Shown: positions 1 through 64,000 of the stretch, piece after piece | Position numbering within the stretch: the stretch's first letter is position 1 | Layout of the letters: each line of letters opens with the position of its first letter | Origin: an uncultured Victivallales bacterium | Lineage (GTDB): Bacteria; Verrucomicrobiota; Lentisphaeria; Victivallales; UBA1829 | Direction of reading: 5' to 3' | Assembly (NCBI GenBank): GCA_944391115.1 | Contig: CALXSJ010000014.1 | Location: forward strand, 1-64,000 | DNA: 64,000 nt | Made by a program: the position numbers and the translations under genes | Notes under the pieces: generated by a model | Told to the model about the DNA's origin: nothing | The model's input: the letters and a program-made list of their open reading frames with translations, nothing else | Database searches by the model: none

Positions 1-217
1 CCTCCTGTCGTTCGGGGTTGGGAAAAACATAGCACGCTGGCAATCTCAAATCCAGATGGGGCTGGCTGGGCACTTACCTCCGAATGTGGGACGAATGTTT
101 CCTTTTTACCCTCGGAAAACAGCGGAAAAAGAGGAAAAAATCGGAAAGGAGATAAAGGGGAAAAGAAGTTGCCAACTATTTATAAGTAATTCATCTGAAA
201 GAATTTAGAGCGTACAA
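1..217. other. chromosomal flank left of the tRNA-Lys element, no gene seen
   Basis: No convincing reading frame here. The stretch has purine-rich runs around 110-170 and ends at the left copy of the tRNA-derived repeat. If the element at 218-18801 were removed, this DNA would lie directly downstream of the tRNA-Lys gene, so it is probably the original 3' flank of that gene. Confidence 0.4.
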
Positions 218-238
218 AAAATGGTGCGCCCACAAGGA
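218..238. repeat. left attachment-site repeat (copy of tRNA-Lys 3' end)
   Basis: These 21 bases are identical to 18781-18801. They consist of AAAA followed by the reverse complement of the last 17 nt of tRNA-Lys including CCA (core TGGTGCGCCCACAAGGA). Identity stops immediately after position 238 (ATGTTCC here, CTCGAAC in the tRNA copy). This is the expected signature of integration by a tyrosine recombinase at a tRNA 3' end. Confidence 0.85.
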
Positions 239-636
239 ATGTTCCAACTTTTTTTCTTGAACTAAAAAGAAACATAAAGTTTTCTTTTTAGACTCAAAAG
301 TATCATATTTGGCTCTTTGCTGTGTTCGGAAAGCAACATTGTCAAACGGCACTTTTTACCACTTTCGATCCTCCAAATGGCACCGATTGACACCTCCTCT
401 TAAGAGCCTCATATCCGGGCACCATATCCTCAAAGCTGCACAAAGTGCCACTTATTACCGTTTCAATAAGCTTTCATCCCCTTACAACACTTTCAATATA
501 CTCCACTGTCGTATATATTGCAAATCTCATCAATGATTTTTTAGGAGGATGCGAACTCTATATCACTTTCAAAATTTTAATACGTATTTTAATTTAAATA
601 ATGTAAATTAAATAGCTATCGAATAAATCATCCCTA
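239..636. other. left end of the element, no gene supported
   Basis: AT-rich sequence between the left att repeat and the first terminator. A 75-codon frame at 309-536 (+) has no ribosome site and an unconvincing Cys/His/Ser-rich product, so it is not called. The stretch may be degenerate element DNA. Confidence 0.35.
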
Positions 637-670
637 AAACAGGCAAGCGTTTTATGACTTGCCTGTTTTT
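637..670 (-). terminator. rho-independent terminator, possibly bidirectional
   Basis: A perfect 9-bp stem (ACAGGCAAG, 639-647, with CTTGCCTGT, 658-666) has A-rich sequence on its left and a T-run on its right. It lies 28 bases beyond the stop of the minus-strand gene ending at 698. Confidence 0.75.
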
Positions 671-697
671 GAAATGTAGTATACTGCAAATTCAAGT

Positions 698-2113
698 TCA
701 AGATTGCGGAAAATACTGATTATATCCTTCAGGTATGTCAATATTATTTTCTTCTGCCAATTTTCTCAATTCATCGGGAGTAATTTCTTTGACTTTCATA
801 TCTGACAGGAGAGTTCCCGGATACATCACGCCGTCCCAATTATAATCACATTTTGCTCTTTGGGCTGACGTTATCAACAGGAAACGGGCAGCTGTCTTTT
901 CACGTTCGGAAATTGTTGCAGGAAAAAATTTCATTGCAAAGGCAATATCCTGTTCCGAAGCGGAGTCTATGAGAATATATCTGTCCTGCACCAGCAAATG
1001 GCTATCATTCAAACTGCTGCGATTGAAAGTATCGAGATATTCAGAATCGTCAATCACACAGACTGCAACAATAGATGTATCAGAAAAACTCATCCTCATT
1101 ATTCCTGGATTATGCGATATAATTACATGCAAGGTGGACAAGTTTTCAATGCGATCCTCACCCCATAACGGCATCTCAGAACAACTTGGCGGCGGGATAT
1201 ATAGCTTCGTTGCAACAGTATTATTTTTACTGCGGCAGATATAACTGCACGGCAGGAGAAGAGTTTTTTCTCCAACCGGAACCATTTCAATCCGGTAAGT
1301 TTCGGGGTTCAACCCTCGAATTTTGCAAATATCAAACTGCTTCCCATATTTGATTGTTTCCGGAGGCAAAATCATTTTTTGGGGCGTGTGGTCTTTATGT
1401 GGATTCGATAAATACATCAACTTCCACTTCTGTGCAATATCGTATTTTTCATCCAATATTTTAGCTATTTCATATTCCTCTTCATAAAAACCGTATCCAT
1501 CCATTCCGTAAGCAGCTAAAGTCTCATCAGGAAGCAGATAACGCAAAAATAAAAAAGGGGTTTTCCATGGAACGCTTCCCACAAAACCTGTCGGTGTATC
1601 TTCTTTCTTTACTTGCGGATCTCCTGTGAAAAAATAATTGAATGGAAAGTTACTTTGCACTATTGGACAATCAACCTGAATGCCAAAATCGAAATAATAA
1701 CCTTTATTTTTGTGTCTATATTGAAATAAACTATCAATTTCTCCACTGGTCTGGTTATTTATCATACAATCATAAATGAACTCATTAACACGGGACATCT
1801 GGATAATTCTACCGGATTGTTCCCAGTCACAATTCATCACAAACAGTTTCTGGGAGGAGAGTTCCTTGCAAACGGTTTCAAGTAATTCTTGAGGACTACT
1901 CCTTTTTAAGCTTCTTTCCTGTATCAGTCTCTCATATTTAGCTTCTTCCTGTTTTCTGAACTGGCGGTCGATAGCGGAAAGATCCAGTACTATTGGTCTG
2001 GGAGGAATATAATGTCCACTTGGAGGTTGAACATATTCCCACTTGCCTGTTTCATGATTATAACTTTTCTGTGCCATTGTATTTTCCGGTGCTCCTGGTG
2101 TTTTTTGTGCCAT
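698..2113 (-). CDS. hypothetical protein, 471 aa, function unknown
   Basis: I do not recognise this protein. The start at 2113 is chosen because AGGAGG lies 9 bases upstream on the minus strand. An upstream in-frame ATG at 2200 has no ribosome site. The product is soluble, with no signal peptide or membrane segment. It begins with a Pro-rich stretch (QPPSGHYIPPRP) and a charged helix, then a mixed alpha/beta body rich in Tyr, Phe and Pro. It lies downstream of the glycan operon on the same strand, about 120 bases after the last glycosyltransferase stop, and is followed by its own terminator. It could be the last gene of that transcript or an independent cargo gene. Codon use is AT-rich like the glycan genes. 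Confidence 0.8.
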   Translation of the reverse strand: MAQKTPGAPENTMAQKSYNHETGKWEYVQPPSGHYIPPRPIVLDLSAIDRQFRKQEEAKYERLIQERSLKRSSPQELLETVCKELSSQKLFVMNCDWEQSGRIIQMSRVNEFIYDCMINNQTSGEIDSLFQYRHKNKGYYFDFGIQVDCPIVQSNFPFNYFFTGDPQVKKEDTPTGFVGSVPWKTPFLFLRYLLPDETLAAYGMDGYGFYEEEYEIAKILDEKYDIAQKWKLMYLSNPHKDHTPQKMILPPETIKYGKQFDICKIRGLNPETYRIEMVPVGEKTLLLPCSYICRSKNNTVATKLYIPPPSCSEMPLWGEDRIENLSTLHVIISHNPGIMRMSFSDTSIVAVCVIDDSEYLDTFNRSSLNDSHLLVQDRYILIDSASEQDIAFAMKFFPATISEREKTAARFLLITSAQRAKCDYNWDGVMYPGTLLSDMKVKEITPDELRKLAEENNIDIPEGYNQYFPQS

Positions 2114-2235
2114 AATTGGATTCCTCCTGTTTTTTTGAATTCTAGCGAAATAGTTACAGTCTATCCCGCAAAGAGATTCTGTTATTTTTTTTACTGACAA
2201 ACGACAAGGTTAATGCTCCCTGTATTCACGGGTAT

Positions 2236-3294
2236 TCACAATGTTTGCATTTCTTTTCTACGGCAGTATATCAGACTGCCGTAGATATATTTACAGAGCC
2301 GGGAATACCATATCAAAGGGCGACATAACCTCATACGTGCCATTATCAAAATCGGGATATAGGGTATTCTGGAGCCTTTGATTAAACTCAGGAAAGGCAC
2401 TTTCGGACACCAGTCGTTTATCAAATTCAGTTCATCCGGCAACGGAGTTTCAGCTGTGGCCCACAAACGGTAAAAGTCGCACTTACAGTAAATTTTGCAT
2501 TTGAGAAGGGCCTGTTTGATCTCTTCTCTCATATAATCCCGGTCAGAAAAGAATTGCTCAAGGGCAGTCAAGGCAATAGTTTTCTGCCGCAGGTAATCCA
2601 CTTGGAATACACTGCTATAACTTTTTTGATTATTATGGCAGTAATAATACAGAACTTCTGGCAGCAAGATGACTTTGGATGCAAAATATACCAATCGCGG
2701 AGTCATGGCATGGTCTTCACCGCTATTTACATCTTTAATCCAGGTGACACCATTGCGTATATACAACTCTCTTCTGCAAAACATTGCCCATATCGCAACA
2801 TGACGTTCAAAACCAATAAGCTGCACTACCATATCCTCTTTATTGGTCAACTGCTGAACCTGATTCTTACAACGCCCATTATAATGAACTTCGCAAAAGT
2901 TAAAAATCACTATATCAGCCTGCGACTTTTCTGCTGTACGGTATAATTTCTCAACTGCATCAGGAGCAATGTAGTCATCGGAATCCACGTACCAGACATA
3001 TTTCCCGGAGGCCGCCATAATCGCGGTATTGCGGGTTTGTGCGATTCCGCAGTTTTTTTCATGGCGAATTACCTTGACCGCCGATTGGCGTTCCGGGTAT
3101 TTTTCCAGAACTTTCCGCATTATTTCTATGCTGTTATCCGGGGAACAGTCATCCACAAATATGTACTCTATGGCATTAAAACTCTGGGCAAAGAGTGATT
3201 CTGCACAGCGGGCCATCCATGATGCTACATTGCAGACCGGAACAAGTATTGAAACCTGAAACATTTCAAGCTCACACTTACGTAGATATTCCAT
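2236..3294 (-). CDS. family 2 glycosyltransferase
   Basis: Predicted GT-A fold transferase of 352 aa that moves a sugar from a nucleotide donor to a glycan at the cytoplasmic membrane face. The N-terminus has the GT2 opening VSILVPVCN, then FVDDCSPDNS and the metal-binding DxD-type motif YVWYVDSDDY. The C-terminal 100 residues are basic and hydrophobic, as in membrane-associated GT2 enzymes. The start at 3294 leaves 23 bases after the upstream stop and has GAGGAG about 12 bases before it; 3264 is an alternative. It is the last glycosyltransferase of the minus-strand operon 8816-2236. Donor and acceptor cannot be read from the sequence. Confidence 0.88.
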   Translation of the reverse strand: MEYLRKCELEMFQVSILVPVCNVASWMARCAESLFAQSFNAIEYIFVDDCSPDNSIEIMRKVLEKYPERQSAVKVIRHEKNCGIAQTRNTAIMAASGKYVWYVDSDDYIAPDAVEKLYRTAEKSQADIVIFNFCEVHYNGRCKNQVQQLTNKEDMVVQLIGFERHVAIWAMFCRRELYIRNGVTWIKDVNSGEDHAMTPRLVYFASKVILLPEVLYYYCHNNQKSYSSVFQVDYLRQKTIALTALEQFFSDRDYMREEIKQALLKCKIYCKCDFYRLWATAETPLPDELNLINDWCPKVPFLSLIKGSRIPYIPILIMARMRLCRPLIWYSRLCKYIYGSLIYCRRKEMQTL

Positions 3295-3317
3295 TTTAGA
3301 ATCAGACTCCTCTCTTT

Positions 3318-4109
3318 TTATCCCAATTGTATTTTGCGATACTCGATTGCCCCTTGAATCATATATCTGATGGTTGCAAAAAAAGCTAACGGTTTTAATA
3401 TTTTTCGTTTTATAACAGCAAATGCCAAAATCATAGGAAAAGCAAGCATTGGAGAGATTGCATAAAATACAGCCCCTCTGCATATCAGATAGTCAGCGTT
3501 GGCATATCCAATAAACCAAGAAGACTTTCTTTCTTCTCTCTTTAATATTTTTGAAGCAAAATATCGGATATTCAACTTTTTACGACGGCATTCCTCAAGA
3601 AAGATATTTTCTTCTCCGCTCTGGTATTTTTTACTACCTGTTCCGAAAAGAGTATTGAAAAAAATCTGTTCTTCGAGGATCTCTTTTCTCCTAAATGCAA
3701 TCTGTATTGACATAAATCCCAGGAGTTTTATCCTTGATGGTGATATATCCTGTAAAGGAAAAGAGCGTGAATAGTCGTCTATATTGAAGATCGCAACACT
3801 TACAGATGGATTTCTAAATGCAGACAAGATAATTTTCTCATAATCAGGATAATACAAAAGGTCATCGTCTGCTAGTGCTATAATATCCGCTTGGGAATTT
3901 CTAATGGCGGCATTTCTGCTGTTGCTCAGGCCTTTCTCCTTAGTACAAACTACAGTTACTTTATGCTTTTTATAATAAAATTCATAATGCTTGTCAATAT
4001 CGCATTGATTTATAACTATACAATCAGAATCAATATGACTTTGCTCAAGCATGACAAGAATTGCTTCTTTTGTTTTATTCATTGTCGAAACAGCAAGTTC
4101 AAAAGTCAT
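3318..4109 (-). CDS. GT2-like glycosyltransferase (GT-A fold)
   Basis: 263 aa. The N-terminal half has a divergent GT2 fold: a beta-strand opening (TFELAVSTMNKT), the segment GLSNSRNAAIRNSQADIIALADDD carrying a DDD metal-binding motif, then a region with paired acidic residues (SGEENIFLEE) typical of GT2 acceptor sites. The C-terminal third has hydrophobic stretches (AISPMLAFPMILAFAV) suggesting membrane association. Its start overlaps the stop of the upstream flippase gene in ATGA, so the two are translationally coupled. The role is probably one sugar-transfer step in building the repeat unit that the flippase exports. The sugar specificity is unknown. Confidence 0.82.
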   Translation of the reverse strand: MTFELAVSTMNKTKEAILVMLEQSHIDSDCIVINQCDIDKHYEFYYKKHKVTVVCTKEKGLSNSRNAAIRNSQADIIALADDDLLYYPDYEKIILSAFRNPSVSVAIFNIDDYSRSFPLQDISPSRIKLLGFMSIQIAFRRKEILEEQIFFNTLFGTGSKKYQSGEENIFLEECRRKKLNIRYFASKILKREERKSSWFIGYANADYLICRGAVFYAISPMLAFPMILAFAVIKRKILKPLAFFATIRYMIQGAIEYRKIQLG

Positions 4110-5368
4110 TTATTACCCCTCATTCTTACATATGCAAAAATATATGAAATAAGCCATATTAAAACCACCACCAACGTTGCCGCGCCGGCACCGTTGGCTC
4201 CACGATAATACGCCAACAGCGGAAAAAAGATCAATGCTCCGCCAAACACCGGTATCAAGACTTTAGCCGAGACGGTTTTCATGCCAACGGCATTGAAGAA
4301 GTGAAAAAATGCTTTGACAGGAATAGCGAGGATAGATGCTTCCACCAAGAACAAAGTACAGAATTTGGCTGCAACGAAACGTTCAGAAAAAAGTATCTTT
4401 ATCAGCCATTCTCCCCAACAGTACAATATTGGCAATACCGAAATCATACATAAAATCGTTGCGCCGGAAAGCAGCAGGAAAAACTGATTGAGCTTTTTCT
4501 TTTCATCATGGATAAAATATTCGGAAAACATAGGGGTAAATATCTGCAACACCACATCAAAAGCATTTACCATCATGGCAATAGGCAAAGCTATATTGAA
4601 AAGTACGACCTCCTCGGCAGAGCTGAAGAAACAGAGGGCAACGGTTCCTGCATCCGACATCAGAAAATATCCGCTTGAAAGCATCATGAAAACAAGTCCG
4701 CTTCGGAGTATTCGGGGTGGGACGCCTGACCATGAGAGAGGATGTAACAGAGGCAGGCTCCGGCTTGCAATTCGGTCTCCCAGCAAGGTGCAAAGCGAAC
4801 ATATCAGTACAAAAGAGACAATAATGATTTTGAAAGAGTGCAAATAGATTCCTGCCAGTACTGAACATAAGAGCAATACACTTTTGAGAGAACGAATAAC
4901 ATTTAACACCTTGAATTTTTTAAGGGAATTCAGTGCAAAGTATACAGTTGTTTCCAAGACAAGTCCCCAGATTGCCAAAAAATATATTGCCAGATTAGAT
5001 GCATTGACCGGAAAATCGAAGTAATAATGCTGAAAAAATGGAATAGCGATGATCAGCAAAAAATAAGCCACAGCGGAAGATATCAATTGAAAACGCCGGA
5101 TAAAACTGTAAACCATACCGGTCTGATCATATTTGCCGGATGCCAGCAAACGTGGCAGTTCAAAAAGCACCACATCAGACATCCCCAGCCGGATAAAGAC
5201 TATACATAGAGAAAGCAGAGAAAAGACGCTGTAAAAAAAAGCATACTCATCTGTCGTACAGCCGTTAGCCATAAACCTGCGGGTCAAATATCCGCATATA
5301 CCAGTTAACAGTGCGGCAACAAAGGAGAAAAAAGCCCCTTTAAGAAATTGTGCAGGAATCAACCCCAT
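4106..5368 (-). CDS. Wzx-type polysaccharide flippase
   Basis: 420 aa, highly hydrophobic, with about 12 predicted membrane segments and short charged loops. This is the size and pattern of the MOP-superfamily polysaccharide transporters that flip lipid-linked repeat units across the inner membrane. The N-terminal segment (FLKGAFFSFVAALLTGICGYLTRR) matches the usual opening helix. It lies among glycosyltransferases, overlapping the next gene by ATGA and the previous gene by 10 bases, as expected for a glycan operon. No Wzy polymerase or chain-length regulator is recognisable in the element, so the repeat unit may be short or polymerised by chromosomal genes. MOP family is well supported; the substrate is not. 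Confidence 0.85.
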   Translation of the reverse strand: MGLIPAQFLKGAFFSFVAALLTGICGYLTRRFMANGCTTDEYAFFYSVFSLLSLCIVFIRLGMSDVVLFELPRLLASGKYDQTGMVYSFIRRFQLISSAVAYFLLIIAIPFFQHYYFDFPVNASNLAIYFLAIWGLVLETTVYFALNSLKKFKVLNVIRSLKSVLLLCSVLAGIYLHSFKIIIVSFVLICSLCTLLGDRIASRSLPLLHPLSWSGVPPRILRSGLVFMMLSSGYFLMSDAGTVALCFFSSAEEVVLFNIALPIAMMVNAFDVVLQIFTPMFSEYFIHDEKKKLNQFFLLLSGATILCMISVLPILYCWGEWLIKILFSERFVAAKFCTLFLVEASILAIPVKAFFHFFNAVGMKTVSAKVLIPVFGGALIFFPLLAYYRGANGAGAATLVVVLIWLISYIFAYVRMRGNK

Positions 5369-6195
5369 TCACTCTGTCCTTTTTTACGGTAGGTGAACAG
5401 GACAAAGAGCTTTAGTATCCAGTCCGCCGGCAACATCAGCAATGTAAAACCGCAGATTTGGCGGATTATGCCGGATAGCGGCATCCGTCTGCCGTTGCGC
5501 TGATAATACCGACGCTGTAACAGCATGGTTATCGCAAGCGTTTTTTTGAGTTTGCGTTGCTTGATCTGCTGTTTGGAAATACGATAGCGCAGCAGAGGCT
5601 CCGGCAAATTGGCAAAATCAAAACAGTCTATTGCCCGAAGCCAGTAGTCATAGTCCTCACACACAGAACATGAGACAGAATAATCTCCAATTTTGCGGAG
5701 CACATCATGACGGAGCAACATTGCCGGTTGAGCAAGGACATTGCATATCGGCAGTTGTTTACGAATCTCTGAAGCAGCAATCGGATAATCCCTCCGACCA
5801 ATCAAATCCGAATTTTCATCAATGATTTCCAAGGCGGAGCCGACACCGCCGATCGCCGGATGCTCCATCAGATAATCAAGTTGTTTCCGAAAACGTTCAG
5901 AAGAACAAATATCATCGGAATCCATCCATGCCACAAAATCTGTATTCTCCGGAATCTCGGAGAGGAGGCGGTTTCTGGTTTTTACAGTACCGAGATTTTC
6001 CGGGTTGCTCAGCACCCGGATGCGCGGATCTCCGGCTGCGTATTGCCGCAGGATATGCAGGCTCCGGTCATTGCTGCCGTCATTACAGACGATCAGCTCA
6101 AAATCCCGATAAGTCTGGTTGCAAATGGAATCCAGGCACTCGGCTAAAAACTTTTCTGCATTGTATACCGGTAATAAAACAATCAGTTTTTTCAT
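5359..6195 (-). CDS. family 2 glycosyltransferase
   Basis: 278 aa from the ATG at 6195, which begins MKKLIVLLPVYNAEKFL, the classic GT2 N-terminus. The motifs VCNDGSNDRS and FVAWMDSDDICSS provide the nucleotide-binding Asp and the DxD metal site. CEDYDYWLRA in the second half matches the conserved ED-Y-x-W-LR acceptor/catalytic segment of EpsE/WfgS-like enzymes. In-frame ATGs at 6216 and 6276 would add a basic leader but no start has a strong ribosome site. It overlaps the flippase start by 10 bases. It is probably a cytoplasmic-side transferase in repeat-unit assembly. Confidence 0.87.
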   Translation of the reverse strand: MKKLIVLLPVYNAEKFLAECLDSICNQTYRDFELIVCNDGSNDRSLHILRQYAAGDPRIRVLSNPENLGTVKTRNRLLSEIPENTDFVAWMDSDDICSSERFRKQLDYLMEHPAIGGVGSALEIIDENSDLIGRRDYPIAASEIRKQLPICNVLAQPAMLLRHDVLRKIGDYSVSCSVCEDYDYWLRAIDCFDFANLPEPLLRYRISKQQIKQRKLKKTLAITMLLQRRYYQRNGRRMPLSGIIRQICGFTLLMLPADWILKLFVLFTYRKKGQSEWG

Positions 6196-6256
6196 TTGTC
6201 TTCTGCCGTTTTTCATATCATCTGGAAGAAACTTTTTCACGGATGACATTCCACAT

Positions 6257-6433
6257 TTAACAACGCTTATCCGCATGAGCTGTCGTCAACGCAATAGGAG
6301 TATCGTGTTCTCCCCAACTGGATTGGTTTAAGGTAATCAGGAAAAAATATCTGTTTTCTTTGACGAAATCATAAAAAACAAATGCGTTCCTGCTTCTGAA
6401 AATCATGGATACGACGGATGTAATGCTATTCAC
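6257..6433 (-). CDS. possible small protein, 58 aa
   Basis: A GTG-initiated frame fills the otherwise empty space between two glycosyltransferase genes. AAGGAG lies about 10 bases upstream of the GTG at 6433. The predicted product is Phe/Tyr/Arg-rich at its N-terminus (MIFRSRNAFVFYDFVKENR) and ends ALTTAHADKRC. I recognise no family. It ends 61 bases upstream of the next gene's chosen start. Support comes only from the ribosome site and its place in a tightly packed operon; it could instead be leftover sequence of a decayed gene. Confidence 0.35.
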   Translation of the reverse strand: MNSITSVVSMIFRSRNAFVFYDFVKENRYFFLITLNQSSWGEHDTPIALTTAHADKRC

Positions 6434-6447
6434 GGCATTTGTTCTCC

Positions 6448-7335
6448 TTACTTTTTTAATCCTGCAAGATGTTTTCTGATCTGGCTGAGTTGTTCTCCCA
6501 ACAGTCCCAATACGAAACAAACCAGTCCCAGCATAATCATCATGACTGCGGCAGGCGTGATCGTGCTTGACTTCAGGTAGGTAAAAATACTTAAAATAAT
6601 TCCAAAAATTCCGAAAAAAAGTCCTAACCGGAAAAAGGTTGTCATGGGACGCAGCAGCACCGAAAGGTTCATGATTTCTGCAATCGTAACAAATGCCGTC
6701 CGCGTTCCAATAGTGCTTGCTCCTTTCAAACGGGGCTCGACTTGAATCGGTATTTCAGAAACGGATTTGTTGTCATTAATCATTAAAAGTAAAATGACAT
6801 CACTGAATGCCATTGTGTCAGGACATAACGACAGATATGCTTTTGCTTCGCCCATTCGATAACATTTCATGCCTGAATTTAAATCTTTTACCGGCAGGGT
6901 CAAAAGCGATTTGGCAAACATCCGAATCATCCATTTTCCTAAATTACGGTAAAATCCGGATGCATCATTGGTGCGTGCTCCGACAACAAGATCCAGGTTA
7001 TGTTCCTGCAAGTAATTAAAACACCTGCTGATATCCTGAAGACGATGCTGTCCATCGGCGTCGACAGTAATTGCATATTCCGTCTCGACTGCTTTCAAGC
7101 CGGTTTTCAGAGCAGCACCATAACCGCAGTTGCATTTATGGTGCAATACTTTTAGTTCAGATTTTTCCGCTAATTGATTCAATAAGTCACCTGTATTGTC
7201 GAGAGAGCCATCATTGACCGCAAGAAGAGCATAGTTGTTTTCCTCGGCAAATGCCCGCAGCTTCGGAAAAAACAAAGGAATATTAAACGCCTCATTGTAA
7301 CAGGGAACTACTATTGTCAATAATTTATCCATCAC
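6448..7335 (-). CDS. DPM1/GtrB-like polyprenyl-phosphate glycosyltransferase
   Basis: 295 aa. The GT2 domain covers roughly residues 5-220: LTIVVPCYNEAFNI, LAVNDGSLDNT, the DxD site TVDADGQH, and the DPM-type signature KDLNSGMKCYR. Two C-terminal membrane helices follow (about 228-250 and 258-282), the layout of GtrB/ArnC-like enzymes that load a sugar onto undecaprenyl phosphate. The downstream-acting partner is plausibly the GT-C transferase encoded immediately upstream, whose stop overlaps this start in ATGA. This pairing, a lipid-sugar donor maker plus a GT-C acceptor enzyme, suggests a side-branch or protein/lipid glycosylation step on the outer face of the inner membrane. The donor sugar is unknown. 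Confidence 0.87.
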   Translation of the reverse strand: MMDKLLTIVVPCYNEAFNIPLFFPKLRAFAEENNYALLAVNDGSLDNTGDLLNQLAEKSELKVLHHKCNCGYGAALKTGLKAVETEYAITVDADGQHRLQDISRCFNYLQEHNLDLVVGARTNDASGFYRNLGKWMIRMFAKSLLTLPVKDLNSGMKCYRMGEAKAYLSLCPDTMAFSDVILLLMINDNKSVSEIPIQVEPRLKGASTIGTRTAFVTIAEIMNLSVLLRPMTTFFRLGLFFGIFGIILSIFTYLKSSTITPAAVMMIMLGLVCFVLGLLGEQLSQIRKHLAGLKK

Positions 7336-8816
7336 TTCACTTTCTTAAATAATCTTAATGTATGATTATCTGATAGCGGTATCTCCTGCAAATCTTGACG
7401 CTGACAGAGGATTTCCATATCTTTTTCATCCGAATACATCAGAGCATAATCAAATTCAGAAAATGTATTTGCCGGTTTGGGCGGTGTTTCTATGGCAACA
7501 GCACGAGGCAAACCGGAGTAATACCACTCAGCCGATGCATCTCGAAACCATATCCTTGGTGGAGGATTCTCATTTTTCAACATTTCCCGGAGTTCAAGTC
7601 CCGCAGTATATTCCTGTTTCGCCTCTTCAGAGAAAAATCGTTCCATCCCATTCAAAATTTGAAAAAAAATCATTACACCAAATGCACTGTACAAAATCAC
7701 AGGCGAAAACCATTTGCTCATCCACTGCCAGCACCAGTCCAGTCCAATCACTATAAAAATCATCAAGACTGGTATATTAAGCAGGAAGTAACGATATGCG
7801 GCAATATCTGAAAGTTTAAAAATCAGTGCATTACTCAAAACGACGATGATCAACACCCAATAAAAAGGATTCCATCTTATAAATTCCGGAGACTTTTTGT
7901 TGAACCAAAAGCGATTCGATGGAAAACAGCAAAGCAATATTCCTGTCACAATCAGGACAAAATAAAGTTCGTAACTGCCTCGCAGCATCTGATTCATTAA
8001 ATGTCCCCATGATACTCTTGCAACTGTTTCAGTTGCATTTACTCCCTGATCTGTGGTGCGGTGCATCAATCCCTGTATTCCACGAGATATCCGCTGATCA
8101 TAAATAAAGCTCCCGCAATTCAACCAAATAACCAACATTCGGCTCAGAAGCAAAATGCCCCAGGCAGAGAGGACTGCAATCCAGCTCTGTATTTGGGATA
8201 TACGGCGCGTTTTCATAACTGTCATGATATAATAGACTCCAAGGCATGCACATAAAACAGCGGCATTGCCAATTCCCTCACTGCGTGCCAAAGACAGACC
8301 GCCAAGCGAAATTCCAAAAAGCAGTCCTAATCGCCATGACTTAAATTCTTCCTTGATTAAAAGATATCCATAATACAGGCCCATTACCAAAAAAAATATT
8401 TTCCCGGAATCAATTATACTCGTACAGAAAAATCGAATAATTTTAGGTGCCGTAGCGAATAACAAACATCCTATTGCTGCGAGCCGTTCTGAAGTAAAAC
8501 ATATTAATAAACGGTATAAAAATGGAATCGTAAAGATATAAAAAATACAGGAAACTGCAGTTAATGCCTGTTCAGGAGACAAACCGCTCCATGATAAAAG
8601 CCATGATAGCAGCACATTCAGTGATGGAATATTTGGATGAAACGCTTCTGCATAATTTCCGTTCCACAGTGCTCTTGACATATAAGCATAAACTGCCGCT
8701 GCATCCCTGTACATAAAACGGGAAAAGAAAACTACAGACAAAGACAATATTGCAGCAATAAAAATAGCTATATAAAGAACAGACTTGCGATATGTTAGGA
8801 ATTTATATATTTTCAT
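7332..8816 (-). CDS. GT39/ArnT-like membrane glycosyltransferase (GT-C fold)
   Basis: 494 aa with a short basic N-terminus, a first membrane helix, then SRFMYRDAAAVYAYMSRAL, the first extracytoplasmic loop carrying an acidic residue as in PMT/ArnT GT-C enzymes. About 10 to 12 membrane helices follow and a soluble C-terminal domain of about 110 residues. GT-C enzymes use polyprenyl-phosphate sugars outside the membrane, which fits the DPM1-like gene coupled behind it. It is the first gene of the minus-strand glycan operon. No clear ribosome site precedes the ATG at 8816, so initiation may depend on the structured leader upstream. Confidence 0.82.
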   Translation of the reverse strand: MKIYKFLTYRKSVLYIAIFIAAILSLSVVFFSRFMYRDAAAVYAYMSRALWNGNYAEAFHPNIPSLNVLLSWLLSWSGLSPEQALTAVSCIFYIFTIPFLYRLLICFTSERLAAIGCLLFATAPKIIRFFCTSIIDSGKIFFLVMGLYYGYLLIKEEFKSWRLGLLFGISLGGLSLARSEGIGNAAVLCACLGVYYIMTVMKTRRISQIQSWIAVLSAWGILLLSRMLVIWLNCGSFIYDQRISRGIQGLMHRTTDQGVNATETVARVSWGHLMNQMLRGSYELYFVLIVTGILLCCFPSNRFWFNKKSPEFIRWNPFYWVLIIVVLSNALIFKLSDIAAYRYFLLNIPVLMIFIVIGLDWCWQWMSKWFSPVILYSAFGVMIFFQILNGMERFFSEEAKQEYTAGLELREMLKNENPPPRIWFRDASAEWYYSGLPRAVAIETPPKPANTFSEFDYALMYSDEKDMEILCQRQDLQEIPLSDNHTLRLFKKVK

Positions 8817-8910
8817 CGTTTAGTATTTTTTTGTTTATGTTGATTGCCATATTGCTTTCTATTGCCAAACGCAGATAAAAGTCTGCGGCAGTTCGTATTT
8901 CATGTAAACA

Positions 8911-8950
8911 CAAAAAGCCGACAAAGGCAAAAAGATGCCTTTGTCGGCGA
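8911..8950 (-). terminator. strong hairpin with T-run in the leader of the glycan operon
   Basis: A perfect 13-bp stem (8917-8929 with 8936-8948; arm GCCGACAAAGGCA) has a 6-base loop. On the minus strand it is followed by CTTTTTG. It lies about 100 bases before the first glycan gene and no convincing gene lies upstream of it on that strand, so it reads as an attenuator or as the terminator of a short leader RNA. Confidence 0.65.
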
Positions 8951-9054
8951 TAAGTCTGGAAACAATATTTTTCTGTACACAACACATCCCGTTATGGATG
9001 TTGTGGGCAGCTTGAAAAAAGGGAAAAACTCCGGAAACAATTTGCTCCGGTAGA

Positions 9055-9086
9055 AGCAAGCCTTTATTTATAAATAAAGGCTTGCT
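9055..9086. repeat. 32-bp perfect palindrome in the glycan operon leader
   Basis: Two 16-base arms (arm AGCAAGCCTTTATTTA and its exact complement) meet with no spacer. It lies about 105 bases upstream, on the minus strand, of the 8917-8948 hairpin. It could fold as RNA together with the downstream terminator or be a dyad protein-binding site. Confidence 0.7.
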
Positions 9087-9490
9087 TGCTGTCAGATCAG
9101 AAAAAGACGGCAAAGCACATCCTCCGGAAAGTCCTGGAACCAACCAAGTATTCTGTGCCATTATCTTTTTCATCTGACCTTCTTAAATTAGAAACCATCA
9201 ATTTCAGCTGGACATTCAAATTCCTTCCGGCAACTGTCAATAAGTAATATAAAATACCGCGTTTCCTGTAATATTCAAGTGCATCTTCTTATGAAGTCGG
9301 GAATAATCCGTAAGGAAAATTTTTTGAACGGAAATCTCTGCATGACGGGAGACTTCCCCGTCATGCAGATTCCATTTTTTCTTGTGCTGTTCAAAAAAAA
9401 TCAAATATATATAACAATAGGAATCACCGAAAAATCTATTGTCTCAATAGATTCCATTTAATCAAGATTTTAATAAGGAGAAAGGAAAAG
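9087..9490. promoter_or_regulatory. divergent intergenic region with two further hairpins
   Basis: This stretch separates the minus-strand glycan operon from the plus-strand replication module. A 12-bp stem (9338-9349 with 9357-9368; arm CTGCATGACGGG) has a T-rich tail on the plus strand and could be a terminator or attenuator. A 9-bp stem with a 3-base loop (9433-9453; AATCTATTG) lies just before the clamp-like gene and may be an operator. Short frames here (9174-8859 minus, 9279-9461 plus) span the hairpins and are not called as genes. Confidence 0.5.
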
Positions 9491-10849
9491 ATGAAACTCG
9501 AAGTGAGCAAAAATGAGTTGGAAAGAGCGTTGATCGCTCTGGGGAAACTGGTCTGCCGGACAGCGGCGGAAGCGGAATTCAAAGCATTGCGGATTGAAGC
9601 GGGAGAGAATCAAGTCCGCTTCTCGACCTGCTCGACATCGGAACAAATCACGTTCAAAACAGAGTGCCGGTCGGAGGGCGCATTTCACAGCATTGTGGGA
9701 TTCGATGAGTTTCGGGATGCGGTGCGAAGCGGAAGGAACAAAGTGCTGGAGATCGAAAATGGCGACAGCGTTCTGCGAGTCGGGGAAAGAACTTTGTTTC
9801 CGATGTCCGGCGTGGAATGGCGGGTTCCCGGTAAGGTTGAACATTGCTCTGTCAGCGAGCTGCCCGAGGGCTTTGTCTCTCTGCTGTCGGAGGCGGCACA
9901 GCTCGTGAACAGAAACGAACCGAGAATGATCATGCGGGGGATCAACCTCAGCCGGGAGGGGATCACATCGACCAACGGCAGAGAACTGCTGAATATCTGC
10001 GTTCCGCTGAATGTGGATGACTTCACGATCCCGCTTCCGTTGGCTCTGATGCAGACAAAAACAGCGGAATCCGGCAGGCTCTATACGTGGAGTGACAACC
10101 TCAATAGAGGCTGTCGCATCGAAACGGAACACTGGACGTGGTATGCAAAAGGTTTGCTCGGCAACTATCCGAACTGGAAACAGATCATCCCGGCGCAGAA
10201 GGCATTGGTTCGTTCGGTATCGTTCCTGCCGGAGCGAGGGCAGCAGCTTGAAACCTTCCTCAAGAACGTCCCCGATCAGCCGCCACACAATGCCGTGGAG
10301 CTGTATCAGAGCGATCCGGGATATTTGAACGTTCTCGCGGGAGAGATGCACACCAGCATAGCCGCCGAGTTTACGGGCGACTGGAACGATGTTTCGCTCA
10401 TGCTCAACAAGCACATGCTTCTTCGTCTGTTGTCGGAGGGGCATACGAAAATTGAGATGGCAGACAACCATATCCCGATTCTCGCAAGTGGAGGCACGGG
10501 ACGCTATATCACGATGCCGCTGTATCAGCCGAAATCCAAAATAACAACTCAAAATCAAACTCAAAATCAACCCCAAACGGAGGAATCCAAAATGGAAACA
10601 AACGAAATGAGAGTCGTGTCTGTCCCTGTGCAGACTGCCGCCCCGAAACAGGAAATCGAAGCCAACCCGATGGAAGAACTGAACAGTGCTATTGAATCGT
10701 TCCGCCTGAAACTGCGGATTGCATGGGATGAATCGAATCTTCTGAGCCGCAAAGTCAAGGAAGTTCAGCTTGCCCAGAAGCAGAAAGAACGGGACTTCAT
10801 TCAGGCGAAACGTGCCATCGAGCGTATCCGCATGGTCAGTGGATTCTGA
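9491..10849 (+). CDS. divergent DNA sliding-clamp-like protein (DnaN-like) with C-terminal extension
   Basis: 452 aa. I read the first 345 residues as a remote relative of the DNA polymerase III beta clamp. The N-terminus MKLEVSKNELERAL fits the first clamp strand and helix. STNGREL (160-166) stands where clamps have ATDGHRL, and GNYPNWKQIIP (224-234) matches the clamp motif G-x-(Y/F)-P-(D/N)-(W/Y)...(V/I)(I/L)P. GRYITMPL (337-344) matches the clamp ending V-x-MP-(M/L)-(R/L). A Gln/Asn linker (350-362) leads to a charged, probably coiled-coil tail (395-452) absent from normal clamps. AAGGAGAAAGGAAAAG precedes the start. It is the first gene of the plus-strand module. It may tether a polymerase or nuclease during element replication. 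This is a remote-homology call. Confidence 0.6.
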   Translation: MKLEVSKNELERALIALGKLVCRTAAEAEFKALRIEAGENQVRFSTCSTSEQITFKTECRSEGAFHSIVGFDEFRDAVRSGRNKVLEIENGDSVLRVGERTLFPMSGVEWRVPGKVEHCSVSELPEGFVSLLSEAAQLVNRNEPRMIMRGINLSREGITSTNGRELLNICVPLNVDDFTIPLPLALMQTKTAESGRLYTWSDNLNRGCRIETEHWTWYAKGLLGNYPNWKQIIPAQKALVRSVSFLPERGQQLETFLKNVPDQPPHNAVELYQSDPGYLNVLAGEMHTSIAAEFTGDWNDVSLMLNKHMLLRLLSEGHTKIEMADNHIPILASGGTGRYITMPLYQPKSKITTQNQTQNQPQTEESKMETNEMRVVSVPVQTAAPKQEIEANPMEELNSAIESFRLKLRIAWDESNLLSRKVKEVQLAQKQKERDFIQAKRAIERIRMVSGF

Positions 10850-10874
10850 TTCAAAAAAACAAACAGAAACATGG

Positions 10875-10916
10875 GTCTCCGGCAGGTGTTGAACCTGTCC
10901 GGAGACTCAATTTTTT
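10875..10916 (+). terminator. intrinsic terminator after the clamp-like gene
   Basis: GTCTCCGG-CAGGT pairs with ACCTG-TCCGGAGAC with a single bulge and is followed by six T. It lies within an apparent co-directional run of genes, so downstream genes may be partly insulated or reached by read-through. The downstream ribosome site AGGAG begins just after the T-run. Confidence 0.8.
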
Positions 10917-10929
10917 CAGGAGATTTATC

Positions 10930-11376
10930 ATGTTGAAATTGAATGCATCTTACAGTAAGAAAGTTCCGGCGGACACGGAGTATTCCAGCCAGAGCTACCA
11001 CGCCTCCATTGAGGTGGAAATCCCGGACGGTCTGACAGCGGAACAGCTTCAGAGCCGCATCCATGAGACCTTTGATCTTGTGCGGAACAGCGTCGAAACG
11101 GAACTGCATGGCGGTAATTGTACGACTGTACAGCAAAGACCGCAATCCCCGCAGAGTTATTCCGGAGGCAAGGGCAGTTACGGCAAGGGGAAAGGCAGTC
11201 AGAGTCCCGATGGTCCCGCGTCTCCGAAACAGATCAAATATCTGCTTGACCTCGCAAGGGACGCCCGTGTCACGCCTCAGCAGATCGCGGCAAGGTTCCG
11301 GGTGAATACCGTAGAGGAGCTGTCGCGCAATCAGTGCAGTCTGGCGATCAACGAGTTCAACGGAAAGGCGGCGTGA
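10930..11376 (+). CDS. hypothetical protein with Gly/Ser-rich linker and C-terminal helical module
   Basis: 148 aa. The first 60 residues look like a small alpha/beta domain (YHASIEVEIPDGL, then a long helix to about residue 60). A Gln/Ser/Gly/Lys-rich linker spans about 70-97. The last 50 residues (ASPKQIKYLLDLARD ... VEELSRNQCSLAINEF) form a helical module of the kind often found at the C-terminus of phage single-strand-annealing or recombination-associated proteins. The TGA stop is followed after one base by the nuclease start, so the two are coupled. A role with the nuclease in DNA processing is an inference. Confidence 0.75.
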   Translation: MLKLNASYSKKVPADTEYSSQSYHASIEVEIPDGLTAEQLQSRIHETFDLVRNSVETELHGGNCTTVQQRPQSPQSYSGGKGSYGKGKGSQSPDGPASPKQIKYLLDLARDARVTPQQIAARFRVNTVEELSRNQCSLAINEFNGKAA

Positions 11377-11377
11377 A

Positions 11378-12163
11378 ATGAATCTGAATGAGTTGCGCAA
11401 AGAACCGCACTGGTCGTATTCGGCGTTCCATTGCTACCTGACATGCCCGCTGAAATTCAAGTTCCAGTATGTCGAACATGTAGAGCCGGAGCACACGTGC
11501 AGTTGCTTTCCGTTCGGGCGTGCCTTCCATGCGGCGTTGAGTCAGCGTGCAAGGAGTGGTCCGCAGATGAAGATTGCAGATGTCAAGGAGCTGTTCGAGG
11601 CGTATTTCAAGGCGGAAATCAATGCCGTGGAGCATCTCGTCTACAAGCCGAAAGAGGATTACGGGTCTCTGCTGCAAACGGGATTTGACATGCTCACTGT
11701 CTGCCTCGAAAACTGGCAGGATGACTTTGCGGTCAGGAGCGTGGAGGAAGGGTTTTCCGTGGAGATTCCGGGGCTGTCGAAGCCGCTGATCGGGGAGTAT
11801 GACATGCTTGTGGAGGACGGCGGTCATGAGTGCATTGTCGATTGGAAAACAGCAAGCGCGAAATGGTCTCCGGGCAAGGCGCATCAGGACTTGCAGGCAA
11901 CAGTATTTTGTTACGCCCGTACAAAACAGACCGGCAGGAGTCCGCTGTTCCGGTTCGATATCGTGACGAAGACCAGAACGCCATGTGTGGAGTCGCACTA
12001 TACCGAGCGCAGAGAGCAGGACTTTCAACGCTTTGAACTGCTGGCGCAGACCATTGAATCGGCGATGCAGAGGGATGTGTTCTATCCGAACGAGACCTGC
12101 TTCTCGTGTTCCGACTGCCAGTTCAAAACCAAGTGCCGTTTGTGGCACGTAAGAAAGGGGTGA
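11378..12163 (+). CDS. PD-(D/E)XK nuclease, Cas4/AddB/RecB-like with Fe-S cysteines
   Basis: 261 aa. Core motifs are visible: His51 in FGRAFHAAL, Asp142 in GEYDML, Asp155 and Lys157 in IVDWKT, and the Q-x(5)-Y helix LQATVFCYA. Cys23 (YLTCPLKF) together with Cys241, Cys244, Cys247 and Cys253 near the C-terminus form the cysteine arrangement that holds a 4Fe-4S cluster in Cas4 and AddB. The family acts as single-strand or end-processing exonuclease. Its neighbours (clamp-like, DUF932, annealing-like module) indicate phage/plasmid recombination and not CRISPR adaptation; no Cas1/Cas2 or repeats are present. Confidence 0.88.
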   Translation: MNLNELRKEPHWSYSAFHCYLTCPLKFKFQYVEHVEPEHTCSCFPFGRAFHAALSQRARSGPQMKIADVKELFEAYFKAEINAVEHLVYKPKEDYGSLLQTGFDMLTVCLENWQDDFAVRSVEEGFSVEIPGLSKPLIGEYDMLVEDGGHECIVDWKTASAKWSPGKAHQDLQATVFCYARTKQTGRSPLFRFDIVTKTRTPCVESHYTERREQDFQRFELLAQTIESAMQRDVFYPNETCFSCSDCQFKTKCRLWHVRKG

Positions 12164-12167
12164 GACG

Positions 12168-12905
12168 ATGAGCAATCTTTGCATGGGCGGCGGTGGTCAC
12201 TACGCCACACGGGAAGAAGTGGCACTGGTTCCAACGCCGGAAGCAACTTCGAGCTGGAAGCCGGTTCCACATTATGAGGTCATTGAGGCGGTAACGGAGG
12301 TGGTGCAGGCGCATCAGTGGGTGATTCTGGAAGAACAGTTCGGCTTGGCACGTGAGGGTGCGAAGCTGTTCGGCGTGATGAAGATCAACAGGAGTTCTTC
12401 GCTGGAATGGTGCCGCTGCATCGGCATCCGCAATTCCCACGACAAGAGTTTTTCCGTGGGGTTGACAGCCGGGATTACGGTCATCTGCTGCTCGAATATG
12501 GCATTCGGCGGAAGCATGGTTCTGAAGCGCCGCCATACCTCGCGGATTGAGCTGTGCGATCTGGTTGACAAAGCCGTCGATGAACTCGAAAATGAGTTCC
12601 TGATACTGGAGAATGTAGCAGAGGATCTGAAAGTGGCGTATCTGGACAATGACGACGAAGCCAGAAGCCGAATCGTCAGAGCCGCAGAACTCGGTGCAAT
12701 CAACAGCTCGGATATTGTACCGGTGTACAAAGAATTCAAGACTCCCTCTCACGAGGAGTTCCTGGAGCCGACAAGATGGAGCCTGCTGAATGCGTTCACG
12801 GAGACGGTCAAGAAATACACCCCGCAACGGGTGGACGTCTCCTATGCCGCATTGAACCGCTGCTTCGGGCTGGACGGAAGAATACCGTTGTTATGGGAAA
12901 AGTAA
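12168..12905 (+). CDS. DUF932 (phage/plasmid-like TIGR03299-type) protein
   Basis: 245 aa. The order of motifs follows DUF932: an N-terminal region with a conserved Pro/His segment (KPVPHYEVIEAV), the strand pattern FGVMKI ... CRCIGIRNSHDKSFSVGLTAG, the ICCSNMAF segment typical of the family, and a helical C-terminus. DUF932 proteins are common on plasmids, phages and ICEs; their molecular function is not settled. It begins 5 bases after the nuclease stop, in the same operon. Confidence 0.85.
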   Translation: MSNLCMGGGGHYATREEVALVPTPEATSSWKPVPHYEVIEAVTEVVQAHQWVILEEQFGLAREGAKLFGVMKINRSSSLEWCRCIGIRNSHDKSFSVGLTAGITVICCSNMAFGGSMVLKRRHTSRIELCDLVDKAVDELENEFLILENVAEDLKVAYLDNDDEARSRIVRAAELGAINSSDIVPVYKEFKTPSHEEFLEPTRWSLLNAFTETVKKYTPQRVDVSYAALNRCFGLDGRIPLLWEK

Positions 12906-13020
12906 TCGCGGGTATTCACCCCATGGTACGCCCTCTGCCGGAAGTGGTGCAAACGGCAGAGTATTCATGCACTCCGGCGGCTTCGGTCGCCGGTTTTCTA
13001 TTCAAAACAGAAAGGAAAAA

Positions 13021-13335
13021 ATGATGGTGAAAATCTTTTGTCCGCACTGTTCCACCCCTGCCAATCCCGTACATTGCGCCCGCAATTTCGGAACCGCAGT
13101 CGGAATTGTCGCGGGAGGAACAAGTGTAGTTTCCGGTATGATTCAGGGTGCCTGTGTCGGAAGCGCTCTCGGTCCGGCAGGGATCGCAATCGGAGCTGCC
13201 GCAGGGTCTTTGTTGCGTGTTCTTCTTGGTGTTTCCTCCGGCGGTCTGCTTGGAGCACAGGTCGGAAGACTGATCGACGAGAATCTGATCGGTTTCTATC
13301 GCTGTCCGAAATGTCATGCAATTTTCAAGGCATAG
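13021..13335 (+). CDS. zinc-ribbon protein with glycine-zipper-like hydrophobic core
   Basis: 104 aa from the ATG at 13021 (AAAGGA upstream; a second ATG follows at once). CPHC near the N-terminus and CPKC near the C-terminus could form one split zinc ribbon. Between them lies a long Gly/Ala/Val-rich segment (VGIVAGGTSVVSG, GSALGPAGIAIGAAAGSLL) with glycine-zipper spacing, which could insert in membrane. No family is recognised with confidence. It is followed by a second small zinc-ribbon gene. Confidence 0.7.
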   Translation: MMVKIFCPHCSTPANPVHCARNFGTAVGIVAGGTSVVSGMIQGACVGSALGPAGIAIGAAAGSLLRVLLGVSSGGLLGAQVGRLIDENLIGFYRCPKCHAIFKA

Positions 13336-13343
13336 GTGAAGCT

Positions 13344-13493
13344 ATGACGGATGAGATTCATTGTCCGGACTGCGGTTCTATTCGCTGTATTCCGTGGGAT
13401 GACGGATGGCTCTGCCGTTGTTGCGGTACGGAGTTCGATGTGCCGGAGTCAGTAGAGGAGTTTCCGGAATCAGAAACGAATATGAAAGATTAG
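13344..13493 (+). CDS. small zinc-ribbon protein, 49 aa
   Basis: AGGTGA lies 3 bases before the ATG at 13344. Two CxxC pairs, CPDCGS and CRCCGTEF, separated by 13 residues make a compact zinc ribbon, followed by an acidic tail (VPESVEEFPESE). It ends the plus-strand operon, just before a terminator. Such mini-ribbons often bind DNA or partner proteins; the role here is unknown. Confidence 0.7.
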   Translation: MTDEIHCPDCGSIRCIPWDDGWLCRCCGTEFDVPESVEEFPESETNMKD

Positions 13494-13503
13494 AATTACA
13501 CTC

Positions 13504-13538
13504 AAAAAGTATCCGGAGATTGCTCGGATACTTTTTTT
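13504..13538 (+). terminator. intrinsic terminator ending the replication-module operon
   Basis: AAGTATCCG (13507-13515) pairs with CGGATACTT (13525-13533), followed by a run of T. The left-side A-run means it may also serve minus-strand transcripts ending at 13554. Confidence 0.85.
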
Positions 13539-13553
13539 ATCTGGTGCATTCAT

Positions 13554-14222
13554 TCAAATCAAATGATCTTCTCTGAACACGGATTTACGGGATGGATATT
13601 CCGTCAGTTCGATCAGTTTTCGGAATTGTTCCCCGGTGCGTATCCGGTCTTTTAATTTCGGTAAAATATTGAGCCTGCGCCAATCTTCTTCGCAGAACAG
13701 ATCAAGACAGGGACATTCCGACAGCAGTTCGGCTGAGCTGTAAAGGATGCTCCACCACATCGGTTTCGTAAACTGTTCCTTGAAAGGACATTGAAACCAA
13801 TGGCGCGGATTATGCTTGATGATCCAGAACCAGTCACCAAGTGTGAAGTCGTGCGTGTCGATATCCCCTGTATAACTCCAGCCACTCGCCAGCAATCCGC
13901 TTCTTATAGCCGGGTGATCCGGGATCTCGCAGTAATGAAGCAAAGTCGGTTGGTGCCGTAATAATTTCTGCCACTGATACGGGGTGAAATCCTGCCAGCA
14001 GGAACATCGCCAGGCAAGCGGAAGTTGTCCGGATAAGGCTGTCACCCAGTCGTCCGGGGTGAACTCTGCAAACGGGCAGAACTCCTGTAGTTCCGGGTGC
14101 CGTGAAATAATACGTGCCCATTGTTTCGGTGACAAAGGAGCGGATACGGATTCTGTTTCTGCTGCAAAGGCGGCACAGTTCCATTCAAGATCAAGGAATG
14201 TGTTCAGTTCTGTTTCGGTCAT
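13554..14222 (-). CDS. Trp-rich tandem-repeat protein
   Basis: 222 aa from the ATG at 14222, with GAGGTG 4 bases upstream; in-frame ATGs farther upstream lack ribosome sites. The protein is built of repeats of about 25 to 35 residues with the pattern [FL]-T/S-x(2)-[DQ]-W-x(2)-[LI][LI]-x-x-x-P-x-[LW]-x-x-x-C, for example LSPKQWARIISRHPELQEFC, FTPYQWQKLLRHQPTLLHYC and FTLGDWFWIIKHNPRHWFQC. The regular W, P and C positions suggest a helical solenoid used for protein binding. No enzyme motif is seen. It is convergent with the replication operon. Confidence 0.8.
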   Translation of the reverse strand: MTETELNTFLDLEWNCAAFAAETESVSAPLSPKQWARIISRHPELQEFCPFAEFTPDDWVTALSGQLPLAWRCSCWQDFTPYQWQKLLRHQPTLLHYCEIPDHPAIRSGLLASGWSYTGDIDTHDFTLGDWFWIIKHNPRHWFQCPFKEQFTKPMWWSILYSSAELLSECPCLDLFCEEDWRRLNILPKLKDRIRTGEQFRKLIELTEYPSRKSVFREDHLI

Positions 14223-14258
14223 GGTGCACCTCATGTTTTTGTGTTGTGGATTTTGTGA

Positions 14259-14347
14259 CAGGAGGATGCCTGTCATAATATTGTTGTGCGAAAATAAAAC
14301 TGATTGCATAAGTATCCGGCTGGTGCGGTTTCCCGCACACAAGCCGG
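14259..14347 (-). other. hairpins between two minus-strand element genes
   Basis: GACAGG-AGGATG-CCTGTC forms a short stem near 14259-14276. A longer interrupted stem joins CCGGCT/GTGCGG (14316-14328) to CCGCAC/AGCCGG (14333-14347). They lie downstream of the YagK/YfjJ-type gene and may end its transcript, although no clean T-run follows. Confidence 0.4.
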
Positions 14348-14423
14348 TATCATCAAATTATCATCATCCGGACTCCGCCGGACTCTCATATCATAGTAGA
14401 CACGCTGTATTTTTTTACCGGAC

Positions 14424-15035
14424 TTATTCCTTCGGGATCTGCGTAAAACCAAACATCCGGCATCCCTCCGGAGTCTTTTCCTTTTCATTGACTTTCGCGG
14501 CATAACTCATCCAGTGAGAAGCATTATGCAGTTGCGTTTCCGCATCCGCCCCATGACGGCGAATCCGTATGCCGGTATTGTTGTCCGCCTGTTCCTGCGG
14601 TGGACAATAGCGAACATAATTGGAATCAGGGGATGTTCCGATTTCACGGGACCAGACATCATTGAAAAATCCAGCGATCTTTCGGACATTCTGAACCTTG
14701 TTGCCGTCACAAACCGGATAGCAGTGATAATGAGGATGTTCGGAATCACGTTGTTCTCGTGCCCAGACAAGCTGGGCGTCGATCCCCTCCCGTTTCAACT
14801 TCATCCGGCATTTGCGTATTGCATTGGAAATATGCCGGTTATCATTCTGTGTTTCCATTTCAGGAGGAAAACGGAATTCCAGATGCCCTACAAATACCTG
14901 GTTATGCTTCTCGGTCATGTAACGCAACCGCTTCTGTATTTCATTTACTGCCTCCCGATAAACGGGATGCTCCGGATCGGCATTCACGGATAAATGGTTT
15001 AACTGGCTTTCCGTGTGGTGGTGTCTTTTCGGCAT
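14424..15035 (-). CDS. YagK/YfjJ-type (inovirus Gp2-like) replication-associated protein
   Basis: 203 aa from the ATG at 15035 with AGGAGC upstream. The body resembles the YagK/YfjJ C-terminal domain: a strand with FVGHLEFRFPP, a helix RHISNAIRKCRMKLKR, then the central SEHPHYHCYPVCDG, which carries an HxH-type metal-binding motif (His102, His104) as in HUH replication initiators, followed by a helix and VRYCPP. Proteins of this family are found in inoviruses and in CP4-like integrative elements such as the one with YfjJ in E. coli. The iteron-like field starts about 175 bases upstream. I infer a role in starting element replication; the catalytic tyrosine is not certain. Confidence 0.72.
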   Translation of the reverse strand: MPKRHHHTESQLNHLSVNADPEHPVYREAVNEIQKRLRYMTEKHNQVFVGHLEFRFPPEMETQNDNRHISNAIRKCRMKLKREGIDAQLVWAREQRDSEHPHYHCYPVCDGNKVQNVRKIAGFFNDVWSREIGTSPDSNYVRYCPPQEQADNNTGIRIRRHGADAETQLHNASHWMSYAAKVNEKEKTPEGCRMFGFTQIPKE

Positions 15036-15210
15036 GATTTGCTCTGCTCCTTTTCTGAATGATTTTATGTATGCCATGATTGATTTCTGTTCTGTAATTA
15101 TTCTCATTCTGGATTCGAACAATCATTGAAATCAATTTCCGTATCTTATTTCCGGGCTTATTCTGTGCTTCCTGTTCTCTGTTCATCGTTTTCTTATGGT
15201 TGCTGTTTAG

Positions 15211-15300
15211 GCTTATGGCTTTATAGCTTCCTGATAACTTTATAGCTTTTATAACTCTTATAGCTTACTCTAATAGCTCTTATAGCTTAGCTTTAGCTAT
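15211..15300. repeat. iteron-like direct repeats (TTATAGCTT), candidate origin
   Basis: Exact TTATAGCTT copies start at 15221, 15240, 15258 and 15280, spaced 18 to 22 bases. Degenerate copies occur at about 15213 (TTATGGCTT), 15271 (TAATAGCTC) and 15292 (TTTAGCTAT). The field is AT-rich and lies between the YagK/YfjJ-type gene and the AlpA-like gene, where an origin would be expected. Confidence 0.7.
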
Positions 15301-15457
15301 TTCTAATAACCGAGTTGTGCCTGATCGAATTTTGCCTGCATTTCCATAACTTTTTAAAACATGAGTTGCCGTAATGCTGAATGAGGCTGTTTTTACACTT
15401 AGGTCTCGCATAAAATAACAGGTTTTCAAAAGTAAAAAAGATTCATGACCCGCGATC

Positions 15458-15484
15458 GTATGCGCTCAAAGGAGGGGCGCATAC
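15458..15484 (+). promoter_or_regulatory. hairpin displaying the ribosome site of the AlpA-like gene
   Basis: GTATGCGC (15458-15465) pairs with GCGCATAC (15477-15484), which ends exactly one base before the ATG. The loop holds AAAGGAGG, so the ribosome site is presented in a stem-loop abutting the start codon. Such a structure could control translation. Confidence 0.55.
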
Positions 15485-15811
15485 ATGAATGAAATCAGAA
15501 TTTCAATGAATACCGTTCGCTTCTTCAAACGAATCATGCGTCCGGTCGCGGAAGAAGGAATTATTTCACTGCCGGAATACAATGAGGCGATTTCTCAATT
15601 GACCAGCCTTGCGGAACACGGGGTTCCCAAACCTGTGGTCACTCCGAAACTTCTGGATCAGCGTGAGGTCGCGGAGATGCTCAACATCAGCCACAGCAAT
15701 TTCAAAAAGCTCGAAGCCGAGGGAGCTTTCCCGTTCAAAAGAAAAATGGTAGGCTCAGCAGTGCGATACCGCAATACCGATGTTCTGAATTACATCAGTT
15801 CCTATGACTGA
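15485..15811 (+). CDS. AlpA/excisionase-like helix-turn-helix protein
   Basis: 108 aa. Residues 56-105 form a MerR-type winged helix (LLDQREVAEMLNISHSNFKKLE ... then SAVRYRNTDVLNYI), the fold of AlpA regulators and recombination directionality factors. The first 50 residues form a separate helical part. In CP4-like elements AlpA activates the integrase and excision. Its 3' end overlaps the convergent gene by 10 bases. Confidence 0.8.
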   Translation: MNEIRISMNTVRFFKRIMRPVAEEGIISLPEYNEAISQLTSLAEHGVPKPVVTPKLLDQREVAEMLNISHSNFKKLEAEGAFPFKRKMVGSAVRYRNTDVLNYISSYD

Positions 15812-17082
15812 TCTTTCCATTGCTGAATTCCGCGTTTTCGGTAATGTCTGTGTTTTTTATAGACACGAATATTCCATAATGCCATATATTTACGTAGCGT
15901 TGGAACAGAAATAGGCTTTGGCATGATGACACGTGTATTAATGTCCTTCACTATCTGGGAAATATCCTGTCCCTGCTGGACTCGTGTCCAGACAAAGTCC
16001 CGGAGATGCGCAGAATGAAGCATCTTGATTCGATACGTCCAATAAATCGCTTCCTTATGGCATGTATACCGGTATGTACACATGTCTCTGGAAGCAGATT
16101 TTGAGGCAATACAATCCCGGAAACACAGGTCCAGTTCCGATGATTTTCCTTTACGCCAGTAGTCCGCTTCATAAGCCATTTCAAATAATGAGCATGGCAT
16201 TTTTTCTTTTGCAATAATACAGACAAAGTAACCAGCCTCCGCCAAATTTTTCAGCATTTGCTTTAGGAGTTGCTTTTCTGTTTTTTTATATTCAAATCCA
16301 TCCAGAAAGATATTTTTCGGTAATCCGGGAATCGACAAAATACATTCCAAATTTGATTTTCCTGTTTCGTTCAGCTGCCAAGGAGCGGATTTGTTCCCCA
16401 GCAGACATGAAAAGAAATTTTTCCCATTTCTTATTATTCCATAATCCAGTTCTTTGCGAAGATCATCAAAAGCGAGATTTAGGTGCAGAAGCTTTATTTG
16501 CTGATGAAAGTTCCAGTAATCCTGTTCATTTGTAATATTTTTGAAGTATACAACATCCTTATTTTGATTAAAACGCCATGGAATTCCCCCTTTTATGCCG
16601 GTCGGCAAAATATTTCCCTGTTCCTCACAGGCACGTTGTATTTGGTTGATTCCATACCAGTCACGATGTTGACTACTGTCAGCGATATAGGCCGCAATAG
16701 ACAATCCCCAGGCGGTAAGATTTCCATTTCCCCAGAAAACTATATTTTTAACTTTTCCAAGCGTTTGACAGCCTATCGCTTTTTTCCCCTCCCAGTTGTC
16801 AAGAATAAAATGACTGCTGGGAACCAGTTTGTTAAAATCCATTGAAGTATGGCACGACTCTTGGTGTGTGGCATTTTGGGGGACTGGTGAGACGAGCGGT
16901 ATAGGTATATCTTGATTAGAGGGTGAGTCAGAACTGGAAGAATTATCGGACAGCATGTTTGGAAGATTAGCATTTGCATTTGCAGACGGGTGTGGCTCTT
17001 GAAAAAATGTAGATGAAGCTTGCGAACAATTATCACTATAATTAGATGAAAGATTCCCATTATTTACTGGTTCTGATTTCAT
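15802..17082 (-). CDS. unrecognised basic protein, possible degenerate RecA-fold ATPase
   Basis: 426 aa from the ATG at 17082, which has AAGGA about 8 bases upstream; ATGs at 17097 and 17112 are alternatives. The first 80 residues are low-complexity Asn/Ser/Pro. The segment NIVFWGNGNLTAWGLSIAAYIADS has the strand-turn-helix shape of a P-loop region but lacks the GK(T/S). PKNIFLDGFE followed by a helix and YFVCIIAKEK resembles a Walker B strand and next strand. The C-terminus (ISQIVKDINTRV ... VPTLRKYMALWNIR, then a Lys/Arg/His tail) looks like a DNA-binding helix-turn-helix. I cannot assign a family. It is AT-richer than the rest of the module and lies between the AlpA-like gene and the integrase. 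Confidence 0.65.
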   Translation of the reverse strand: MKSEPVNNGNLSSNYSDNCSQASSTFFQEPHPSANANANLPNMLSDNSSSSDSPSNQDIPIPLVSPVPQNATHQESCHTSMDFNKLVPSSHFILDNWEGKKAIGCQTLGKVKNIVFWGNGNLTAWGLSIAAYIADSSQHRDWYGINQIQRACEEQGNILPTGIKGGIPWRFNQNKDVVYFKNITNEQDYWNFHQQIKLLHLNLAFDDLRKELDYGIIRNGKNFFSCLLGNKSAPWQLNETGKSNLECILSIPGLPKNIFLDGFEYKKTEKQLLKQMLKNLAEAGYFVCIIAKEKMPCSLFEMAYEADYWRKGKSSELDLCFRDCIASKSASRDMCTYRYTCHKEAIYWTYRIKMLHSAHLRDFVWTRVQQGQDISQIVKDINTRVIMPKPISVPTLRKYMALWNIRVYKKHRHYRKRGIQQWKDQS

Positions 17083-17112
17083 GCTTTTTTCCTTCATTTT
17101 TTTTGATTTCAT

Positions 17113-17376
17113 TATTTCTTTTGCATAAATATATAATTATAATAAAATCATATCTAATATAATTAATATAGCAAATAAAGATTCATAAATCAAGTATAAT
17201 TTCTATTTTTTAATAGAGATAATAGTAAACTCCATTTTTGCATAAATAATATTTTTAATAAAGCATATTATTATTTTCTTTTTCTATAGAAAAGTATTTA
17301 TTCATATAGTGAATTTTATATTTTATAAATGCACAGATACATTACTGTCCTGTGCATTTGTAAGGAAGCATATTAA
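17113..17376. other. very AT-rich spacer upstream of the unknown gene
   Basis: Almost entirely A and T, with several TATAAT-like and TTATAAT-like words. It probably holds the promoter of the minus-strand gene at 17082 and may act as an easily melted region. No reading frame is supported. Confidence 0.5.
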
Positions 17377-18672
17377 TCAATCTTTTAAGATTTTAATAAT
17401 ACTTTGCACTTCTTGTGTATCTGGAAGATTTTGCAGATATTGCAAAGCTTTTTCGATCCGTGCCCTGTCGGATGGCCCTGCTGTTCCGCTGACGGCTTCT
17501 ATCGCCTTGAGCTGGGCATCTTCTCCGACGTGCGTATAAAACTGATCAATGATGTCGCTGTTCGCACCGAGGATCGAAACCACCACTGCTTTCGGAACAC
17601 CCGCCTCCGCGCAGAACGAGGCAAAACTGTGCCGCAGACTGTGGAATCCGTAGACAACCATCTTTCTTTTTCTTCCGGGAACTTCGACGTTGGTTTCCAT
17701 TCCGGCACGTTTGATGACGCGCATCACGTCGATATTGACAAAATTATCGCCTACGGATTTTCCCTTTGCGTCTACCGTCAAATAACGTTTTGCCACGTTG
17801 GGAGAGACGTAGGAGTCGATGCGCCATTCTTTTGCTTGCTCCAGTGCGCGGACAAGCGGTTCTGCGATGGGAATAGATACCTGTTTCCCGGTTTTAAACT
17901 GTTTCACCCAAATCCGACGATGCATCAAATCCACATGATCCCATTGCAGGAGAACGCAGTCCTTCAGCCTCTGTCCTGTATACATTCCGATCAGATAAAT
18001 GACTTTCAGCTCTTTTTTATTCATGACTTTGAAACTCGGATCGTCCAGAACCTTGAGAATTGCTTCTTCCTGTTCTTTTGTGAATGCAAGACGACGCACC
18101 GTGTTTCCTTGTTCTTCCCGTGGCTTTCTGCGCAGATTCTGGGATGCAAACGGGTTGTCTTCGGAATAATAATCCGAGAGTGTGGTAAAGATTTTTCTGA
18201 GACGGAGAATTTTCCGATTATGTGTGGATACTGAAATTGCTGTCGTCTTGAGATAAGCCGCATATTGGTCTGCGATACCTGGGGTAATTGCCGCCACCTG
18301 TGTTTCTTCCCCGATGTAACGTATGAATTCCGTAAAGGTTGTTTCGTAGGAAATTTCTTCATGACGTGTCGTGGGAAATGCCCTGTCCGGATGTTCCGCA
18401 TAAACTTTCCAAGCGTCTTTCAGAGCAAGCGGGCGGCTTTTCCTTGCGAGATTGCGTGCCACTTTGACATGTGCGGAGATCACTTCTGCCGTTGTTGCCT
18501 GAACGATGGGCAGAAGTTCTTTTGCTTTTTTCAGAGCTTCTTCCTGATTCTGCGTTTTCAGGCTGACACATTTTCGTTCATGATTGACCTGATAGCGGAA
18601 ATAATAAGTTCCGCCTTCTTCCTTCTGATAAACAGTTCCGGTTTCCAGTTTGATCTTGTTTTTCTTTCCCAT
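17377..18672 (-). CDS. tyrosine recombinase / integrase
   Basis: 431 aa with GGAGGATGAA before the ATG. The N-terminal part binds arms of DNA (AP2-like strands TYYFRYQVN), the middle 100-180 is the SAM-like core-binding domain, and the catalytic domain runs from about 195. Active-site residues visible are Arg235 (TGQRLKD), Lys263 (KTGK), His344 and Arg347 (HSLRHSF), and the nucleophile Tyr379 (DQFYTHV). The usual second His of the LGH motif is replaced (ILGANS), which is tolerated in some integrases. It lies 109 bases from the right att repeat in tRNA-Lys, the normal position for an integrase of a tRNA-targeting element. Confidence 0.95.
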   Translation of the reverse strand: MGKKNKIKLETGTVYQKEEGGTYYFRYQVNHERKCVSLKTQNQEEALKKAKELLPIVQATTAEVISAHVKVARNLARKSRPLALKDAWKVYAEHPDRAFPTTRHEEISYETTFTEFIRYIGEETQVAAITPGIADQYAAYLKTTAISVSTHNRKILRLRKIFTTLSDYYSEDNPFASQNLRRKPREEQGNTVRRLAFTKEQEEAILKVLDDPSFKVMNKKELKVIYLIGMYTGQRLKDCVLLQWDHVDLMHRRIWVKQFKTGKQVSIPIAEPLVRALEQAKEWRIDSYVSPNVAKRYLTVDAKGKSVGDNFVNIDVMRVIKRAGMETNVEVPGRKRKMVVYGFHSLRHSFASFCAEAGVPKAVVVSILGANSDIIDQFYTHVGEDAQLKAIEAVSGTAGPSDRARIEKALQYLQNLPDTQEVQSIIKILKD

Positions 18673-18780
18673 TTCATCCTCCGGCGATGAAAAATCCTGT
18701 TTTGGCTAAAATAATACGGAAAAAAGAGAAAGAAAGCTCTGAATGGTAATAAACGGTAACTTTTCTTTAGAAATGAGGCT

Positions 18781-18801
18781 AAAATGGTGCGCCCACAAGG
18801 A
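18781..18801. repeat. right attachment-site repeat inside tRNA-Lys
   Basis: Identical to 218-238. It covers the last 17 nt of tRNA-Lys and four A beyond it. Because it keeps the tRNA intact, this is the element/tRNA junction that rebuilds the gene after integration. Confidence 0.85.
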
Positions 18802-18860
18802 CTCGAACCTTGGACCCAATGATTAAGAGTCATTTGCTCTACCGACTGAGCTATGGGCGC
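18785..18860 (-). tRNA. tRNA-Lys (anticodon CTT)
   Basis: 76 nt with encoded CCA. Acceptor arms GCGCCCA and TGGGCGC pair, the D arm is GCTCAGTCGGTAGAGC, the anticodon stem AATGA/TCATT encloses loop CTCTTAA with CTT at positions 34-36, and the T arm CAAGG-TTCGAGT-CCTTG is perfect. It is the target of the neighbouring integrase. Confidence 0.97.
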
Positions 18861-19071
18861 ACAGTTTAACCTGAACTAGTGACCTTAATATATCCGTTTT
18901 GCTGAAAAAAACAAGCGATCTTCCAAAAAAATATCTTTAATTTTTCATATCGCATCCCGTTTGCATTTTTCTGATAGAAAATATCCACTCCCTTGAAGAA
19001 TGAGTGCACGGTCCCTATGCAGTAAAAATTCAAGAAGAATGATTTATCGCTTTATTTTTTTCAAAAACAAC

Positions 19072-19100
19072 TTGCAAAAGCCGTTTAGTAAGACTAATGT
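19072..19100 (+). promoter_or_regulatory. candidate sigma70 promoter
   Basis: TTGCAA, a 17-base spacer and TAATGT lie about 35 bases before the isomerase start. Four of six bases or better match the consensus in each box. Weak but correctly placed. Confidence 0.4.
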
Positions 19101-19134
19101 AACAGACATAAAGATAAAAAAGGAGTTTTCGGCA

Positions 19135-20001
19135 ATGAAGATTGGTGTCATCGTAGAATCATTCCGCGAACCGTTATATACCGCGTTCGAATCCGCAGCA
19201 AAAATCGGAGCGCAGGGAGTCCAGATGTATGCGGTCTGCAAGGACCACAATCTGATTACCATGACGAAAGAGGAGCGCGCAGCCCTGAAAAAACGTCTTG
19301 ATGAACTGGGACTCAAGGTCTCCGCCATCTGCGGCGATCTTGGCGGACACGGTTTTCAGGATGCCGCAGGAAACCCTGAGCGCGTTCGTCTCAGCAAGCA
19401 GATCATTGATATCTGCGCGGATTTTGATACGAAAGTCATGACGACTCATATCGGCGTAGTCCCGACCCGCGAGGAATCACCGGTTTATCAGACCATGCTT
19501 GCCGCGGCAAGGGAAGTCGCCGCATATGCCGCGGCACACGGCGTGACACTTGCAATTGAAACCGGTCCGGAGCCGGCCGACAGACTCAGGAAATTCATCG
19601 AGAACGCCGGAGGAAAGGGAATCGGCGTGAATTTCGATCCGGCAAATCTGGCAATGGTCCTGAATGTCAATCCCGCTGAAGCGGTTCCCGTTCTCGCGAA
19701 ATACATCGTTCACACCCATGCGAAAGACGGCCTGCATCTGCGCGACTGCAATCCGGCTGATGTTTACGGCTCCATGGATACCTACGATCTGACACCGCCG
19801 GAGCAGCAGAGCAAGGGCGAAGGACCCGTCTTCCGCGAAGTTGCGCTCGGGCAGGGACAGGTGAACTGGAAGGAATACATTGCCGCATTGAAGGCGATCG
19901 GCTATGACGGCTTCCTGACGATTGAACGGGAGGTCGGCGACAATCCGAAAGCCGATATCACCATGGCAGTCGATTTCCTCAAGGCGCACGGCATCAGCTG
20001 A
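19135..20001 (+). CDS. sugar phosphate isomerase/epimerase (TIM barrel)
   Basis: 288 aa from the ATG at 19135, preceded by AAGGAG. It belongs to the xylose-isomerase-like/AP-endonuclease-2 TIM-barrel family: opening MKIGVIVESFREP, metal-site strands TLAIETGPEP, GVNFDPANLAM and IVHTHAKDG (Glu, Asp and His ligands), and the ending GYDGFLTIERE. Members isomerise or epimerise sugars such as tagatose, psicose or inosose. It stands alone between the tRNA and a convergent transporter gene, with a terminator after it. The substrate cannot be stated. Confidence 0.9.
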   Translation: MKIGVIVESFREPLYTAFESAAKIGAQGVQMYAVCKDHNLITMTKEERAALKKRLDELGLKVSAICGDLGGHGFQDAAGNPERVRLSKQIIDICADFDTKVMTTHIGVVPTREESPVYQTMLAAAREVAAYAAAHGVTLAIETGPEPADRLRKFIENAGGKGIGVNFDPANLAMVLNVNPAEAVPVLAKYIVHTHAKDGLHLRDCNPADVYGSMDTYDLTPPEQQSKGEGPVFREVALGQGQVNWKEYIAALKAIGYDGFLTIEREVGDNPKADITMAVDFLKAHGIS

Positions 20002-20053
20002 AATCCAGACGTTCTGCACGGCTGTTCCCGTGTTATCTTCGACAGACCCCTTT

Positions 20054-20093
20054 CGGCGGTTCCGCGGACTCCTCCCGCGGGGCCGTCTTTTTT
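20054..20093 (+). terminator. intrinsic terminator
   Basis: GC-rich stem: CGGC and CCGCGG on the left pair with CCGCGG and GCCG on the right, followed by TCTTTTTTT. It ends the isomerase transcript. Confidence 0.75.
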
Positions 20094-20176
20094 TATTCAA
20101 TCCCGCAGATTGCAGCGGCGTTTTTTATCCCGTTCTGCAATCGCGCCATGCCTTGCCTTGATCCGCCTTTCCGCAG

Positions 20177-21448
20177 TCACAAATGCCGATAGCGCCAGGT
20201 TGCGGCGATTTGACAGAGAACGGCAAGAAAGATGAGGACTGCGCCAACGAGGAACGGAGCAGCGCTGTCACCCGTCACATCCGCAAGAATACCGGCTCCC
20301 AGCGGTGCGAATACGGATGTGCTTCCGACAATGACTTCATTGACGGCAACATAACGGTGACTTTTCTCCGGATTCGCCATGGAATGATAAGTGAAGAAAA
20401 AGCAGAATGCGCCGGAATAGCATCCGTAGAGGAGACCGGCGGCCACATAAAGCGGATATGATTGCGTAAATGTGAAAAGAAGCAGTGCGCACAGCCCGCA
20501 GAGGGCGGCAAATGCAATCGGAAACGGATGATACATCCAGCGGCGGCTCTTCCAGAGGCTCAGGGCCAGAAATGCCTGCACATAACTCACTGCGGCGAGA
20601 ATGATTCCCTGCTGCGCGGTGGACATCTCCAGAAGATTGCAGCGATAGGGAATCTGTGTGCGGAGCATCGCAATTGTCACAAATCCCGTCCCGGCCACAA
20701 TCCAGCCGAGATACGCCAGATCCGGAAGTTTTTCCGGCGTTCCGGAATCCTTCCCGGCGGCCGCAGCATCGTCATGAAACTCCGCGGCGGAATCCTGATC
20801 CGCATTCTTTCTCCGTATGAAACAGTGGAGAAACCAGACGAAACAGCTGACAATCAGAACCAGAAGAATATTGATTTTATAGCAGGTTCTCCAGCCGGTT
20901 TCCGGAGAAAGCAGCCCCCAGATCAAGGCGGCGATGAAAGGTCCGGAGGCAAATCCGAAACTCCAGGAAAACGTGTAAAACGCAGCTGTCCGCGGCACGG
21001 TTCCCCGGGAAGATTCCTTCCCGTCCAGCATTTTCACGATCACCTGGAACGGTGCAAAAAACATCGCCGTTCCGATGCCGGAAACGAACAGCCAGACATA
21101 CTGCATGCTCATGCCGGGAAACAGAAGAAAACCGATCATGGAAAGAACCAGAATTCCCTCCCCCGCCAGAATGAATTTCGTCGCATTCCCTTTCTGCTGG
21201 ACGGCCCCCAGCAAAGCGGAAACAATCGCATATACGAACGCCCAGACCGCCATGGTGCCCGCAACAGCAAAGGAATCCGCGCCGCTGGCCGCAAGCCGGC
21301 GCATTGTAATAAAGAAAAAAAGCCCTATGATGATGTTCATCACGCAGGGCAGAAGATAAAAAATGATTCTCATCGGCATTGCCTGTTTCCCTGATTCTGT
21401 AAACTCCGCTTCCTTTAAGGTACCGCAGGAATTCACTTTTTCAAGCAT
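20177..21448 (-). CDS. major facilitator superfamily transporter
   Basis: Up to 423 aa with about 12 hydrophobic segments in two halves of six, separated by a hydrophilic loop (FIRRKNADQDSAAEFHDDAAAAGKDSGTPEKL begins the loop; only part is needed to see it). This is the classical MFS layout. The start is uncertain: the ATG at 21448 adds 23 polar residues before the first membrane helix, while the ATG at 21379 (MPMRIIFYLLP) begins directly at the membrane. No family signature gives the substrate. It may import a sugar for the neighbouring catabolic genes. Confidence 0.85.
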   Translation of the reverse strand: MLEKVNSCGTLKEAEFTESGKQAMPMRIIFYLLPCVMNIIIGLFFFITMRRLAASGADSFAVAGTMAVWAFVYAIVSALLGAVQQKGNATKFILAGEGILVLSMIGFLLFPGMSMQYVWLFVSGIGTAMFFAPFQVIVKMLDGKESSRGTVPRTAAFYTFSWSFGFASGPFIAALIWGLLSPETGWRTCYKINILLVLIVSCFVWFLHCFIRRKNADQDSAAEFHDDAAAAGKDSGTPEKLPDLAYLGWIVAGTGFVTIAMLRTQIPYRCNLLEMSTAQQGIILAAVSYVQAFLALSLWKSRRWMYHPFPIAFAALCGLCALLLFTFTQSYPLYVAAGLLYGCYSGAFCFFFTYHSMANPEKSHRYVAVNEVIVGSTSVFAPLGAGILADVTGDSAAPFLVGAVLIFLAVLCQIAATWRYRHL

Positions 21449-21600
21449 CCGCCCGATTCAAAAAACACTTTCAACTCCCGCCTGTCCGCCTCCAGGCCCT
21501 TCCACACCGGTGAAAAATGCAATTTTCTCCTGCCTGCCCGCACGTCGGTCTGTTTTTCCGCTTTGCCATTTGAATTATCAGGTCCAGATCTGTTTCCACC

Positions 21601-21629
21601 TTGACAGCATCATCCCGAAAGGATATAAT
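21601..21629 (+). promoter_or_regulatory. perfect-consensus sigma70 promoter
   Basis: TTGACA (21601-21606), 17-base spacer, TATAAT (21624-21629). Both boxes are exact. It points at the hydrolase start about 140 bases downstream. The rest of the 319-base gap (21449-21767) holds no supported gene. Confidence 0.85.
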
Positions 21630-21767
21630 ACCGCCTGTATGCGGCACGGCAATCCGGACTCAGGCTTCCGCGGCAGGGGAAACCGGATTGCGCCTGGAAA
21701 ATATTTGATGAAAAATCCCGCGCCGGCGGAAAATATTGAACGGAAAAAAGGATAAAAGGATTGCAGT

Positions 21768-22508
21768 ATGAATTCTGAAAATCTTGCACAAAAACTCGCC
21801 ATGACTCAGAAAACGTTTCATTCCCCGGATGGAGGAATGCTGAACTACTGTCTCAGGAAAACCGGAAACCCCGCCGATCCGGAGAAAGCCGCGCTCATGA
21901 TGTTTCTGCACGGCGCGGGGGAGCGGGGAGAGGACAATTACCGCCAGCTTGTGAACTGCGCCGCTGATCTTGTGGATTTCTGCGAGTCGGAACAGATCAA
22001 AGCGGTCATTCTCTTCCCGCAGTGTCCGGCGGAGCGGATGTGGATTCAAGCGTCATGGTCGCTGCCGGGACATGCAATGAGTGAACTCCCGACACCGGAA
22101 CTGAAACATGCCCTCGAGCTACTGGAGGCAACTCTCGCAGCGGAAAACTGCGATCCGGACCGGGTTTACATCAGCGGAATTTCCATGGGGTCGTTCGGGA
22201 CCTGGGATGCGCTCTCCCGGCGCCCCGATCTGTTCGCCGGAGCCATCGCAATCTGCGGAGGAGGCGACGTGAAGCAGGCGTCAAAACTTACGGAAATTCC
22301 GATCCGCGTCTTTCACGGAGATCAGGACGGAGTCGTCATGGTGAAGCGTTCGCGTGACATGGTAAATGCAATCCGGGCGGCCGGCGGAACAAAGATCTTT
22401 TATACGGAATATCCCGGAATCAATCACAATTCCTGGACACGGACTTATGCGGATCATGAGAATCTGCGCTGGCTCTTCTCGCAGCGGAAAGAACAAAAAC
22501 AGTCCTGA
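21768..22508 (+). CDS. alpha/beta hydrolase (prolyl-oligopeptidase/esterase type)
   Basis: 246 aa, cytoplasmic (no signal peptide). The oxyanion-hole motif LHGAGERG (47-54) is the form seen in PHB-depolymerase and carboxylesterase-like hydrolases. The nucleophile elbow is GISMGSFG with Ser139, and the likely acid and base are Asp185 or Asp187 (FHGDQD) and His220 (GINHNSW), giving a full catalytic triad. It probably cleaves an ester such as an acetylated or feruloylated sugar. It is transcribed from a strong promoter upstream and is convergent with the AraC gene. Confidence 0.9.
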   Translation: MNSENLAQKLAMTQKTFHSPDGGMLNYCLRKTGNPADPEKAALMMFLHGAGERGEDNYRQLVNCAADLVDFCESEQIKAVILFPQCPAERMWIQASWSLPGHAMSELPTPELKHALELLEATLAAENCDPDRVYISGISMGSFGTWDALSRRPDLFAGAIAICGGGDVKQASKLTEIPIRVFHGDQDGVVMVKRSRDMVNAIRAAGGTKIFYTEYPGINHNSWTRTYADHENLRWLFSQRKEQKQS

Positions 22509-22649
22509 TAAAAAAATCAGGACATACCGCAATGCTCTGCATTGTAAAAATGCTTCGTGCTTTCCAGTGAGTCCTGCCGCGGTCCGGCTGCACAGGCCGG
22601 TCGCCGCAGGCGAAATCCACGATACCGCGTATGCCTGCATCGCGGTAAT

Positions 22650-23501
22650 TCATTGCAGACGCCGGAAACCGCCCGGCGTCATGCCCCGGTATTTACGGTA
22701 AAGACGCGAAAAATAATAGCGGTCCTGAATGCCGACCTGTTCGGCGACTTCGCCGATCGAAAGTTCGCTGTGCTCCTTCAGCAGCCGCTCGGCGCGCGCC
22801 AGACGCTTCTCAATGAGAAGCTTCTTGAAACTTGTGCCGGAGTGTTTCTGCAGGAAGTGTGAAATTGTGGAAACGCTTCTCCCGACTTTGCGCGCAACCG
22901 TCGAAATTTTCAGAGGTGACGTCAGATTGTCCTCTATACAGCGGACAATGGAGCGGTAGAGACGGTCGCCGCCCGTCGTGACAAGTTCGCGCCGGACAAT
23001 GTAATCGACAAGCAGTTCCATCAGGCCGGTCAGATTCTCCATTCCCTCCGCGGAGAGATAAGGCAGTTCACGGAACGCTTTTTTCAGTCCGGCAAGTTCG
23101 GCGCGGCTCCGGGTTTTCTCAGCCAGGTCGCCAGGAAGCGAATCCGTGCTCCGGAACTGTCCGAACATGACATAGCCGAGCAGTTTGCCTTCGGAAATCA
23201 CAGGCATGATCGCCTCCCACAGATGCGCATGGCAGAGATAAGACTGGCAGCGTCCGGTTTTCCTGCTCAATGCCTGTTTCTCGCTGTCAAGGCGGAGACA
23301 GCGTTCCAGAGAAAAAAAGCGGTTCTGCATCAGCTGGCAGAAGCGGCAGTTGCCTTCGCTGCGCCCCTGCCGCAGAACCTGTCCCTGCGGACCGTAGAAC
23401 ATCACGTGAATGCGCATCACGGAAGCGAAATTGTCCAGAAGTTTCTGCACTTCGTCATGAAGAATCAGGTCAAGGGAAAAATCATGATTTTCCGCAGCCA
23501 C
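22650..23501 (-). CDS. AraC-family regulator with PocR sensory domain
   Basis: 283 aa. I place the start at the GTG at 23501, because AAAGGAG lies 7 bases before it, although an ATG at 23525 is in frame. The N-terminal domain has the PocR pattern: Cys residues in EGNCRFCQ, LERCLRLD and GRCQSYLCHAHLWE, likely binding a ligand or metal. The C-terminal 100 residues carry two helix-turn-helix motifs (PLKISTVARKVGRSVSTIS; LSIGEVAEQVGIQDRYYFSR). It diverges from the Gfo/Idh/MocA gene at 23650 and is its probable regulator. Confidence 0.9.
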   Translation of the reverse strand: MAAENHDFSLDLILHDEVQKLLDNFASVMRIHVMFYGPQGQVLRQGRSEGNCRFCQLMQNRFFSLERCLRLDSEKQALSRKTGRCQSYLCHAHLWEAIMPVISEGKLLGYVMFGQFRSTDSLPGDLAEKTRSRAELAGLKKAFRELPYLSAEGMENLTGLMELLVDYIVRRELVTTGGDRLYRSIVRCIEDNLTSPLKISTVARKVGRSVSTISHFLQKHSGTSFKKLLIEKRLARAERLLKEHSELSIGEVAEQVGIQDRYYFSRLYRKYRGMTPGGFRRLQ

Positions 23502-23539
23502 AGAAAAACTCCTTTGTAAAAACAATCCGGATATTTGCA

Positions 23540-23552
23540 GAAAAGTCCATTT
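23540..23552. promoter_or_regulatory. operator-like word shared with the 48-kb promoter
   Basis: GAAAAGTCCATTT occurs here between the divergent AraC and oxidoreductase genes. Its exact complement occurs at 48349-48361 just before the GntR-LacI-type gene. A 13-base identity between two promoter regions suggests a common regulator. Confidence 0.4.
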
Positions 23553-23569
23553 ATTTGCCGTTTAATCTA

Positions 23570-23598
23570 TTTACGAAACGGATTTTTTCAAGTATAAT
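23570..23598 (+). promoter_or_regulatory. candidate promoter of the oxidoreductase operon
   Basis: An exact TATAAT (23593-23598) lies 17 bases after a weak -35 box (TTTACG). It precedes the gene starting at 23650, and the shared operator-like word lies just upstream. Confidence 0.5.
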
Positions 23599-23649
23599 TA
23601 TGCGCAGGAGAAAAAACTTTGCTGAAAATCCAAACAGAGGAGAAGGATC

Positions 23650-24690
23650 ATGGACAAAGTCAGAATCGGACTCATCGGGCTGGGCTTCATGGGAAGCACG
23701 CATTTCAGAATCTATGAAGCGATGAAGGATGCGCAGATCGTCGCGCTCGCGGACGTGGACCCCGTCAAACGCAGAGGCGATATTTCCAAAGTCGTCGGCA
23801 ATATCGGCAACGCCGACAACTCCCGGCCGCTGAACATGGAAGGCATCCGGACCTACGAGTCCGGCTTCGACCTCATCAACGATCCCGCCGTGGATGTCGT
23901 CGACATCTGCTGTCCGACACCCGACCACGCCCCCTACATCGTCGCCGCGCTCAAGGCCGGCAAACACGTCTTCGCGGAAAAACCCTTCGCGCGGAATCTG
24001 GAACAGGCAAAGAAAATCGCAGAGGCCTACCGGAACGCGAAAACCTTTCTGAACTTCGGCATGTGCGTCCGCGCATGGCCGGAATACCGCTACGCATACG
24101 AACAGTTCAAGGCGGGAAAATACGGCAGACTCCTTTCCGCGACCTTCCGGCGCCTCTCCCCGGATATCGCGGGAAACGCATGGCAGAACTGGTTCATGGA
24201 CGGCAAGCGCTCCGGCGGCGCGCTGCTTGACATGCACCTGCACGACACGGACGCGGTCCGCTACTTCTTCGGCCGTCCGAAAGCCGTCACCTCCGTCGGC
24301 GTGACCGGCGGCGTCAGCAACGGCGGCGTCGATCATGTGATCTCCTTCTACCATTATGACGACGGAACGGTGGTGGAAGCCGAAGGCTGCTGGATGGCGC
24401 CGAACACCACGCCCTTTGAAATGACCTTCCAGATCATCTGCGAAAAGGCGACGGTCCGCCTGATGGCGGAGGGCTTCAAGGTCTACTGGAAAGACGGCAG
24501 AATCGAAACGCCGGAAGTCGAGGCGACGACCGGATGGCATGTCGAGCTCGCCTATTTCGTCGACTGTGTCAAAAACGGCATCAGGCCCGACAAATATCAG
24601 GACTTCGAATCCGTGCTCGACGGCTTCAAGATCAATGTCGCCGAACAGGAATCCGTGGACAGCGGCAAACGTGTCGAAATCAACTACTGA
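23650..24690 (+). CDS. Gfo/Idh/MocA-family oxidoreductase
   Basis: 346 aa. Residues 5-13 carry the Rossmann glycine motif GLIGLGFMGS for NAD(P) binding, and VFAEKPFARN has the EKP catalytic lysine. The C-terminal alpha/beta domain holds the substrate site (LLDMHLHDTDAVRYFFG, the usual D-x-x-x-H pair). The family oxidises or epimerises sugars and cyclitols. It forms an operon with the isomerase-like gene 14 bases downstream, a frequent pairing in inositol- or keto-sugar pathways. AGGAGAAGG precedes the start. Confidence 0.93.
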   Translation: MDKVRIGLIGLGFMGSTHFRIYEAMKDAQIVALADVDPVKRRGDISKVVGNIGNADNSRPLNMEGIRTYESGFDLINDPAVDVVDICCPTPDHAPYIVAALKAGKHVFAEKPFARNLEQAKKIAEAYRNAKTFLNFGMCVRAWPEYRYAYEQFKAGKYGRLLSATFRRLSPDIAGNAWQNWFMDGKRSGGALLDMHLHDTDAVRYFFGRPKAVTSVGVTGGVSNGGVDHVISFYHYDDGTVVEAEGCWMAPNTTPFEMTFQIICEKATVRLMAEGFKVYWKDGRIETPEVEATTGWHVELAYFVDCVKNGIRPDKYQDFESVLDGFKINVAEQESVDSGKRVEINY

Positions 24691-24704
24691 GGAGTCGAAA
24701 AATC

Positions 24705-25562
24705 ATGTACAAGGCATTGAATTACTGGGTATTCGGAGGATTCGACGGACAGAAGACCCCCTGCGAGTTCATCGACTGGGCGGCGGAAAAAGGTCTGGAC
24801 GGCGTCGAGCTGACCGTCGGAGACGTGATCTCTCCCGACATCACCGAGGCGGAATGCAGGAAAATTGCCGCATACGCCGCAGAGCGGAACATCGGTCTGC
24901 GTACGCTTGCCAGCGGCGCGGGATGGGGCTGCTATCTCGGCGCGGCGGATGAAACCGAACGCCAGAACGCGCTTGCATTCGTCCGGAAATATCTTCAGAT
25001 CGCCGCATGGATCGGTGCGGAAACCATTCTGGTCGTTCCCGGCGCAACCCGCGTGGCATGGGATCCGGGCAGGCCTGTGCTGAGCTACAAAACCGTATGG
25101 GAGCAGACAGCGAAATCCGTAAAGGAACTCATTCCCGTCGCGGAATCGCTGAAAGTCAATCTCGCGCTGGAAAACGTCTGGAACCGTTTCCTGATCTCCC
25201 CGATGGAGTGGAAGCTTTTTCTGGATCAGTTCAGCTCGGAGTATGTGGGCCTTTATTTCGATGTCGGCAATGCCTGCCTGAACTGCCGTCCGCAGGACTT
25301 CCCGGAAATTCTCGGCAGCCGCATCAAGGCGGTGCACCTCAAGAACTTCGAGGAGACCGACTGCGCCGGCGGGCTGCACAACTTCGGCGACGACCTTTTC
25401 CGGGGCGAAGTCGATTTCAAGGCGGTCTTCGCGGAGCTGGACAAAATCGGCTACAAGGGACCGTTCACCGTGGAAATGATCCCGTTCTGCCGCCTGCCCG
25501 ACCTGGTTCTTCCGGATCAGGCGCTGGCAGACAAAATGGCGCTTCAGCTTGCCTCGCTGTAA
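24705..25562 (+). CDS. sugar phosphate isomerase/epimerase (TIM barrel)
   Basis: 285 aa from the ATG at 24705, with GAGGAG upstream. Metal-site strands are NLALENVWNRF (Glu), YVGLYFDVGNA (Asp), IKAVHLKNFEETD (His) and the terminal PFTVEMIP (Glu), the four ligands of xylose-isomerase-like barrels. It follows the oxidoreductase by 14 bases and is closed by a strong terminator. Together they may interconvert keto and hydroxy sugars; the substrate is unknown. Confidence 0.92.
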   Translation: MYKALNYWVFGGFDGQKTPCEFIDWAAEKGLDGVELTVGDVISPDITEAECRKIAAYAAERNIGLRTLASGAGWGCYLGAADETERQNALAFVRKYLQIAAWIGAETILVVPGATRVAWDPGRPVLSYKTVWEQTAKSVKELIPVAESLKVNLALENVWNRFLISPMEWKLFLDQFSSEYVGLYFDVGNACLNCRPQDFPEILGSRIKAVHLKNFEETDCAGGLHNFGDDLFRGEVDFKAVFAELDKIGYKGPFTVEMIPFCRLPDLVLPDQALADKMALQLASL

Positions 25563-25580
25563 CACGCGTCTGTCGATTCA

Positions 25581-25618
25581 CCCCGGCCGTGCATGCTTCC
25601 GCACTGCCGGGGTTTTTT
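25581..25618 (+). terminator. intrinsic terminator
   Basis: CCCCGGC (25581-25587) pairs with GCCGGGG (25606-25612), with further inner pairing, followed by six T. It ends the 23650-25562 operon. Confidence 0.9.
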
Positions 25619-25641
25619 CTGCGATTCCCTCCGAAAGCGCC

Positions 25642-26613
25642 TCAGCCCTTTGAAGTCAGAAGCATCGACTCGGCAACTTCATACAGGCAGGGTTCCCCCG
25701 AGGCGAAACGGCGGTATTCCTCAATCATGTATTCGGACATGCGGTGCACCTCGTCGTTCATGGAGCCCGCGATGTGCGGCGTAAGCTTCACATTGGGAAG
25801 CGTATAAAGCTTTGAACCGGCCGGCGGCGGCTCCGGATATGTCACGTCCAGCAGAGCGGTCAGATCGGAACGCTCCTCCAGAACCTGAATCATCTCCGGC
25901 TCGTTCACCTGCCGCCCGCGCCCGGTATTGATGAAAACGGCGCCTTCGCGCATGGAGCGGAAAAGTTCCCCGTTCAGAACGCCGACATTGTCATCGCGGT
26001 CCGGCAGATGGTTGCTGATCACCATCGCCGTGCGGAACACCTCTTCCAGGGACACCGTGCGTTTTTCCCTGCGGGAGGGAACCACAACCACGTTGACGCG
26101 GTATGCCTGCAGAAGCTTCTGCACCATGTTCGAAATCGCTCCCGCGCCGATCAATGCGACGGTCTCGCCGTAAACACCCCGCCCCGCCAGTTTATGATTG
26201 AAGAATTCCGGGCCGGTCAGACTGCGCGAGGCGCGGAAATATCCCTTCAGTCCGAGAATGATCTGGGCGACGCAGAACTCCGCCACGGGAATCGCGTTGG
26301 CGCGCCAGGCGCTGAACACGCGGATTCCGCGTGCAAACAGCGGACGGGCAAAGTAGTCCGTTGCACCCGCCGCATAGAACACGGCCTTCAGCGCGGGCAT
26401 GCGGTCAAGAAGCGCATCATCAAGCTTCACCATTCCCCAGGTGGAGAAAAGCACCTCGACATCGGCGAGCTTTCCGCTTTCCACATCCTCCTGTCTGTAA
26501 ATTCCGGGCAGGAAATCGGTGATCGAGGCGATTTCCTGAATCTGCGCGGGGGTGTAGACATAATCAATCTGTGCGGGATTCGCACTGAGAATTGCACTTT
26601 TGTATTTTTTCAT
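25642..26613 (-). CDS. D-2-hydroxyacid dehydrogenase family protein
   Basis: 323 aa from the ATG at 26613, whose GGAGAAGGGAAA ribosome site lies in the upstream gene; the start overlaps that gene's stop in ATGA. The NAD-binding motif is VALIGAGAISNMV, followed by ISNHLPDRDDN, FINTGRGRQVNE (catalytic Arg region) and DVTYPEPPP ... TPHIAGS (Glu and His). This matches phosphoglycerate-dehydrogenase-like enzymes. The glycine motif ends in A/S, which may change cofactor affinity. Coupled to the ThuA gene, it probably reduces or oxidises a sugar acid. Confidence 0.9.
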   Translation of the reverse strand: MKKYKSAILSANPAQIDYVYTPAQIQEIASITDFLPGIYRQEDVESGKLADVEVLFSTWGMVKLDDALLDRMPALKAVFYAAGATDYFARPLFARGIRVFSAWRANAIPVAEFCVAQIILGLKGYFRASRSLTGPEFFNHKLAGRGVYGETVALIGAGAISNMVQKLLQAYRVNVVVVPSRREKRTVSLEEVFRTAMVISNHLPDRDDNVGVLNGELFRSMREGAVFINTGRGRQVNEPEMIQVLEERSDLTALLDVTYPEPPPAGSKLYTLPNVKLTPHIAGSMNDEVHRMSEYMIEEYRRFASGEPCLYEVAESMLLTSKG

Positions 26614-27278
26614 TTTCCCTTCTCCAGAAGATAATTGACAATTGTCGCAATATTGGCGGTCACATCCGGATGCGACGTCACCTGCGGATAATGTCCCGGA
26701 ATGAAACTGACCAGTTTTCCGCCCCACGGCGCAAGCGCCTCGCAGCACTGGACGAACGTCCCCTCCTCGATCTGCGTTTCCATCAGGCGCATGCAGGGAC
26801 AGGTATTCTCCAGATTGGTATAGATTTCATCCTCGGGCAGATCCATTTCACGCAGTTCCCGCGCAAGCGCATGCCGCGTCACGGAACGTTTCACGAAATA
26901 GGGTTTCTTCGGATGCGTGGAAGCGGGCATTCCGTCCGGATCGTTCGGGCGGACCCAGCGTTCTCCGACCAGCGGACGCCACCAGTCCCACATCCAGAAT
27001 GCCGCGCTCGAACCGTGCAGAAGCAGGGCGCTTCCTCCGCGCTCCAGATAACGGCGGACCCGTTTTTCCGCCTCCGCGCCGGGATGCGGCTGTCCGCAGG
27101 TGTCGCCGATCATGTTCAGGATCAGCAGTTCGCAGTCCCGATCCCAGTCCATATGTTCCAGAACATTCCAGTCGTTCTCGTAAAATGCGGTTCTTCTCTT
27201 CAGTTCCTCAGGCAGATGTTCGAAAATGACTCTGCCCGGATGCGCGCCGTAATGATCGTCCGCGAAAAAGTATATCAT
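26610..27278 (-). CDS. ThuA-domain protein
   Basis: 222 aa. The ThuA/class-I glutamine-amidotransferase-like fold is visible: MIYFFADDHYGAHPG, CELLILNMIGD, YLERGGSALLLHGSSAAFW, and the final GKLVSFIPGHYPQVTSHPDV that carries the conserved G-H-x-x-x-x-x-x-P/H segment. ThuA proteins take part in the oxidation of disaccharides via keto-sugars. It is translationally coupled to the dehydrogenase behind it. Confidence 0.88.
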   Translation of the reverse strand: MIYFFADDHYGAHPGRVIFEHLPEELKRRTAFYENDWNVLEHMDWDRDCELLILNMIGDTCGQPHPGAEAEKRVRRYLERGGSALLLHGSSAAFWMWDWWRPLVGERWVRPNDPDGMPASTHPKKPYFVKRSVTRHALARELREMDLPEDEIYTNLENTCPCMRLMETQIEEGTFVQCCEALAPWGGKLVSFIPGHYPQVTSHPDVTANIATIVNYLLEKGK

Positions 27279-27359
27279 AAAACCTCCTGGAAAATTGAAT
27301 TGCGGTTCAGGAAAGATAGTGCGGGTTTTCCATTAAACAAGCGTTTCCCCCGGAAAAAA

Positions 27360-28802
27360 TCATCCTCTTGCCGCTTTTTTGATCTCGCGGAGCCGCGCGG
27401 CCTCCGGAAGACGCTTGTAAAAACTGTCAAGCGGATAACAGCCGGAAATCATGCCGTTGCGCGGCGCACTCGTGCAGTCGCCGAACGTCCTGCAGATCCG
27501 GCAGCGGTCGAGGGTCTTTCCGTTCAGGGAGTCCGCGCACATCTCCGGATAGGAGAGCACCATCCGCCCGATTCCGGCGAAATCGGTTTCGCCGTGCGCA
27601 ACGGCGTATTCGGCCGCATTCGGCAGATACTCCTGCAGACAGGTGTAGCCGGAACCGACCACAAGCATCTCCGGACACCGTTTCTTGAGCTCCCGGACCG
27701 CCTTCAGGTGACGCGAGACGTTGTAGAGCGGATGCTCCGGCATCAGATAGCCGTCGGACACGGGATAATACGCGGGACGCTGCATGTGGACGTTGTAGTA
27801 GGGACTTCCGATCGTAGCGCAGATGAGCTCCACGCCGTACTCCTCCATCATTTTCACGAAGCGGACCGTTTCCGTAAGTTCGGGATCCATCTCCATGCCG
27901 GAGCCGTCGCCGCCGAACGCGTAGGGATACGGTCCGCTCCACTCCATCGGATGCCCGACGCCGTCGGAACCTTTGACGAACGGCAGGATGTCAAAGAGGC
28001 TGACACGCGCGGAGAGCGCAAGCCCCGGCGCCGCCTTCCGGATGCTCTCGGCGATCTCGCGGAAAAAACGGGTGCGGTTCTCGAACGAACCGCCGTACGG
28101 GCCGGGGCGGTCGTACGCGGTCAGGAATTCATGCCCGAGATAGCCGTGCGCATGCTTGATGTCGACAAAATCGAATCCGGCCTTCTGCGCAATCACGGCG
28201 GCGTCGGCAAAATGGCGGACGATGTCGCGGACTTCGGCGTCGCTGACGACATTCGAGGCGTCATTGCCGAATTTTTTGTCCAGCAGCGGATGGGAATATG
28301 CCGTTTTCGATTCCAGAACATCGGCCTTGTTCGGATGGGAATAGCGTCCGGAATGCGTCAGCTGAAGCCCGATCATCAGATCGTCGTTCCGTCCGAACCT
28401 GTCCTTGTGCGCCTGACGCATTTCCGCGCAGATCGCAGTCAGGGCTTCGGCGGTGTGCGGCGCGACCAGAAGCTGCCGCGGATTGCTCCTTCCGGAGTGC
28501 ATGACGGCGGCCGCCTCGGTGCCGTACAGAAGCTTTGCGCCGCTGACGGCGAAGTTGAGCCAGCGCCGGTGCGTGAATTCGCTCGGAGTTCCGTCCGCCA
28601 TGCAGTCCCAGCCCTCCATCGGGAGAATCGCCCAGCGGTTGCCGACCGTGCGTCCGTAGCAGGAAATCTTCTGTGCGAGCGCACTGGATCCGTCCGCCGG
28701 AACAGCGGGCGCGAGATTGATTTCGATGTGTTCGCTTTTCAGGTAGGAAGAGAACTCTTCCACCGTCTTGAATTCCGTCACTTTGCGGTAGGTGTTTGCC
28801 AT
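27360..28802 (-). CDS. Old Yellow Enzyme-like NADH:flavin oxidoreductase
   Basis: 480 aa. The FMN TIM barrel shows LQLTHSGRYS, FDFVDIKHAHGYLGHEFLTAY, the phosphate-side GGSFENRTRFFREI and LSARVSLFDI. A C-terminal Cys cluster (DRCRICRTFGDC) follows, resembling the Fe-S binding region of 2,4-dienoyl-CoA-reductase-type members, but here the protein ends without the extra flavodoxin/NAD domains. It is the last gene of the operon starting with the SDR at 32037, only 2 bases after the XRE-cupin stop. It probably reduces an activated double bond of a sugar- or cyclitol-derived substrate; that part is inference. Confidence 0.9.
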   Translation of the reverse strand: MANTYRKVTEFKTVEEFSSYLKSEHIEINLAPAVPADGSSALAQKISCYGRTVGNRWAILPMEGWDCMADGTPSEFTHRRWLNFAVSGAKLLYGTEAAAVMHSGRSNPRQLLVAPHTAEALTAICAEMRQAHKDRFGRNDDLMIGLQLTHSGRYSHPNKADVLESKTAYSHPLLDKKFGNDASNVVSDAEVRDIVRHFADAAVIAQKAGFDFVDIKHAHGYLGHEFLTAYDRPGPYGGSFENRTRFFREIAESIRKAAPGLALSARVSLFDILPFVKGSDGVGHPMEWSGPYPYAFGGDGSGMEMDPELTETVRFVKMMEEYGVELICATIGSPYYNVHMQRPAYYPVSDGYLMPEHPLYNVSRHLKAVRELKKRCPEMLVVGSGYTCLQEYLPNAAEYAVAHGETDFAGIGRMVLSYPEMCADSLNGKTLDRCRICRTFGDCTSAPRNGMISGCYPLDSFYKRLPEAARLREIKKAARG

Positions 28803-28804
28803 AA

Positions 28805-29341
28805 TCAGAACCTCTTTCCCTTGTGCAGATGCACGATGATGAGTTCAGTATCTTCAAGTGTTTCATAGGTGTGCGGCAGAAGCGCGTCGAACTGGACCGA
28901 CATGCCGCGTGTCAGATCGCAGGATTCGTTCGGCAGCGAAACGCGCAGATGGCCCTTCAGCACCCAGCAGAGTTCGTAATCGTCCCGGTGAAGTTCGGGC
29001 GTGGAGAGTTTCGCGCCTTTCTTCGCGGCGGCGTGCATGCAGCGCATGTTCCCGTAGTTCACGCGGTCAAATTCGAAATCGCCGGATCGATAGCGTTCGG
29101 CCGCCACGCGGTGCGACGTCCGGTTCTCCGCCAGGGAGATCAGATCGGAAAGCGTCAGCCCGAACACCCGCGCGATCCGGTAGAGCGTGTCCATCTCCGC
29201 CGTGTTCTGGTTGCGTTCGAGCTTTGAAATCACGCTTGCGGCCACCCCGCTCCGGACGGAAAGCTCCGCAATGCTCATCGCTTCGCGCTTGCGCAGTTCC
29301 CGCAGAATCCCGAAGTCGCAGATCAGTTCCCGGGAGGTCAT
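28805..29341 (-). CDS. XRE-cupin transcriptional regulator
   Basis: 178 aa from the ATG at 29341 with GGAGGTG upstream; the start overlaps the stop of the flavoprotein gene in ATGA. Residues about 10-65 form an XRE helix-turn-helix (LRELRKREAMSIAELSVRSG), and the C-terminal half is a cupin barrel (LHRDDYELCWVLKGHLRVSL). Such proteins sense small metabolites and usually control their own operon. Its location inside the operon of catabolic oxidoreductases makes autoregulation likely. Confidence 0.92.
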   Translation of the reverse strand: MTSRELICDFGILRELRKREAMSIAELSVRSGVAASVISKLERNQNTAEMDTLYRIARVFGLTLSDLISLAENRTSHRVAAERYRSGDFEFDRVNYGNMRCMHAAAKKGAKLSTPELHRDDYELCWVLKGHLRVSLPNESCDLTRGMSVQFDALLPHTYETLEDTELIIVHLHKGKRF

Positions 29342-31257
29342 GAGACAGCACCTCCGTAGATTCTGCCTGCACGGAAGTCGCTCCATATCGTTTCAAACCA
29401 TCCGTCCGTTTCCGGAACCGGGCGGCAGGGCGTCCATGAAATTTCCGGATAACCGGATGCGCCGCGCCCGCAGATCATAAGCCGGTCCCGGAACGCGGTC
29501 TTTTCTTCGGCCATGCGCCACTTCGAATCCAGCGCGGGATGGATCGCGCGCCCGTTCTCCGAAAGCACGATCGAACCGCCGCGGGAACCGATGTAGTCGA
29601 TCTGCATCAGGATGCATTCGAGATAATAAATGTGCGCAGTGCAGAGCTGGCGGTTGCGGAGCGCTTCGCAGAGTGACTGCGCATCCAGATTGCCGAGTCC
29701 GTCGCCGTTCAGCGCGGCGGCCTGCTGGTATGCCTCGTCCAGTGCGGCTGTCACGTTTTCCGCGGAACGCACGAATGCGCCGGCGCGGCTCATGCGGCGC
29801 TGGATTGCGGCGCGCCCGCTTCTCCAGTCCAGAACGGCGGGAATCGCACGCTGCGTCCGCAGAAGCGCAAGCTCCTTTTCCAGAAGGGCGTCGAACTGAT
29901 CCGCCGGGAACGTGCTTTCCCGGTAGTTCGCCCCGATGAATGCCGAAGCGCGGAATGCACCGACCTGTCCGGCATTCAGCGCGGTCCCGCCGGGACGCGT
30001 CACGCCGTGGGAACCGTTCACTTCCCCCACCGGGAACAGGTGCTTCAGATTGACCGATTCCCACCAGAGGTTTCCGGCGAGCCCGCCGTTGTTGTGCTGG
30101 GCGCAGACCGCGATTTCCAGCATTTCCGATTCCAGGTCGATCCTGTGCTTCCGGTAAAGCTCGATCGCGGGCGCGTTCAGGATTGCAAGGCGTTTCAGCG
30201 GCGAATCCGCCAGCGCGCCGGAACGTTCCAGATACGTGCGCGTCTCCTCATTCAGCGCCTGAAAATCCAGATCGGACGGATCCGTGCGGTAGTCGAGCCA
30301 GACCCGCCGTCCGCGCTCGACCGTCTCGATGTAGGTAAAGATGTCGATCAGCGAGGAGCCCGGCACATGCCCCGCGGCAAACGGCCATTGATATCCCTTG
30401 AGGAAAACGGCGTCGTACATCCCGGCGGGCGTCGCGAAATATTCGCGCAGGAACTCCCGCTCGTCTCCGCCGTCCCGGTCCGTGGAGACAAAACGCGGCA
30501 GAACCTGCATATAGCTTCCCGACACATTCCAGCGGAATTTGACCGAGGCGAGCCCGAACTGCGATTCGGCGAGATTGCATGCCTTCGCCCCGGCCTCCAG
30601 CGCCAGCCCGACCGCCCCCGTGTGCACTTTTGGGTAAACGCTCGTCTCATACAGTCCGCCGGGGCCGCCGACGGCGAAAACAATGTTCTCCGCCTGCACG
30701 CATTCAAACTCTCCGGTGTCGCCGTTGACGAAAATGGCGCCGACGGTGCGCGTGCCTCCGGCGTCGGTCAGGAGCTTGACCGCCACGCGGTGTTCATAGA
30801 CGGGAATCGCGCGGCGCTTGAGTTCGGCCGTCAAGGCAAGACACATGTCGCGGGAGGTATAGGGTCCGCAGCTGGTCGCGCGGCGCTTCGGATCGTGATC
30901 CGTCTTGTAGCCGATGTACTGGCCGAAGGAATCGTGCGGAAACGGCACGCCGAGCATGACAAGATGCCCGAACGCAAGCGGGGAAAGCGCCGCTTCGACA
31001 AGCGCGATGTCTCCGTGGACGGCGCCTCCGGCGGCAAGATCGCGCGCCATCAGAACCGGCGAATCGGGTTCCGTCCCGTACATGCCGAGCTTGTAATAGG
31101 TCTGCTTGTCGCTCCCCGTGTTGATCGAGGTCCCCATCCGGAGCCCCTCGGTAAAAACGACCGTATCCGCAACGCCGAGTGCGTGGAGCCGCACCGCGGC
31201 GGCCAGTCCGGAAGCGCCGCTGCCGATCACAAGCGTGTTGACTCTGAGCGTTTCCAT
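29338..31257 (-). CDS. FAD-dependent oxidoreductase (fumarate reductase flavoprotein-like)
   Basis: 639 aa. The FAD-binding motif NTLVIGSGASGLAAAVRL is at the N-terminus, then the second FAD segment TSINTGSDKQTYY, and KHLFPVGEVNGSHGVTRPGG near residue 400, typical of the FAD_binding_2/succinate-dehydrogenase flavoprotein family. A helical C-terminal domain of about 150 residues follows, as in L-aspartate oxidase and AprA-like enzymes. No twin-arginine or signal sequence, so cytoplasmic. It sits between an SDR and a XRE-cupin regulator, suggesting oxidation/dehydrogenation of an unusual hydroxylated substrate. Confidence 0.9.
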   Translation of the reverse strand: METLRVNTLVIGSGASGLAAAVRLHALGVADTVVFTEGLRMGTSINTGSDKQTYYKLGMYGTEPDSPVLMARDLAAGGAVHGDIALVEAALSPLAFGHLVMLGVPFPHDSFGQYIGYKTDHDPKRRATSCGPYTSRDMCLALTAELKRRAIPVYEHRVAVKLLTDAGGTRTVGAIFVNGDTGEFECVQAENIVFAVGGPGGLYETSVYPKVHTGAVGLALEAGAKACNLAESQFGLASVKFRWNVSGSYMQVLPRFVSTDRDGGDEREFLREYFATPAGMYDAVFLKGYQWPFAAGHVPGSSLIDIFTYIETVERGRRVWLDYRTDPSDLDFQALNEETRTYLERSGALADSPLKRLAILNAPAIELYRKHRIDLESEMLEIAVCAQHNNGGLAGNLWWESVNLKHLFPVGEVNGSHGVTRPGGTALNAGQVGAFRASAFIGANYRESTFPADQFDALLEKELALLRTQRAIPAVLDWRSGRAAIQRRMSRAGAFVRSAENVTAALDEAYQQAAALNGDGLGNLDAQSLCEALRNRQLCTAHIYYLECILMQIDYIGSRGGSIVLSENGRAIHPALDSKWRMAEEKTAFRDRLMICGRGASGYPEISWTPCRPVPETDGWFETIWSDFRAGRIYGGAVS

Positions 31258-31266
31258 AAACTCACC

Positions 31267-32037
31267 TCAGAAGCGTTCGATCGTCAGGCCGCCGTCAATG
31301 TTGATGACCTGTCCGGTGGAGTATCCGAGCGACCCGGAAACGAGCATTGCGACGGCGCGCCCGATGTCGGAAGGTTCGCCCCAGCGTTTCTGGAGCGTCA
31401 GGCCGTCGGCGATCATCTTGTCGTATTTCGCGGCGACACAGCTTGTCATGTCGCTGCGGATCACGCCGGGACGCAGTTCGTAGACGCAGATTCCAAGATC
31501 GGCAAGGCGCACCGCCCAGAGTTTGGTCGCCATCGCGACACCCGCTTTGGAGAGACAGTATTCCCCGCGGTTGATGCTCGCATAGTCCGCCGAAACGGAA
31601 CCGGTGTTGATGATGCAGCGGAATCTTCCGCTCCGGTTTCCGATCATGCGTTTCGCCGCCGCCTGCGTCAGGAAGAAGGGACCGCGCAGATTGATCCCGA
31701 GCACGCGGTTGAAGCTCTCCTCGCTCATCTCCAGCAGATCGGCGCGGACATCCGGCGCGACGCCGGCATTGTTCACCAGCACGTCAAGCGCACCGAAATC
31801 CGATTCGAATGCATCCAGCATCGCCTCCCGGTCGGCCGCGGAAGATACATCGCAGCGGTAATACGCGAATTTCCCGGGATGATTTTTCCGGAGTTCCGCG
31901 AGAAATTCCGCGCAGGAATCCGCTTCCGCACGCCCGCAGAAGGCCACGTTGCACCCCGCCTCCGCAAGCGCTCTCACAATTCCGGCGCCAATCCCGCGCG
32001 CCCCGCCCGTAACCAGCACATTGCCTGCTTCCATCAT
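31267..32037 (-). CDS. short-chain dehydrogenase/reductase
   Basis: 256 aa. TGGARGIGAGIV carries the cofactor TGxxxGxG motif, DVLVNNAGVAPD is the NNAG motif, and Ser in NTGSVSADY with YCLSKAGVAM supplies the catalytic Ser-Tyr-Lys set. The ending YSTGQVINIDGGLTIERF is typical of FabG-like classical SDRs. AAAGGAGG precedes the start. It is the first gene of the four-gene operon down to 27360. Confidence 0.94.
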   Translation of the reverse strand: MMEAGNVLVTGGARGIGAGIVRALAEAGCNVAFCGRAEADSCAEFLAELRKNHPGKFAYYRCDVSSAADREAMLDAFESDFGALDVLVNNAGVAPDVRADLLEMSEESFNRVLGINLRGPFFLTQAAAKRMIGNRSGRFRCIINTGSVSADYASINRGEYCLSKAGVAMATKLWAVRLADLGICVYELRPGVIRSDMTSCVAAKYDKMIADGLTLQKRWGEPSDIGRAVAMLVSGSLGYSTGQVINIDGGLTIERF

Positions 32038-32061
32038 TCGATGCCTCCTTTAAGATTCTTG

Positions 32062-32107
32062 AATGATATATTTAATGATAAAATATAGCTTTAGAGAAAT
32101 ATTTCAA
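32062..32107 (-). promoter_or_regulatory. promoter and direct repeats before the SDR operon
   Basis: On the minus strand TTGAAA (32107-32102), a 16-base spacer and TATTTT (32085-32080) make a plausible promoter. Between it and the start are two AATGATA direct repeats (plus-strand 32062-32068 and 32074-32080), 12 bases apart, possibly operator half-sites for the XRE-cupin protein. The rest of the gap up to 32361 shows no supported gene. Confidence 0.5.
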
Positions 32108-32361
32108 GAGATTTTTCAAAAATTTTGCATTTTTCCCGGCAGACGGAAGCATCCGCTCTTTCCCGGAGACAGGGAATCCGGCATTTTCCCTCCGCTTTTC
32201 CGATATGCGGAATTCACAAGAGCGCACCTTGCGCAATTCTTCCGTTTCCAGAGTTTTTTCCAGACAAAAACGGAATCACCGAGTCCTCCCGGGTTGCAAT
32301 CACCGGAAAGACACAATATATTTTACAATGGATTCTCAATCAACGCAGCCGGAGGAAGGCA

Positions 32362-33939
32362 ATGGATTCCGACAAGAAGAAAAAAACCGCTCTTATCATC
32401 GGAGCCGGACCGGCCGGACTCACGGCGGCATATCAGCTGCTGAAGAATGCACCGGACATTCATCCGGTTATTCTGGAGGCGACAAACGAGATCGGCGGAA
32501 TTTCGCGCACCGTATGCCATGACGGAAACCGGATCGATATCGGAGGTCACCGGTTTTTCTCCAAAAGCCCTGAAGTCATGAACTTCTGGCTGGAGCACAT
32601 GCCCCTCCAGGGAAAGGAGGCGCTGGATGACAGAATGCTGCACCGGGATAAAAAATTCGCCCCCGGGGGACCGGATCCGGAAACGGAAGACCGCGTGATG
32701 CTCCTGCGGAACCGTTTCTCCCGCATCCTTTATCTGAGGAAATTTTTCGACTATCCCATTTCCTTCCGCCCCCGCACCTTTCTGAACATGGGACTCCGCC
32801 GGACGGTGTGCGCCGCGTTCGGCTATCTTTCCTCGCTCTGTTTCAAAAGAGAGGAAATCACGCTCAAGGATTTCATGATAAACCGTTTCGGCGCGCCTCT
32901 CTACCGCATGTTTTTTGAAAAATACACGGAAAAGGTCTGGGGCCGCAATCCGGATGCGATTTCAGCCGCCTGGGGCGCGCAGCGCATCCGCGGGGTTTCC
33001 ATCCGGGAACTGATTCTGACGGTGCTGCGGAGAAAATTTCTCAAAGACCGCAGAAGCGAAACCTCCCTGATCGAGGAATTTTATTATCCGAAAAAGGGGC
33101 CCGGACAGTTCTGGGAAATCATCGCGGAAAAAATCGAGTCCCTCGGAGGAGAGATTCACCGGAATGTGAAAGTGATCGGAACGGAGTGCGCCGACGGAAA
33201 AATTCTCTCCGTAACGGCAGTTTCCGGCGGGGAAAAAATCGTCTTTCCGGCGGATTTTCTTCTCTCCTCCATGCCGGTCAAGGATCTGGTGGAAAGTTTC
33301 GGGAAAGATTCCGTTCCGGAAGAGGTCTACCGCTGTGCGGCAAACCTCCCCTACCGGGATTTCATCACCGTCGGCATGGAAACCGACCGCCTGAATTTGA
33401 AAAACCGGACGGGAGTGCGCACGGTCAACAACATCATTCCCGACTGCTGGATCTACATTCAGGAACCGGATGTCAGAATCGGACGCCTTCAGATCTTCAA
33501 CAACTGGTCGCCCTATATGGTCCGCGACCCGCTCGGCAAAGTCTGGATCGGCCTGGAATACTTCTGCAGCGAGGGAGATGAACTCTGGAACATGGACGAC
33601 CGGAGCTTTCTCGCATTCGCCGCAGGCGAACTGGAAAAAATCGGCATTCTCGACCCCTCCTCCATCACTTCCGCCGTCCGGGTCCGGGAGAAAAAGGCAT
33701 ATCCTGCATACTTCGGAAGTTACGAAAAATTTCCCGCCGTCCGGGAATGGCTCGACTCCATTGAAAATCTCTACTGTATCGGACGCAACGGACAGCACCG
33801 CTACAACAACATGGACCACTCCATGCTTTCCGCGATGCGCGCAGTCGAACTGATCGTCTCGGGAGCAAAGGACAAATCCCCGCTCTGGAACGTCAACACC
33901 GAAGCGGAATACCATGAGGAAAAACAGCCCGCCCGCTGA
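32362..33939 (+). CDS. NAD(P)/FAD-dependent protoporphyrinogen-oxidase-like oxidoreductase
   Basis: 525 aa from the ATG at 32362 with GGAGGAAGGC before it; the frame is open farther upstream but without a ribosome site. The FAD motif is [16 protein letters not shown], then the second flavin segment IGGISRTV ... [11 protein letters not shown]. The C-terminus [20 protein letters not shown] is the FAD-binding end of the amine-oxidase/UDP-galactopyranose-mutase-like group often found near polysaccharide genes. The substrate is unknown; a role in modifying a nucleotide or lipid-linked sugar is plausible. Confidence 0.88.
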
Positions 33940-33976
33940 ACGGGAGGACGCATCCACCCCCCCGGGACAGCTTCCG

Positions 33977-34717
33977 TCAGAGCATCGCGGCAATTTCACG
34001 GGCCGCATCCCGGAGCAAAGACGCATAGGAAAGCGTCTGTTCGCGCAGATACAGCTCCGAACCGGAAACGCTGAGCGCACAGAGAGCGGAACCGTCCGGC
34101 GCCGTCACCGGCGCGGCCACACAATATACACCGCGTTCGTGCTCGCAGTCATCCACAGCATACCCCTTTTGCCGGATTTCCGCAAGCTCTTTTTCCAGCG
34201 CATCCGCATTGGTGATGGTATTCCCCGTAAATGCCGTAAATTCAATTGAACGGATGACGGCACCCCGCTCCCGTTCGGGAAGAAAAGCCAGCATGGCCTT
34301 CCCGACACCGGTGCAGTAGAGCGGGCTGCTCTTCCCGATCATCGATCCCATCCGGACGGACCGGACACCTTCCACCTTGTCGATATAGACCACCCGCGCA
34401 TTTTCCATCCGCGCGAGATGCACGGTCTCATGCGTCCGTTCGGCCAGCGCGGCAAGGACCGGGTGCGCAATCCGGATCAGCGGATTCTGATTCGCCGCCT
34501 GACTGCCCAGGCGCGAGATCGCCGCCCCGAGGCAATAGCGCTGTTCCTGCTTCACCAGATACCCGCGTTCCGTCAGAAACTTCAGCATCCGGAACACGGT
34601 GCTCTGCGGAATCCGCGTCATCCCGCTGATCTCGCGCCCCTTCAGTCCGTCACGGCTGGAGGCGATCAGCTCCAGAATCTCAAAGATTTTCGCAAAACTT
34701 TTTTCTCCGTCTTTCAT
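33977..34717 (-). CDS. IclR-family transcriptional regulator
   Basis: 246 aa from the ATG at 34717, the usual IclR length; the upstream ATG at 34777 would overlap the operator. Winged helix: LIASSRDGLKGREISG, then IPQSTVFRMLKFLTERGYL. The effector domain contains the family signatures VYCTGVGKAMLAF and DDCEHERGVYCVAAPV. It diverges from the galactonate operon with an inverted repeat between, so it very probably represses or activates dgo-type genes in response to a sugar acid. Confidence 0.94.
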   Translation of the reverse strand: MKDGEKSFAKIFEILELIASSRDGLKGREISGMTRIPQSTVFRMLKFLTERGYLVKQEQRYCLGAAISRLGSQAANQNPLIRIAHPVLAALAERTHETVHLARMENARVVYIDKVEGVRSVRMGSMIGKSSPLYCTGVGKAMLAFLPERERGAVIRSIEFTAFTGNTITNADALEKELAEIRQKGYAVDDCEHERGVYCVAAPVTAPDGSALCALSVSGSELYLREQTLSYASLLRDAAREIAAML

Positions 34718-34774
34718 GTCCTGAAAATCCTTTCCGCGGAAAAAAGAAAATTCCGCTTGCAATTTCATCAAAAA

Positions 34775-34818
34775 CAATATATAGTTATATTGTAAGAATT
34801 CAATCTCACATTATGAGA
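34775..34818. promoter_or_regulatory. two inverted repeats in the IclR/galactonate divergent promoter
   Basis: CAATATA-TAGT-TATATTG is a perfect 7-bp dyad at 34775-34792, and TCTCA-CATTA-TGAGA is a second dyad at 34804-34818. They lie between the IclR start and the kinase start and are good operator candidates. Confidence 0.6.
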
Positions 34819-34848
34819 AAATTTAAAATTTTTCAAGGAGGATGTCCT

Positions 34849-35952
34849 ATGGAAACCGGAAAACCCATTGCCTGCTTCGGTGAAGTCATGCTCCGGCTGG
34901 GAGCGCCGGGGAAGCTGCGTCTTGCCCAGAGCCTGCCGGGAACGCTGGAAGCCACGTTCGGCGGGGGAGAGGCCAATGTCTGCGCATCGCTTGCCATGCT
35001 CGGGAGCAAAAGCCGTTATCTGAGTGCGCTGCCGGACAATCCGGTCAGCCGCGCCTTCGCCGCGCAGCTCCGCGGCATCGGCGCCGATACGGATCACATC
35101 CTTTATACGCAGGGGGGGCGCATGGGAATCTACTTCGTGGAGCATGGCGCAGCGCAGCGTCCCTCGAATGTCATCTACGACCGCGCGCACTCGGTCATTG
35201 CCGAATCCGGACCGGAATGCTATGATTTCGAGTCCATGCTGTCCGGCTGCGGGCACCTGCATATCACGGGCATCACGCCGTCTCTGAGCGAAAAGGCGTA
35301 TCTGGCAACCCTGCACCTTGCGGAAAAAGCCGCGGAGATGGGAATCTCCGTCTCCTGCGACCTGAATTTCCGGAAGAAACTCTGGAGATGGAAGGAGGGG
35401 ATGGCGCCACGGGAGCTGGCGGCGGCGTGCATGGAAAAAATCGTCGCCTGCGCGAATCTCATCATCGGCAACGAAGAGGACGCCGCGGATGTCTTCGGCA
35501 TCCATGCGGACGGCACGGCTGTGGAAAGCGGGAAACTGAACATTCCCGGCTATACCGCGGTTGCGGCCCGCCTTTCCGCCAGATTTCCGAAGGCGGAATT
35601 CATTGCGCTCACCCTGCGGGAAAGCATCTCCGCGGATCACAACAACTGGGGCGGGATGCTGTTCGAATGCAGAACAGGAAAAGCGTATCTGGCGCCGCTC
35701 AACGCCGCCGGACAGTACACGCCGTATGAGATCCGCGACATCGTGGACCGCTTCGGAGGCGGCGACTCCTTCTGCGCGGGACTGATCCATGCGCTGAGCA
35801 CCCCCGAATATTCCGCTCCGGAAACGGCCATCCGCTTTGCAATTGCGGCAAGCTGCCTGAAACACACGATAAAAGGCGACTACAACTATGCAACATGCGC
35901 GGAAGTCGTCTCCCTGATGAACGGCAGCGCATCCGGCAGGGTCAGACGCTGA
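34849..35952 (+). CDS. PfkB-family sugar kinase, likely 2-keto-3-deoxy sugar-acid kinase
   Basis: 367 aa from the ATG at 34849 with AAGGAGG upstream. IACFGEVMLRLGAP and the FGGGEANVCASLAMLG substrate/glycine segment match KDG kinases; the ATP-site motif VDRFGGGDSFCAGLIHAL contains the catalytic Asp (GGGDSF). DLNFRKKLW is also typical of KdgK. In the pathway it would phosphorylate 2-keto-3-deoxygalactonate (or gluconate). It starts a three-gene operon with a dehydratase and a DgoA-like aldolase. In the classical E. coli pathway this step is done by the unrelated DgoK, so a PfkB enzyme here is a replacement. Confidence 0.9.
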   Translation: METGKPIACFGEVMLRLGAPGKLRLAQSLPGTLEATFGGGEANVCASLAMLGSKSRYLSALPDNPVSRAFAAQLRGIGADTDHILYTQGGRMGIYFVEHGAAQRPSNVIYDRAHSVIAESGPECYDFESMLSGCGHLHITGITPSLSEKAYLATLHLAEKAAEMGISVSCDLNFRKKLWRWKEGMAPRELAAACMEKIVACANLIIGNEEDAADVFGIHADGTAVESGKLNIPGYTAVAARLSARFPKAEFIALTLRESISADHNNWGGMLFECRTGKAYLAPLNAAGQYTPYEIRDIVDRFGGGDSFCAGLIHALSTPEYSAPETAIRFAIAASCLKHTIKGDYNYATCAEVVSLMNGSASGRVRR

Positions 35953-35964
35953 AGGAGAGGCGGA

Positions 35965-37128
35965 ATGAAAATCACAAAAATCGAACCGGTTCTGGTCGGC
36001 GCGCCCACTCCGGGCGTGGGACTGCTTTCCAGCCGGAACTATCTCTTCATCCGCGTTCATACCGACGAGGGCATCTCGGGACTCGGCGAAGCCACGCTGG
36101 AAAGTCATGACAATGCAGTGCTCGGGGCGCTCAAGGACATCGAAAACCTGGTCCTCGGCGAAGATCCGGCGCGGATTGAGCATCTGACGCAGAAAATGCT
36201 CAAACAGCTCTTCTGGAAGGGCGGCGTCATCAAGGGCAGCGCCATTGCCGGCGTGGAACTGGCGCTGTGGGATATTCTCGGCAAAAGTCTCGGTCAGCCC
36301 GTCTACAAACTGCTCGGAGGCGCCTGCCGGGACAAAATCCGGGTTTACGTCAACGGCTGGAGCGGCGGTTCCCTTGATCCGGCCGTCATCCGGGAAAAAC
36401 TGCATTCGGCAATGGAGGCGGGATATGACGCGTTCAAGTTCAGTCTTGCCCAGCCGGTCTGGCCGCTCAGCGATCCCGCCGGACTCCGCCGAATCGCAAA
36501 GGCCGCGGAAACCATCCGGGAAACCGCCGGTCCGGACGCCATGCTCATGTTTGACGGACACGGACGCTACGACGCGGATTTCGCCATCCGGGTCGCCGGA
36601 ATTCTGCGCGCCCTGGACTTCGCATTTTTCGAAGAACCCTGCCAGCCGGAGGACGAGGAGGGACTGGCGAAAGTGGCGCGCCATGCGGATCTTCCGGTCG
36701 CGTCCGGAGAACGTCTCGCCTTTCTGCCGGAATTCAAGCGTCTGCTGGCCCGCGGATGCGCAAGCGTCGTTCAGCCGGATATCGGGCACTGCTGCGGGTT
36801 CGGCACCGCGCTCAAGGCCGCCCGGCTCGCCGAAGCGTTCAACGCGTTCGTCGCCCCGCACGGACCGATGAGTCCGGTCATCACGACCATCTCGCTGCAT
36901 CTTGACGCCGTCATACCGAACTTCCTGATCCAGGAACGGCTTTTCCTGAACGACTGGAGAAACGAGGTCATCCGGGAACCCCTGCGGGTGGAAAACGGTT
37001 TTCTTACGCTGAATGACAGGCCGGGATGGGGCATTGAACTCAATGACGACGTATGCGCGGCCCATCCGGCGGTGCGCCCCTATACCCCGCAGCTCTACCG
37101 CCCGGACGGAGCGGTCTGCGACTGGTGA
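35965..37128 (+). CDS. dgoD: enolase-superfamily sugar-acid dehydratase, D-galactonate dehydratase-like
   Basis: 387 aa. N-terminal capping domain MKITKIEPVLVG ... YLFIRVHTDEGISGLGEAT; barrel motifs SAIAGVELALWDILGK, the metal ligands in MFDGHGRYD, FFEEPCQPED and SGERL, then QPDIGHCCG and the general acid/base His in VAPHGPMSPV. This pattern is that of the mandelate-racemase family GalD/DgoD group, which converts galactonate to 2-keto-3-deoxygalactonate. The aldolase behind it supports the galactonate assignment, but other hexonates cannot be excluded. Confidence 0.85.
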   Translation: MKITKIEPVLVGAPTPGVGLLSSRNYLFIRVHTDEGISGLGEATLESHDNAVLGALKDIENLVLGEDPARIEHLTQKMLKQLFWKGGVIKGSAIAGVELALWDILGKSLGQPVYKLLGGACRDKIRVYVNGWSGGSLDPAVIREKLHSAMEAGYDAFKFSLAQPVWPLSDPAGLRRIAKAAETIRETAGPDAMLMFDGHGRYDADFAIRVAGILRALDFAFFEEPCQPEDEEGLAKVARHADLPVASGERLAFLPEFKRLLARGCASVVQPDIGHCCGFGTALKAARLAEAFNAFVAPHGPMSPVITTISLHLDAVIPNFLIQERLFLNDWRNEVIREPLRVENGFLTLNDRPGWGIELNDDVCAAHPAVRPYTPQLYRPDGAVCDW

Positions 37129-37184
37129 TTCCGGAAACGGCGTTCCAGACGCCATGCAATCATCCAAACAAAGGAACTGAAACG

Positions 37185-37793
37185 ATGAATCTTGAAACTC
37201 TGCTGAAACAATGTCCCCTGATCGCAATCCTGCGCGGAATCCGCCCGGAAGAGGTGGAAACGGTCTGCGACGTCCTGTATGAATCCGGCATCCTGCTTCT
37301 GGAAATTCCCCTGAATTCGCCGGACGCGCTCCGGAGCATCGAAATAGCGGCGCGCCATGTGAAGTCCCGCCAGCTCGCCGGAGCCGGAACCGTGCTGACG
37401 CCGGAAGAAGCCGCATCCGTCCGTGACGCGGGCGGGGAGTTCATCATTTCCCCGAACACCGACCCGGAGGTGATCCGGGCTTCCAAACGCCTCGGCATGA
37501 TCTCCATTCCGGGTTTCCTGACGCCAAGCGAAGCCTTCTGCGCAATCCGCGCGGGAGCCGATTACCTGAAACTGTTCCCCGCCGGCAACTTCGGCCCCGG
37601 TTATGTCAAGGATCTGAAAGCCGTCATCAAGCATCCGATCCTCGCCGTCGGCGGGATCAACCGGGAAAATCTCCGCTCCTATCTGGACGTCTGCACGGGC
37701 GCCGGAATCGGCAGCGCGCTTTACAAGGCGGGAAAAAGTGCGGATGCGGTACGGGCGGATGCGCAGGCGTTCCTGCAGGCATCCGTCCGCTGA
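37185..37793 (+). CDS. dgoA: 2-dehydro-3-deoxy-6-phosphogalactonate aldolase (DgoA/Eda family)
   Basis: 202 aa. CPLIAILRGIRPEE, LEIPLNSPDA with catalytic Glu40, GAGTVLTPEEA, and ADYLKLFPAGNFGPGYVKDLK with Schiff-base Lys129. The EIPLNSP form and the FGPxYxKxLKAV segment are closer to DgoA than to the KDPG aldolase Eda. It splits the phosphorylated keto-deoxy acid into pyruvate and glyceraldehyde 3-phosphate. It ends the operon; 56 bases with an AAAGGAACTG ribosome site separate it from the dehydratase. Confidence 0.88.
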   Translation: MNLETLLKQCPLIAILRGIRPEEVETVCDVLYESGILLLEIPLNSPDALRSIEIAARHVKSRQLAGAGTVLTPEEAASVRDAGGEFIISPNTDPEVIRASKRLGMISIPGFLTPSEAFCAIRAGADYLKLFPAGNFGPGYVKDLKAVIKHPILAVGGINRENLRSYLDVCTGAGIGSALYKAGKSADAVRADAQAFLQASVR

Positions 37794-37794
37794 C

Positions 37795-37830
37795 GAAAAA
37801 AAACGGGGAAAACGGCATGACGCCGTTCCC
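37795..37830 (-). terminator. intrinsic terminator for the minus-strand oxidoreductase operon
   Basis: On the minus strand GGGAACGGC pairs with GCCGTTTTCCC around a short loop and is followed by CGTTTTTTTTT. It lies between convergent genes, just past the stop at 37842. Confidence 0.75.
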
Positions 37831-37841
37831 GATCCGGAGGA

Positions 37842-38831
37842 TTACGCGCGGTCGGCGGCGCTCTGAATCTCCAGCGTCCGCCGCGTGCTCTGAAGAACGA
37901 CCTGAGTCGTCAGATCCCCCGGCTCGCCGGCAATGTCGCGCAGGAAACTTTCCAGATAATCCATCGGAGCCTGCGCGGGCGGGGCAATCAGCGTGACATC
38001 CTTCCGGCTTTTCAGATAAGCCTTCACGTGCTTGTCGGAGCAGTTGAACTCGATCATGCCGCCGGTTCCCCAGATGTCGAATCTCCAGTAGGTGGGCATG
38101 GAGAAACCGATGGAATCCGGTGCGGCATAGGAGACGTCTCCGAGCACGCCGCAGCCGTTGCTCAAAGTGAGCATGAACTGGGCTGCGTCATTGAAGCAGT
38201 CGCATCCGGAATCGAACGCCTGCCAGGTGCGCGCGGCGACAGTGCCGCTGATTTCCAAACCGGTCAGCCAGGGAATGATGTCAATGGCATGACTCGCAAT
38301 GTCATTGATCGTCCCGCCGTGTTTTCCGGGCTCGAAATACCATGCGGGACGGCTGCCGCGCATCAGGGGATGCTGGCCGCCGAACTGAATCTGCGTAATC
38401 TTCCCGAGCGTGCCGCCGCGGATCAGCTCCCGCGCCGTCGCGAAATTCGGGACGGAGCGCAGTTCATACATGCATCCGACCTTGCATCCGGAGGTTTCCG
38501 CGAGACGCTCGATCTCGTCCAGCTCCGCAAGGGAAGTGCAGAGCGGCTTGTCGGCGATCACATGCTTCCCGGCCTTCAGCGCGCGGGCGGCAAGACTGCC
38601 GCGTTTCGCGTAATAATCCCCGATTGCGACAATGTCGCAGTCCGCACGGCGCAGCATTTCGTCGAAATCCCGGTCGGTCAGCTTGACGTCGGGACGGGTC
38701 GGAAGCAGGGAAGCCGTCTCGTCCTCTTCGCACACGGCGGTCAGCTCCAGGGCGGGATTCCGGAGAACTTTGTCATAAAGGGAAAAGATGTGTCCGTGCC
38801 GGAATCCTGCAAAAGCGATTTTCAGTTTCAT
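37842..38831 (-). CDS. Gfo/Idh/MocA-family oxidoreductase
   Basis: 329 aa. The N-terminal segment IAFAGFRHGHIFSLY replaces the usual GxGxxG by G-F-R-H-G-H, as in a subgroup of this family. VIADKPLCTS carries the catalytic lysine in a DKP version of EKP, and INDIASHAIDIIPWLTG holds the conserved Asp/His pair of the substrate domain. It is translationally coupled (ATGA) to the second Gfo/Idh/MocA gene upstream. The atypical glycine motif may mean altered cofactor binding. Confidence 0.88.
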   Translation of the reverse strand: MKLKIAFAGFRHGHIFSLYDKVLRNPALELTAVCEEDETASLLPTRPDVKLTDRDFDEMLRRADCDIVAIGDYYAKRGSLAARALKAGKHVIADKPLCTSLAELDEIERLAETSGCKVGCMYELRSVPNFATARELIRGGTLGKITQIQFGGQHPLMRGSRPAWYFEPGKHGGTINDIASHAIDIIPWLTGLEISGTVAARTWQAFDSGCDCFNDAAQFMLTLSNGCGVLGDVSYAAPDSIGFSMPTYWRFDIWGTGGMIEFNCSDKHVKAYLKSRKDVTLIAPPAQAPMDYLESFLRDIAGEPGDLTTQVVLQSTRRTLEIQSAADRA

Positions 38832-39943
38832 TTCTGTTTTCCTTTTCTGCTGTTTGCAATCAGTTTCTCAAGTTCAGCGTCAAATTCCTCCGCCTTCAGA
38901 GGCAGAGAGACGGAAGATCCCTTCAGCTGGGAAAGCAGCATCGCGTTGCCGAGCTCCAGGCTGTTGATCCCCTCCGCAGCGGGAGCATAGAGCGGGGTAT
39001 CATGCAGAATCGCCTCGGCGAAGTTTTCGATGATGTCGCGATGCATCGTCGGATTCGCGCCGTTCACGGGGATGTCGATGTGCCAGCGGTCCGGAAAACT
39101 CATGGTGGTCTTCGAAGTCCGGCAGAATTCGGACATCGGAATTTCATTGCGGAGGAACGAGAGTTTCCCGTTTTCAAGGACCAGTCGCCCGCGCTCCGCG
39201 GCGATTTCCAGACGGTTTGTCCCGGGCGCCTCTCCGGTGGAGGTCACGAACATGCCGGTTTTCCCATCCGGATATTCGAGAATCGCGCTGACCTCGTCTT
39301 CGACCTCGATGTCATGGTATTTCCCGAAAAAGACCTTCGCGGTCACGGTCGCCGGCATGCCGAAAAACCACTGCATCAGATCAAGCTGATGGGGGCACTG
39401 GTTCAGGAGAACGCCGCCGCCCTCGCCCGCCCAGGTCGCGCGCCAGGTGCCGGAATTGTAATAAGTCTGGGTGCGGAACCAGTCGGTGATGATCCAGTTG
39501 ATCCGGCGGATCGCGCCGAGTTCACCGGAATCAATCAGCTGCTTGATCTTGATGTTCGTCGGAATTCTGCGCAGACAGAACATTGCGCTGAGTTTGAGTT
39601 CGGAATGCGCCTTTGCGGCGGCGACGAGCCGTGCCGCTTCGGATTTCTGCACGGCAACCGGTTTTTCGACAAGAACGTGGAGCCCGCGCTCCATCGCGCG
39701 CAGGGCGAGCGGCACATGCGAATAGTGCGGCGTGGAAATGATGACGGCATCCACTTTTCCGGAGTCGAACAGAGCCTCGCTGTCGGAAAACAGTTCCGCC
39801 CCGCTCTCCTTCTGACGCTCCAGCGCTTGCGGATCAATATCGCAAAGAGCCGTGAGTTTGCAGTTTTTCAGCTGGCTGACGCTTCTGACGTGAGCGCTTC
39901 CCATCACACCGACGCCGATGATTCCGATTCTGACCACAGACAT
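38828..39943 (-). CDS. Gfo/Idh/MocA-family oxidoreductase
   Basis: 371 aa from the ATG at 39943, preceded by AAGGAAAAG. RIGIIGVGVMGSAHVRS is the NAD(P) motif, LVEKPVAVQ the EKP lysine, and LLNQCPHQLDLMQWFFG the substrate-domain motif with the conserved Asp and His. Probably oxidises a sugar or cyclitol; paired with its paralogue downstream, the two may act in sequence or on epimers. It diverges from the AraC gene at 40049, the likely regulator. Confidence 0.92.
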   Translation of the reverse strand: MSVVRIGIIGVGVMGSAHVRSVSQLKNCKLTALCDIDPQALERQKESGAELFSDSEALFDSGKVDAVIISTPHYSHVPLALRAMERGLHVLVEKPVAVQKSEAARLVAAAKAHSELKLSAMFCLRRIPTNIKIKQLIDSGELGAIRRINWIITDWFRTQTYYNSGTWRATWAGEGGGVLLNQCPHQLDLMQWFFGMPATVTAKVFFGKYHDIEVEDEVSAILEYPDGKTGMFVTSTGEAPGTNRLEIAAERGRLVLENGKLSFLRNEIPMSEFCRTSKTTMSFPDRWHIDIPVNGANPTMHRDIIENFAEAILHDTPLYAPAAEGINSLELGNAMLLSQLKGSSVSLPLKAEEFDAELEKLIANSRKGKQK

Positions 39944-40048
39944 TTTCTTTTCCTTCATTTTCGTTTTTGCCTTTTTCCGGCCATCTGTTATATTATACCG
40001 TAAAAAAAAGTTAAAACAATCACAGTAAAGCTCTTTTTTTTAACAGAT

Positions 40049-40921
40049 ATGCTCAAAAAACTGATTCAGGCGTCGAAAAAGCTTCGGTCTTCTTCCGGTC
40101 TGTTCGTAAACCGCCCGAACGGATACGATTTTGACCTTCCGGACAACATTCTGCTTTTCACCCGGGGCGGTCTCTCCCCCGCGGCGGCCCAGGGAGCAAT
40201 TCACCACCGGCATCTTCTGAATCTGAATCTCGGGTCTCCGTGCGAACTGCTCCTGGACGGCCACCGCTTTCATCTGGAGACGGGAAGCATGTTCCTGATC
40301 TATCCCTACGAAAACCATCTGTTCATGCATACGGATGAACAGGTGTTCCGGCTGATGATTACATTTGAAGTCAAACGCAGCGACATTCTTCCGGAACGGC
40401 GTTCCTGCGCCGCGCTGAACGAGGATTCCGCCCGTCTGGCCTTCGAACTGCTCAGGGCCTACCGGAACAAGGCGGAAAAATGGGATCAGACCCTGCTGCT
40501 CACGCTTCTCCTGAGCCGCTTCCGGCAGGACACGCAGAAAGACGCCGCGGTTCCGGTGTTCCCGGAGGAGGGCGGCTCGTTCGCCCCGCGGATCGTCCGG
40601 CACATCACCACCCATCTGGACGGAGAGCTGGGGCTGGAACATCTCTCGAAGCTGTTTCATATCTCCCGGAGCCATCTGCGGAGGAAATTCCAGGAAGAAA
40701 CCGGAATCAGTCTCGGCGCGTACATCCGCCGGAGCCGGATCACCAAGGCGATGTATTACCTGAACCGGGGGGAAAGAAACATCGGGGAGATCGCCGAACT
40801 CTGCGGCTACTCCTCCATCCAGGCATTCAGCCGCGCATTCCGGAAGGAGGCGGGGGTCACACCGCTCGCCCGCCGGGCGGAGCTGATCGCCCTGCGGAGA
40901 ACCCGCGCGCTGGAATCCTGA
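40049..40921 (+). CDS. AraC-family transcriptional regulator
   Basis: 290 aa. An N-terminal cupin-like sensor (LNLGSPCELLLDGHRFHLETGSMFLIYP is the barrel strand region, cited in part) is followed by the two AraC helix-turn-helix motifs, LGLEHLSKLFHISRSHLRRK and IGEIAELCGYSSIQAFSRAF. No ribosome site is obvious before the ATG. It is divergent from the Gfo/Idh/MocA pair with about 105 bases of AT-rich promoter DNA between. Confidence 0.92.
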   Translation: MLKKLIQASKKLRSSSGLFVNRPNGYDFDLPDNILLFTRGGLSPAAAQGAIHHRHLLNLNLGSPCELLLDGHRFHLETGSMFLIYPYENHLFMHTDEQVFRLMITFEVKRSDILPERRSCAALNEDSARLAFELLRAYRNKAEKWDQTLLLTLLLSRFRQDTQKDAAVPVFPEEGGSFAPRIVRHITTHLDGELGLEHLSKLFHISRSHLRRKFQEETGISLGAYIRRSRITKAMYYLNRGERNIGEIAELCGYSSIQAFSRAFRKEAGVTPLARRAELIALRRTRALES

Positions 40922-41046
40922 ACCCGCTCTCTATCATCTTTCCGCCGGAACGCCATGGAGAAGACATGTGTTCCGGTGCAGTTTTCCTCAAAAACGGGGA
41001 AGAAACGCATTTTTTTCCCGTCCCGTCTGGCTATTTTCCGAAATTG

Positions 41047-41059
41047 TGGTAAATTACCA
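41047..41059. promoter_or_regulatory. short palindrome before pgi
   Basis: TGGTAA-A-TTACCA is a perfect 6-bp dyad about 30 bases before the pgi start. A related TGGTTACCA is present near 46838 upstream of the chromate transporter genes. It may be an operator; support is limited. Confidence 0.3.
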
Positions 41060-41089
41060 TCCTGAAACATAACATCCAAGGAGGATCAC

Positions 41090-42685
41090 ATGGGAACGGA
41101 ATGGATTGACAGGTGCCACAAATATACCATCATTGACGGGGAAAGCGGATTTCAGATCAACTTTGCGGGAATGAACTTCGAGGACAAGGACATCGACGAA
41201 CTCGGCGAACGGTTCGGCGCAGTGAATCTCGAAATGCAGAAAATCGAGCAGGGCGAGATCAAGAACCCCGATGAAAACCGGAAAGTCACGCACTTCACGG
41301 ACCGCTCCATCTACACCGGGTCCCCGATCTACAACGAAGTGGAGGACTTCGTGGCGAAAATCCGCTCCGGCGAAATCAAAGGCTCGACCGGAAAACCATT
41401 CGACGCGGCGATCATCAACGGAATCGGCGGTTCCGCACTCGGTCCCCAGCTCCTCCAGATGGCGATCAACGGACCCTACTGGAACGAACTCTCCGCCGAA
41501 AAACGCAATCATTATCTGCGCATCTACTTCCTCGACAACACCGACACTGCGGGGCTGTACGACGCGCTTCAGGTATGCGACCTCGAAACCACTCTCGTGG
41601 TCAACGTCTCGAAATCCGGCGGCACGCAGGAAACCAAAAACAACATGATCGTCTGCATGGAACAGTATGCCGCAGGAAAGATCGATTTTGCAAAGCACGC
41701 CTGCGCGATCACCATGCGCGGAAGCGAACTCGACACCCTTGCGCGCGGCGGCGGCTGGCTCAAGGTGTTTGAAATGGCGGAGTCCATCGGCGGGCGCACC
41801 AGTGAAACCAGCATCGTCGGGCATCTCCCCGCCGCGCTCGCGGGCATCGACTTCAAGGGGCTTCTCTTCGGCGCGTGCCACATGGACAAACTCACGCGCA
41901 ATCCCAGGCTCTCCCACAATCCGGCCTACATGCTTTCGGCAATGTGGTATCTGGCGGGCGACGGAAAAGGCGACCGCAACATGGTCATCGTTCCGTATTC
42001 CGACCGCCTGATCCTGCTTTCGCGCTACCTTCAGCAGCTGGTCATGGAAAGCCTCGGCAAGGAGAAGGACCTTGACGGCAACACCGTCCATCAGGGACTG
42101 AACGTCTTCGGCAACAAGGGCGGCACAGACGCTCACGCCTTCATTCAGCAGCTCAACGACGGACGTGACGACTTCTTCGTAACCTTCATTGAAGTGCTCG
42201 AAGACAAAATGAGCGCGCCGATCAGCGGCTCCATCGCCATGGGCGACTACCTCCACGGTTTCATGGCCGGACTCTCCAACGCGCTCCGCGGCAAGAAACG
42301 CCAGGTCATCGAAATGCGTATCGGCAAAGTGGACACCTTCAACGTCGGCATGCTGATCGCTCTTTATGAACGCGCTGTCGCCGCCTATGCGGAACTGATC
42401 CACATCAACGCGTTCCACCAGCCCGGCGTGCAGGCATACAAACTTGCAAGCAAGGGCGTCATCCGTCTTCTGACCGACGTCGAAGCGAAACTTCCCGCGT
42501 TTGCGCCGTTCACCGGAACCGCCGCCGAATACGCCGCAAAACTCAATCTTGGAGAAAGCGAATACGAGCTGGAAGGCATTCTGGCGAAACTCGCCGCGAA
42601 CAACGACCGCCGCGAACTGGCGTTCAATCTCCGCCGCGAATGGAACAAGGACAAAGGCTGGGAATACACCGTCTCGGCGAAGTAA
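41090..42685 (+). CDS. pgi: glucose-6-phosphate isomerase
   Basis: 531 aa, the usual length for bacterial PGI. Sugar-phosphate-binding loops are NGIGGSALGPQLLQM and NVSKSGGTQETKNNM; the C-terminal active-site region contains DAHAFIQQLNDG and NAFHQPGVQAYK, with the catalytic Glu/His/Lys set expected for PGI. It interconverts glucose 6-phosphate and fructose 6-phosphate in the cytoplasm. CAAGGAGG precedes the start. It seems to be a stand-alone housekeeping gene. Confidence 0.96.
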   Translation: MGTEWIDRCHKYTIIDGESGFQINFAGMNFEDKDIDELGERFGAVNLEMQKIEQGEIKNPDENRKVTHFTDRSIYTGSPIYNEVEDFVAKIRSGEIKGSTGKPFDAAIINGIGGSALGPQLLQMAINGPYWNELSAEKRNHYLRIYFLDNTDTAGLYDALQVCDLETTLVVNVSKSGGTQETKNNMIVCMEQYAAGKIDFAKHACAITMRGSELDTLARGGGWLKVFEMAESIGGRTSETSIVGHLPAALAGIDFKGLLFGACHMDKLTRNPRLSHNPAYMLSAMWYLAGDGKGDRNMVIVPYSDRLILLSRYLQQLVMESLGKEKDLDGNTVHQGLNVFGNKGGTDAHAFIQQLNDGRDDFFVTFIEVLEDKMSAPISGSIAMGDYLHGFMAGLSNALRGKKRQVIEMRIGKVDTFNVGMLIALYERAVAAYAELIHINAFHQPGVQAYKLASKGVIRLLTDVEAKLPAFAPFTGTAAEYAAKLNLGESEYELEGILAKLAANNDRRELAFNLRREWNKDKGWEYTVSAK

Positions 42686-42796
42686 CCCTTTTCCCGGCAG
42701 AAATCGCCGGAAGAGAAAACGCAAGGAATACGGGGAAACACGCCTTGCCGGAGATTCCGCTCCGGACAGGGCGTTCCCGCTGAAAGGCAGAGCAGC

Positions 42797-43774
42797 ATGA
42801 CAGAATCCCTGCCGGAGGAACTCCGCGCGGTCGCGGGGATTTATCCGGTCAAAACAACCGCACACTACCGTTCGCTGATCCGCGAACCGGACGATCCGAT
42901 CTGGCGCCAGTGCATGCCGTCGCCGGAGGAACTTGCACCGCTTCAGGAGACGCTTCCCGACGACGGACTCGGTGAAATTCCGCAGAGTCCCTGCCCGCGC
43001 CTGATACACCGTTATGCGGACCGCGCCGTTCTCCTTTCGACCAACCAGTGTTTCGCCCTCTGCCGCTTCTGCTTCCGGAAACGGCTCTGGAAAGAACCGC
43101 CCTTCATCGTCTCCGACGAGGAACTTGAAACGGTTGCCGCCTATCTGGGGAATCATCCGGAAATCCAGGATATTCTGATTTCCGGCGGCGATCCTCTCAC
43201 CATTCCCGACGGACGTTTCTTTCCGATCGTGGACCGTCTCGCCGGAATCCCGTCGCTTTCGATCATCCGGATCTGTTCGCGCGCGCCGGTGTTCGAACCC
43301 GCCCGGATTACGGACGCATTCGCCGAACGGCTCGGGCGATGGGAAAAGATCTGGTTCATGACCCATTTCAATCATCCGCGCGAGCTTGTGCCGGCCTCGC
43401 TTGAGGCGTGCCGGAAACTGCGCGCAAACGGCATTCCCGTCCTGAATCAGACCGTTCTGCTCAAAGGGGTCAACGACGATCCCGCGCTCCTGGCGGACTT
43501 TTTCCATCAGCTTGCCGCCCGCAGGATCATTCCGCACTATCTCTTTCACATCGATCCGGTCCGGGGGGCGGCGCATTTCGCAACCGGCATGAAGAAGGGA
43601 CTGGAAATCATGGAATATTTCCGGAAGCACCTCTCTTCCGTCGCGACCCCGGTCTTCGCACTCGACCTGCCGGAAGGCGGCGGAAAAGTGCATCTGTTCC
43701 CCGACTATTCCACAGGCGAGCCGCAGGTCTTCCGCGGATTGGACGGACGGAAAATCCGGCATCCGCTGGCATAA
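42797..43774 (+). CDS. KamA/EpmB-family radical SAM aminomutase
   Basis: 325 aa. The radical SAM cluster is C-x3-C-x2-C (CFALCRFCFRKR, Cys85, Cys89, Cys92), followed by ILISGGDPLT. The PLP lysine is probably the one in EGGGKVHLFP near the C-terminus. Lysine 2,3-aminomutases are about 400 aa, while EpmB, which makes beta-lysine for elongation factor P, is about 340; the length and the HYLFHIDPVRGAAHF segment fit the EpmB-like short group. No efp or epmA gene is in the window, so the physiological role stays open. Confidence 0.85.
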   Translation: MTESLPEELRAVAGIYPVKTTAHYRSLIREPDDPIWRQCMPSPEELAPLQETLPDDGLGEIPQSPCPRLIHRYADRAVLLSTNQCFALCRFCFRKRLWKEPPFIVSDEELETVAAYLGNHPEIQDILISGGDPLTIPDGRFFPIVDRLAGIPSLSIIRICSRAPVFEPARITDAFAERLGRWEKIWFMTHFNHPRELVPASLEACRKLRANGIPVLNQTVLLKGVNDDPALLADFFHQLAARRIIPHYLFHIDPVRGAAHFATGMKKGLEIMEYFRKHLSSVATPVFALDLPEGGGKVHLFPDYSTGEPQVFRGLDGRKIRHPLA

Positions 43775-43791
43775 GTGTCAGGAGAGCATGC

Positions 43792-46077
43792 ATGAAACAT
43801 CCCGCGGATCACCCGGACAACAATGCGGCCAACAAAACCATCCGCCTGGAGGCGCCCGTGGAACAGACCCAGCGCACCATCCGTGTGACCGCGCCGTTTC
43901 CTGCGCGCATTTTCTCGAAAAAACGCGATCTTGACGAACTGCTTGTCTCGCGGAAGCTTTCCATCTACACCTCGACCGCGCTGGACACCTCGCCGGAACT
44001 GGCGGTCCGGCTGTCCGAACTGAACGACGGATATACCGTTCTTGAAACCTTCGCGGAAGGCGGACAGGCGACAGTCTCCGTGGCGCGCGACCGGAATCTG
44101 GAACGTGTCGTCGCAGTGAAATCCCTAAAGAAAGAGCTGAAGAACCGGGAGAAAATCGAGCGGTCCTTCATCACCGAGGCGAAAGTCACAGCACAGCTGG
44201 ACCATCCCGCAATCATTCCCATCTACGGACTGAACCGCGATGAGGAGGACGGCATCCATCTGGTCATGAAGCTGGTGAACGGAAAAACGCTCCGGGAATA
44301 TCTCCGGAATGTGGTTCTGAATTACCGCATGAAAGGCATCGGCGCATTCGACGAGGAGGCGGCGCTTGGCAAGCGCCTTGAGATCTTTCTCCATGTCTGC
44401 GACGCCATCGCCTACGCGCATCACAGGGATATCATCCATCGCGACCTGAAACCCGAAAACATCATGCTCGGCGAATATATGGAAGTCTACGTGATGGACT
44501 GGGGAATCGCAAAAAAGATTCACCTTCCGCCTGACGCTCCGGCACAGAAAGCCGACATCTCCGGAACGCCGCGCTATTTCTCCCCGGAAGCGCTCCGGGG
44601 AGATCCCTGCGACGAACGGTCCGACATTTTCACGCTCGGACTGATTCTGCAGGAAATTGTGACTCTCCAGTTCGCGGTCACGGGCGGAGAAAATCACGAG
44701 GTCATGCGGAATATCGTCAACGGCCGTCTTGCACCGATCCGCCACCTGTTCGGCAGAAGAATCGACTCCGGGCTCAAGGCAATCATCCGCAAGGCGCTCG
44801 CGGCCGATCCGGCCGACCGCTATGCCTCCGTCACGGAACTTTCCGAAGACATCCGCCGCCACCGGAACGGACAGTCGATCTCCGCACGGCCCGACGACAT
44901 TTTCATGAAATGCGCCCGTTTCGCCGCCCTGCATCTCCGCACCATGCTGATGATTCTTCTCGTCTTCATGCTCGGCGCCGTTTCGCTTGCGGCATATTCC
45001 GTCTACGACCGTCTCCGGATCGCCAATGAGATGAGTTTGCGGAGCACGCTCATGAACGCCGTCTACGGGAAAACCGCGGCATCCGCCGCGGGATTCGACA
45101 TGACAGCGCTCCATATGCAGGATCTTCTCTGCGCCGTTTCGCAGGCGGCAAGCCACCTGCTCCGCTATAACACCGGGCGCCAGGAAGCCGTTTCCGACGC
45201 CTTCTACCCCTACCGTCCCGGAGGCGGGAAAACCGGAGAGCTTCCGCCGGGACTGGCCTACTCGCCCTTTCACAAGCGGAGAACCACCTTCGCACACGGC
45301 GTCTACAAAATCGCGCCGGTCGCGGATCTTCCGGAAGTGCGGAAGTTTCTCGCAAGCATGTCGCCGATTCTTCCGAACATGCTTCACGCCGTTCTCGAAA
45401 GCCGTCCCGGCATCCATCTGACTCAGCGGAATCTGGAAGAACTGAAGAAGGAATGGATGGAACAGGGACTGCCCGTCAAGGCCGTGTTCGCCGCCTCGAA
45501 ACACGGCGTCACGATGCTCTTCCCGTGGCGGGACGCCTATACGGAAAACTATGATCCGCGCAACCGTCCCTGGTACCGGCGCGCCCTGCGGAATCCGGGT
45601 CCGGTCTGGGGACAACCTTATGTGGATGAAGACTCCGCCTCCGGGCTCTCGATCCCCTGTTCCATGCAGATCCGCGATATTCAGGGGAATTTCTACGGGG
45701 TTGCCGGTCTGGACCTCTCGTTCAACAAACTCACAAGCAATCTGCTGTCCTCGGGCAACACAGGCGGCTTCGTTCTGGAAAAGGCCGTCATGAATCCGGA
45801 AGGCCGGGTTATTCTTTCCGCCTCCTCGGAATATTTCAACCGGACATTCAACCCGGAAAAACATGCGGATCCGGAACTCGCCCTGCCGCTGTTCCGCGAT
45901 GAGGCAGTACGCAGCAGGATACTCGGGGAACAACAGGGATTCGGACTCTTTGTAAATCCGGAGAACGGCAGGGAGGTGCTCTATTCCTTCGCCCGGCTGA
46001 AAATCTTCAAGCTCTACTACGTGGAAGTCATAGACTTTTCCCGTCTGCTGCGGCAGTCCGCCGGAAAAGAGCAGTGA
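43792..46077 (+). CDS. transmembrane Ser/Thr protein kinase with extracytoplasmic Cache sensor
   Basis: 761 aa from the ATG at 43792 with AGGAGAG before it. An 80-residue N-terminal extension precedes a PknB-type kinase domain (about 80-355): Gly-loop AEGGQATVSVA, Lys110 in VAVKSLKK, Glu129, HRDLKPEN (Asp218), DWG in place of DFG (Asp236), and GTPRYFSPEAL. One membrane helix lies at about 383-403. The outer part (to 761) is a double-Cache-like sensor with NRPWYRRAL (591-599) and YGVAGLDLSF. The kinase would act in the cytoplasm in response to a periplasmic ligand. It follows the radical SAM gene by 17 bases. Confidence 0.9.
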   Translation: MKHPADHPDNNAANKTIRLEAPVEQTQRTIRVTAPFPARIFSKKRDLDELLVSRKLSIYTSTALDTSPELAVRLSELNDGYTVLETFAEGGQATVSVARDRNLERVVAVKSLKKELKNREKIERSFITEAKVTAQLDHPAIIPIYGLNRDEEDGIHLVMKLVNGKTLREYLRNVVLNYRMKGIGAFDEEAALGKRLEIFLHVCDAIAYAHHRDIIHRDLKPENIMLGEYMEVYVMDWGIAKKIHLPPDAPAQKADISGTPRYFSPEALRGDPCDERSDIFTLGLILQEIVTLQFAVTGGENHEVMRNIVNGRLAPIRHLFGRRIDSGLKAIIRKALAADPADRYASVTELSEDIRRHRNGQSISARPDDIFMKCARFAALHLRTMLMILLVFMLGAVSLAAYSVYDRLRIANEMSLRSTLMNAVYGKTAASAAGFDMTALHMQDLLCAVSQAASHLLRYNTGRQEAVSDAFYPYRPGGGKTGELPPGLAYSPFHKRRTTFAHGVYKIAPVADLPEVRKFLASMSPILPNMLHAVLESRPGIHLTQRNLEELKKEWMEQGLPVKAVFAASKHGVTMLFPWRDAYTENYDPRNRPWYRRALRNPGPVWGQPYVDEDSASGLSIPCSMQIRDIQGNFYGVAGLDLSFNKLTSNLLSSGNTGGFVLEKAVMNPEGRVILSASSEYFNRTFNPEKHADPELALPLFRDEAVRSRILGEQQGFGLFVNPENGREVLYSFARLKIFKLYYVEVIDFSRLLRQSAGKEQ

Positions 46078-46113
46078 TCCGCAATCCCGCGCCCCGTGCG
46101 GACGGCAGACAAG

Positions 46114-46686
46114 TCATGATTCCGGAAACAGTCCGTTGAGACGGAGCGTTTCGGAAATCCGTTCAACCGGCAGGCCGATCACATTGTTCACAGATCCTTC
46201 GATCCGGTCGATGAGCAGCGGGGCGTGTTCCTGCGCGGCATAGGCGCCGGCCTTGTCCATGACATCGACCAGGCACATGTAGCGGCGGACGGCATCAATG
46301 TCAATCCGCTTGAAAAACACGCGGCTGACATCCGCAAAGCAGATCCGGATCTCCCGTGCGCGGCAGATCATGGCAACCCCCGTCACGACATTGTGCGGAC
46401 GACCGGACATGCGCAGCAGCATCTGCTCGGCGTCTTCGCGCCCGGACGGTTTCCCGAGAATCGCATGGTCCAGCTCGATCACCGTATCCGCCCCGATGAC
46501 GAGATCCCCGGGAAAGCGTTCCGACGCAGCCGCCGCTTTCCGTTCCGCATTGGAGAGGGCAACCGCGCGGAAGTCCACGCCGTGATTCAGCTCCTCCGCA
46601 TCCGGCACGAACACACGGAACGGAATATGATATTTTTCCAGCAAATCCCGCCTGCGCGGGGATGCCGATGCAAGAATGATTTCCAT
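46114..46686 (-). CDS. maf: Maf-family nucleotide pyrophosphatase
   Basis: 190 aa. LASASPRRRDLLEK is the N-terminal Maf signature, VIGADTVIELDHAILGKP the catalytic metal-site region, and MLLRMSGRPHNVVTGVAMI the substrate-recognition part. Maf proteins hydrolyse non-canonical nucleoside triphosphates (dTTP/UTP or m7GTP types). Convergent with the kinase gene; no operon partner. Confidence 0.94.
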   Translation of the reverse strand: MEIILASASPRRRDLLEKYHIPFRVFVPDAEELNHGVDFRAVALSNAERKAAAASERFPGDLVIGADTVIELDHAILGKPSGREDAEQMLLRMSGRPHNVVTGVAMICRAREIRICFADVSRVFFKRIDIDAVRRYMCLVDVMDKAGAYAAQEHAPLLIDRIEGSVNNVIGLPVERISETLRLNGLFPES

Positions 46687-46939
46687 CGCTTTTCTCCCGG
46701 AAACTGAATTTTCCGCGTGTACAGCGGCTCAACGGAAGATCCTTTCAGAACGTGAGGATTCCGCGCCGTCACACTCCGTGGCAGGGATCAAGGCCCTGCA
46801 CCAGGGAAACCGCCTCCGCCGTTTTTCTATTTCCAGATGGTTACCAATATCACGTCTTTTCCCGAAATCAAATCCTCCATTGTTTGAAAAAGAAATAGTT
46901 CGCAGTTAAATTACAGATTCATCAAACGGAGGGGAAACC

Positions 46940-47533
46940 ATGGAATCTGAAGAACCATCCATCAGCTACGGGAAAAAGCTGTGGCTGCTGTTTTACACAT
47001 TCGCAAAAATCGCCGCACTTGTCGTCGGCGGCGGATATGCGATTCTGCCGGTCGTGGAGGAAACCTTCAGCCGGAAAAACAAACTGATCTCCAGCGAAGA
47101 GCTCCTCGACATGATGGCGCTGGTCCAGACCATCCCCGGCATCATCGCGGCAAATTCGGCCATCTACGTCGGAATGAAAATCGCCGGAATCGGCGGCGTT
47201 CTCGCGGCGGTGTTCGGCGTCTGCCTTCCTTCCGTCACGGTCATTATCATCATCGCGGCGTTCTTCCCGCATCTGAAACCGGAAAACCCTTATCTTCTCG
47301 GCGCGTTCGTCGGTGTGCGCGCCTGCATTACCGGACTCATCATCGTGACCGCGGTGCGCCTTGCGAAAAAAACGATCCAGGGCTGGTTTGAAATCATCTG
47401 CGTGACGGCATTCCTGATTCTGGCGCTGTTCAAGCTGAATCCCGTCTATATCATAGTGCTCTCCATGCCGCTCGGCATTCTCTATACGCTCTACTGCACC
47501 TGGAGGATCAAACGCAGCGGGGTGTCCGGATGA
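46940..47533 (+). CDS. chrA: chromate transporter, N-terminal half-protein
   Basis: 197 aa of the short ChrA type, with about six hydrophobic segments. VVGGGYAILPVVEETF and the TIPGIIAANSAIYVGMKIAG segment match the conserved GGG and (T/P)PG motifs of CHR proteins. The stop overlaps the next gene's start in ATGA; the pair makes up the two halves of one transporter. The real substrate in this organism may be another oxyanion. Confidence 0.92.
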   Translation: MESEEPSISYGKKLWLLFYTFAKIAALVVGGGYAILPVVEETFSRKNKLISSEELLDMMALVQTIPGIIAANSAIYVGMKIAGIGGVLAAVFGVCLPSVTVIIIIAAFFPHLKPENPYLLGAFVGVRACITGLIIVTAVRLAKKTIQGWFEIICVTAFLILALFKLNPVYIIVLSMPLGILYTLYCTWRIKRSGVSG

Positions 47534-48129
47534 GCCTTTTCACACTGTTCTGGACCTTCTTCAAATTCGGGCTGGTCAGCTTCGGCGGCGGCTATGTTCT
47601 CGTTCCGCTGCTGATCGCGGAATTTGTCGACCGGCGCGGAATCATTTCGACGGACGCGTTCGGAAATCTGGTGTCGATCGCCCAGGTGACGCCGGGTCCG
47701 ATCGGCATCAACTCCGCAACCTATGTCGGCTTCACACAGGGCGGATTCTGCGGTGCGGTCATCGCCAGCACCGGCCTGGTCATGCCCTCCATCCTCATCG
47801 GATCGCTGGCCGTCTATTACATCAACAAGTGGAAGGAAAAACTGCTGGTCAAGGGAATTCTGAAAGGGGTTCGCTCCGCGGCGCTCGCCATGCTGTTCTA
47901 CGCGGTTGTGATTTTCCTCGGGATGTCCGTTTTCACGCAGTCCATCCCGTTCCGGAGCCTCTGGAATCTGATCACTTTCCATGCGCCTGATTTCCCCGCC
48001 GGATTCGCATTTTCCCTTCCGGCGTTTCTGATCTGCGGCGTCACCGTGGTTCTGATTGCAAAAACCAGACTTTCCATGACGCTTCTGATCGTATTGTCCG
48101 CCATTGCAGGCGCACTGATCTGCCGCTGA
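47530..48129 (+). CDS. chrA: chromate transporter, C-terminal half-protein
   Basis: 199 aa, same fold as its partner with the clearer CHR motifs VSFGGGYVLVPLL and QVTPGPIGINSATYVGF. Six hydrophobic segments. Short CHR proteins work as pairs inserted with opposite topology. Translationally coupled with the gene at 46940. A 236-base gap with operator-like repeats follows. Confidence 0.92.
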   Translation: MSLFTLFWTFFKFGLVSFGGGYVLVPLLIAEFVDRRGIISTDAFGNLVSIAQVTPGPIGINSATYVGFTQGGFCGAVIASTGLVMPSILIGSLAVYYINKWKEKLLVKGILKGVRSAALAMLFYAVVIFLGMSVFTQSIPFRSLWNLITFHAPDFPAGFAFSLPAFLICGVTVVLIAKTRLSMTLLIVLSAIAGALICR

Positions 48130-48226
48130 GTTTCCTCCGCCCTCGATGGGCGACCTGAAAGTCCCGCACGGGAACAGGCCATGCCGCCGGAAGTTCTGAG
48201 ACAGGAAGGGAGGTCCTCCTTTCCGG

Positions 48227-48282
48227 AGTCCATTTATTTTTGACTCATGAAGTCCATTTTCTCGTGTTCAGATGTCCATTAT
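48227..48282. promoter_or_regulatory. repeated operator-like half-sites upstream of the GntR-LacI gene
   Basis: AGTCCATTT occurs at 48227-48235 and 48251-48259, and a variant TGTCCATTA at 48273-48281, spaced 24 and 22 bases (about two DNA turns, same face). An inverted copy lies at 48349-48357, between the -10 box and the start codon. Confidence 0.6.
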
Positions 48283-48308
48283 ATGCCCTGAAGTTCCGCA
48301 TCATATCT

Positions 48309-48336
48309 CTTGACAAAAAGGATCTTTTCATTATAA
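48309..48336 (+). promoter_or_regulatory. consensus sigma70 promoter
   Basis: TTGACA (48309-48314), 16-base spacer, TATAAT (48331-48336); both boxes are exact. It gives a leader of only about 23 bases before the regulator's ATG. Confidence 0.85.
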
Positions 48337-48348
48337 TTTAAGACAACA

Positions 48349-48361
48349 GAAATGGACTTTT
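48349..48361. promoter_or_regulatory. inverted operator-like copy overlapping the transcription start
   Basis: AAATGGACTTTTC is the exact complement of the word at 23540-23552. Its position just after the -10 box would let a bound repressor block transcription. Confidence 0.5.
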
Positions 48362-48365
48362 CAAA

Positions 48366-49523
48366 ATGCAGAACGGCAGATATACAGGAAACGACATTGT
48401 CCGGGATATTGAGAAACAGATCCTGAACAATCATCTGGCACGCGGCGTCCGGCTCAACACCAGCCGGGAACTGGCAGCCCGCTATTCCGTATCCCTGAAA
48501 ACCGTGGAGCGCGCCATGGCCCGGCTCCGGCACCGCGGATTGATTTCCAGAGTGCGCGGCAGAGGCTCCTTCGTGCTCTCCAGCCAGCCGCCGCTCAATA
48601 AACTGCGGGTTTGTCTCTTCTGCTTCTCCCGCCCGAACTTCCTCAACGATTCACCGGCGGCCACATTTGCGGCGTTCGACTATCTGCAGCAGCAGATCCA
48701 GCGTCAGCTGCTCGAAGCCGGTTACAATCTGGATTATCTCACGGAAGCGCCCAATCTTGACAAGCCGCATTCCCGTCTCCTGCGGACCTGCCTTGACAAA
48801 TACGACATTGTCATCACTCCGGCGGGAGTTCTGGAATATGCCGAGGAATATCTGCGGGAGTGCAAATCGCAGGTGATTCTCATTATGGACGACGTCGTCC
48901 GGCACGGCCCCTGGCATCAGATTGTTTACGACTACCGGCAGGGATTCTCCAGCGCGCTTGCGCTGTTCCGGAAACTGGGGTGTTCCCGGATCCTGTCCGT
49001 GGGATTTGCCGACGAGGAAACCTCCGCGCACCGGATGGGAGTCTTCCGCGAAGAGGCGGCGCGGATGGGCTTCCCCGAGAAGAACATCGTGGACTATTTC
49101 GGGGAATGCAATCCCGTTTCGCGTTTTCTGACCGGACAGGTCTTTGCGGAATATTATCTGGACCGGAAACTGTTCGATCATGCCGTATTCAGCACCAGCG
49201 ATTTCCTGACGCTCGGCATGTATACCGTATTCGAGAAGCGCGGTGTCCTGCCGGGACGTGATTTGCAGCTGATCAGCTATGACAATTTTGAAGGGCGGCT
49301 GAACCGGCCGGACTTTCGATTCGGAATCACAGGAATCACCCATCCGCAGGATGAGATGGCACGCGCGCTGTCGGCGCTGCTGGAGAGTCTGGAAAAAATT
49401 CCTTCCGGCAATGATTTCTACAAAACCTACTTTGTTCCTGCAAAGGAGCTGGTCATACGCGATTCCACGGCAAAGGGTGTCACCATCAAGAGCAATGGCA
49501 GGAAAAACAGAATGCAGGATTGA
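48366..49523 (+). CDS. GntR-type regulator with LacI-like ligand domain
   Basis: 385 aa. The N-terminal 70 residues are a GntR winged helix (LARGVRLNTSRELAARYSVS, then VERAMARLRHRGLISRVRGRG). The remaining 300 residues look like a periplasmic-binding-protein/LacI sensor fold (RVCLFCFSRPNF, YDIVITPAGVLEY, SRILSVGFADEETSAHRMG, DHAVFSTSDFLTLGMY, GRDLQLISYDNF). This architecture is that of AraR-like sugar-responsive repressors. It is preceded by perfect promoter boxes and by four copies of AGTCCATTT-like sites, so autoregulation is likely. No clear ribosome site before the ATG. Confidence 0.9.
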   Translation: MQNGRYTGNDIVRDIEKQILNNHLARGVRLNTSRELAARYSVSLKTVERAMARLRHRGLISRVRGRGSFVLSSQPPLNKLRVCLFCFSRPNFLNDSPAATFAAFDYLQQQIQRQLLEAGYNLDYLTEAPNLDKPHSRLLRTCLDKYDIVITPAGVLEYAEEYLRECKSQVILIMDDVVRHGPWHQIVYDYRQGFSSALALFRKLGCSRILSVGFADEETSAHRMGVFREEAARMGFPEKNIVDYFGECNPVSRFLTGQVFAEYYLDRKLFDHAVFSTSDFLTLGMYTVFEKRGVLPGRDLQLISYDNFEGRLNRPDFRFGITGITHPQDEMARALSALLESLEKIPSGNDFYKTYFVPAKELVIRDSTAKGVTIKSNGRKNRMQD

Positions 49524-49673
49524 AAATTTCTTTATGGAAAGACTTGGTCCTTCATCCCGGAAACGGGGAACGGGGCATTCCCGGCAGGGAGATCGGCGTT
49601 CGGAAAATATTTCAGCAGACGAAAGTCAGAAAAACAGACAGCAGAATCTGATTTAATCAAAAGAGGTGCATCA

Positions 49674-50504
49674 ATGAGACAGAAACGGTTTCCCATTCGG
49701 AGCAGGTGGGCGGATCCCCGTTGCAGACACAGAGAAAAAAGAGTCGGATATTTTACACTGATAGAACTTCTAGTTGTAATCGCGATCATTGCCATTCTGG
49801 CCGGAATGCTTCTTCCCGCGCTGAAGACGGCAAGAGAAAAAGCGAGAGCCATCAGCTGTGTCAACAAACTGAAGCAGATCGGAGTCTGGGCCGCATCCTA
49901 TGCCGCGGATTCCGACGAAATATGGAACAGCCCGTATGACTACAATCTCGGACTCAGATGGGGCAAAGTTCTGCTGGAATACAACAATATGCTGACCGTC
50001 CAGAATGCGAAAAATCATCTGAACTGCACGGATTATGTCCCGGAAAGCAAAGATTTGAACTGGGTTCTCTACCATACCTACGGATCCATTGTCGGCATGG
50101 GCAATTTCGGAAATGCAAGCGTCATGACCTATGAACGTTCCGGGCCGTACTGGCATATCAAGCGCTTTCTGCATCCCTCGCGGCAGTTTCTGGTCGGCGA
50201 CTCCAGAAAAGCCACGGGAAGCGAAGCGTCACCGACCGGAGAAATTTTCTGCATGATGGCGAAAAACGAGGTCAACGACCGCGGGCTGGCGGCGCTGATT
50301 CACCAGAACCGCGCCAATATGCTCTGCATGGACGGTCACGTCATTGCCGCCGGTGTCGGGGAAATCAGAAGCAAGACGGTTTATTACATGCAGAACCGTC
50401 TGCCGCAATACCGTGTCATGTATCTTGCCGGCTTCCAGCAGCTGCAGACGCTGGGATGGAATATGCTTGATCTCGGTTCGAACGTGCAGGAGGTAACCTG
50501 GTAG
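49674..50504 (+). CDS. DUF1559-like pseudopilin (type II secretion-like)
   Basis: 276 aa. A basic leader is followed by [20 protein letters not shown], the prepilin peptidase site and hydrophobic N-helix, with cleavage expected before Phe of FTLIE. The C-terminal part has the H-x9-DG motif (His-Gln-Asn-Arg ... Cys-Met-Asp-Gly) characteristic of the abundant pseudopilins of Planctomycetes and Lentisphaerota. GAGGTG precedes the start. It lies between a regulator and a secreted GH16 enzyme and may be part of the machinery or scaffold used for external glycan degradation; this is inference. Confidence 0.9.
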
Positions 50505-50669
50505 CAGACCGGACTGCGGACTGGAAAACCTAGAACATTCCCTCGGCCTTCTCCGCCGGAAATTCTTTTCCTCCCGAAACCGCAGGATGTTTCGGAAACA
50601 AGGAAGGTCTTTCCCTGTCACGAAAAATCAAACGTGAAACACGGATTTTTTAATCATCAGGAGTCATCT

Positions 50670-53222
50670 ATGAAAAAAATGTTTTTGACAGGCTTTCTCT
50701 GCGCGGCGCTTGGACTGAGCCTGCAGGCGGAAAACCGGATTTTCGAACAAACGTTCGGGAAGGACGCTCTCCGGGACTGGGAACAGAACCAGTCGGCTCA
50801 TTTCCGCCCACCGGGAAAAGTCCTTGCGACGGAAAAAGGTCTGGTGCTGCAGGCGGAGAAAGCTCCGATTCATTTGTTCACAAAGAAATTTTATCCGGTC
50901 CGCGCAGGGGACATTGTCACGCTCACACTGGACTTCGAAACCAGAACCGGCGGCAGTTTTTCCCTCGGCGTCTACCGTTTCCACAGGGGACACTGGATCG
51001 GAAATGATATGACGACGTTTTACGTCAAGCCGGGGGAAACGACGGCAAGCCGGTCCGTAACCGTGAAATCCGCACGGGACAGAAAGACCCGGGACATGCG
51101 GATCGTAATCGGATTTTCAGGAAAAGACTCGGAAGCCGTCCTGAAAAAAATCAAGGCCTCCTTTTCCGGCGTCGATCTGAAATGCTCCGACAAACAGCCC
51201 CTTCCTCCGGGAATCATCCTGCATTATGACATGTCCCGCGTGTCGTCTCTGGACGCGGCGGACGGAAAAATCAAACGCTGCACGGACCTTTCCGGAAACG
51301 GCAATGATGCTGTCTCCGTGCCCGGCAGGGAACCGACCCTTGCCGGAAACGACGCATCGTTCGCCGGAAAAAACTCGGCCCGCTTCTTCGGAAAGCAGGA
51401 GATGCGCTCCCTGCGGAATCTGAATGCGGAAAACGGTATCACCACTTTCGTCGTCTTCCGCAGGCGGGCGGAGGAGGGAAAGGGGGAAATGTGGCAGGAC
51501 TCCCTCTATTGGGGAGACGGAAAACACTCCGACAATACCGCGCGCTATCATCAGCACATGGGAGAAAACAGGAATGAGGAGCCGCCCGCGATCTTCTTCA
51601 ACGCCAGCAGCTTTCCCGCATCCTACCCGATGCGCATCGGCTCAAACGGAGGATTCCGCGGATTCCTCTGGGGAGACATCGGAGAGATTCTTGTCTTCGG
51701 GCGCACCAATCTCACGGCAAAAGAAACGGAACAGGTCCGGAGCCATCTCCTGAAAAAGTGGCGGATTGAAGAAAACGACTTCACACGCATCGGACCGCTT
51801 CCGCAGGGACCGCGCCCCGTTACACGGGCTTATCCGCTTTCCGACCAGACAAACAAGGGAAACTGGCGGACGGTTCCGGAACTGACCGACGAATTCGACG
51901 GCCCCGAACTGGACCGCGGCAAATGGACCGACCAGAACTACTGGACCCTGGGAAGCTCATCCACGCGGATTCTGCCGGAAAATCTCGTATTGAAAGACGG
52001 CATGATCCGGATTGTTTCCAAGTATGACCGCAATATGCCGTCCGGACGCCTTTATCCCCGGGACATGGAATATCACTCTTTTTCCACTGGCACGCTGAAA
52101 TCACTGCATCTGATCCGTTACGGCTATTTTGAAGCGCGCATTAAAATGCAGGCAACCACACTGAACAACGCATTCTGGCTTTTCGCCAACGCAACGGAAA
52201 AGAAGACAGGACGGCGGGCGGAACCGGAGATTGACATTTTCGAAGTCGGCCCGCGCTCCTTCCGCGGATCAAGAAACTACAACATGACCCTGCATTCCAT
52301 TGAAAGGCATCCGGAAAGAAAACACTACAACTTCGGCAGGAGCTGGACATCCAATTTCGACTTCGCCGCGGATTTCCATGTCTACGGCCTGGAATGGAGC
52401 CCGAAATTCATCCGCTGGTATATTGACGGCGTACTGGTCCGGCAGTTCAAGGTGGAGCGGAACTTCTGGAACATGCCCATGCAGCTCCATTTCGATGTCC
52501 TCAACGCATACGGCTGGATGGGAGTGCCAGATCCGAAAGACTTTCCGGCGGAAATGGTGATCGACTACTGCCGGGTATGGAAAAATCCGGAGACAACCGT
52601 TCCCGACGACAAATGGGAAGAAGAATTCGACGCCACACACCTGCGTCCGCGCAACACCGGATTCGCCTATGATTATTACCGGAAACACGGTGCGAAAATT
52701 GTTTCCATAGCCTCCCGGAAAGAATCCGGACCGTTTGAATCCTTCAATCTCTGCAATGTAAACTCCCCGGCGGTGCGCGGAACGATTCAATGCGTCAACA
52801 ATGCGAAGTCCGCTACAACCCGGACGAAAGACGGCAAGGAGATTCCGGAGATCTTCCTGCCGCATGTCGCCGCTCTCAAGGACAACGGCGAAGTGCAGTA
52901 TGTGATCCAGCCCGTGGAATGGCCTGCGGTCATCTTCCCCGCAAAAGCATTGTCCTCCGTTCAGTGGGAGAAATTCCAATATTTCGCCCTGGATTTCGTC
53001 AACGATGCGGGCAGGCCTCTGGGAATCACCGTCACAGTGCAGCTTGAAAACAACGCGAAAGAGGAAAATGTCATGCTGATCAAGGAAGGTGCGGGTACCT
53101 GTTACTGGAGGCTCAGCGATTCCATCAGAAAAGGAAAAATCAGAAATATAAAAATCACGACAGTCCGCTCCTGCGATCATGACTTCAAGCTCGGCATCGC
53201 AAATTTAAGACTCGAAAAATGA
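50670..53222 (+). CDS. secreted GH16-family glycoside hydrolase with LamG-like domain
   Basis: 850 aa from the ATG at 50670 (CAGGAG upstream). A signal peptide is visible (MKKMFLTGFLCAALGLSLQA). Residues about 21-175 form a beta-rich domain, 180-365 a LamG/concanavalin-like domain (GIILHYDMSRVSSL), and 400-640 the GH16 jelly roll. The catalytic motif E-x-D-x-x-E is EIDIFE (Glu520, Asp522, Glu525), with FEARIKMQ before it and FHVYGLEWSPKFIRWYIDG after it. A C-terminal beta domain of about 200 residues follows. GH16 enzymes cut beta-1,3/1,4-glucans, agar, carrageenan or porphyran; the exact substrate is not readable. Confidence 0.92.
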   Translation: MKKMFLTGFLCAALGLSLQAENRIFEQTFGKDALRDWEQNQSAHFRPPGKVLATEKGLVLQAEKAPIHLFTKKFYPVRAGDIVTLTLDFETRTGGSFSLGVYRFHRGHWIGNDMTTFYVKPGETTASRSVTVKSARDRKTRDMRIVIGFSGKDSEAVLKKIKASFSGVDLKCSDKQPLPPGIILHYDMSRVSSLDAADGKIKRCTDLSGNGNDAVSVPGREPTLAGNDASFAGKNSARFFGKQEMRSLRNLNAENGITTFVVFRRRAEEGKGEMWQDSLYWGDGKHSDNTARYHQHMGENRNEEPPAIFFNASSFPASYPMRIGSNGGFRGFLWGDIGEILVFGRTNLTAKETEQVRSHLLKKWRIEENDFTRIGPLPQGPRPVTRAYPLSDQTNKGNWRTVPELTDEFDGPELDRGKWTDQNYWTLGSSSTRILPENLVLKDGMIRIVSKYDRNMPSGRLYPRDMEYHSFSTGTLKSLHLIRYGYFEARIKMQATTLNNAFWLFANATEKKTGRRAEPEIDIFEVGPRSFRGSRNYNMTLHSIERHPERKHYNFGRSWTSNFDFAADFHVYGLEWSPKFIRWYIDGVLVRQFKVERNFWNMPMQLHFDVLNAYGWMGVPDPKDFPAEMVIDYCRVWKNPETTVPDDKWEEEFDATHLRPRNTGFAYDYYRKHGAKIVSIASRKESGPFESFNLCNVNSPAVRGTIQCVNNAKSATTRTKDGKEIPEIFLPHVAALKDNGEVQYVIQPVEWPAVIFPAKALSSVQWEKFQYFALDFVNDAGRPLGITVTVQLENNAKEENVMLIKEGAGTCYWRLSDSIRKGKIRNIKITTVRSCDHDFKLGIANLRLEK

Positions 53223-53229
53223 ATCGGTG

Positions 53230-53317
53230 AATGCCCGGCAGCAATCATCCGCCGGGCATTTCTCGCGACACAGCGCCGTGCGGAAATGTGCAAGGTCCTC
53301 CGCACGGCGGATTTTTT
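53230..53317 (+). terminator. two consecutive hairpins ending the GH16 transcript
   Basis: First stem AATGCCCGGC (53230-53239) with GCCGGGCATT (53251-53260). Second stem CCGTGCGGA (53276-53284) with TCCGCACGG (53299-53307), followed by ATTTTTT. The second is a strong terminator. Confidence 0.85.
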
Positions 53318-53402
53318 ACGGCAGGGACGCCTGGCAGCGGCAAAACCATCGTTCCAACGGCAAATACAATCCTGCCAGAGGGGAAGTTTCCGGCAGAATG
53401 AA

Positions 53403-53663
53403 TCAACGTTCCGGAACGGGAAATGGAGTCTCCTGCGCCTTGAATCCCGGCTGCCGCCGCATCCAGTCGTCCACCAGCGGTTCCAGAATAAAATCCTCGA
53501 GCGCGGCATTCATCCCGAACCCGTGGTTGCAGAACGGACAGAACGGGTAGGATTCGATATCGGCACGGCAGAGAATCTCCCGGCACTTCGGACAGACCAG
53601 ACGGCGGTCCGGGGAAATCATCCCGGGATGGTCAATATTCTGAAACTGATATTCGGATTTCAT
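53403..53663 (-). CDS. small double zinc-ribbon protein, 86 aa
   Basis: Start at 53663 (MKSEYQFQN) with AGAGGTGCG just before it. RLVCPKCREILCRAD and SYPFCPFCNHGFG supply two CxxC pairs that form a zinc ribbon; the C-terminal 35 residues are helical (EDFILEPLVDDWMRRQPG). No further function recognised. It follows, on the same strand, the epimerase-like gene with a gap of about 110 bases. Confidence 0.7.
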   Translation of the reverse strand: MKSEYQFQNIDHPGMISPDRRLVCPKCREILCRADIESYPFCPFCNHGFGMNAALEDFILEPLVDDWMRRQPGFKAQETPFPVPER

Positions 53664-53772
53664 CGCACCTCTCCGCGCTGCACTTCTCATGTTGAAAATG
53701 GAAAGCATAAAAAACTCCGGCATGCTCTTTCCAGCAAATACCGGAGCGAAAACGAATTTTCCGGAACAGGAA

Positions 53773-54882
53773 TTATTCCGCGACAAGCCCGGGAACAGTC
53801 TGCCGGTAATAGGATCTCGCCATCTTCTTCAGGAAGTCGATATCCAGTTTCCAGGCAAGCGCCTCCGCGCCGAGCACCGCTTTGACCTGCGTGTTGTCAA
53901 ATGTGATCTGGGAAGCGAAGTAGGGCATCAGATCCTCGATCATTTTCTGGACCATCTTCTCTTCCTTCGTCTGATTTTCGACATGATCGAGCACTTGAAG
54001 TCCCTCGGCCTGCAGCACGGCGGAAACAGCGGTGTTGATATCGTCCGTGGAAACCGGGCTTTCTCCGGTGATATGATAGCACTTGTTTTCCACAGGAAGG
54101 GTGAAAATCGTCGAAATCGCTTTCTGGACATAGTCGATCGGAACGAAGTAAATCTTGTCCGATTTTTCGGATTCCAGGCGGAGGCTGAGTTTGATCGGAG
54201 CGTTCTGAGGAATGTGGTTCCGGATGCAGTGGTGACGCTTCACACTGCCGAGAAACTCCAGAATCCGGTAGAAGGCCAGCGGTTTCCGGATCAGACCGTC
54301 GGAAAGTCTGCCGACAATGATGGAGGGGCGGTAAATCGTATAGGGAATACCGCACTGCTGAACCAGCTTTTCCGCTTCGAATTTGCTTCTCTCATAGGAA
54401 TTGACCCAGTCCGTGGCGGGAAGCGATCCCTCCAGAACCACGCCGTTGGTCTTTCCCGCGACATAAGCCGTGCTGACATAATGGAGCGCCTTGACCTTCA
54501 GAAGACGGGCAAGAGCAAGCGCATTTTTCGTCCCCTCAAGATTGGTCGCATAGGTTTTTCCCTCCGGATCCTTGCCGAGATTCACATCGGCCGCACAATG
54601 GAAAAACACATCATAAGGCCCCTTCCGCACGATTTCCTCGACGGGGAAGTTCTTCACATCGCCGCTGATGACTTCGATCCGTTCCAGCATTTTTCCGGCC
54701 AGCTCGGGAGTCCCGTCGAATGCACACTGTTCTTCAATAACCTGATTGACGCGTTCCTGGGCGGTCTGCCCGCGACCGCTTCTGCAAACCGCAACAATCC
54801 GAATATCATCCCTGTTGCGAAGTGTCGCGGTCACAAACGACGCACCCACCAGTCCGGTGATACCTGTCAGTAATAATTTCAA
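53773..54882 (-). CDS. NAD-dependent epimerase/thioester-reductase-like protein (NAD-binding_4 type)
   Basis: 369 aa with a TTG start at 54882, preceded by AGGGAG. LLLTGITGLVGASFV is the Rossmann motif of extended SDRs; ALHYVSTAYVAGKTNG and SYERSKFEAEKLV supply the Ser, Tyr and Lys of the active site. The ISGDVKNF segment and overall layout match the NAD-binding_4 (fatty acyl-CoA/thioester reductase) group more than sugar epimerases. No carrier-protein domain is attached. The substrate is unknown. Confidence 0.85.
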   Translation of the reverse strand: MKLLLTGITGLVGASFVTATLRNRDDIRIVAVCRSGRGQTAQERVNQVIEEQCAFDGTPELAGKMLERIEVISGDVKNFPVEEIVRKGPYDVFFHCAADVNLGKDPEGKTYATNLEGTKNALALARLLKVKALHYVSTAYVAGKTNGVVLEGSLPATDWVNSYERSKFEAEKLVQQCGIPYTIYRPSIIVGRLSDGLIRKPLAFYRILEFLGSVKRHHCIRNHIPQNAPIKLSLRLESEKSDKIYFVPIDYVQKAISTIFTLPVENKCYHITGESPVSTDDINTAVSAVLQAEGLQVLDHVENQTKEEKMVQKMIEDLMPYFASQITFDNTQVKAVLGAEALAWKLDIDFLKKMARSYYRQTVPGLVAE

Positions 54883-55082
54883 GACTCAACTCCCTATTCA
54901 TGCTTTAACAATTCAAAAATCCCGACAGACTGTTTCAGAATAAAACAGTGTACACAACTAATATAGCATATCCGGAACGATTTGCAACAACGCATCCCGT
55001 TTTTTTCCGGATAAACAGGAAAATCTGCATCTGCAACGGGCAGAAAGTGTTCCGCCGCATGACCGTATTTCCTGAAATTTTA

Positions 55083-55125
55083 TAAAAAAACAAGAGGAAA
55101 GGGGGACTCGCTCCTCCCTTCCTCC
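55083..55125 (-). terminator. intrinsic terminator of the beta-helix gene
   Basis: On the minus strand GAGGAAGGGAGG pairs with CCCCCTTTCCTC and is followed by TTGTTTTTTT. The gap 54883-55185 shows no other feature. Confidence 0.8.
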
Positions 55126-55185
55126 CGCAGTACAGAATGGTCTCCCGCCCCTTCCCGATGCAGCGGAACGCAGCAGGCCCTCTGC

Positions 55186-57450
55186 TTATTTCCGGTCTGC
55201 CGGATAGTTCATCAGGAGATCCAGCATTCCGATTCTGGTGCAGTCATCCAGGGCCGCCGCCACTCCCGCGGCATCTTCATTTCCGGGAAAGTTTTTCGGA
55301 AAGCCGTTGGGAGCGATCTGGTTGCAGACGAGCCCCGGCGGCAGGCGCAGACGGACATCATAATAATACGGGCAAACCAGATTGAGCACACTTTCATTTC
55401 CCTGATTCAGAACAATCGATCCGGAAGTTTTCGCATGCGCCTTGTGGAACTGCGGCGCAAGCAGATTGAGAGCGCCTTTGTAATTCTCAAAGGAAATCAG
55501 TTTGTGTGCAATGTCACCGCTCTTTTTTTCCGCCTGATTCATCGCGCGCGCGAACTTCGGCAGTCCCACCGTGACCCGCCCCGCCGGATACTCCCTCCCT
55601 CCGCTCAGGGAAAGAAGAATGTCATATCCCTGTTCCAGATAGAAATCCGGCAGCACGAAAGAAGCGTTTTTCCGGACCTGAAGCGGATGATCCGCATGTG
55701 TCGCAAGCCGGACCATTCCGCCGAGAAATCCTTTTCCGGTCACACCGTCCACTGTGATGGAGCCTTCATGGCAAATCCCGCCGAGCACCGTGCCGTCTCC
55801 GGCGTTTTCATAGCGCTGGTTGCCTTCCAGATACTGCAGATTGACCATGTCATGCTTCCGGAGATTCCGAAACAGAATTCCCTGGCGCTCGGCAAAACCG
55901 GACGGCTGGTATTTCCCGTAGACGAAGACGCCGTTGTACCGGATGGAGGTTTCGCGGTCGCCGCCTTCCTGCAGAATGTTCGCGCCTTTTCCGCCCTTCC
56001 AGGGCGCAGCATGGTTTGCCAGAGTCTCCCGGCTGCAGACCCGGAGATTCTCGAGAACGATATTGCGCGGATTCCGGACCACCAGCGCATGCTCCTCCTC
56101 CTTTCCGTTCCAGACGATGACGGAATGCACCCCGGACCCGCCGATGAAGTAGTCGGAGCCTTCAATCACGGCACTTTCCGACAAGAGATACTTCCCGGTC
56201 GGGAAATAGGCGATTGCATCCTTTCCATGCGCACGGGCGGCCGCAATGGTGCGGAGAACGGCTTTTGTATCGTCGCTTCTTCCGTCGCCTTTCGCGCCGA
56301 AATCGCGCCGGGCGTCAAAAACTTTTCCCGGAATGCGGGAGGTTTTCGCAAGGAAGTTCATAGTTTCCGGCAGATTGATCGCGGGCAGTTTCCCGCCGGG
56401 AATCTCCCATGCTTTTTTCCGGCCGGGGGGAAGTTCCCGCTTGAAGAGCACGGCGCCGCCGCTGCGGTTGCCGGAAAGCGCCATGAAAGGCGTCTCCTGC
56501 CGGAATATGAATTTTCCCGTTCCGCCGGGGAGAAACGTGTTGCTGAAGGCCAGAAGCGAGCCGCTCCACTGAATTGCGCCCTCTCCGGATCTCCAGGCGG
56601 AAACGGTGCAGTTCTCCATGGTCAGAGGGGAGACTCCGCCTTCGCCGCGGAGAAATGTGCCGGAACCGGACGAGACGCAGCGACGGATGCTGCATCCGTG
56701 TTCCGGCCTCTCCGCAATAATGTCCACGCCATTTTTCTCAAAACGGGAGTCCAGCATGTAGAAATTGCCGCGCCGGCAGTAAATGCCGCTGGAGCGGTTG
56801 TTGAGAAACAAGCATCCCTTGAAGGCGAAATCGTAATCGTTGAAACTGGTGAATTCCACGCCGGTTCCGACATTGTCGAAAATGCAGTTCTCGAAGGCCG
56901 GCTCGGAATCGGAACGCAGATCCATCCGGTTGTTCTCGCAGAGAATGCCGCAGGCGCGGAGATTGCGGAAGGCCAGAAAAGAGTAGCGGACCTGCGTTTC
57001 GAATTTGCATTCCTGGTCATTCCACATGCCGACCGATGCTTTTCCTTTTCCGTCGAAGACGATTCCCGTATATCTGGAAAGGCTCAGACCCGAATCGCGC
57101 ACCATCCGCCCCCCCACCGGACCGTTCCATGCCAGACGGGTGGCTTCCCCGTGTCCGATGACCGAAACCCCGGTCAGACGTTTTTCATTCCGCCAGTTCA
57201 AGGTTTCCGAAATCAGATACTCGCCCGGCGGAAGATAAATCGTGACGCCGTTCTCCAGTCCGGAAAAGGCCTTCCGGAGAGCGGACGTGTCATCCGTTCT
57301 TCCATCGCCTTTCGCACCGAAATCCCGGACATTGATCCAGTCGGATCTCGGTTCCCAGTTCAATACAGGAAGTTCCCGGAACGTGTCCGCCCGTCCCGCC
57401 GCGCTGAACAGCAGCGCAAGGGAAAGCGCCGCGTATTTGCCGATCGTCAT
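55186..57450 (-). CDS. secreted pectate-lyase-superfamily double beta-helix protein
   Basis: 754 aa with a signal peptide (MTIGKYAALSLALLFSAAGRA). Two Pectate_lyase_3-type modules are recognisable, each opening with the same motif: DFGAKGDGRTDDTSALRKAF near residue 45 and DFGAKGDGRSDDTKAV near residue 385. Between and after them run repeated beta strands of a right-handed helix (IVFDGKGKAS, CIFDNVGTG, CLFLNNRSSGIYC). Such proteins bind or cleave acidic polysaccharides or serve as adhesins; the catalytic residues cannot be placed with confidence. The gene lies 15 bases after the pseudopilin stop, probably one operon. Confidence 0.88.
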   Translation of the reverse strand: MTIGKYAALSLALLFSAAGRADTFRELPVLNWEPRSDWINVRDFGAKGDGRTDDTSALRKAFSGLENGVTIYLPPGEYLISETLNWRNEKRLTGVSVIGHGEATRLAWNGPVGGRMVRDSGLSLSRYTGIVFDGKGKASVGMWNDQECKFETQVRYSFLAFRNLRACGILCENNRMDLRSDSEPAFENCIFDNVGTGVEFTSFNDYDFAFKGCLFLNNRSSGIYCRRGNFYMLDSRFEKNGVDIIAERPEHGCSIRRCVSSGSGTFLRGEGGVSPLTMENCTVSAWRSGEGAIQWSGSLLAFSNTFLPGGTGKFIFRQETPFMALSGNRSGGAVLFKRELPPGRKKAWEIPGGKLPAINLPETMNFLAKTSRIPGKVFDARRDFGAKGDGRSDDTKAVLRTIAAARAHGKDAIAYFPTGKYLLSESAVIEGSDYFIGGSGVHSVIVWNGKEEEHALVVRNPRNIVLENLRVCSRETLANHAAPWKGGKGANILQEGGDRETSIRYNGVFVYGKYQPSGFAERQGILFRNLRKHDMVNLQYLEGNQRYENAGDGTVLGGICHEGSITVDGVTGKGFLGGMVRLATHADHPLQVRKNASFVLPDFYLEQGYDILLSLSGGREYPAGRVTVGLPKFARAMNQAEKKSGDIAHKLISFENYKGALNLLAPQFHKAHAKTSGSIVLNQGNESVLNLVCPYYYDVRLRLPPGLVCNQIAPNGFPKNFPGNEDAAGVAAALDDCTRIGMLDLLMNYPADRK

Positions 57451-57465
57451 TTGAAGATCTCCGTG

Positions 57466-58242
57466 TTACTGACTCGGATCCGCGAGCCATTTTTCCTTGT
57501 TGTTATTGTAATCCGCTCCGAATCTGGAGTAGGGCCTGCTTTCGATGTGTCCGTCCGCGAAGGAGAAATTGGCGCTGATCCCGGGATGCCGGAAACGGGC
57601 CTTTTCACTGTTCTGGTTGAACCCGCCGTAACCGTTTCCCACCAGAATCGGATCCGCAAAGGCATACAGGGACGCGGGCTGTTTGAACTGCGAAAGCGGA
57701 ATCCCCTCATTCTGTTTCGTAAAGCGTTTTGAGGTGTTCTGGACGTTGATCGCATAGCCGAAATCGCGGATTCCGTCGCACCCCCAGATCCTGACGCTTT
57801 TCTGTGTAATCAGGTGCGACTGCCCCCGGTCATAATAATAACGCATCTGATAGAAGACGGAGAGCGTTTTCCTGTCGCCGTTGCTGTTGGAGGCGTGATA
57901 ACCGTCGTTGGTCAGATAGTCGTTCAGAAGCTCATACCAGTTGTAAGGCGTGTCCGGGCCGGTGGAATAGAAGAACAGATCCTTCACCCGGTAAGGCGGC
58001 GTGAAGTCCTTGCTGTCCGAGTAGTAAAGCGCGGCAAGGGTGTTGATCTGTTTCAGATTGGACGTGCAGCCGATCCGTTTCGCAACCTCCCGCGCCTTGC
58101 CGAGTGCAGGCAGCAGAAGCGCCGCCAGAATGGCGATGATCGCAATTACGACCAGAAGTTCAATCAAGGTAAAGGCGAATCCGCATCCGCCGGATCTGCA
58201 AGGAGAAACGGCGTTCCGGTGCACTGAATTTTGTCTCCGCAT
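57466..58242 (-). CDS. DUF1559-like pseudopilin
   Basis: 258 aa from the ATG at 58242, which has GGAG 6 bases upstream; ATGs at 58248 and 58254 overlap that ribosome site. After a 30-residue basic leader comes [20 protein letters not shown], the prepilin cleavage site and N-helix. The C-terminal [15 protein letters not shown] segment resembles the H-x9-DG motif with one extra residue between His and Asp. First of two genes with the secreted beta-helix protein. It shares the family of 49674-50504 but the two differ clearly outside the N-helix. Confidence 0.9.
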
Positions 58243-58280
58243 TTTCATCTCCATTTCCGATTTTCACGGTGAATTGTTAT

Positions 58281-59087
58281 TCAGATTCCGGGAAAGACAG
58301 GCGGAATCTGATCGTAAATGGCAAATCTGCCGACTCTTCTTTCCAATCCCCCGAAACCGGGCGCCGAAACCACCGTGAAGGAATGAATAACAGGTCTGCA
58401 CTGAAATCCCTTTGCCAGCTTTTCCGGAGGAAGTTCGGCCATCATGCGAAGGAGCGGTTTCGCGGAGGCATATGCGATCTCCGCGCCGTTCTCCGCGGCA
58501 TACAGCGAAATGACAAGTTTCTTCTCCTTCGTTGTTTCAAACAGAAGGGCGAAATGATAAAGAACATCCGGCTTCAAAATATAATTTGCGGATTTCCGCA
58601 GGATCTTCGTCATCTTCCCGTTCTCCCCCTTGAAAACCGGATCGGAGCAGAAGAGATCCAGCCAGAGCTCGCCGCGCATGTTCTTCCGGGCACCGGAATT
58701 GTAAAGCGCCAGACGCATCCCGTCTTTCGGCGAACCGAAGTCAATGACCCGGAAAACTCCGATGGGAGAGTTCGCGTCGATCGCACGGTTGTAACGGACA
58801 AAGAAATCGATTGCTCCATTAATGGTTCCGTTCCGCACCATGCCGTCGGGAGAATTTCCCGGAGAAAGGAAACGGATCCGAAAACCGCCTCGTTCTTTTT
58901 TCTCATCTTTGATTCGTGTCAGAAGCGCGTGATCCTCGACGGTGTTTTCCACGCTCCCCGACTTGATGACCGCCACGGTTCCGCCGGCCGCCTGGATTTT
59001 TCCGTTCCGGAAATCCAGGCGGAAAATCTCATTTCCCTGCATCAGAGCGCAGAAAAAGACCGGAATGAGCATCAGCAGAGTTTTCAT
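58281..59087 (-). CDS. secreted protein, 268 aa, function unknown
   Basis: A signal peptide is visible (MKTLLMLIPVFFCALMQG). The mature part is rich in beta strands (FRLDFRNGKIQAAGG, IDFFVRYNR, LYHFALLFETTKEKKLVISLYA), with the layout of a single LamG/concanavalin-like lectin fold, but no signature residues make this certain. It lies 22 bases downstream of the GntR-GH38 fusion gene on the same strand, so it is probably in the same transcript and connected with glycan sensing or binding. Confidence 0.75.
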   Translation of the reverse strand: MKTLLMLIPVFFCALMQGNEIFRLDFRNGKIQAAGGTVAVIKSGSVENTVEDHALLTRIKDEKKERGGFRIRFLSPGNSPDGMVRNGTINGAIDFFVRYNRAIDANSPIGVFRVIDFGSPKDGMRLALYNSGARKNMRGELWLDLFCSDPVFKGENGKMTKILRKSANYILKPDVLYHFALLFETTKEKKLVISLYAAENGAEIAYASAKPLLRMMAELPPEKLAKGFQCRPVIHSFTVVSAPGFGGLERRVGRFAIYDQIPPVFPGI

Positions 59088-59108
59088 TTTCCCTCCAGCG
59101 TTGAAGTT

Positions 59109-61730
59109 TTATGAGATGGTGCAGTAAAAAGTCCGGATTTCAAAGGGACGGAAGGCGATCCGCGATTCAGAAACGCGGACAGGATCCGCACCGGAAAAAC
59201 CGGTTTCAAAAACGGCGGACACAAAATCCGCTTTCCGCATCGACGCGGCGGTTGCACTCCCGGCGGACTCATAGAACCGCACCAGAAAACCGGACCGGAA
59301 TCTGTGCATGCCGGACAACACAAGATTGGGGGCATCCCACTCCAGCAGCGGACCTTCGCGGATCACAGGCGACGCGACGCGCGGAGGCCGGTTGAGAATC
59401 TCCCCCAGCTCCACGGCTTTTCCCATCTCCAGCGGGGAGTGGGCGCGGAATGCAAATTCATATTCATGATGTCCGTTTTCATAACTGCCCTCCTGCGGAA
59501 CCATGCAGCCGTCCTTGATGTCCGTCCCGCTCCGCAGGAGACTGACGAGAATCTCTCCGTTGACAAGCTGGTGTCCCGGCGTCCCCGCATTGGCAAGCGT
59601 CAGTCCTTTTCGGTGATCGCTGTAATTCACCCAGTTGAGGGCGGGCCAGTCGCCGCGCGCCGAAACATAGTCGGCATCCGATTCCAGCTTTTTCATAAAG
59701 CCTTCGTTTTCCTGACGTACTTCGAAATAGGGTTTGCGGACCGTGCAGCCGAACGGAACCGCATAGGTTTCAGCCGCATACGCCATCTTCAGATCCAGCG
59801 GGAAACGGATGCTGATCTTTGTATTGCATCCCGTCCAGTCCAGCGAAAGTCTCAGCAGAAAATAATCCAGGCATTTCGGGAAGAGATACTCCTTGCGGAA
59901 TGTCAGGGAGCCGAATCCCGGCCAGTGGGAGCCGAGGTTTCCGGCGTCCGGCTGTTTCGGCAGAACAACACCCTCCGTAACGGCCTTGAAAAAAACCTCT
60001 CCTTCGGTAATTTCCACGACCTTTTCGCGCTGAAATTCCCGTCCCTGATAATAGTCCATGAATTTTTCCGTCCACATGGTCCCGTAATCGGAGCGGATCA
60101 GAATTTCTCCGAAATTTTCCCGCGCGAAAACATTTTCCCCCCGCAGAGTGCGGATCACGGGAAAGGGCTCGGAGAAATCAGCCTCGTAAAAATCCGTCCG
60201 GAAACGGGGAGTGCACGGCTTCGGAGAAGACGGTTTCCCCCGCGCGGCGCGGAAATTCCTGGCGCCGCAGGCGGGAAGTTCCACCGTGAAATAAGTTTTT
60301 CCGCCGTCAGCCTGCGCGGGAACCCCTTCCGGCGCAACGGCTCCGGAAACCAGACGGAGCCCTCCTGCGGAACCGAAGCTGCAGACGCTGAAATCAGGCC
60401 CCCGGGAAATGTCGAACGCCCGGTCCGCCGTCCGGATGACACGATCCAGTTTCCGCATGATTTCCCGGTTCGCCGCATCGGTATGGCAGCCGCACGCCGC
60501 ATCATGAAACTGTGCGGAAATCAGATCGTTCCAGAGCGTTTCCCTGTCCTCCTTCCCGCCGGAAAGCACATCCATGATCTCCGCGGAAATCAGCAGATTT
60601 TCCGCCTTGCGGATCGCCTGCTTGACGGAAATGCGCGTCGTGTAACATCCCGTAAAGGTCGGATTGAACTCCCCGTGAAACACGGGCAGGGAATCTTCCG
60701 CAATCTGTTGAAAATAAGCGCGGGTGCTTCCGAATTCCACAAGACGGCCCGGAGCGCGGTTGACGGTTTCGATGATCCAGAACAGATCCTCTTCAATGCG
60801 CCCCTCCTCGGTGACATAGTGCACCAGTGCGCTTCCTTCCAGATATTTCAGCGAAGCGACGCTCCGCGCAAGCTGATTTTCATAATCCCGGAGAACCGGC
60901 ACGTTTCCCGCATATCCCAGATGCGTGATCTCGGCTGCACTGTGCGCAGCGGTGATTCCCGTTCCGTCCGGACCGCGCCAGAAAAACGGACCGTTGGACG
61001 GAATGGAGCGGGGACAGTTCGCCATCCGTCCCGGAAGCAGGTAACGGAAGCCGCATTTGACGAGGATCTGGGGAAGCTGCGCGCACATGCCGAAGGCGTC
61101 TGTCATGCAGGCGATCTCCGGAGCGTCCCCGAAGACTTCCCGGTAAAAGTTCCTCCCGAGAAGCAGATTGCGGACGATGGACTCTCCGGAAACGAGATTC
61201 AGATCGGGAATACAGAGTCCGCCGAAATATTCAAAGCGTCCCTCCTGCCGGAGTTGCTGAAAACGGGCAAGATCCTCCGGATGTTTCCGGAGATGCACAC
61301 GCAGGATCTCCGCCTGTTCGATCCCGAAATGGAACTGGCTGTATTTCTCCGCAAGGCGCAGGAGATTCTGAATCTGCTCCTCGCGGATCGTGTCGTATTC
61401 CTCATAGGAATGGCGCCAGACAAGGTCGGAATGGTGCAGTGCGGAAAGATAAATCCGATCTTCAGTATCTTTTTGTATTTTATTTCTCCGATCTCTCCCG
61501 GACAGATCCGTCCGGACATAAAAACCGCTTGCGCCGCGGCATTCGACAAAACCGTTGTCCATCAATTCCCGCATGGCGTTCTGAATCACGGACAGGCTGA
61601 CATCAAAATGGGCGGACATGTCGCGGACGGTCGCAAGCCTCGCTCCCGGTTCAAGAATGCCGCGCCGGATATTCTCCACAATTTCATTGACAACCTGCTG
61701 ACGCTTTGTCGGCGAATTGGTCAGACTCAT
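59109..61730 (-). CDS. GntR helix-turn-helix fused to a GH38 alpha-mannosidase fold
   Basis: 873 aa from the ATG at 61730 (GGGAG upstream), one uninterrupted frame. Residues about 8-74 are a GntR winged helix (NIRRGILEPGARLATVRDMS, then VIQNAMRELMDNGFVECRG). From about 90 the sequence is GH38-like: zinc-site HHSDLVW (His100, Asp102), LCIPDLNLVSGESIVRNLL, the nucleophile-region MTDAFGMCAQLPQIL (Asp211), GEFNPTFTGCYTTR and ISAQFHDAACGCHT (Gln407-His409-Asp410). The beta-rich C-terminal domains follow. No signal peptide. Key residues appear kept, so it might be a real mannosidase, or a mannoside sensor that controls transcription. A secreted protein gene follows by 22 bases. Confidence 0.85.
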   Translation of the reverse strand: MSLTNSPTKRQQVVNEIVENIRRGILEPGARLATVRDMSAHFDVSLSVIQNAMRELMDNGFVECRGASGFYVRTDLSGRDRRNKIQKDTEDRIYLSALHHSDLVWRHSYEEYDTIREEQIQNLLRLAEKYSQFHFGIEQAEILRVHLRKHPEDLARFQQLRQEGRFEYFGGLCIPDLNLVSGESIVRNLLLGRNFYREVFGDAPEIACMTDAFGMCAQLPQILVKCGFRYLLPGRMANCPRSIPSNGPFFWRGPDGTGITAAHSAAEITHLGYAGNVPVLRDYENQLARSVASLKYLEGSALVHYVTEEGRIEEDLFWIIETVNRAPGRLVEFGSTRAYFQQIAEDSLPVFHGEFNPTFTGCYTTRISVKQAIRKAENLLISAEIMDVLSGGKEDRETLWNDLISAQFHDAACGCHTDAANREIMRKLDRVIRTADRAFDISRGPDFSVCSFGSAGGLRLVSGAVAPEGVPAQADGGKTYFTVELPACGARNFRAARGKPSSPKPCTPRFRTDFYEADFSEPFPVIRTLRGENVFARENFGEILIRSDYGTMWTEKFMDYYQGREFQREKVVEITEGEVFFKAVTEGVVLPKQPDAGNLGSHWPGFGSLTFRKEYLFPKCLDYFLLRLSLDWTGCNTKISIRFPLDLKMAYAAETYAVPFGCTVRKPYFEVRQENEGFMKKLESDADYVSARGDWPALNWVNYSDHRKGLTLANAGTPGHQLVNGEILVSLLRSGTDIKDGCMVPQEGSYENGHHEYEFAFRAHSPLEMGKAVELGEILNRPPRVASPVIREGPLLEWDAPNLVLSGMHRFRSGFLVRFYESAGSATAASMRKADFVSAVFETGFSGADPVRVSESRIAFRPFEIRTFYCTIS

Positions 61731-61932
61731 GACGACTCCCGAGTTGTTTCTTCTTTCATTTCCTTTTATTATAAACGGGAAAAGCATCCCTGTCAATGCG
61801 GAGATTCATAAAAAATACAAAAAAATACAGAACGGAATCTCTTTCCCTTTCCGCATGCCACAAAAAACATGCCAGAAGCAGACGCCCCCTGTTTTTCTTT
61901 GACGCTCCGGGAATCCAAAAAAGGAGTCTGAC

Positions 61933-63246
61933 ATGGGACTGAAGTTCAATCCGAAACAGCGCGAAGGCTGGAAACTGCTGATTTCCCCGGAAAAAACGCG
62001 GATCCTGTTTGACGGCGGTTCGCGCTCCGGGAAAACCGCCCTGATCGCGGAATACCTGATCCGCCGCGCCCTGCAGTATCCGGGCTCGCGGCAGCTCGCG
62101 GCACGGAAATGCCGCGCACACGTGAAGACCTCGCTCTGGAACGACACGCTCAAATCTTATGTCTTGCGCCATCTTCCGCGCGGCTTCTGCCGTTTTCAGG
62201 AAAGCGAGCTTGCGATCCTGTTTCCCAACGGCTCGTCCATTCTCGCGGGCGGACTGGACGATGCGGAACGGACGGAGAAAATCCTCGGGAACGAGTACAT
62301 CACGGTCTTCCTCAACGAAGCCACGCAAATCTCCTTCCAGACCATGCAGATGGCATTGACACGCCTGGCCCAGCGCGTCCGGGACCGGAGGGGACGCATT
62401 GCCGTGCCGAAGCTGATTCTGGACTGCAACCCGCGCGGACCGCGCCACTGGCTGCATGCCGTCGGCGTCCGGCACACCGACCCGGAAACGGGTGAGACGC
62501 TTCCCGACGCCGCGCGATGGGCGCGCCTGAACTGGTCGGCGTATGACAACAGGGAAAATCTGCCGCGGGAATATCTCTATGCGCTGGAATCCCTTCCGGA
62601 AGTCATGCGCGAACGCATGCTCAACGGCGTCTGGCGCGGCAACGAGGGCGCGGTCTATTCCGAATTCGATGAGGATGTCCACGTCGTGGAACCGTTTGAA
62701 ATCCCCGGATCCTGGAGCCGCCTCCGCAGCATCGACTTCGGCTACACGAATCCGTTCGTCTGTCTCTGGGGCGCGCTGGACGCCGACGGAAGACTCTACA
62801 TCTACCGCGAACATTACAAGGCAGGCGTCCGCACCGCGGAACACGCCGAGACCATTCTGAAACTCTCGGGCGATGAACGCTATTGCGTCACCGTCGCGGA
62901 TCATGACGCCGCCGAACGCGCCGAGCTGGAATCGCACGGCATCCGCACCGAAGCGGCGGTGAAAAACGTGGCGGGCGGAATCCAGAGCGTCAAAAACCGT
63001 CTGGCCGTCTGCCCGGACAATCGTCCGCGTCTGTTTTTCTTCCGGACGCTCCGCAACCTTCTTACCGAAATTTACGATTACCGCTGGCTTCCCGCGCGGG
63101 ACACCGGAAATGCCAGGGAGGAACCGATCAAGCAGAACGATCACGCGATGGACGCGCTGCGCTACATGGTCGCCGCCGCGGACCATATGGGGAAACACAG
63201 TTTCAGAAGCGCCAGCATCCCGGTATCGCCGCACAGCCGCCGGTGA
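61933..63246 (+). CDS. orphan phage-type terminase large subunit
   Basis: 437 aa, PBSX/Terminase_3 type. ATPase motifs: Walker A GGSRSGKT (28-35) and Walker B ITVFLNEA with Glu129. Nuclease acidic residues: Asp268 in SIDFGYTNP, Asp323/Asp325 in VADHDA, and Asp403/Asp407 in QNDHAMDALRYM. All active-site residues expected of a headful-packaging motor are present. AAAGGAG precedes the start. No small subunit, portal or capsid gene lies next to it: its neighbours are a regulator and an O-antigen-type protein. It may be a prophage remnant or a gene-transfer-agent component. The base composition matches the chromosome. Confidence 0.9.
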   Translation: MGLKFNPKQREGWKLLISPEKTRILFDGGSRSGKTALIAEYLIRRALQYPGSRQLAARKCRAHVKTSLWNDTLKSYVLRHLPRGFCRFQESELAILFPNGSSILAGGLDDAERTEKILGNEYITVFLNEATQISFQTMQMALTRLAQRVRDRRGRIAVPKLILDCNPRGPRHWLHAVGVRHTDPETGETLPDAARWARLNWSAYDNRENLPREYLYALESLPEVMRERMLNGVWRGNEGAVYSEFDEDVHVVEPFEIPGSWSRLRSIDFGYTNPFVCLWGALDADGRLYIYREHYKAGVRTAEHAETILKLSGDERYCVTVADHDAAERAELESHGIRTEAAVKNVAGGIQSVKNRLAVCPDNRPRLFFFRTLRNLLTEIYDYRWLPARDTGNAREEPIKQNDHAMDALRYMVAAADHMGKHSFRSASIPVSPHSRR

Positions 63247-63250
63247 CGCA

Positions 63251-64000
63251 TCAGCGGTTTTCCGGATATCCGCCGAGCCCGCCGTCCCTGACCGGAATAT
63301 CCCATGGAGCCCGGTCATACTCCGGATTTTTCAGAATGACCGTCAGAAGAGCCGGCGTGACATTCTGGATCTTCATCCTTCTGCGCAGCTCCTCTTCAAT
63401 CCCCGGAATCCGCTCCGGATGCCCGGAAAGCCGGGAGATCACCGCCAGATTGTAGACGGGAATCATGCTCAGCGGATAATTCTCCGCCTCCTTCAGGTAG
63501 GCGTCGAAGGCCTCGCCGTAACGTCCCAGCTTCACCAGCGCACCGCCCCGGTATCCATGCAGATGGGCGTAATTTCCGATATAGGAACCGGCCAGAGCGT
63601 CCGCCGCGGAAAGTGCGAGTTCCGGAGCTCCCAGCTTGTCCGCCTCGATCATCAGCGCATAATTCGCCTTGTATTCATGCGGGGCGAAACGGAGACTCCG
63701 GCGGATGCGGGCCAGCTTTTCCGGACGGGTCATGCCCGGGGCGCGGATCGCGTCCGCCGTGAAGGACGCATATGCCGAACGGCTGACGGAAAGCCCGGTC
63801 CAGCAGAGGATCAGAATCCCCGCAGAAACGGAAAACGCATAAAATGCCGAAGCGTGTTTCAGCTCTCTGGCCGGAGCGTCCTCCCGGAGCGTCTCCCGCC
63901 AGAGAAGCCCGAGCAGGAAAAAGGCGGTCAGATTCAGCGGCCACGCAACAAAGATCAGGTCAAGCTGCGCGTGAAAGAGAAGACAGAGAAAGGCGAAGAG
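63251..64000 (-). CDS. O-antigen ligase/polymerase-like protein with TPR-like C-terminus (partial)
   Basis: The frame is open to the right edge, so the N-terminus is missing. The visible 249 residues start with membrane helices (LLFHAQLDLIFVAWPLNL, where the H-x-x-x-D element is typical of Wzy/WaaL-type proteins, then FYAFSVSAGILILCWTG) and end in a soluble helical part with TPR-like repeats (FAPHEYKANYALMIEADKLG, GALVKLGRYGEAFDAYLKEA, PVYNLAVISRLSGHPERIPG). Family members join or polymerise lipid-linked glycans at the periplasmic face. Assignment rests on the C-terminal part only. Confidence 0.65.
   Translation of the reverse strand, partial: LFAFLCLLFHAQLDLIFVAWPLNLTAFFLLGLLWRETLREDAPARELKHASAFYAFSVSAGILILCWTGLSVSRSAYASFTADAIRAPGMTRPEKLARIRRSLRFAPHEYKANYALMIEADKLGAPELALSAADALAGSYIGNYAHLHGYRGGALVKLGRYGEAFDAYLKEAENYPLSMIPVYNLAVISRLSGHPERIPGIEEELRRRMKIQNVTPALLTVILKNPEYDRAPWDIPVRDGGLGGYPENR

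Follow-up and report, generated by a model that had tools for sequence, protein, structure and literature searches.

A probable recently mobile element with glycan cargo at tRNA-Lys in a Lentisphaerota bacterium, from a family whose near-identical integrases occupy different tRNA genes

An 18.6-kb element inserted at the end of a tRNA-Lys gene in a Lentisphaerota bacterium is, judging from sequence comparisons, very probably a recently mobile integrative element, that is, a genomic island (probability about 0.85), and it is a member of a Lentisphaerota family with a common backbone and variable cargo. The most unusual feature of this family is that near-identical integrases are found at different tRNA genes. 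The element lies within the window, the whole stretch of 64,000 nucleotides that was analysed; coordinates are collected in Table 1.

An earlier sequence-only reading had described a 21-bp repeat of the tRNA-Lys 3′ end at both borders and an integrase beside the intact tRNA, and both descriptions hold. The two copies of the direct repeat AAAATGGTGCGCCCACAAGGA match exactly, the integrase carries a Phage_integrase domain whose R, HxxR and Y residues align with an XerC-like structure, and it lies 112 bp from the tRNA-Lys end. The intact target gene was found by ARAGORN and is the single Rfam match (RF00005) in positions 1–20000; because the core consists of the T-stem and the acceptor-stem 3′ strand of tRNA-Lys followed by CCATTTT, the tRNA stays whole. 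Scattered copies of the repeat, named by the earlier reading as contrary evidence, did not appear: a scan of the 3.66-Mb genome allowing up to three mismatches returned two copies, both at the element borders, and a reversed control pattern returned none. The left flank is limited to 217 bp because the contig starts at base 1 of the window.

Table 1 Features of the tRNA-Lys element, with positions in the window.
Feature	Position	Strand	Basis
Distal attachment-site copy	218..238	.	Exact match to 18781–18801; collinear with L062 394–414 in the unoccupied site
Cargo ORF1, 477 aa, no assignment	698..2131	-	No Pfam, PADLOC or NCBIfam match
GT2 glycosyltransferase GT2d	2236..3483	-	PF00535, E 2e-31
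GT2 glycosyltransferase GT2c	3318..4109	-	PF00535, E 1e-11
Probable Wzx-type polysaccharide flippase	4106..5368	-	Aligned relatives match PF01943; about 11 hydrophobic segments
GT2 glycosyltransferase GT2b	5359..6276	-	PF00535, E 1.5e-32
Polyprenyl-phosphate-sugar synthase-like GT2a	6448..7335	-	PF00535; PDB matches; hydrophobic C-terminal segments
GT-C membrane glycosyltransferase	7332..8816	-	PMT_2, E 8e-4, below Pfam cut-off; 9 hydrophobic segments
Sliding-clamp-like protein (clamp)	9491..10849	+	phrog_947 DNA polymerase processivity factor, E 8e-10; conserved in family
p148, family marker protein	10930..11376	+	Family copies 46–65% identical
PD-(D/E)XK nuclease	11378..12163	+	PF12705, E 3e-24; phrog_1218 exonuclease
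DUF932 protein	12168..12905	+	PF06067, E 4e-10
Small glycine-rich protein (gz)	12967..13335	+	Family-module homologues 33–63% identical
p262, backbone protein, no assigned function	13554..14342	-	Homologues 70–76% identical adjoining Rep in G057
YagK/YfjJ-type replication protein (Rep)	14424..15122	-	PF11726, E 1e-8; PF23343, E 9e-6; HPHYH motif
AlpA/HTH_17-like regulator	15485..15811	+	PF12728, E 4e-5, and PF05930, E 0.004, both below cut-off; PHROG excisionase/regulator
p436, integrase-adjoining protein, no assigned function	15802..17112	-	100% identical in G003
Tyrosine integrase	17377..18672	-	PF00589 (Phage_integrase), E 3e-21
tRNA-proximal attachment-site copy	18781..18801	.	21-bp repeat and unoccupied-site comparison
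tRNA-Lys(CTT), intact target gene	18785..18860	-	ARAGORN; Rfam RF00005

A related genome lacking the insertion at tRNA-Lys, the comparison to which the sequence-only reading had pointed, exists, so that the other outcome named there as contrary evidence did not occur either: at site G001:C9 of the congener G001, the flanks are collinear with those of the window and contiguous across one copy of the 21-bp core. The features of a tRNA-integrated genomic island (border repeats, an intact tRNA and a congener without the insertion) are all present. The G001 site may be a scar of an earlier visit instead of pristine, because its outer left flank resembles sequence adjoining two other tRNAs of the same genome, and G001 alone is no proof of transfer because its host DNA is 84–96% identical to the window. 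When G002 and G003 are compared, the integrase shows 97–98% identity at fourfold sites, far exceeding the 42–47% of host genes, and p436 (confined to G000, G001 and G003 among 61 genomes) and its adjoining 264-bp intergenic stretch are 100% identical to G003; by these comparisons we judge that the element moves between species. An alternative interpretation, that this is an old and immobile chromosomal island with the repeat as a relic, is consistent with the one occupied tRNA-Lys site seen in the genus and with the decayed look of other modules in the same genome (the copy in G000:C37 has a truncated DUF932 and nuclease), but we consider it very improbable because the frames are intact, the repeat is exact, the site in G001 is unoccupied and the p436 region is identical in G003. 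Both element ends are known for a single copy in the genus; the tRNA-Val elements reach contig ends before their distal cores.

Within the element, the excision-type regulator and replication-type genes that had been picked out from sequence are backed by Pfam and PHROGs as the AlpA/HTH_17-like protein (below the Pfam cut-off), Rep and the clamp. The marker p148 is present in 29 of 194 genomes of the phylum; p436 had no match in a PDB sequence search, and its predicted structure has a mean pLDDT of 44. PADLOC recognised no defence system among 10 window proteins, giving weak Cas4-like matches for the nuclease alone. The integrase would carry out recombination between the 21-bp core of attP and the tRNA-Lys(CTT) 3′ end, the AlpA-like protein probably governs integrase expression or excision, and the HUH-like Rep with the clamp and nuclease module probably replicates the excised circle.

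Such DNA might instead be packaged, after excision and copying by Rep, by a helper phage. A phage satellite of this kind is consistent with an AlpA-like regulator and tyrosine integrase at a tRNA, with a phage-type clamp (phrog_947), an exonuclease-like nuclease and DUF932, with the compact size of family elements (11.6–38.8 kb) and with the defence systems adjoining other clamp modules; we nevertheless think it unlikely, since PHROGs found no capsid, terminase, packaging, capsid-remodelling or helper-control genes in 10 backbone proteins, the clamp matched none of 50,697 phage records, and integrase, DUF932 and clamp have no relatives among IMG/VR viral contigs. We would also not favour an integrative mobilizable element, in which the HUH-like Rep would cut at an origin and the strand would be moved by a conjugative element in the same cell: the Rep, which matches the REP_ORF2-G2P and YagK–YfjJ families and has the HPHYH motif, suits this role, as does the lack of recognised transfer genes of its own, expected of a passenger, but no relaxase or coupling-protein family was recognised in the proteins scanned, and the clamp matched none of 72,556 plasmid records. 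The hallmarks of an integrative and conjugative element are missing as well: across 19 element proteins, Pfam gave no relaxase, coupling-protein or type IV secretion family.

The cargo is genuine glycan biosynthesis. Its seven minus-strand ORFs encode four GT2 enzymes, one GT-C, one flippase and one protein without assignment, and G+C is 40% in the cargo region (239–9200), whereas sequence on the right-hand side of the tRNA has 57%; the AT-rich seven-gene cluster with a flippase and a lipid-sugar/GT-C pair proposed from sequence was thus recovered, with the flippase as probable. Four of the five members of the flippase alignment match PF01943 (Polysacc_synt, best E 1e-10), but the window protein itself does not; its predicted structure has a mean pLDDT of 45, and neither it nor the GT-C protein has a PDB sequence match. 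GT2a matches ArnC, DPMS and the glycosyltransferase sll0501 in the PDB, and its gene overlaps that of the GT-C enzyme by 4 bp. The true start of GT2d is probably internal, because its domain sits at residues 78–210. The GT-C gene is missing from three congeners. GT-C relatives with about 39–41% identity over most of the protein occupy a constant position on the chromosome in genus g5; the operon is therefore not peculiar to mobile DNA, and we rejected the idea that the whole of it is unique to the element.

Going by protein families, the product of the operon (698–8816) would be a glycan: GT2a probably charges undecaprenyl phosphate with a sugar that serves the GT-C enzyme, the remaining GT2s would extend a chain and the flippase would move it across the membrane. 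The element may in this way swap surface glycans and serve phage defence. It is possible, though we doubt it, that the cargo makes some other glycoconjugate, such as glycoproteins or a polymer for storage or export, and leaves the cell surface coat unchanged. PMT_2-like GT-C enzymes can also glycosylate proteins, ORF1 has no assignment, and neither a polymerase nor a ligase nor an initiating transferase was recognised; however, a flippase together with a polyprenyl-phosphate-sugar synthase and a GT-C enzyme resembles O-antigen-type assembly and modification.

Other genera have the same backbone combined with different cargo, and eight elements, including the one at tRNA-Lys, bear cognate tRNA repeats of 19–26 bp. 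Support for cargo exchange is partial: other clamp modules in the genus adjoin other glycan genes, Gabija, restriction-modification genes or Cas9, but no repeats delimit these neighbours. Modules adjoining tRNA-Arg in G000:C17 and tRNA-Gln in G000:C37, and those of G005:C175, G016:C100 and G022:C216, are likewise not bounded by a repeat.

Integrase loci adjoin a tRNA in 42 of 53 cases, covering 17 tRNA kinds, and 12 of the 20 integrase pairs that are at least 90% identical lie at different tRNAs; target switching occurred at 93–99% integrase identity several times within one order. The integrase tree has 42 rows: of 54, the 11 that lack a tRNA and one duplicate were left out, and G027a, whose repeat matches the Asn gene, was relabelled as Asn instead of Met. 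On this tree, at least 29 changes of tRNA label are needed, with a minimum of 16 and a mean of 34.0 after shuffling. Because the integrase of the tRNA-Lys element is 98–99% identical to integrases at tRNA-Val, it seems to be the DNA core and not the integrase that selects the target tRNA, a mechanism that we infer from observed occupancy. No switch in progress, with a distal core of a tRNA other than the occupied one, was seen in 17 stretches; a Lys-like match in G057b and a Leu-like match in G028b, with two mismatches each, were set aside as chance. Crossover within a universal CCATTTT segment was dropped as an explanation, as the repeat stops at CCA in G052a and G036f.

A more speculative model, which we hold to be rather improbable in full, is a DNA-addressed family with a near-constant integrase, whose address is a replaceable 17–21-bp attP tRNA tail at the cargo end, such that recombination in the backbone exchanges cargo and address together. 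If true, a lineage could build up several islands, each at another tRNA and with another surface-glycan or defence cargo, and if the address is the 21-bp core, near-identical integrases could be insertion tools for chosen tRNA genes. The literature searched yielded no paper on tRNA-targeted mobile elements of this kind in Lentisphaerota, for which the present data supply a delimited, recently mobile, tRNA-targeted family. It can be asked whether the DNA core alone can carry the target choice of a tRNA integrase in nature, and whether surface-glycan operons share a travelling backbone with known anti-phage systems.

AlpA-like and YagK/YfjJ-type proteins, to which the names of the matched Pfam families refer, reside beside a tyrosine integrase in the CP4-57 and CP4-6 islands of Escherichia coli. 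The Lentisphaerota element resembles these P4-like islands in its AlpA-like protein (below the Pfam cut-off), its YagK/YfjJ-type protein and its tyrosine integrase at a tRNA, but no P4-type primase-helicase, P4 regulatory or helper-control genes were recognised among the scanned proteins, and the element has a module of clamp and nuclease in addition. In phages and islands, serotype-converting gtr clusters carry a GtrB-like lipid-sugar synthase and a GT-C transferase as mobile cargo. A GtrB-like protein and a GT-C enzyme are found here, GtrA had no Pfam or NCBIfam match in the cargo, and extra GT2s and a probable Wzx-type flippase are added.

Among published systems, the tRNA islands of Islander (PMC4383910) likewise have a tyrosine integrase at an intact tRNA, a displaced piece of the tRNA at the opposite end and cargo between, and their integrases are reported to have switched targets often in evolution; here, the switching is seen between integrases that are 93–99% identical, repeatedly within a single order. 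Prochlorococcus tycheposons (PMC10872708, PMC11389934) are by description alike in tyrosine recombinase, tRNA border and large variable cargo, but the present family belongs to another phylum, occupies 17 tRNA kinds and has an AlpA/YagK-Rep/clamp/PD-(D/E)XK/DUF932 backbone. PICIs, including helper-embedded ones, share the integrase, an HTH_17/AlpA regulator and a replication zone; in the published account (PMC10111431), their 14 site groups are monophyletic by integrase save for two slight splittings and off-targets, and the integrase of one group, at tRNA-Phe, bears an extremely close resemblance to one whose target is a protein gene, whereas site groups here are not monophyletic by integrase and packaging genes are not recognised. 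The nearest likeness to the inferred role of the core is mycobacteriophage Ms6, in which, as reported (PMC1762012), changing the attP core alone redirected a single integrase between tRNA-Ala genes; those variants were engineered and lie within tRNA-Ala T-loops, whereas the changes seen here are natural, cross isotypes and lie at the acceptor end.

Insertion at the 3' end of tRNA-Lys(CTT) is precise. The 21-bp direct repeat of the tRNA 3' end that the sequence-only reading had placed at both element borders is present as two exact copies, the right one overlapping the 3' end of the intact tRNA, and the integrase lies next to that tRNA, as had also been described; a check for scattered copies, allowing up to 3 mismatches, found no third copy across the 3.66-Mb genome. 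The left flank measures 217 bp because the contig begins at the first base of the window. A related genome lacking the insertion, which that reading had proposed to look for, was found in the congener G001: both flanks align to one stretch there and share one single 21-bp core, so the G001 tRNA-Lys carries no insertion. The tRNA-Val(TAC) of G001 is occupied by an integrase 98% identical to the window's, and none such was found within readable sequence at this tRNA in the window genome (G000). The outer flank common to both genomes resembles sequence adjoining tRNA-Gln and tRNA-Arg of G000, near other clamp-module copies, and the G001 tRNA-Lys site may have been visited earlier by an element. 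A sequence recurring directly downstream of these three tRNAs is possibly a scar of other elements.

Coordinates of the element, its comparison stretches and associated observations
Feature	Location	Remark
Left repeat	window 218-238	exact
Right repeat	window 18781-18801	exact
tRNA-Lys(CTT)	window 18785-18860(-)	intact
Integrase	window 17377-18672(-)	
p436	window 15802-17112	
Left flank	window 81-238; L062 (G001) 255-414	85% identity
Right flank	window 18781-21496; L062 394-3157	84% identity
Downstream recurring sequence	window 78-164; L062 87-354; L174 7464-7733; L173 1997-2188	tRNA-Lys, tRNA-Gln, tRNA-Arg
Segment close to G001	window 26000-32157	96% identity; neighbouring 18781-21496, 84%
Cas9, Cas1, Cas2	L174 (G000:C37) 13017-17654	
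Three integrase copies	G036:C1:1135405-1195404 (L132-L134)	Arg-type core at 19471 of joined stretch
Sister element	G057:C9 (L142, L143)	tRNA-Asn

The element has moved across species. Fourfold-degenerate sites of the integrase agree at 0.98 with G003 and 0.97 with G002, both congeners, and those of p436 at 1.00 with G003; for two host genes next to the tRNA, the values are just 0.47 with G003 and 0.45 with G002 in the TIM barrel gene, and 0.43 and 0.42, in that order, in the MFS gene. Across 5.2 kb the element backbone is 97% identical to G003, compared with 77-89% for longer stretches of host DNA (76-82% with G002); G001 shows little such contrast, at 95-97% in the element and 84-96% in the host. 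Identity to G003 drops towards the element middle (p262, 90.5%) and the G001 copy's match ends within rep, which suggests that the copies are mosaics. Beyond the element, one window segment is far closer to G001 than its neighbour is. Searches of Pfam, PHROGs, PADLOC and PDB gave no match for the p436 protein, which is present in just 3 of 61 genomes, all of one genus.

Across those 61 genomes (the window genome plus 3 from its genus, 32 from its family and 25 from its order), 53 contain some integrase match, and in larger stretches around part of these the family backbone is conserved, with integrase, AlpA, Rep, clamp, p148, PD-(D/E)XK nuclease and DUF932 recurring in varying subsets. Cognate 19-26-bp repeats bound elements of 11.6-38.8 kb in 8 of 23 tRNA-bearing stretches; shorter repeats (14-15 bp) occur in 2, and the remaining 13, several of which run into contig ends, lack any. 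The p148 marker occurs in 29 of 194 sampled genomes of the phylum, chiefly in the same order; phage and plasmid collections yielded no clamp relatives, and the eight best phage integrase matches listed are distant (23-26% identical). Three integrase copies within ~54 kb in G036, with a free-standing Arg-type core, resemble a tandem array that ends at tRNA-Arg(CCT).

That reading had proposed to look for the module beside other cargo, and cargo exchange is supported in part. Among seven other clamp-module loci in the genus, two end at contig ends (G001:C42, G002:C129) and glycan or defence genes adjoin five. The module has an epimerase, a sulfatase and five GT2s as neighbours at G000:C17, and a sulfatase plus a Glycos_transf_1 transferase at G003:C223; at G002:C32 it adjoins Gabija GajA/GajB and a type I restriction enzyme, at G002:C13 a type IIG system, and at G000:C37 Cas9-Cas1-Cas2. 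No delimiting repeats were shown at these five, the two tRNA-bearing loci tested included, and their neighbours are therefore candidate cargo. The Cas genes and a decayed clamp module at tRNA-Gln are ~2.3 kb apart, and repeat-like sequence follows the Cas genes. Delimited elements elsewhere carry reverse transcriptase, dynamin-like, colicin-DNase and restriction-specificity families (reported for pooled sets, not per gene); the 25.7-kb sister element of G057 carries glycoside hydrolase family 2 (GH2), a nucleoside hydrolase, transporters (MFS, SSF) and an AraC regulator, possibly a mobile sugar-use cluster.

In the glycan cluster read from the window, four GT2 proteins are backed by Pfam, with GT2a matching the solved lipid-sugar synthases ArnC, DPMS and sll0501. 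Its GT-C partner has a weak, below-cut-off Pfam match (E 8e-4) and nine hydrophobic segments that fit the call, and the flippase rests on alignment relatives: four of five members match Polysacc_synt, all but the window protein, which had no direct match. GT-C is not present in G001-G003. In another genus, g5, relatives of GT-C, GT2a and flippase are grouped 3-4 kb from tRNA-Ser(TGA) in four genomes, two also with GT2b, so the cargo has chromosomal relatives; a fifth g5 genome yielded GT-C as the sole relative. Rep would drive copying of the element and AlpA would exert control, while the cargo products would assemble a glycan at the membrane and would alter the cell surface.

Near-identical integrases occupy different tRNAs. 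The 54 integrase rows include one duplicate. At 42 distinct loci a tRNA lies on the same strand at most 450 bp upstream, and these loci bear 17 tRNA labels. Their tree needs 29 label changes (minimum possible 16; shuffled mean 34.0); as none of 200 shuffles had so few, the labels show some clustering. Twenty integrase pairs reach 90% identity or more; they are not independent, being drawn from six clusters with mixed targets in four. Twelve of the 20 pairs sit at different tRNAs, their cores differing at 2-7 of 14 bases and their arms at 0-4 of 15. A further copy in G002 starts beside tRNA-Val(CAC), its first 21 residues, all that is readable before the contig end, being identical. We infer that the DNA would set the target address; in the tRNA-Val relatives the sequence read did not reach the distal cores. 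Searching open-licence papers, we found no description of this Lentisphaerota/Lentisphaerae family (related literature: PMC10872708, PMC11389934, PMC12884075, PMC10111431). Frequent switching of integrase targets and redirection of the Ms6 integrase by a swapped attP core are described in PMC4383910 and PMC1762012, respectively; the striking point beyond such known switching is how little protein change accompanies it.

What the first reader, a model, noticed from the sequence alone, without database searches (positions are those of the whole stretch)
59109..61730. Transcription factor fused to a GH38 alpha-mannosidase fold
One uninterrupted frame joins a GntR winged helix to a near-complete GH38 enzyme with conserved zinc/nucleophile positions (His100, Asp102, Asp211, His409). 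I know of no standard GntR subfamily using a glycosidase as effector domain. It may be a regulator that senses, or even trims, mannosides, controlling the secreted-protein gene behind it.
Basis: partly seen in the sequence, partly recalled or inferred. Interest (0 to 1): 0.8.

Follow-up and report, generated by a model that had tools for sequence, protein, structure and literature searches.

The report
Gene regulator with mannosidase-enzyme sensor domain
In a branch of the bacterial group Lentisphaeria, a sugar-cutting enzyme (alpha-mannosidase family GH38) has been welded to a DNA-binding switch; many related species keep the fusion and carry a matching row of repeated DNA marks at its own promoter, so it is very probably a self-controlled sugar sensor of a kind not described in bacteria before.

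Summary
59109-61730 (-) is one 873-aa frame: a GntR winged helix (residues 10-72) joined to a near-complete GH38 fold. It is not an assembly error. There is a paralogue in the same genome, and 22 uninterrupted fusions occur in 14 Lentisphaeria genomes (10 genera, 3 families). Both domains are under purifying selection. AlphaFold2 (pLDDT 84.5) gives a wHTH and a GH38 body; the best PDB match is S. pyogenes GH38. The zinc/nucleophile residues H100, D102, D211 and H409 are invariant. The acid/base Asp is an invariant Glu308, shared with HTH-less relatives.

Beyond the finding, most fusions carry a shared candidate operator: helically phased tandem direct repeats (10-11 bp, core TGTAT; TTGTTC or CTTGTT in one subclade) beside their own promoter. 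These are absent from tested HTH-less relatives and rare at other GntR genes.

Best reading: a dedicated autoregulator whose effector domain is a GH38 fold, heading operons of pseudopilins and secreted glycan-active proteins. Ligand, catalysis and sign of regulation are untested. It works like MocR (GntR + aminotransferase) or plant BZR1-BAM, but belongs to neither. No prior description was found in the papers held.

The parts
59109..61730 (-). GntR-GH38 fusion gene, 873 aa
   Evidence: One open frame; Pfam domains; AlphaFold2 pLDDT 84.5, pTM 0.83; conserved fusion
61515..61703 (-). GntR winged-helix DNA-binding domain (residues 10-72); recognition helix residues 46-58, Q50 at the position of a DNA-contacting Arg in FadR
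   Evidence: Pfam PF00392 E 7.7e-11; helices 9-22, 35-42, 46-58 and wing strands 62-64, 70-72 in the model; dN/dS 0.11 and 0.04 in two ortholog pairs. The Q50/Arg equivalence is from sequence pattern and established knowledge
60684..61436 (-). GH38 N-terminal catalytic-fold domain (residues 99-349): H100, D102, W105, D211, F213, R235; Glu308 at the acid/base position
   Evidence: PF01074 E 4.8e-34; invariant residues; Glu308 aligned with Ams1 D493
60420..60659 (-). GH38 middle helical domain (residues 358-437) with H409 and D410
   Evidence: PF09261 E 3.9e-14; H409-D410 invariant
59127..59855 (-). GH38 C-terminal beta domains (residues 626-735 and 813-868)
   Evidence: PF07748 E 2.5e-5; PF17677 E 2.5e-4
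61810..61832 (-). Predicted operator: tandem direct repeat TTCTGTATTTTTTTGTATTTTTT, 10-bp period, pointing towards the promoter
   Evidence: Lag-10 repeat p=0.02 here; lag 10 significant in 10 of 17 fusion promoters against 3 of 31 other GntR genes; best match to the pattern in the genome is this site
61791..61796 (-). -35 box TTGACA
   Evidence: Sequence; exact consensus
61768..61773 (-). -10 box TATAAT, 17-bp spacer
   Evidence: Sequence; exact consensus
58281..59087 (-). Downstream gene, 268 aa, signal-peptide-like N-terminus, no confident Pfam match
   Evidence: syntenic in sister genome
57466..58254 (-). Pseudopilin-type protein (prepilin N-terminal motif, PF07596)
   Evidence: same arrangement after most fusions
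55186..57450 (-). Secreted pectate-lyase-like beta-helix protein, 754 aa
   Evidence: PF12708 E 1.1e-29

Best explanation
A one-component transcription factor. The N-terminal GntR winged helix binds a helically phased array of 10-bp direct repeats at its own promoter and controls its own operon: regulator, secreted protein, pseudopilin and pectate-lyase-like protein. The GH38 alpha-mannosidase fold replaces the usual effector domain: it binds an imported alpha-mannoside-like sugar at the retained zinc site, and this changes DNA binding. Shown by comparison: the fusion, its conservation, selection on both domains, and the tandem repeats that go with the HTH. Inferred: that the HTH binds those repeats, that the ligand is a mannoside, and that it represses (near-consensus promoters; repeats in the initially transcribed region in some relatives). 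Undecided: whether it also hydrolyses its ligand.
For: 22 uninterrupted fusions in 14 genomes, including two paralogues here. One SH-aLRT-100 clade holding 22 fused and 5 HTH-less rows. dN/dS 0.04-0.11 (HTH) and 0.14-0.17 (GH38), looser linker. wHTH and GH38 fold in the model; Foldseek to 2wyi, E 4e-43. Zinc/nucleophile residues invariant. Tandem repeats: lag 10 significant in 10 of 17 fusion promoters, three more at lag 11, against 3 of 31 control GntR genes (Fisher p 5e-4). Four regions outside the first test set: p 0.002-0.004; six HTH-less relatives: no lag-10 repeat. Each of the two operators has its best match in this genome at its own promoter. Repeats are forward when upstream of -35 and reversed when downstream of -10, in all 19 regions where the core could be scored. 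A common GntR form in this genome is GntR + Peripla_BP_3, one of which heads a pseudopilin + GH16 locus, so GH38 takes the place of a sugar-binding domain.
Against: No experiment. Relatives are almost all metagenome-assembled. No lag-10 repeat was significant at the G008b, G016a or G008c promoters. Some of the four validation regions had been inspected by eye before they were scored, and one (L082) is close kin of a region already in the set. Promoters are AT-rich and the loci related, so counts are not independent. There are only three recognition-helix/operator classes, two of them in one clade. The ligand is unknown.
Confidence: 0.7

Rival explanations
1. A trigger enzyme: the GH38 domain is a working alpha-mannosidase, and the HTH lets it regulate its own operon according to substrate or product, as in PutA or BirA (precedents from general knowledge). 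It overlaps with the best explanation and differs in that catalysis is kept.
For: All zinc/nucleophile residues plus W105, F213, R235 and D410 are invariant in fused and close HTH-less forms alike. The acid/base Asp-to-Glu change is shared with HTH-less relatives, one of which lies in an amino-sugar catabolic cluster (L098), so it need not abolish activity.
Against: No characterised GH38 with Glu at that position was found here. Ligand sensing alone can also preserve an active site. The fusions head secreted-protein operons rather than cytoplasmic mannoside catabolism.
Confidence: 0.35
2. The GH38 fold is only an oligomerisation scaffold or binds something other than a mannoside; the regulator senses another sugar or a partner protein.
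For: Downstream proteins vary (pectate-lyase-like, GH42-like, DUF4838, FAD oxidoreductase, PHP) and do not single out mannans; no mannan-specific gene set recurs.
Against: Strict invariance of the full zinc site in proteins only about 40-50% identical argues that the pocket is used.
Confidence: 0.22
3. The HTH is a passenger; the protein is an ordinary cytoplasmic mannosidase, and the promoter repeats belong to another regulator.
For: Five relatives within the clade lack the HTH.
Against: HTH under strong purifying selection; tandem repeats present with the HTH and absent in all six HTH-less relatives tested; most other GntR genes of the genome lack them.
Confidence: 0.05
4. Assembly or annotation artefact joining two genes.
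For: None found.
Against: Independent assemblies, 14 genomes, paralogues in one genome.
Confidence: 0.01

Closest known systems
MocR/GabR subfamily of GntR regulators (GntR + fold-type I aminotransferase; PMC5320631)
   Same: GntR wHTH with an enzyme-derived effector domain; often autoregulating; direct-repeat operators are common.
   Different: The enzyme is a zinc-dependent GH38 glycosidase fold, not a PLP aminotransferase; repeats are in helical phase at 10-11 bp.
Plant BZR1-BAM transcription factors BAM7/BAM8 (BZR1 domain + GH14 beta-amylase; PMC6394054)
   Same: Transcription factor with a glycoside hydrolase as proposed metabolite-sensing domain; relatives that lost the DNA-binding domain lie within the clade.
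   Different: Plant, different DNA-binding domain and GH family; BAM7/8 catalytic residues are poorly conserved and the proteins inactive, whereas here the zinc/nucleophile site is invariant.
GntR-Peripla_BP_3 regulators (AraR-like) of the same genome
   Same: Same type of DNA-binding domain; at least one in the same locus type: regulator, pseudopilin, secreted glycan-active protein.
   Different: Effector domain is a LacI/periplasmic-binding-protein fold; 10-bp tandem repeats rare upstream (3 of 31 GntR genes).
FarR and NanR, GntR regulators with direct-repeat operators (TGTATTAWTT; TGGTATAW; PMC4494728)
   Same: Direct-repeat operators; the FarR unit shares TGTAT with the core here.
   Different: FarR belongs to the HutC and NanR to the FadR subfamily; neither has a glycosidase domain.
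GH38 alpha-mannosidases (SpGH38 2wyi, E. faecalis 5kbp, Ams1 6lz1)
   Same: Fold and zinc/nucleophile residues.
   Different: N-terminal GntR domain here; Glu instead of Asp at the acid/base position; about 15-17% identity.

Membership tests
GntR superfamily | N-terminal GntR winged helix (PF00392) over the curated cut-off | tested here: met
   41.9 bits against a cut-off of 27; fold in model
GntR superfamily | Binds an operator near its regulated genes | tested here: inconclusive
   Predicted tandem-repeat operator; binding not tested
Known GntR subfamilies (FadR, HutC, MocR, YtrA, AraR-like) | Characteristic C-terminal effector domain | tested here: not met
   C-terminal region is GH38 in Pfam and Foldseek; no FCD, UTRA, aminotransferase or Peripla_BP match
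MocR | Aminotransferase-like domain binding PLP | tested here: not met
   NCBIfam MocR models match only the HTH region
GH38 | GH38 N-terminal and middle domains over curated cut-offs, GH38 fold | tested here: met
   118.4 bits (cut-off 25) and 52.9 bits (cut-off 31.1); 2wyi E 4e-43
GH38 | Zinc ligands His, Asp, Asp (nucleophile), His | tested here: met
   H100, D102, D211, H409 invariant
GH38 | Acid/base aspartate | tested here: not met
   Invariant Glu308 at that position, also in most HTH-less relatives; may be functionally equivalent
GH38 | Alpha-mannosidase activity | not testable with these tools
   Needs an enzyme assay
Mannosylglycerate hydrolase (NF007331) | Equivalog cut-off 1138 bits | tested here: not met
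   74.7 bits

The most novel reading that the evidence does not exclude
A new GntR subfamily in which a still-active zinc alpha-mannosidase is both enzyme and sensor: it binds a phased, polar array of 10-bp direct repeats always pointing at the promoter, and substrate turnover times the response, so the regulator destroys its own inducer.
Probability: 0.25. Interest if true: 0.88.

Novelty: new variant of a known kind. Interest (0 to 1): 0.74.

Why it matters
It would add glycoside hydrolases to the enzyme folds recruited as effector domains of bacterial one-component regulators, with its likely operator already in hand. Because fused and HTH-less forms share one clade, it offers a testable case of how an enzyme becomes a sensor and whether catalysis is kept. 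It also gives a handle on what glycan signals the many pseudopilin/secreted-enzyme loci of Lentisphaeria answer, and a possible modular mannoside sensor.

Tried and rejected
A palindromic operator search upstream of the fusions found no shared inverted repeat; direct repeats did appear. The 828-aa GH38-like gene beside the G009/G016 fusions is not the parent: it lacks the FHD motif and much of the subfamily signature. Considered an assembly join, a frameshifted separate HTH, and a decayed enzyme; rejected. Considered mannosylglycerate hydrolase; far below the cut-off. Looking for the fusion outside Lentisphaeria (388-genome phylum sample; genome-contig scan) found only HTH-less relatives. A fixed phase between the repeats and the -35 box was considered and dropped, because the register differs by 1-2 bases between loci.

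Full report
WHAT IS THERE. The minus-strand frame 59109-61796 is open; homologues and codon use place the start at ATG 61730, giving 873 aa. Pfam gives GntR, then Glyco_hydro_38N, Alpha-mann_mid, 38C and 38C2 in order. NCBIfam's MocR and other GntR models match only the first ~100 residues, and the mannosylglycerate hydrolase model matches far below its cut-off.

THE FUSION IS REAL AND CONSERVED. The same genome holds a second fusion on another contig (C5, 46% identical). Among 198 genomes of the class, 22 uninterrupted frames run from the HTH to the GH38 C-terminus in 14 genomes, 10 genera and 3 families. Further copies are cut by contig ends or frame breaks (G171, G194, G095, G140, G161), and three HTH-less members occur. 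In 388 genomes sampled across the phylum, the only match outside the class is HTH-less. A scan of genome contigs gave the fusion only in records titled Lentisphaeria, Lentisphaerae or Victivallales. The sister genome G001 is the record of an uncultured Victivallales bacterium (L085).

ORIGIN. In a tree of the GH38 part, one clade (SH-aLRT 100) holds 22 fused and 5 HTH-less rows; HTH-less relatives from Planctomycetota, Armatimonadota, Omnitrophota and one Lentisphaeria genome lie outside. The simplest reading is one fusion with a few later losses, but several gains are not excluded (4 changes needed). No HTH of this type lies near the HTH-less relatives in any frame.

STRUCTURE AND ACTIVE SITE. 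AlphaFold2 on 17 sequences gives pLDDT 84.5 and pTM 0.83; helices 9-22, 35-42, 46-58 and strands 62-64, 70-72 have the order of a winged helix. Foldseek's best PDB matches are S. pyogenes and E. faecalis GH38 (E about 1e-42, TM about 0.72). H100, D102, D211 and H409 are invariant, matching the zinc ligands of SpGH38 (H13, D15, D125, H351; PMC2815779) and SpAms1 (H290, D292, D402, H615; PMC7609781). W105, F213, R235 and D410 are also kept. The acid/base Asp (Ams1 D493) aligns with Glu308 (also against a GH38 of the same genome). Glu308 is shared by most HTH-less relatives, so it is not a mark of decay after fusion. Coordinates could not be read, so geometry is unmeasured.

SELECTION. Between sister genomes, dN/dS is 0.11 and 0.04 for the HTH and 0.17 and 0.14 for GH38 in the two ortholog pairs; the linker is looser (0.74, 0.32).

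OPERATOR. No shared palindrome was found upstream of the fusions, but direct repeats were. With dinucleotide-preserving shuffles, a 10-bp lag is significant in 10 of 17 promoter regions and an 11-bp lag in three more. At 31 other GntR genes of this genome, lag 10 is significant in 3 (Fisher p 5e-4). Four further regions (L172, L108, L082 and the operon start of G020a) score p 0.002-0.004 at lag 10, and six HTH-less relatives show none. I had looked at these four by eye before scoring them, and L082 is close kin of L090, so this is only a partly independent check. The core is TGTAT where residue 50 is Gln; it is CTTGTT (or its complement) or TTGTTC where it is Tyr or His. Residue 50 corresponds by sequence pattern to a DNA-contacting Arg in FadR (established knowledge). 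The Tyr and His forms sit in one subclade, so this covariation is suggestive only. Where the repeat lies upstream of the -35 box it reads TGTAT/TTGTTC; where it lies after the -10 box it reads the reverse complement. None of the 19 regions in which the core could be scored breaks this, although the loci are not independent and promoter boxes were assigned by consensus. In the window the repeat is at 61810-61832, ahead of TTGACA-17-TATAAT at 61768-61796. The best genome match to its pattern is this site, and the paralogue's operator occurs once in the genome.

CONTEXT. The fusion heads a same-strand set: secreted 268-aa protein, pseudopilin, pectate-lyase-like protein. Pseudopilin plus a large secreted protein follows most fusions. 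The same genome has GntR-Peripla_BP_3 regulators, one of them in the same position at 48366-53222, with a pseudopilin and a GH16 protein. So a glycosidase fold sits where a sugar-binding domain usually sits. In L098 the HTH-less relative lies in an amino-sugar catabolic cluster (annotation by sequence pattern, plus Pfam for one gene).

MECHANISM. Shown by comparison: fusion, conservation, selection, a promoter repeat that goes with the HTH. Inferred: the HTH binds the repeat; the operon is autoregulated; the GH38 pocket senses an alpha-mannoside-like sugar. Repression is favoured because the promoters are near consensus and some operators lie in the transcribed leader. Whether it cuts its ligand is open.

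KNOWN RELATIVES. MocR regulators join a GntR domain to an aminotransferase and often use direct repeats (PMC5320631). FarR uses direct repeats of TGTATTAWTT (PMC4494728). Plant BAM7/8 join a BZR1 domain to an inactive beta-amylase proposed as a sensor (PMC6394054). No paper held was found that describes a GntR-GH38 fusion; subscription journals are mostly not covered. It is therefore rated a new variant of enzyme-derived one-component regulators.

LIMITS.

Noticed in passing
window 1-18860: G+C is 39-48% against 54-62% in the rest; a phage-type integrase (17377-18672, -) lies beside tRNA-Lys (18785-18860, -): probably an integrated element.
   Followed up: partly
window 61933-63246 (+): A lone phage terminase large subunit gene stands divergent to the fusion with no other phage gene recognised beside it; the same arrangement is in the sister genome (L065:10931-12244).
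   Followed up: partly
L013, L018, L023 (own genome): GntR regulators with a ~400-aa C-terminal region without any Pfam match: possibly another unusual effector domain.
   Followed up: no
whole genome G000: 65 GntR-domain matches in 3.66 Mb; many are of the length of GntR-Peripla_BP regulators, and some head pseudopilin/secreted-enzyme loci.
   Followed up: partly
L069:11006-14443, L070:10925-14363: Beside the G016a and G009a fusions lies a diverged GH38-like gene (828 aa, DHNQNG in place of FHD) and a mannonate-dehydratase-like gene.
   Followed up: partly
19 fusion promoter regions (list): Operator repeats always point toward the promoter, from either side; the reason (fixed polarity of a bound array?) is unexplained.
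   Followed up: partly
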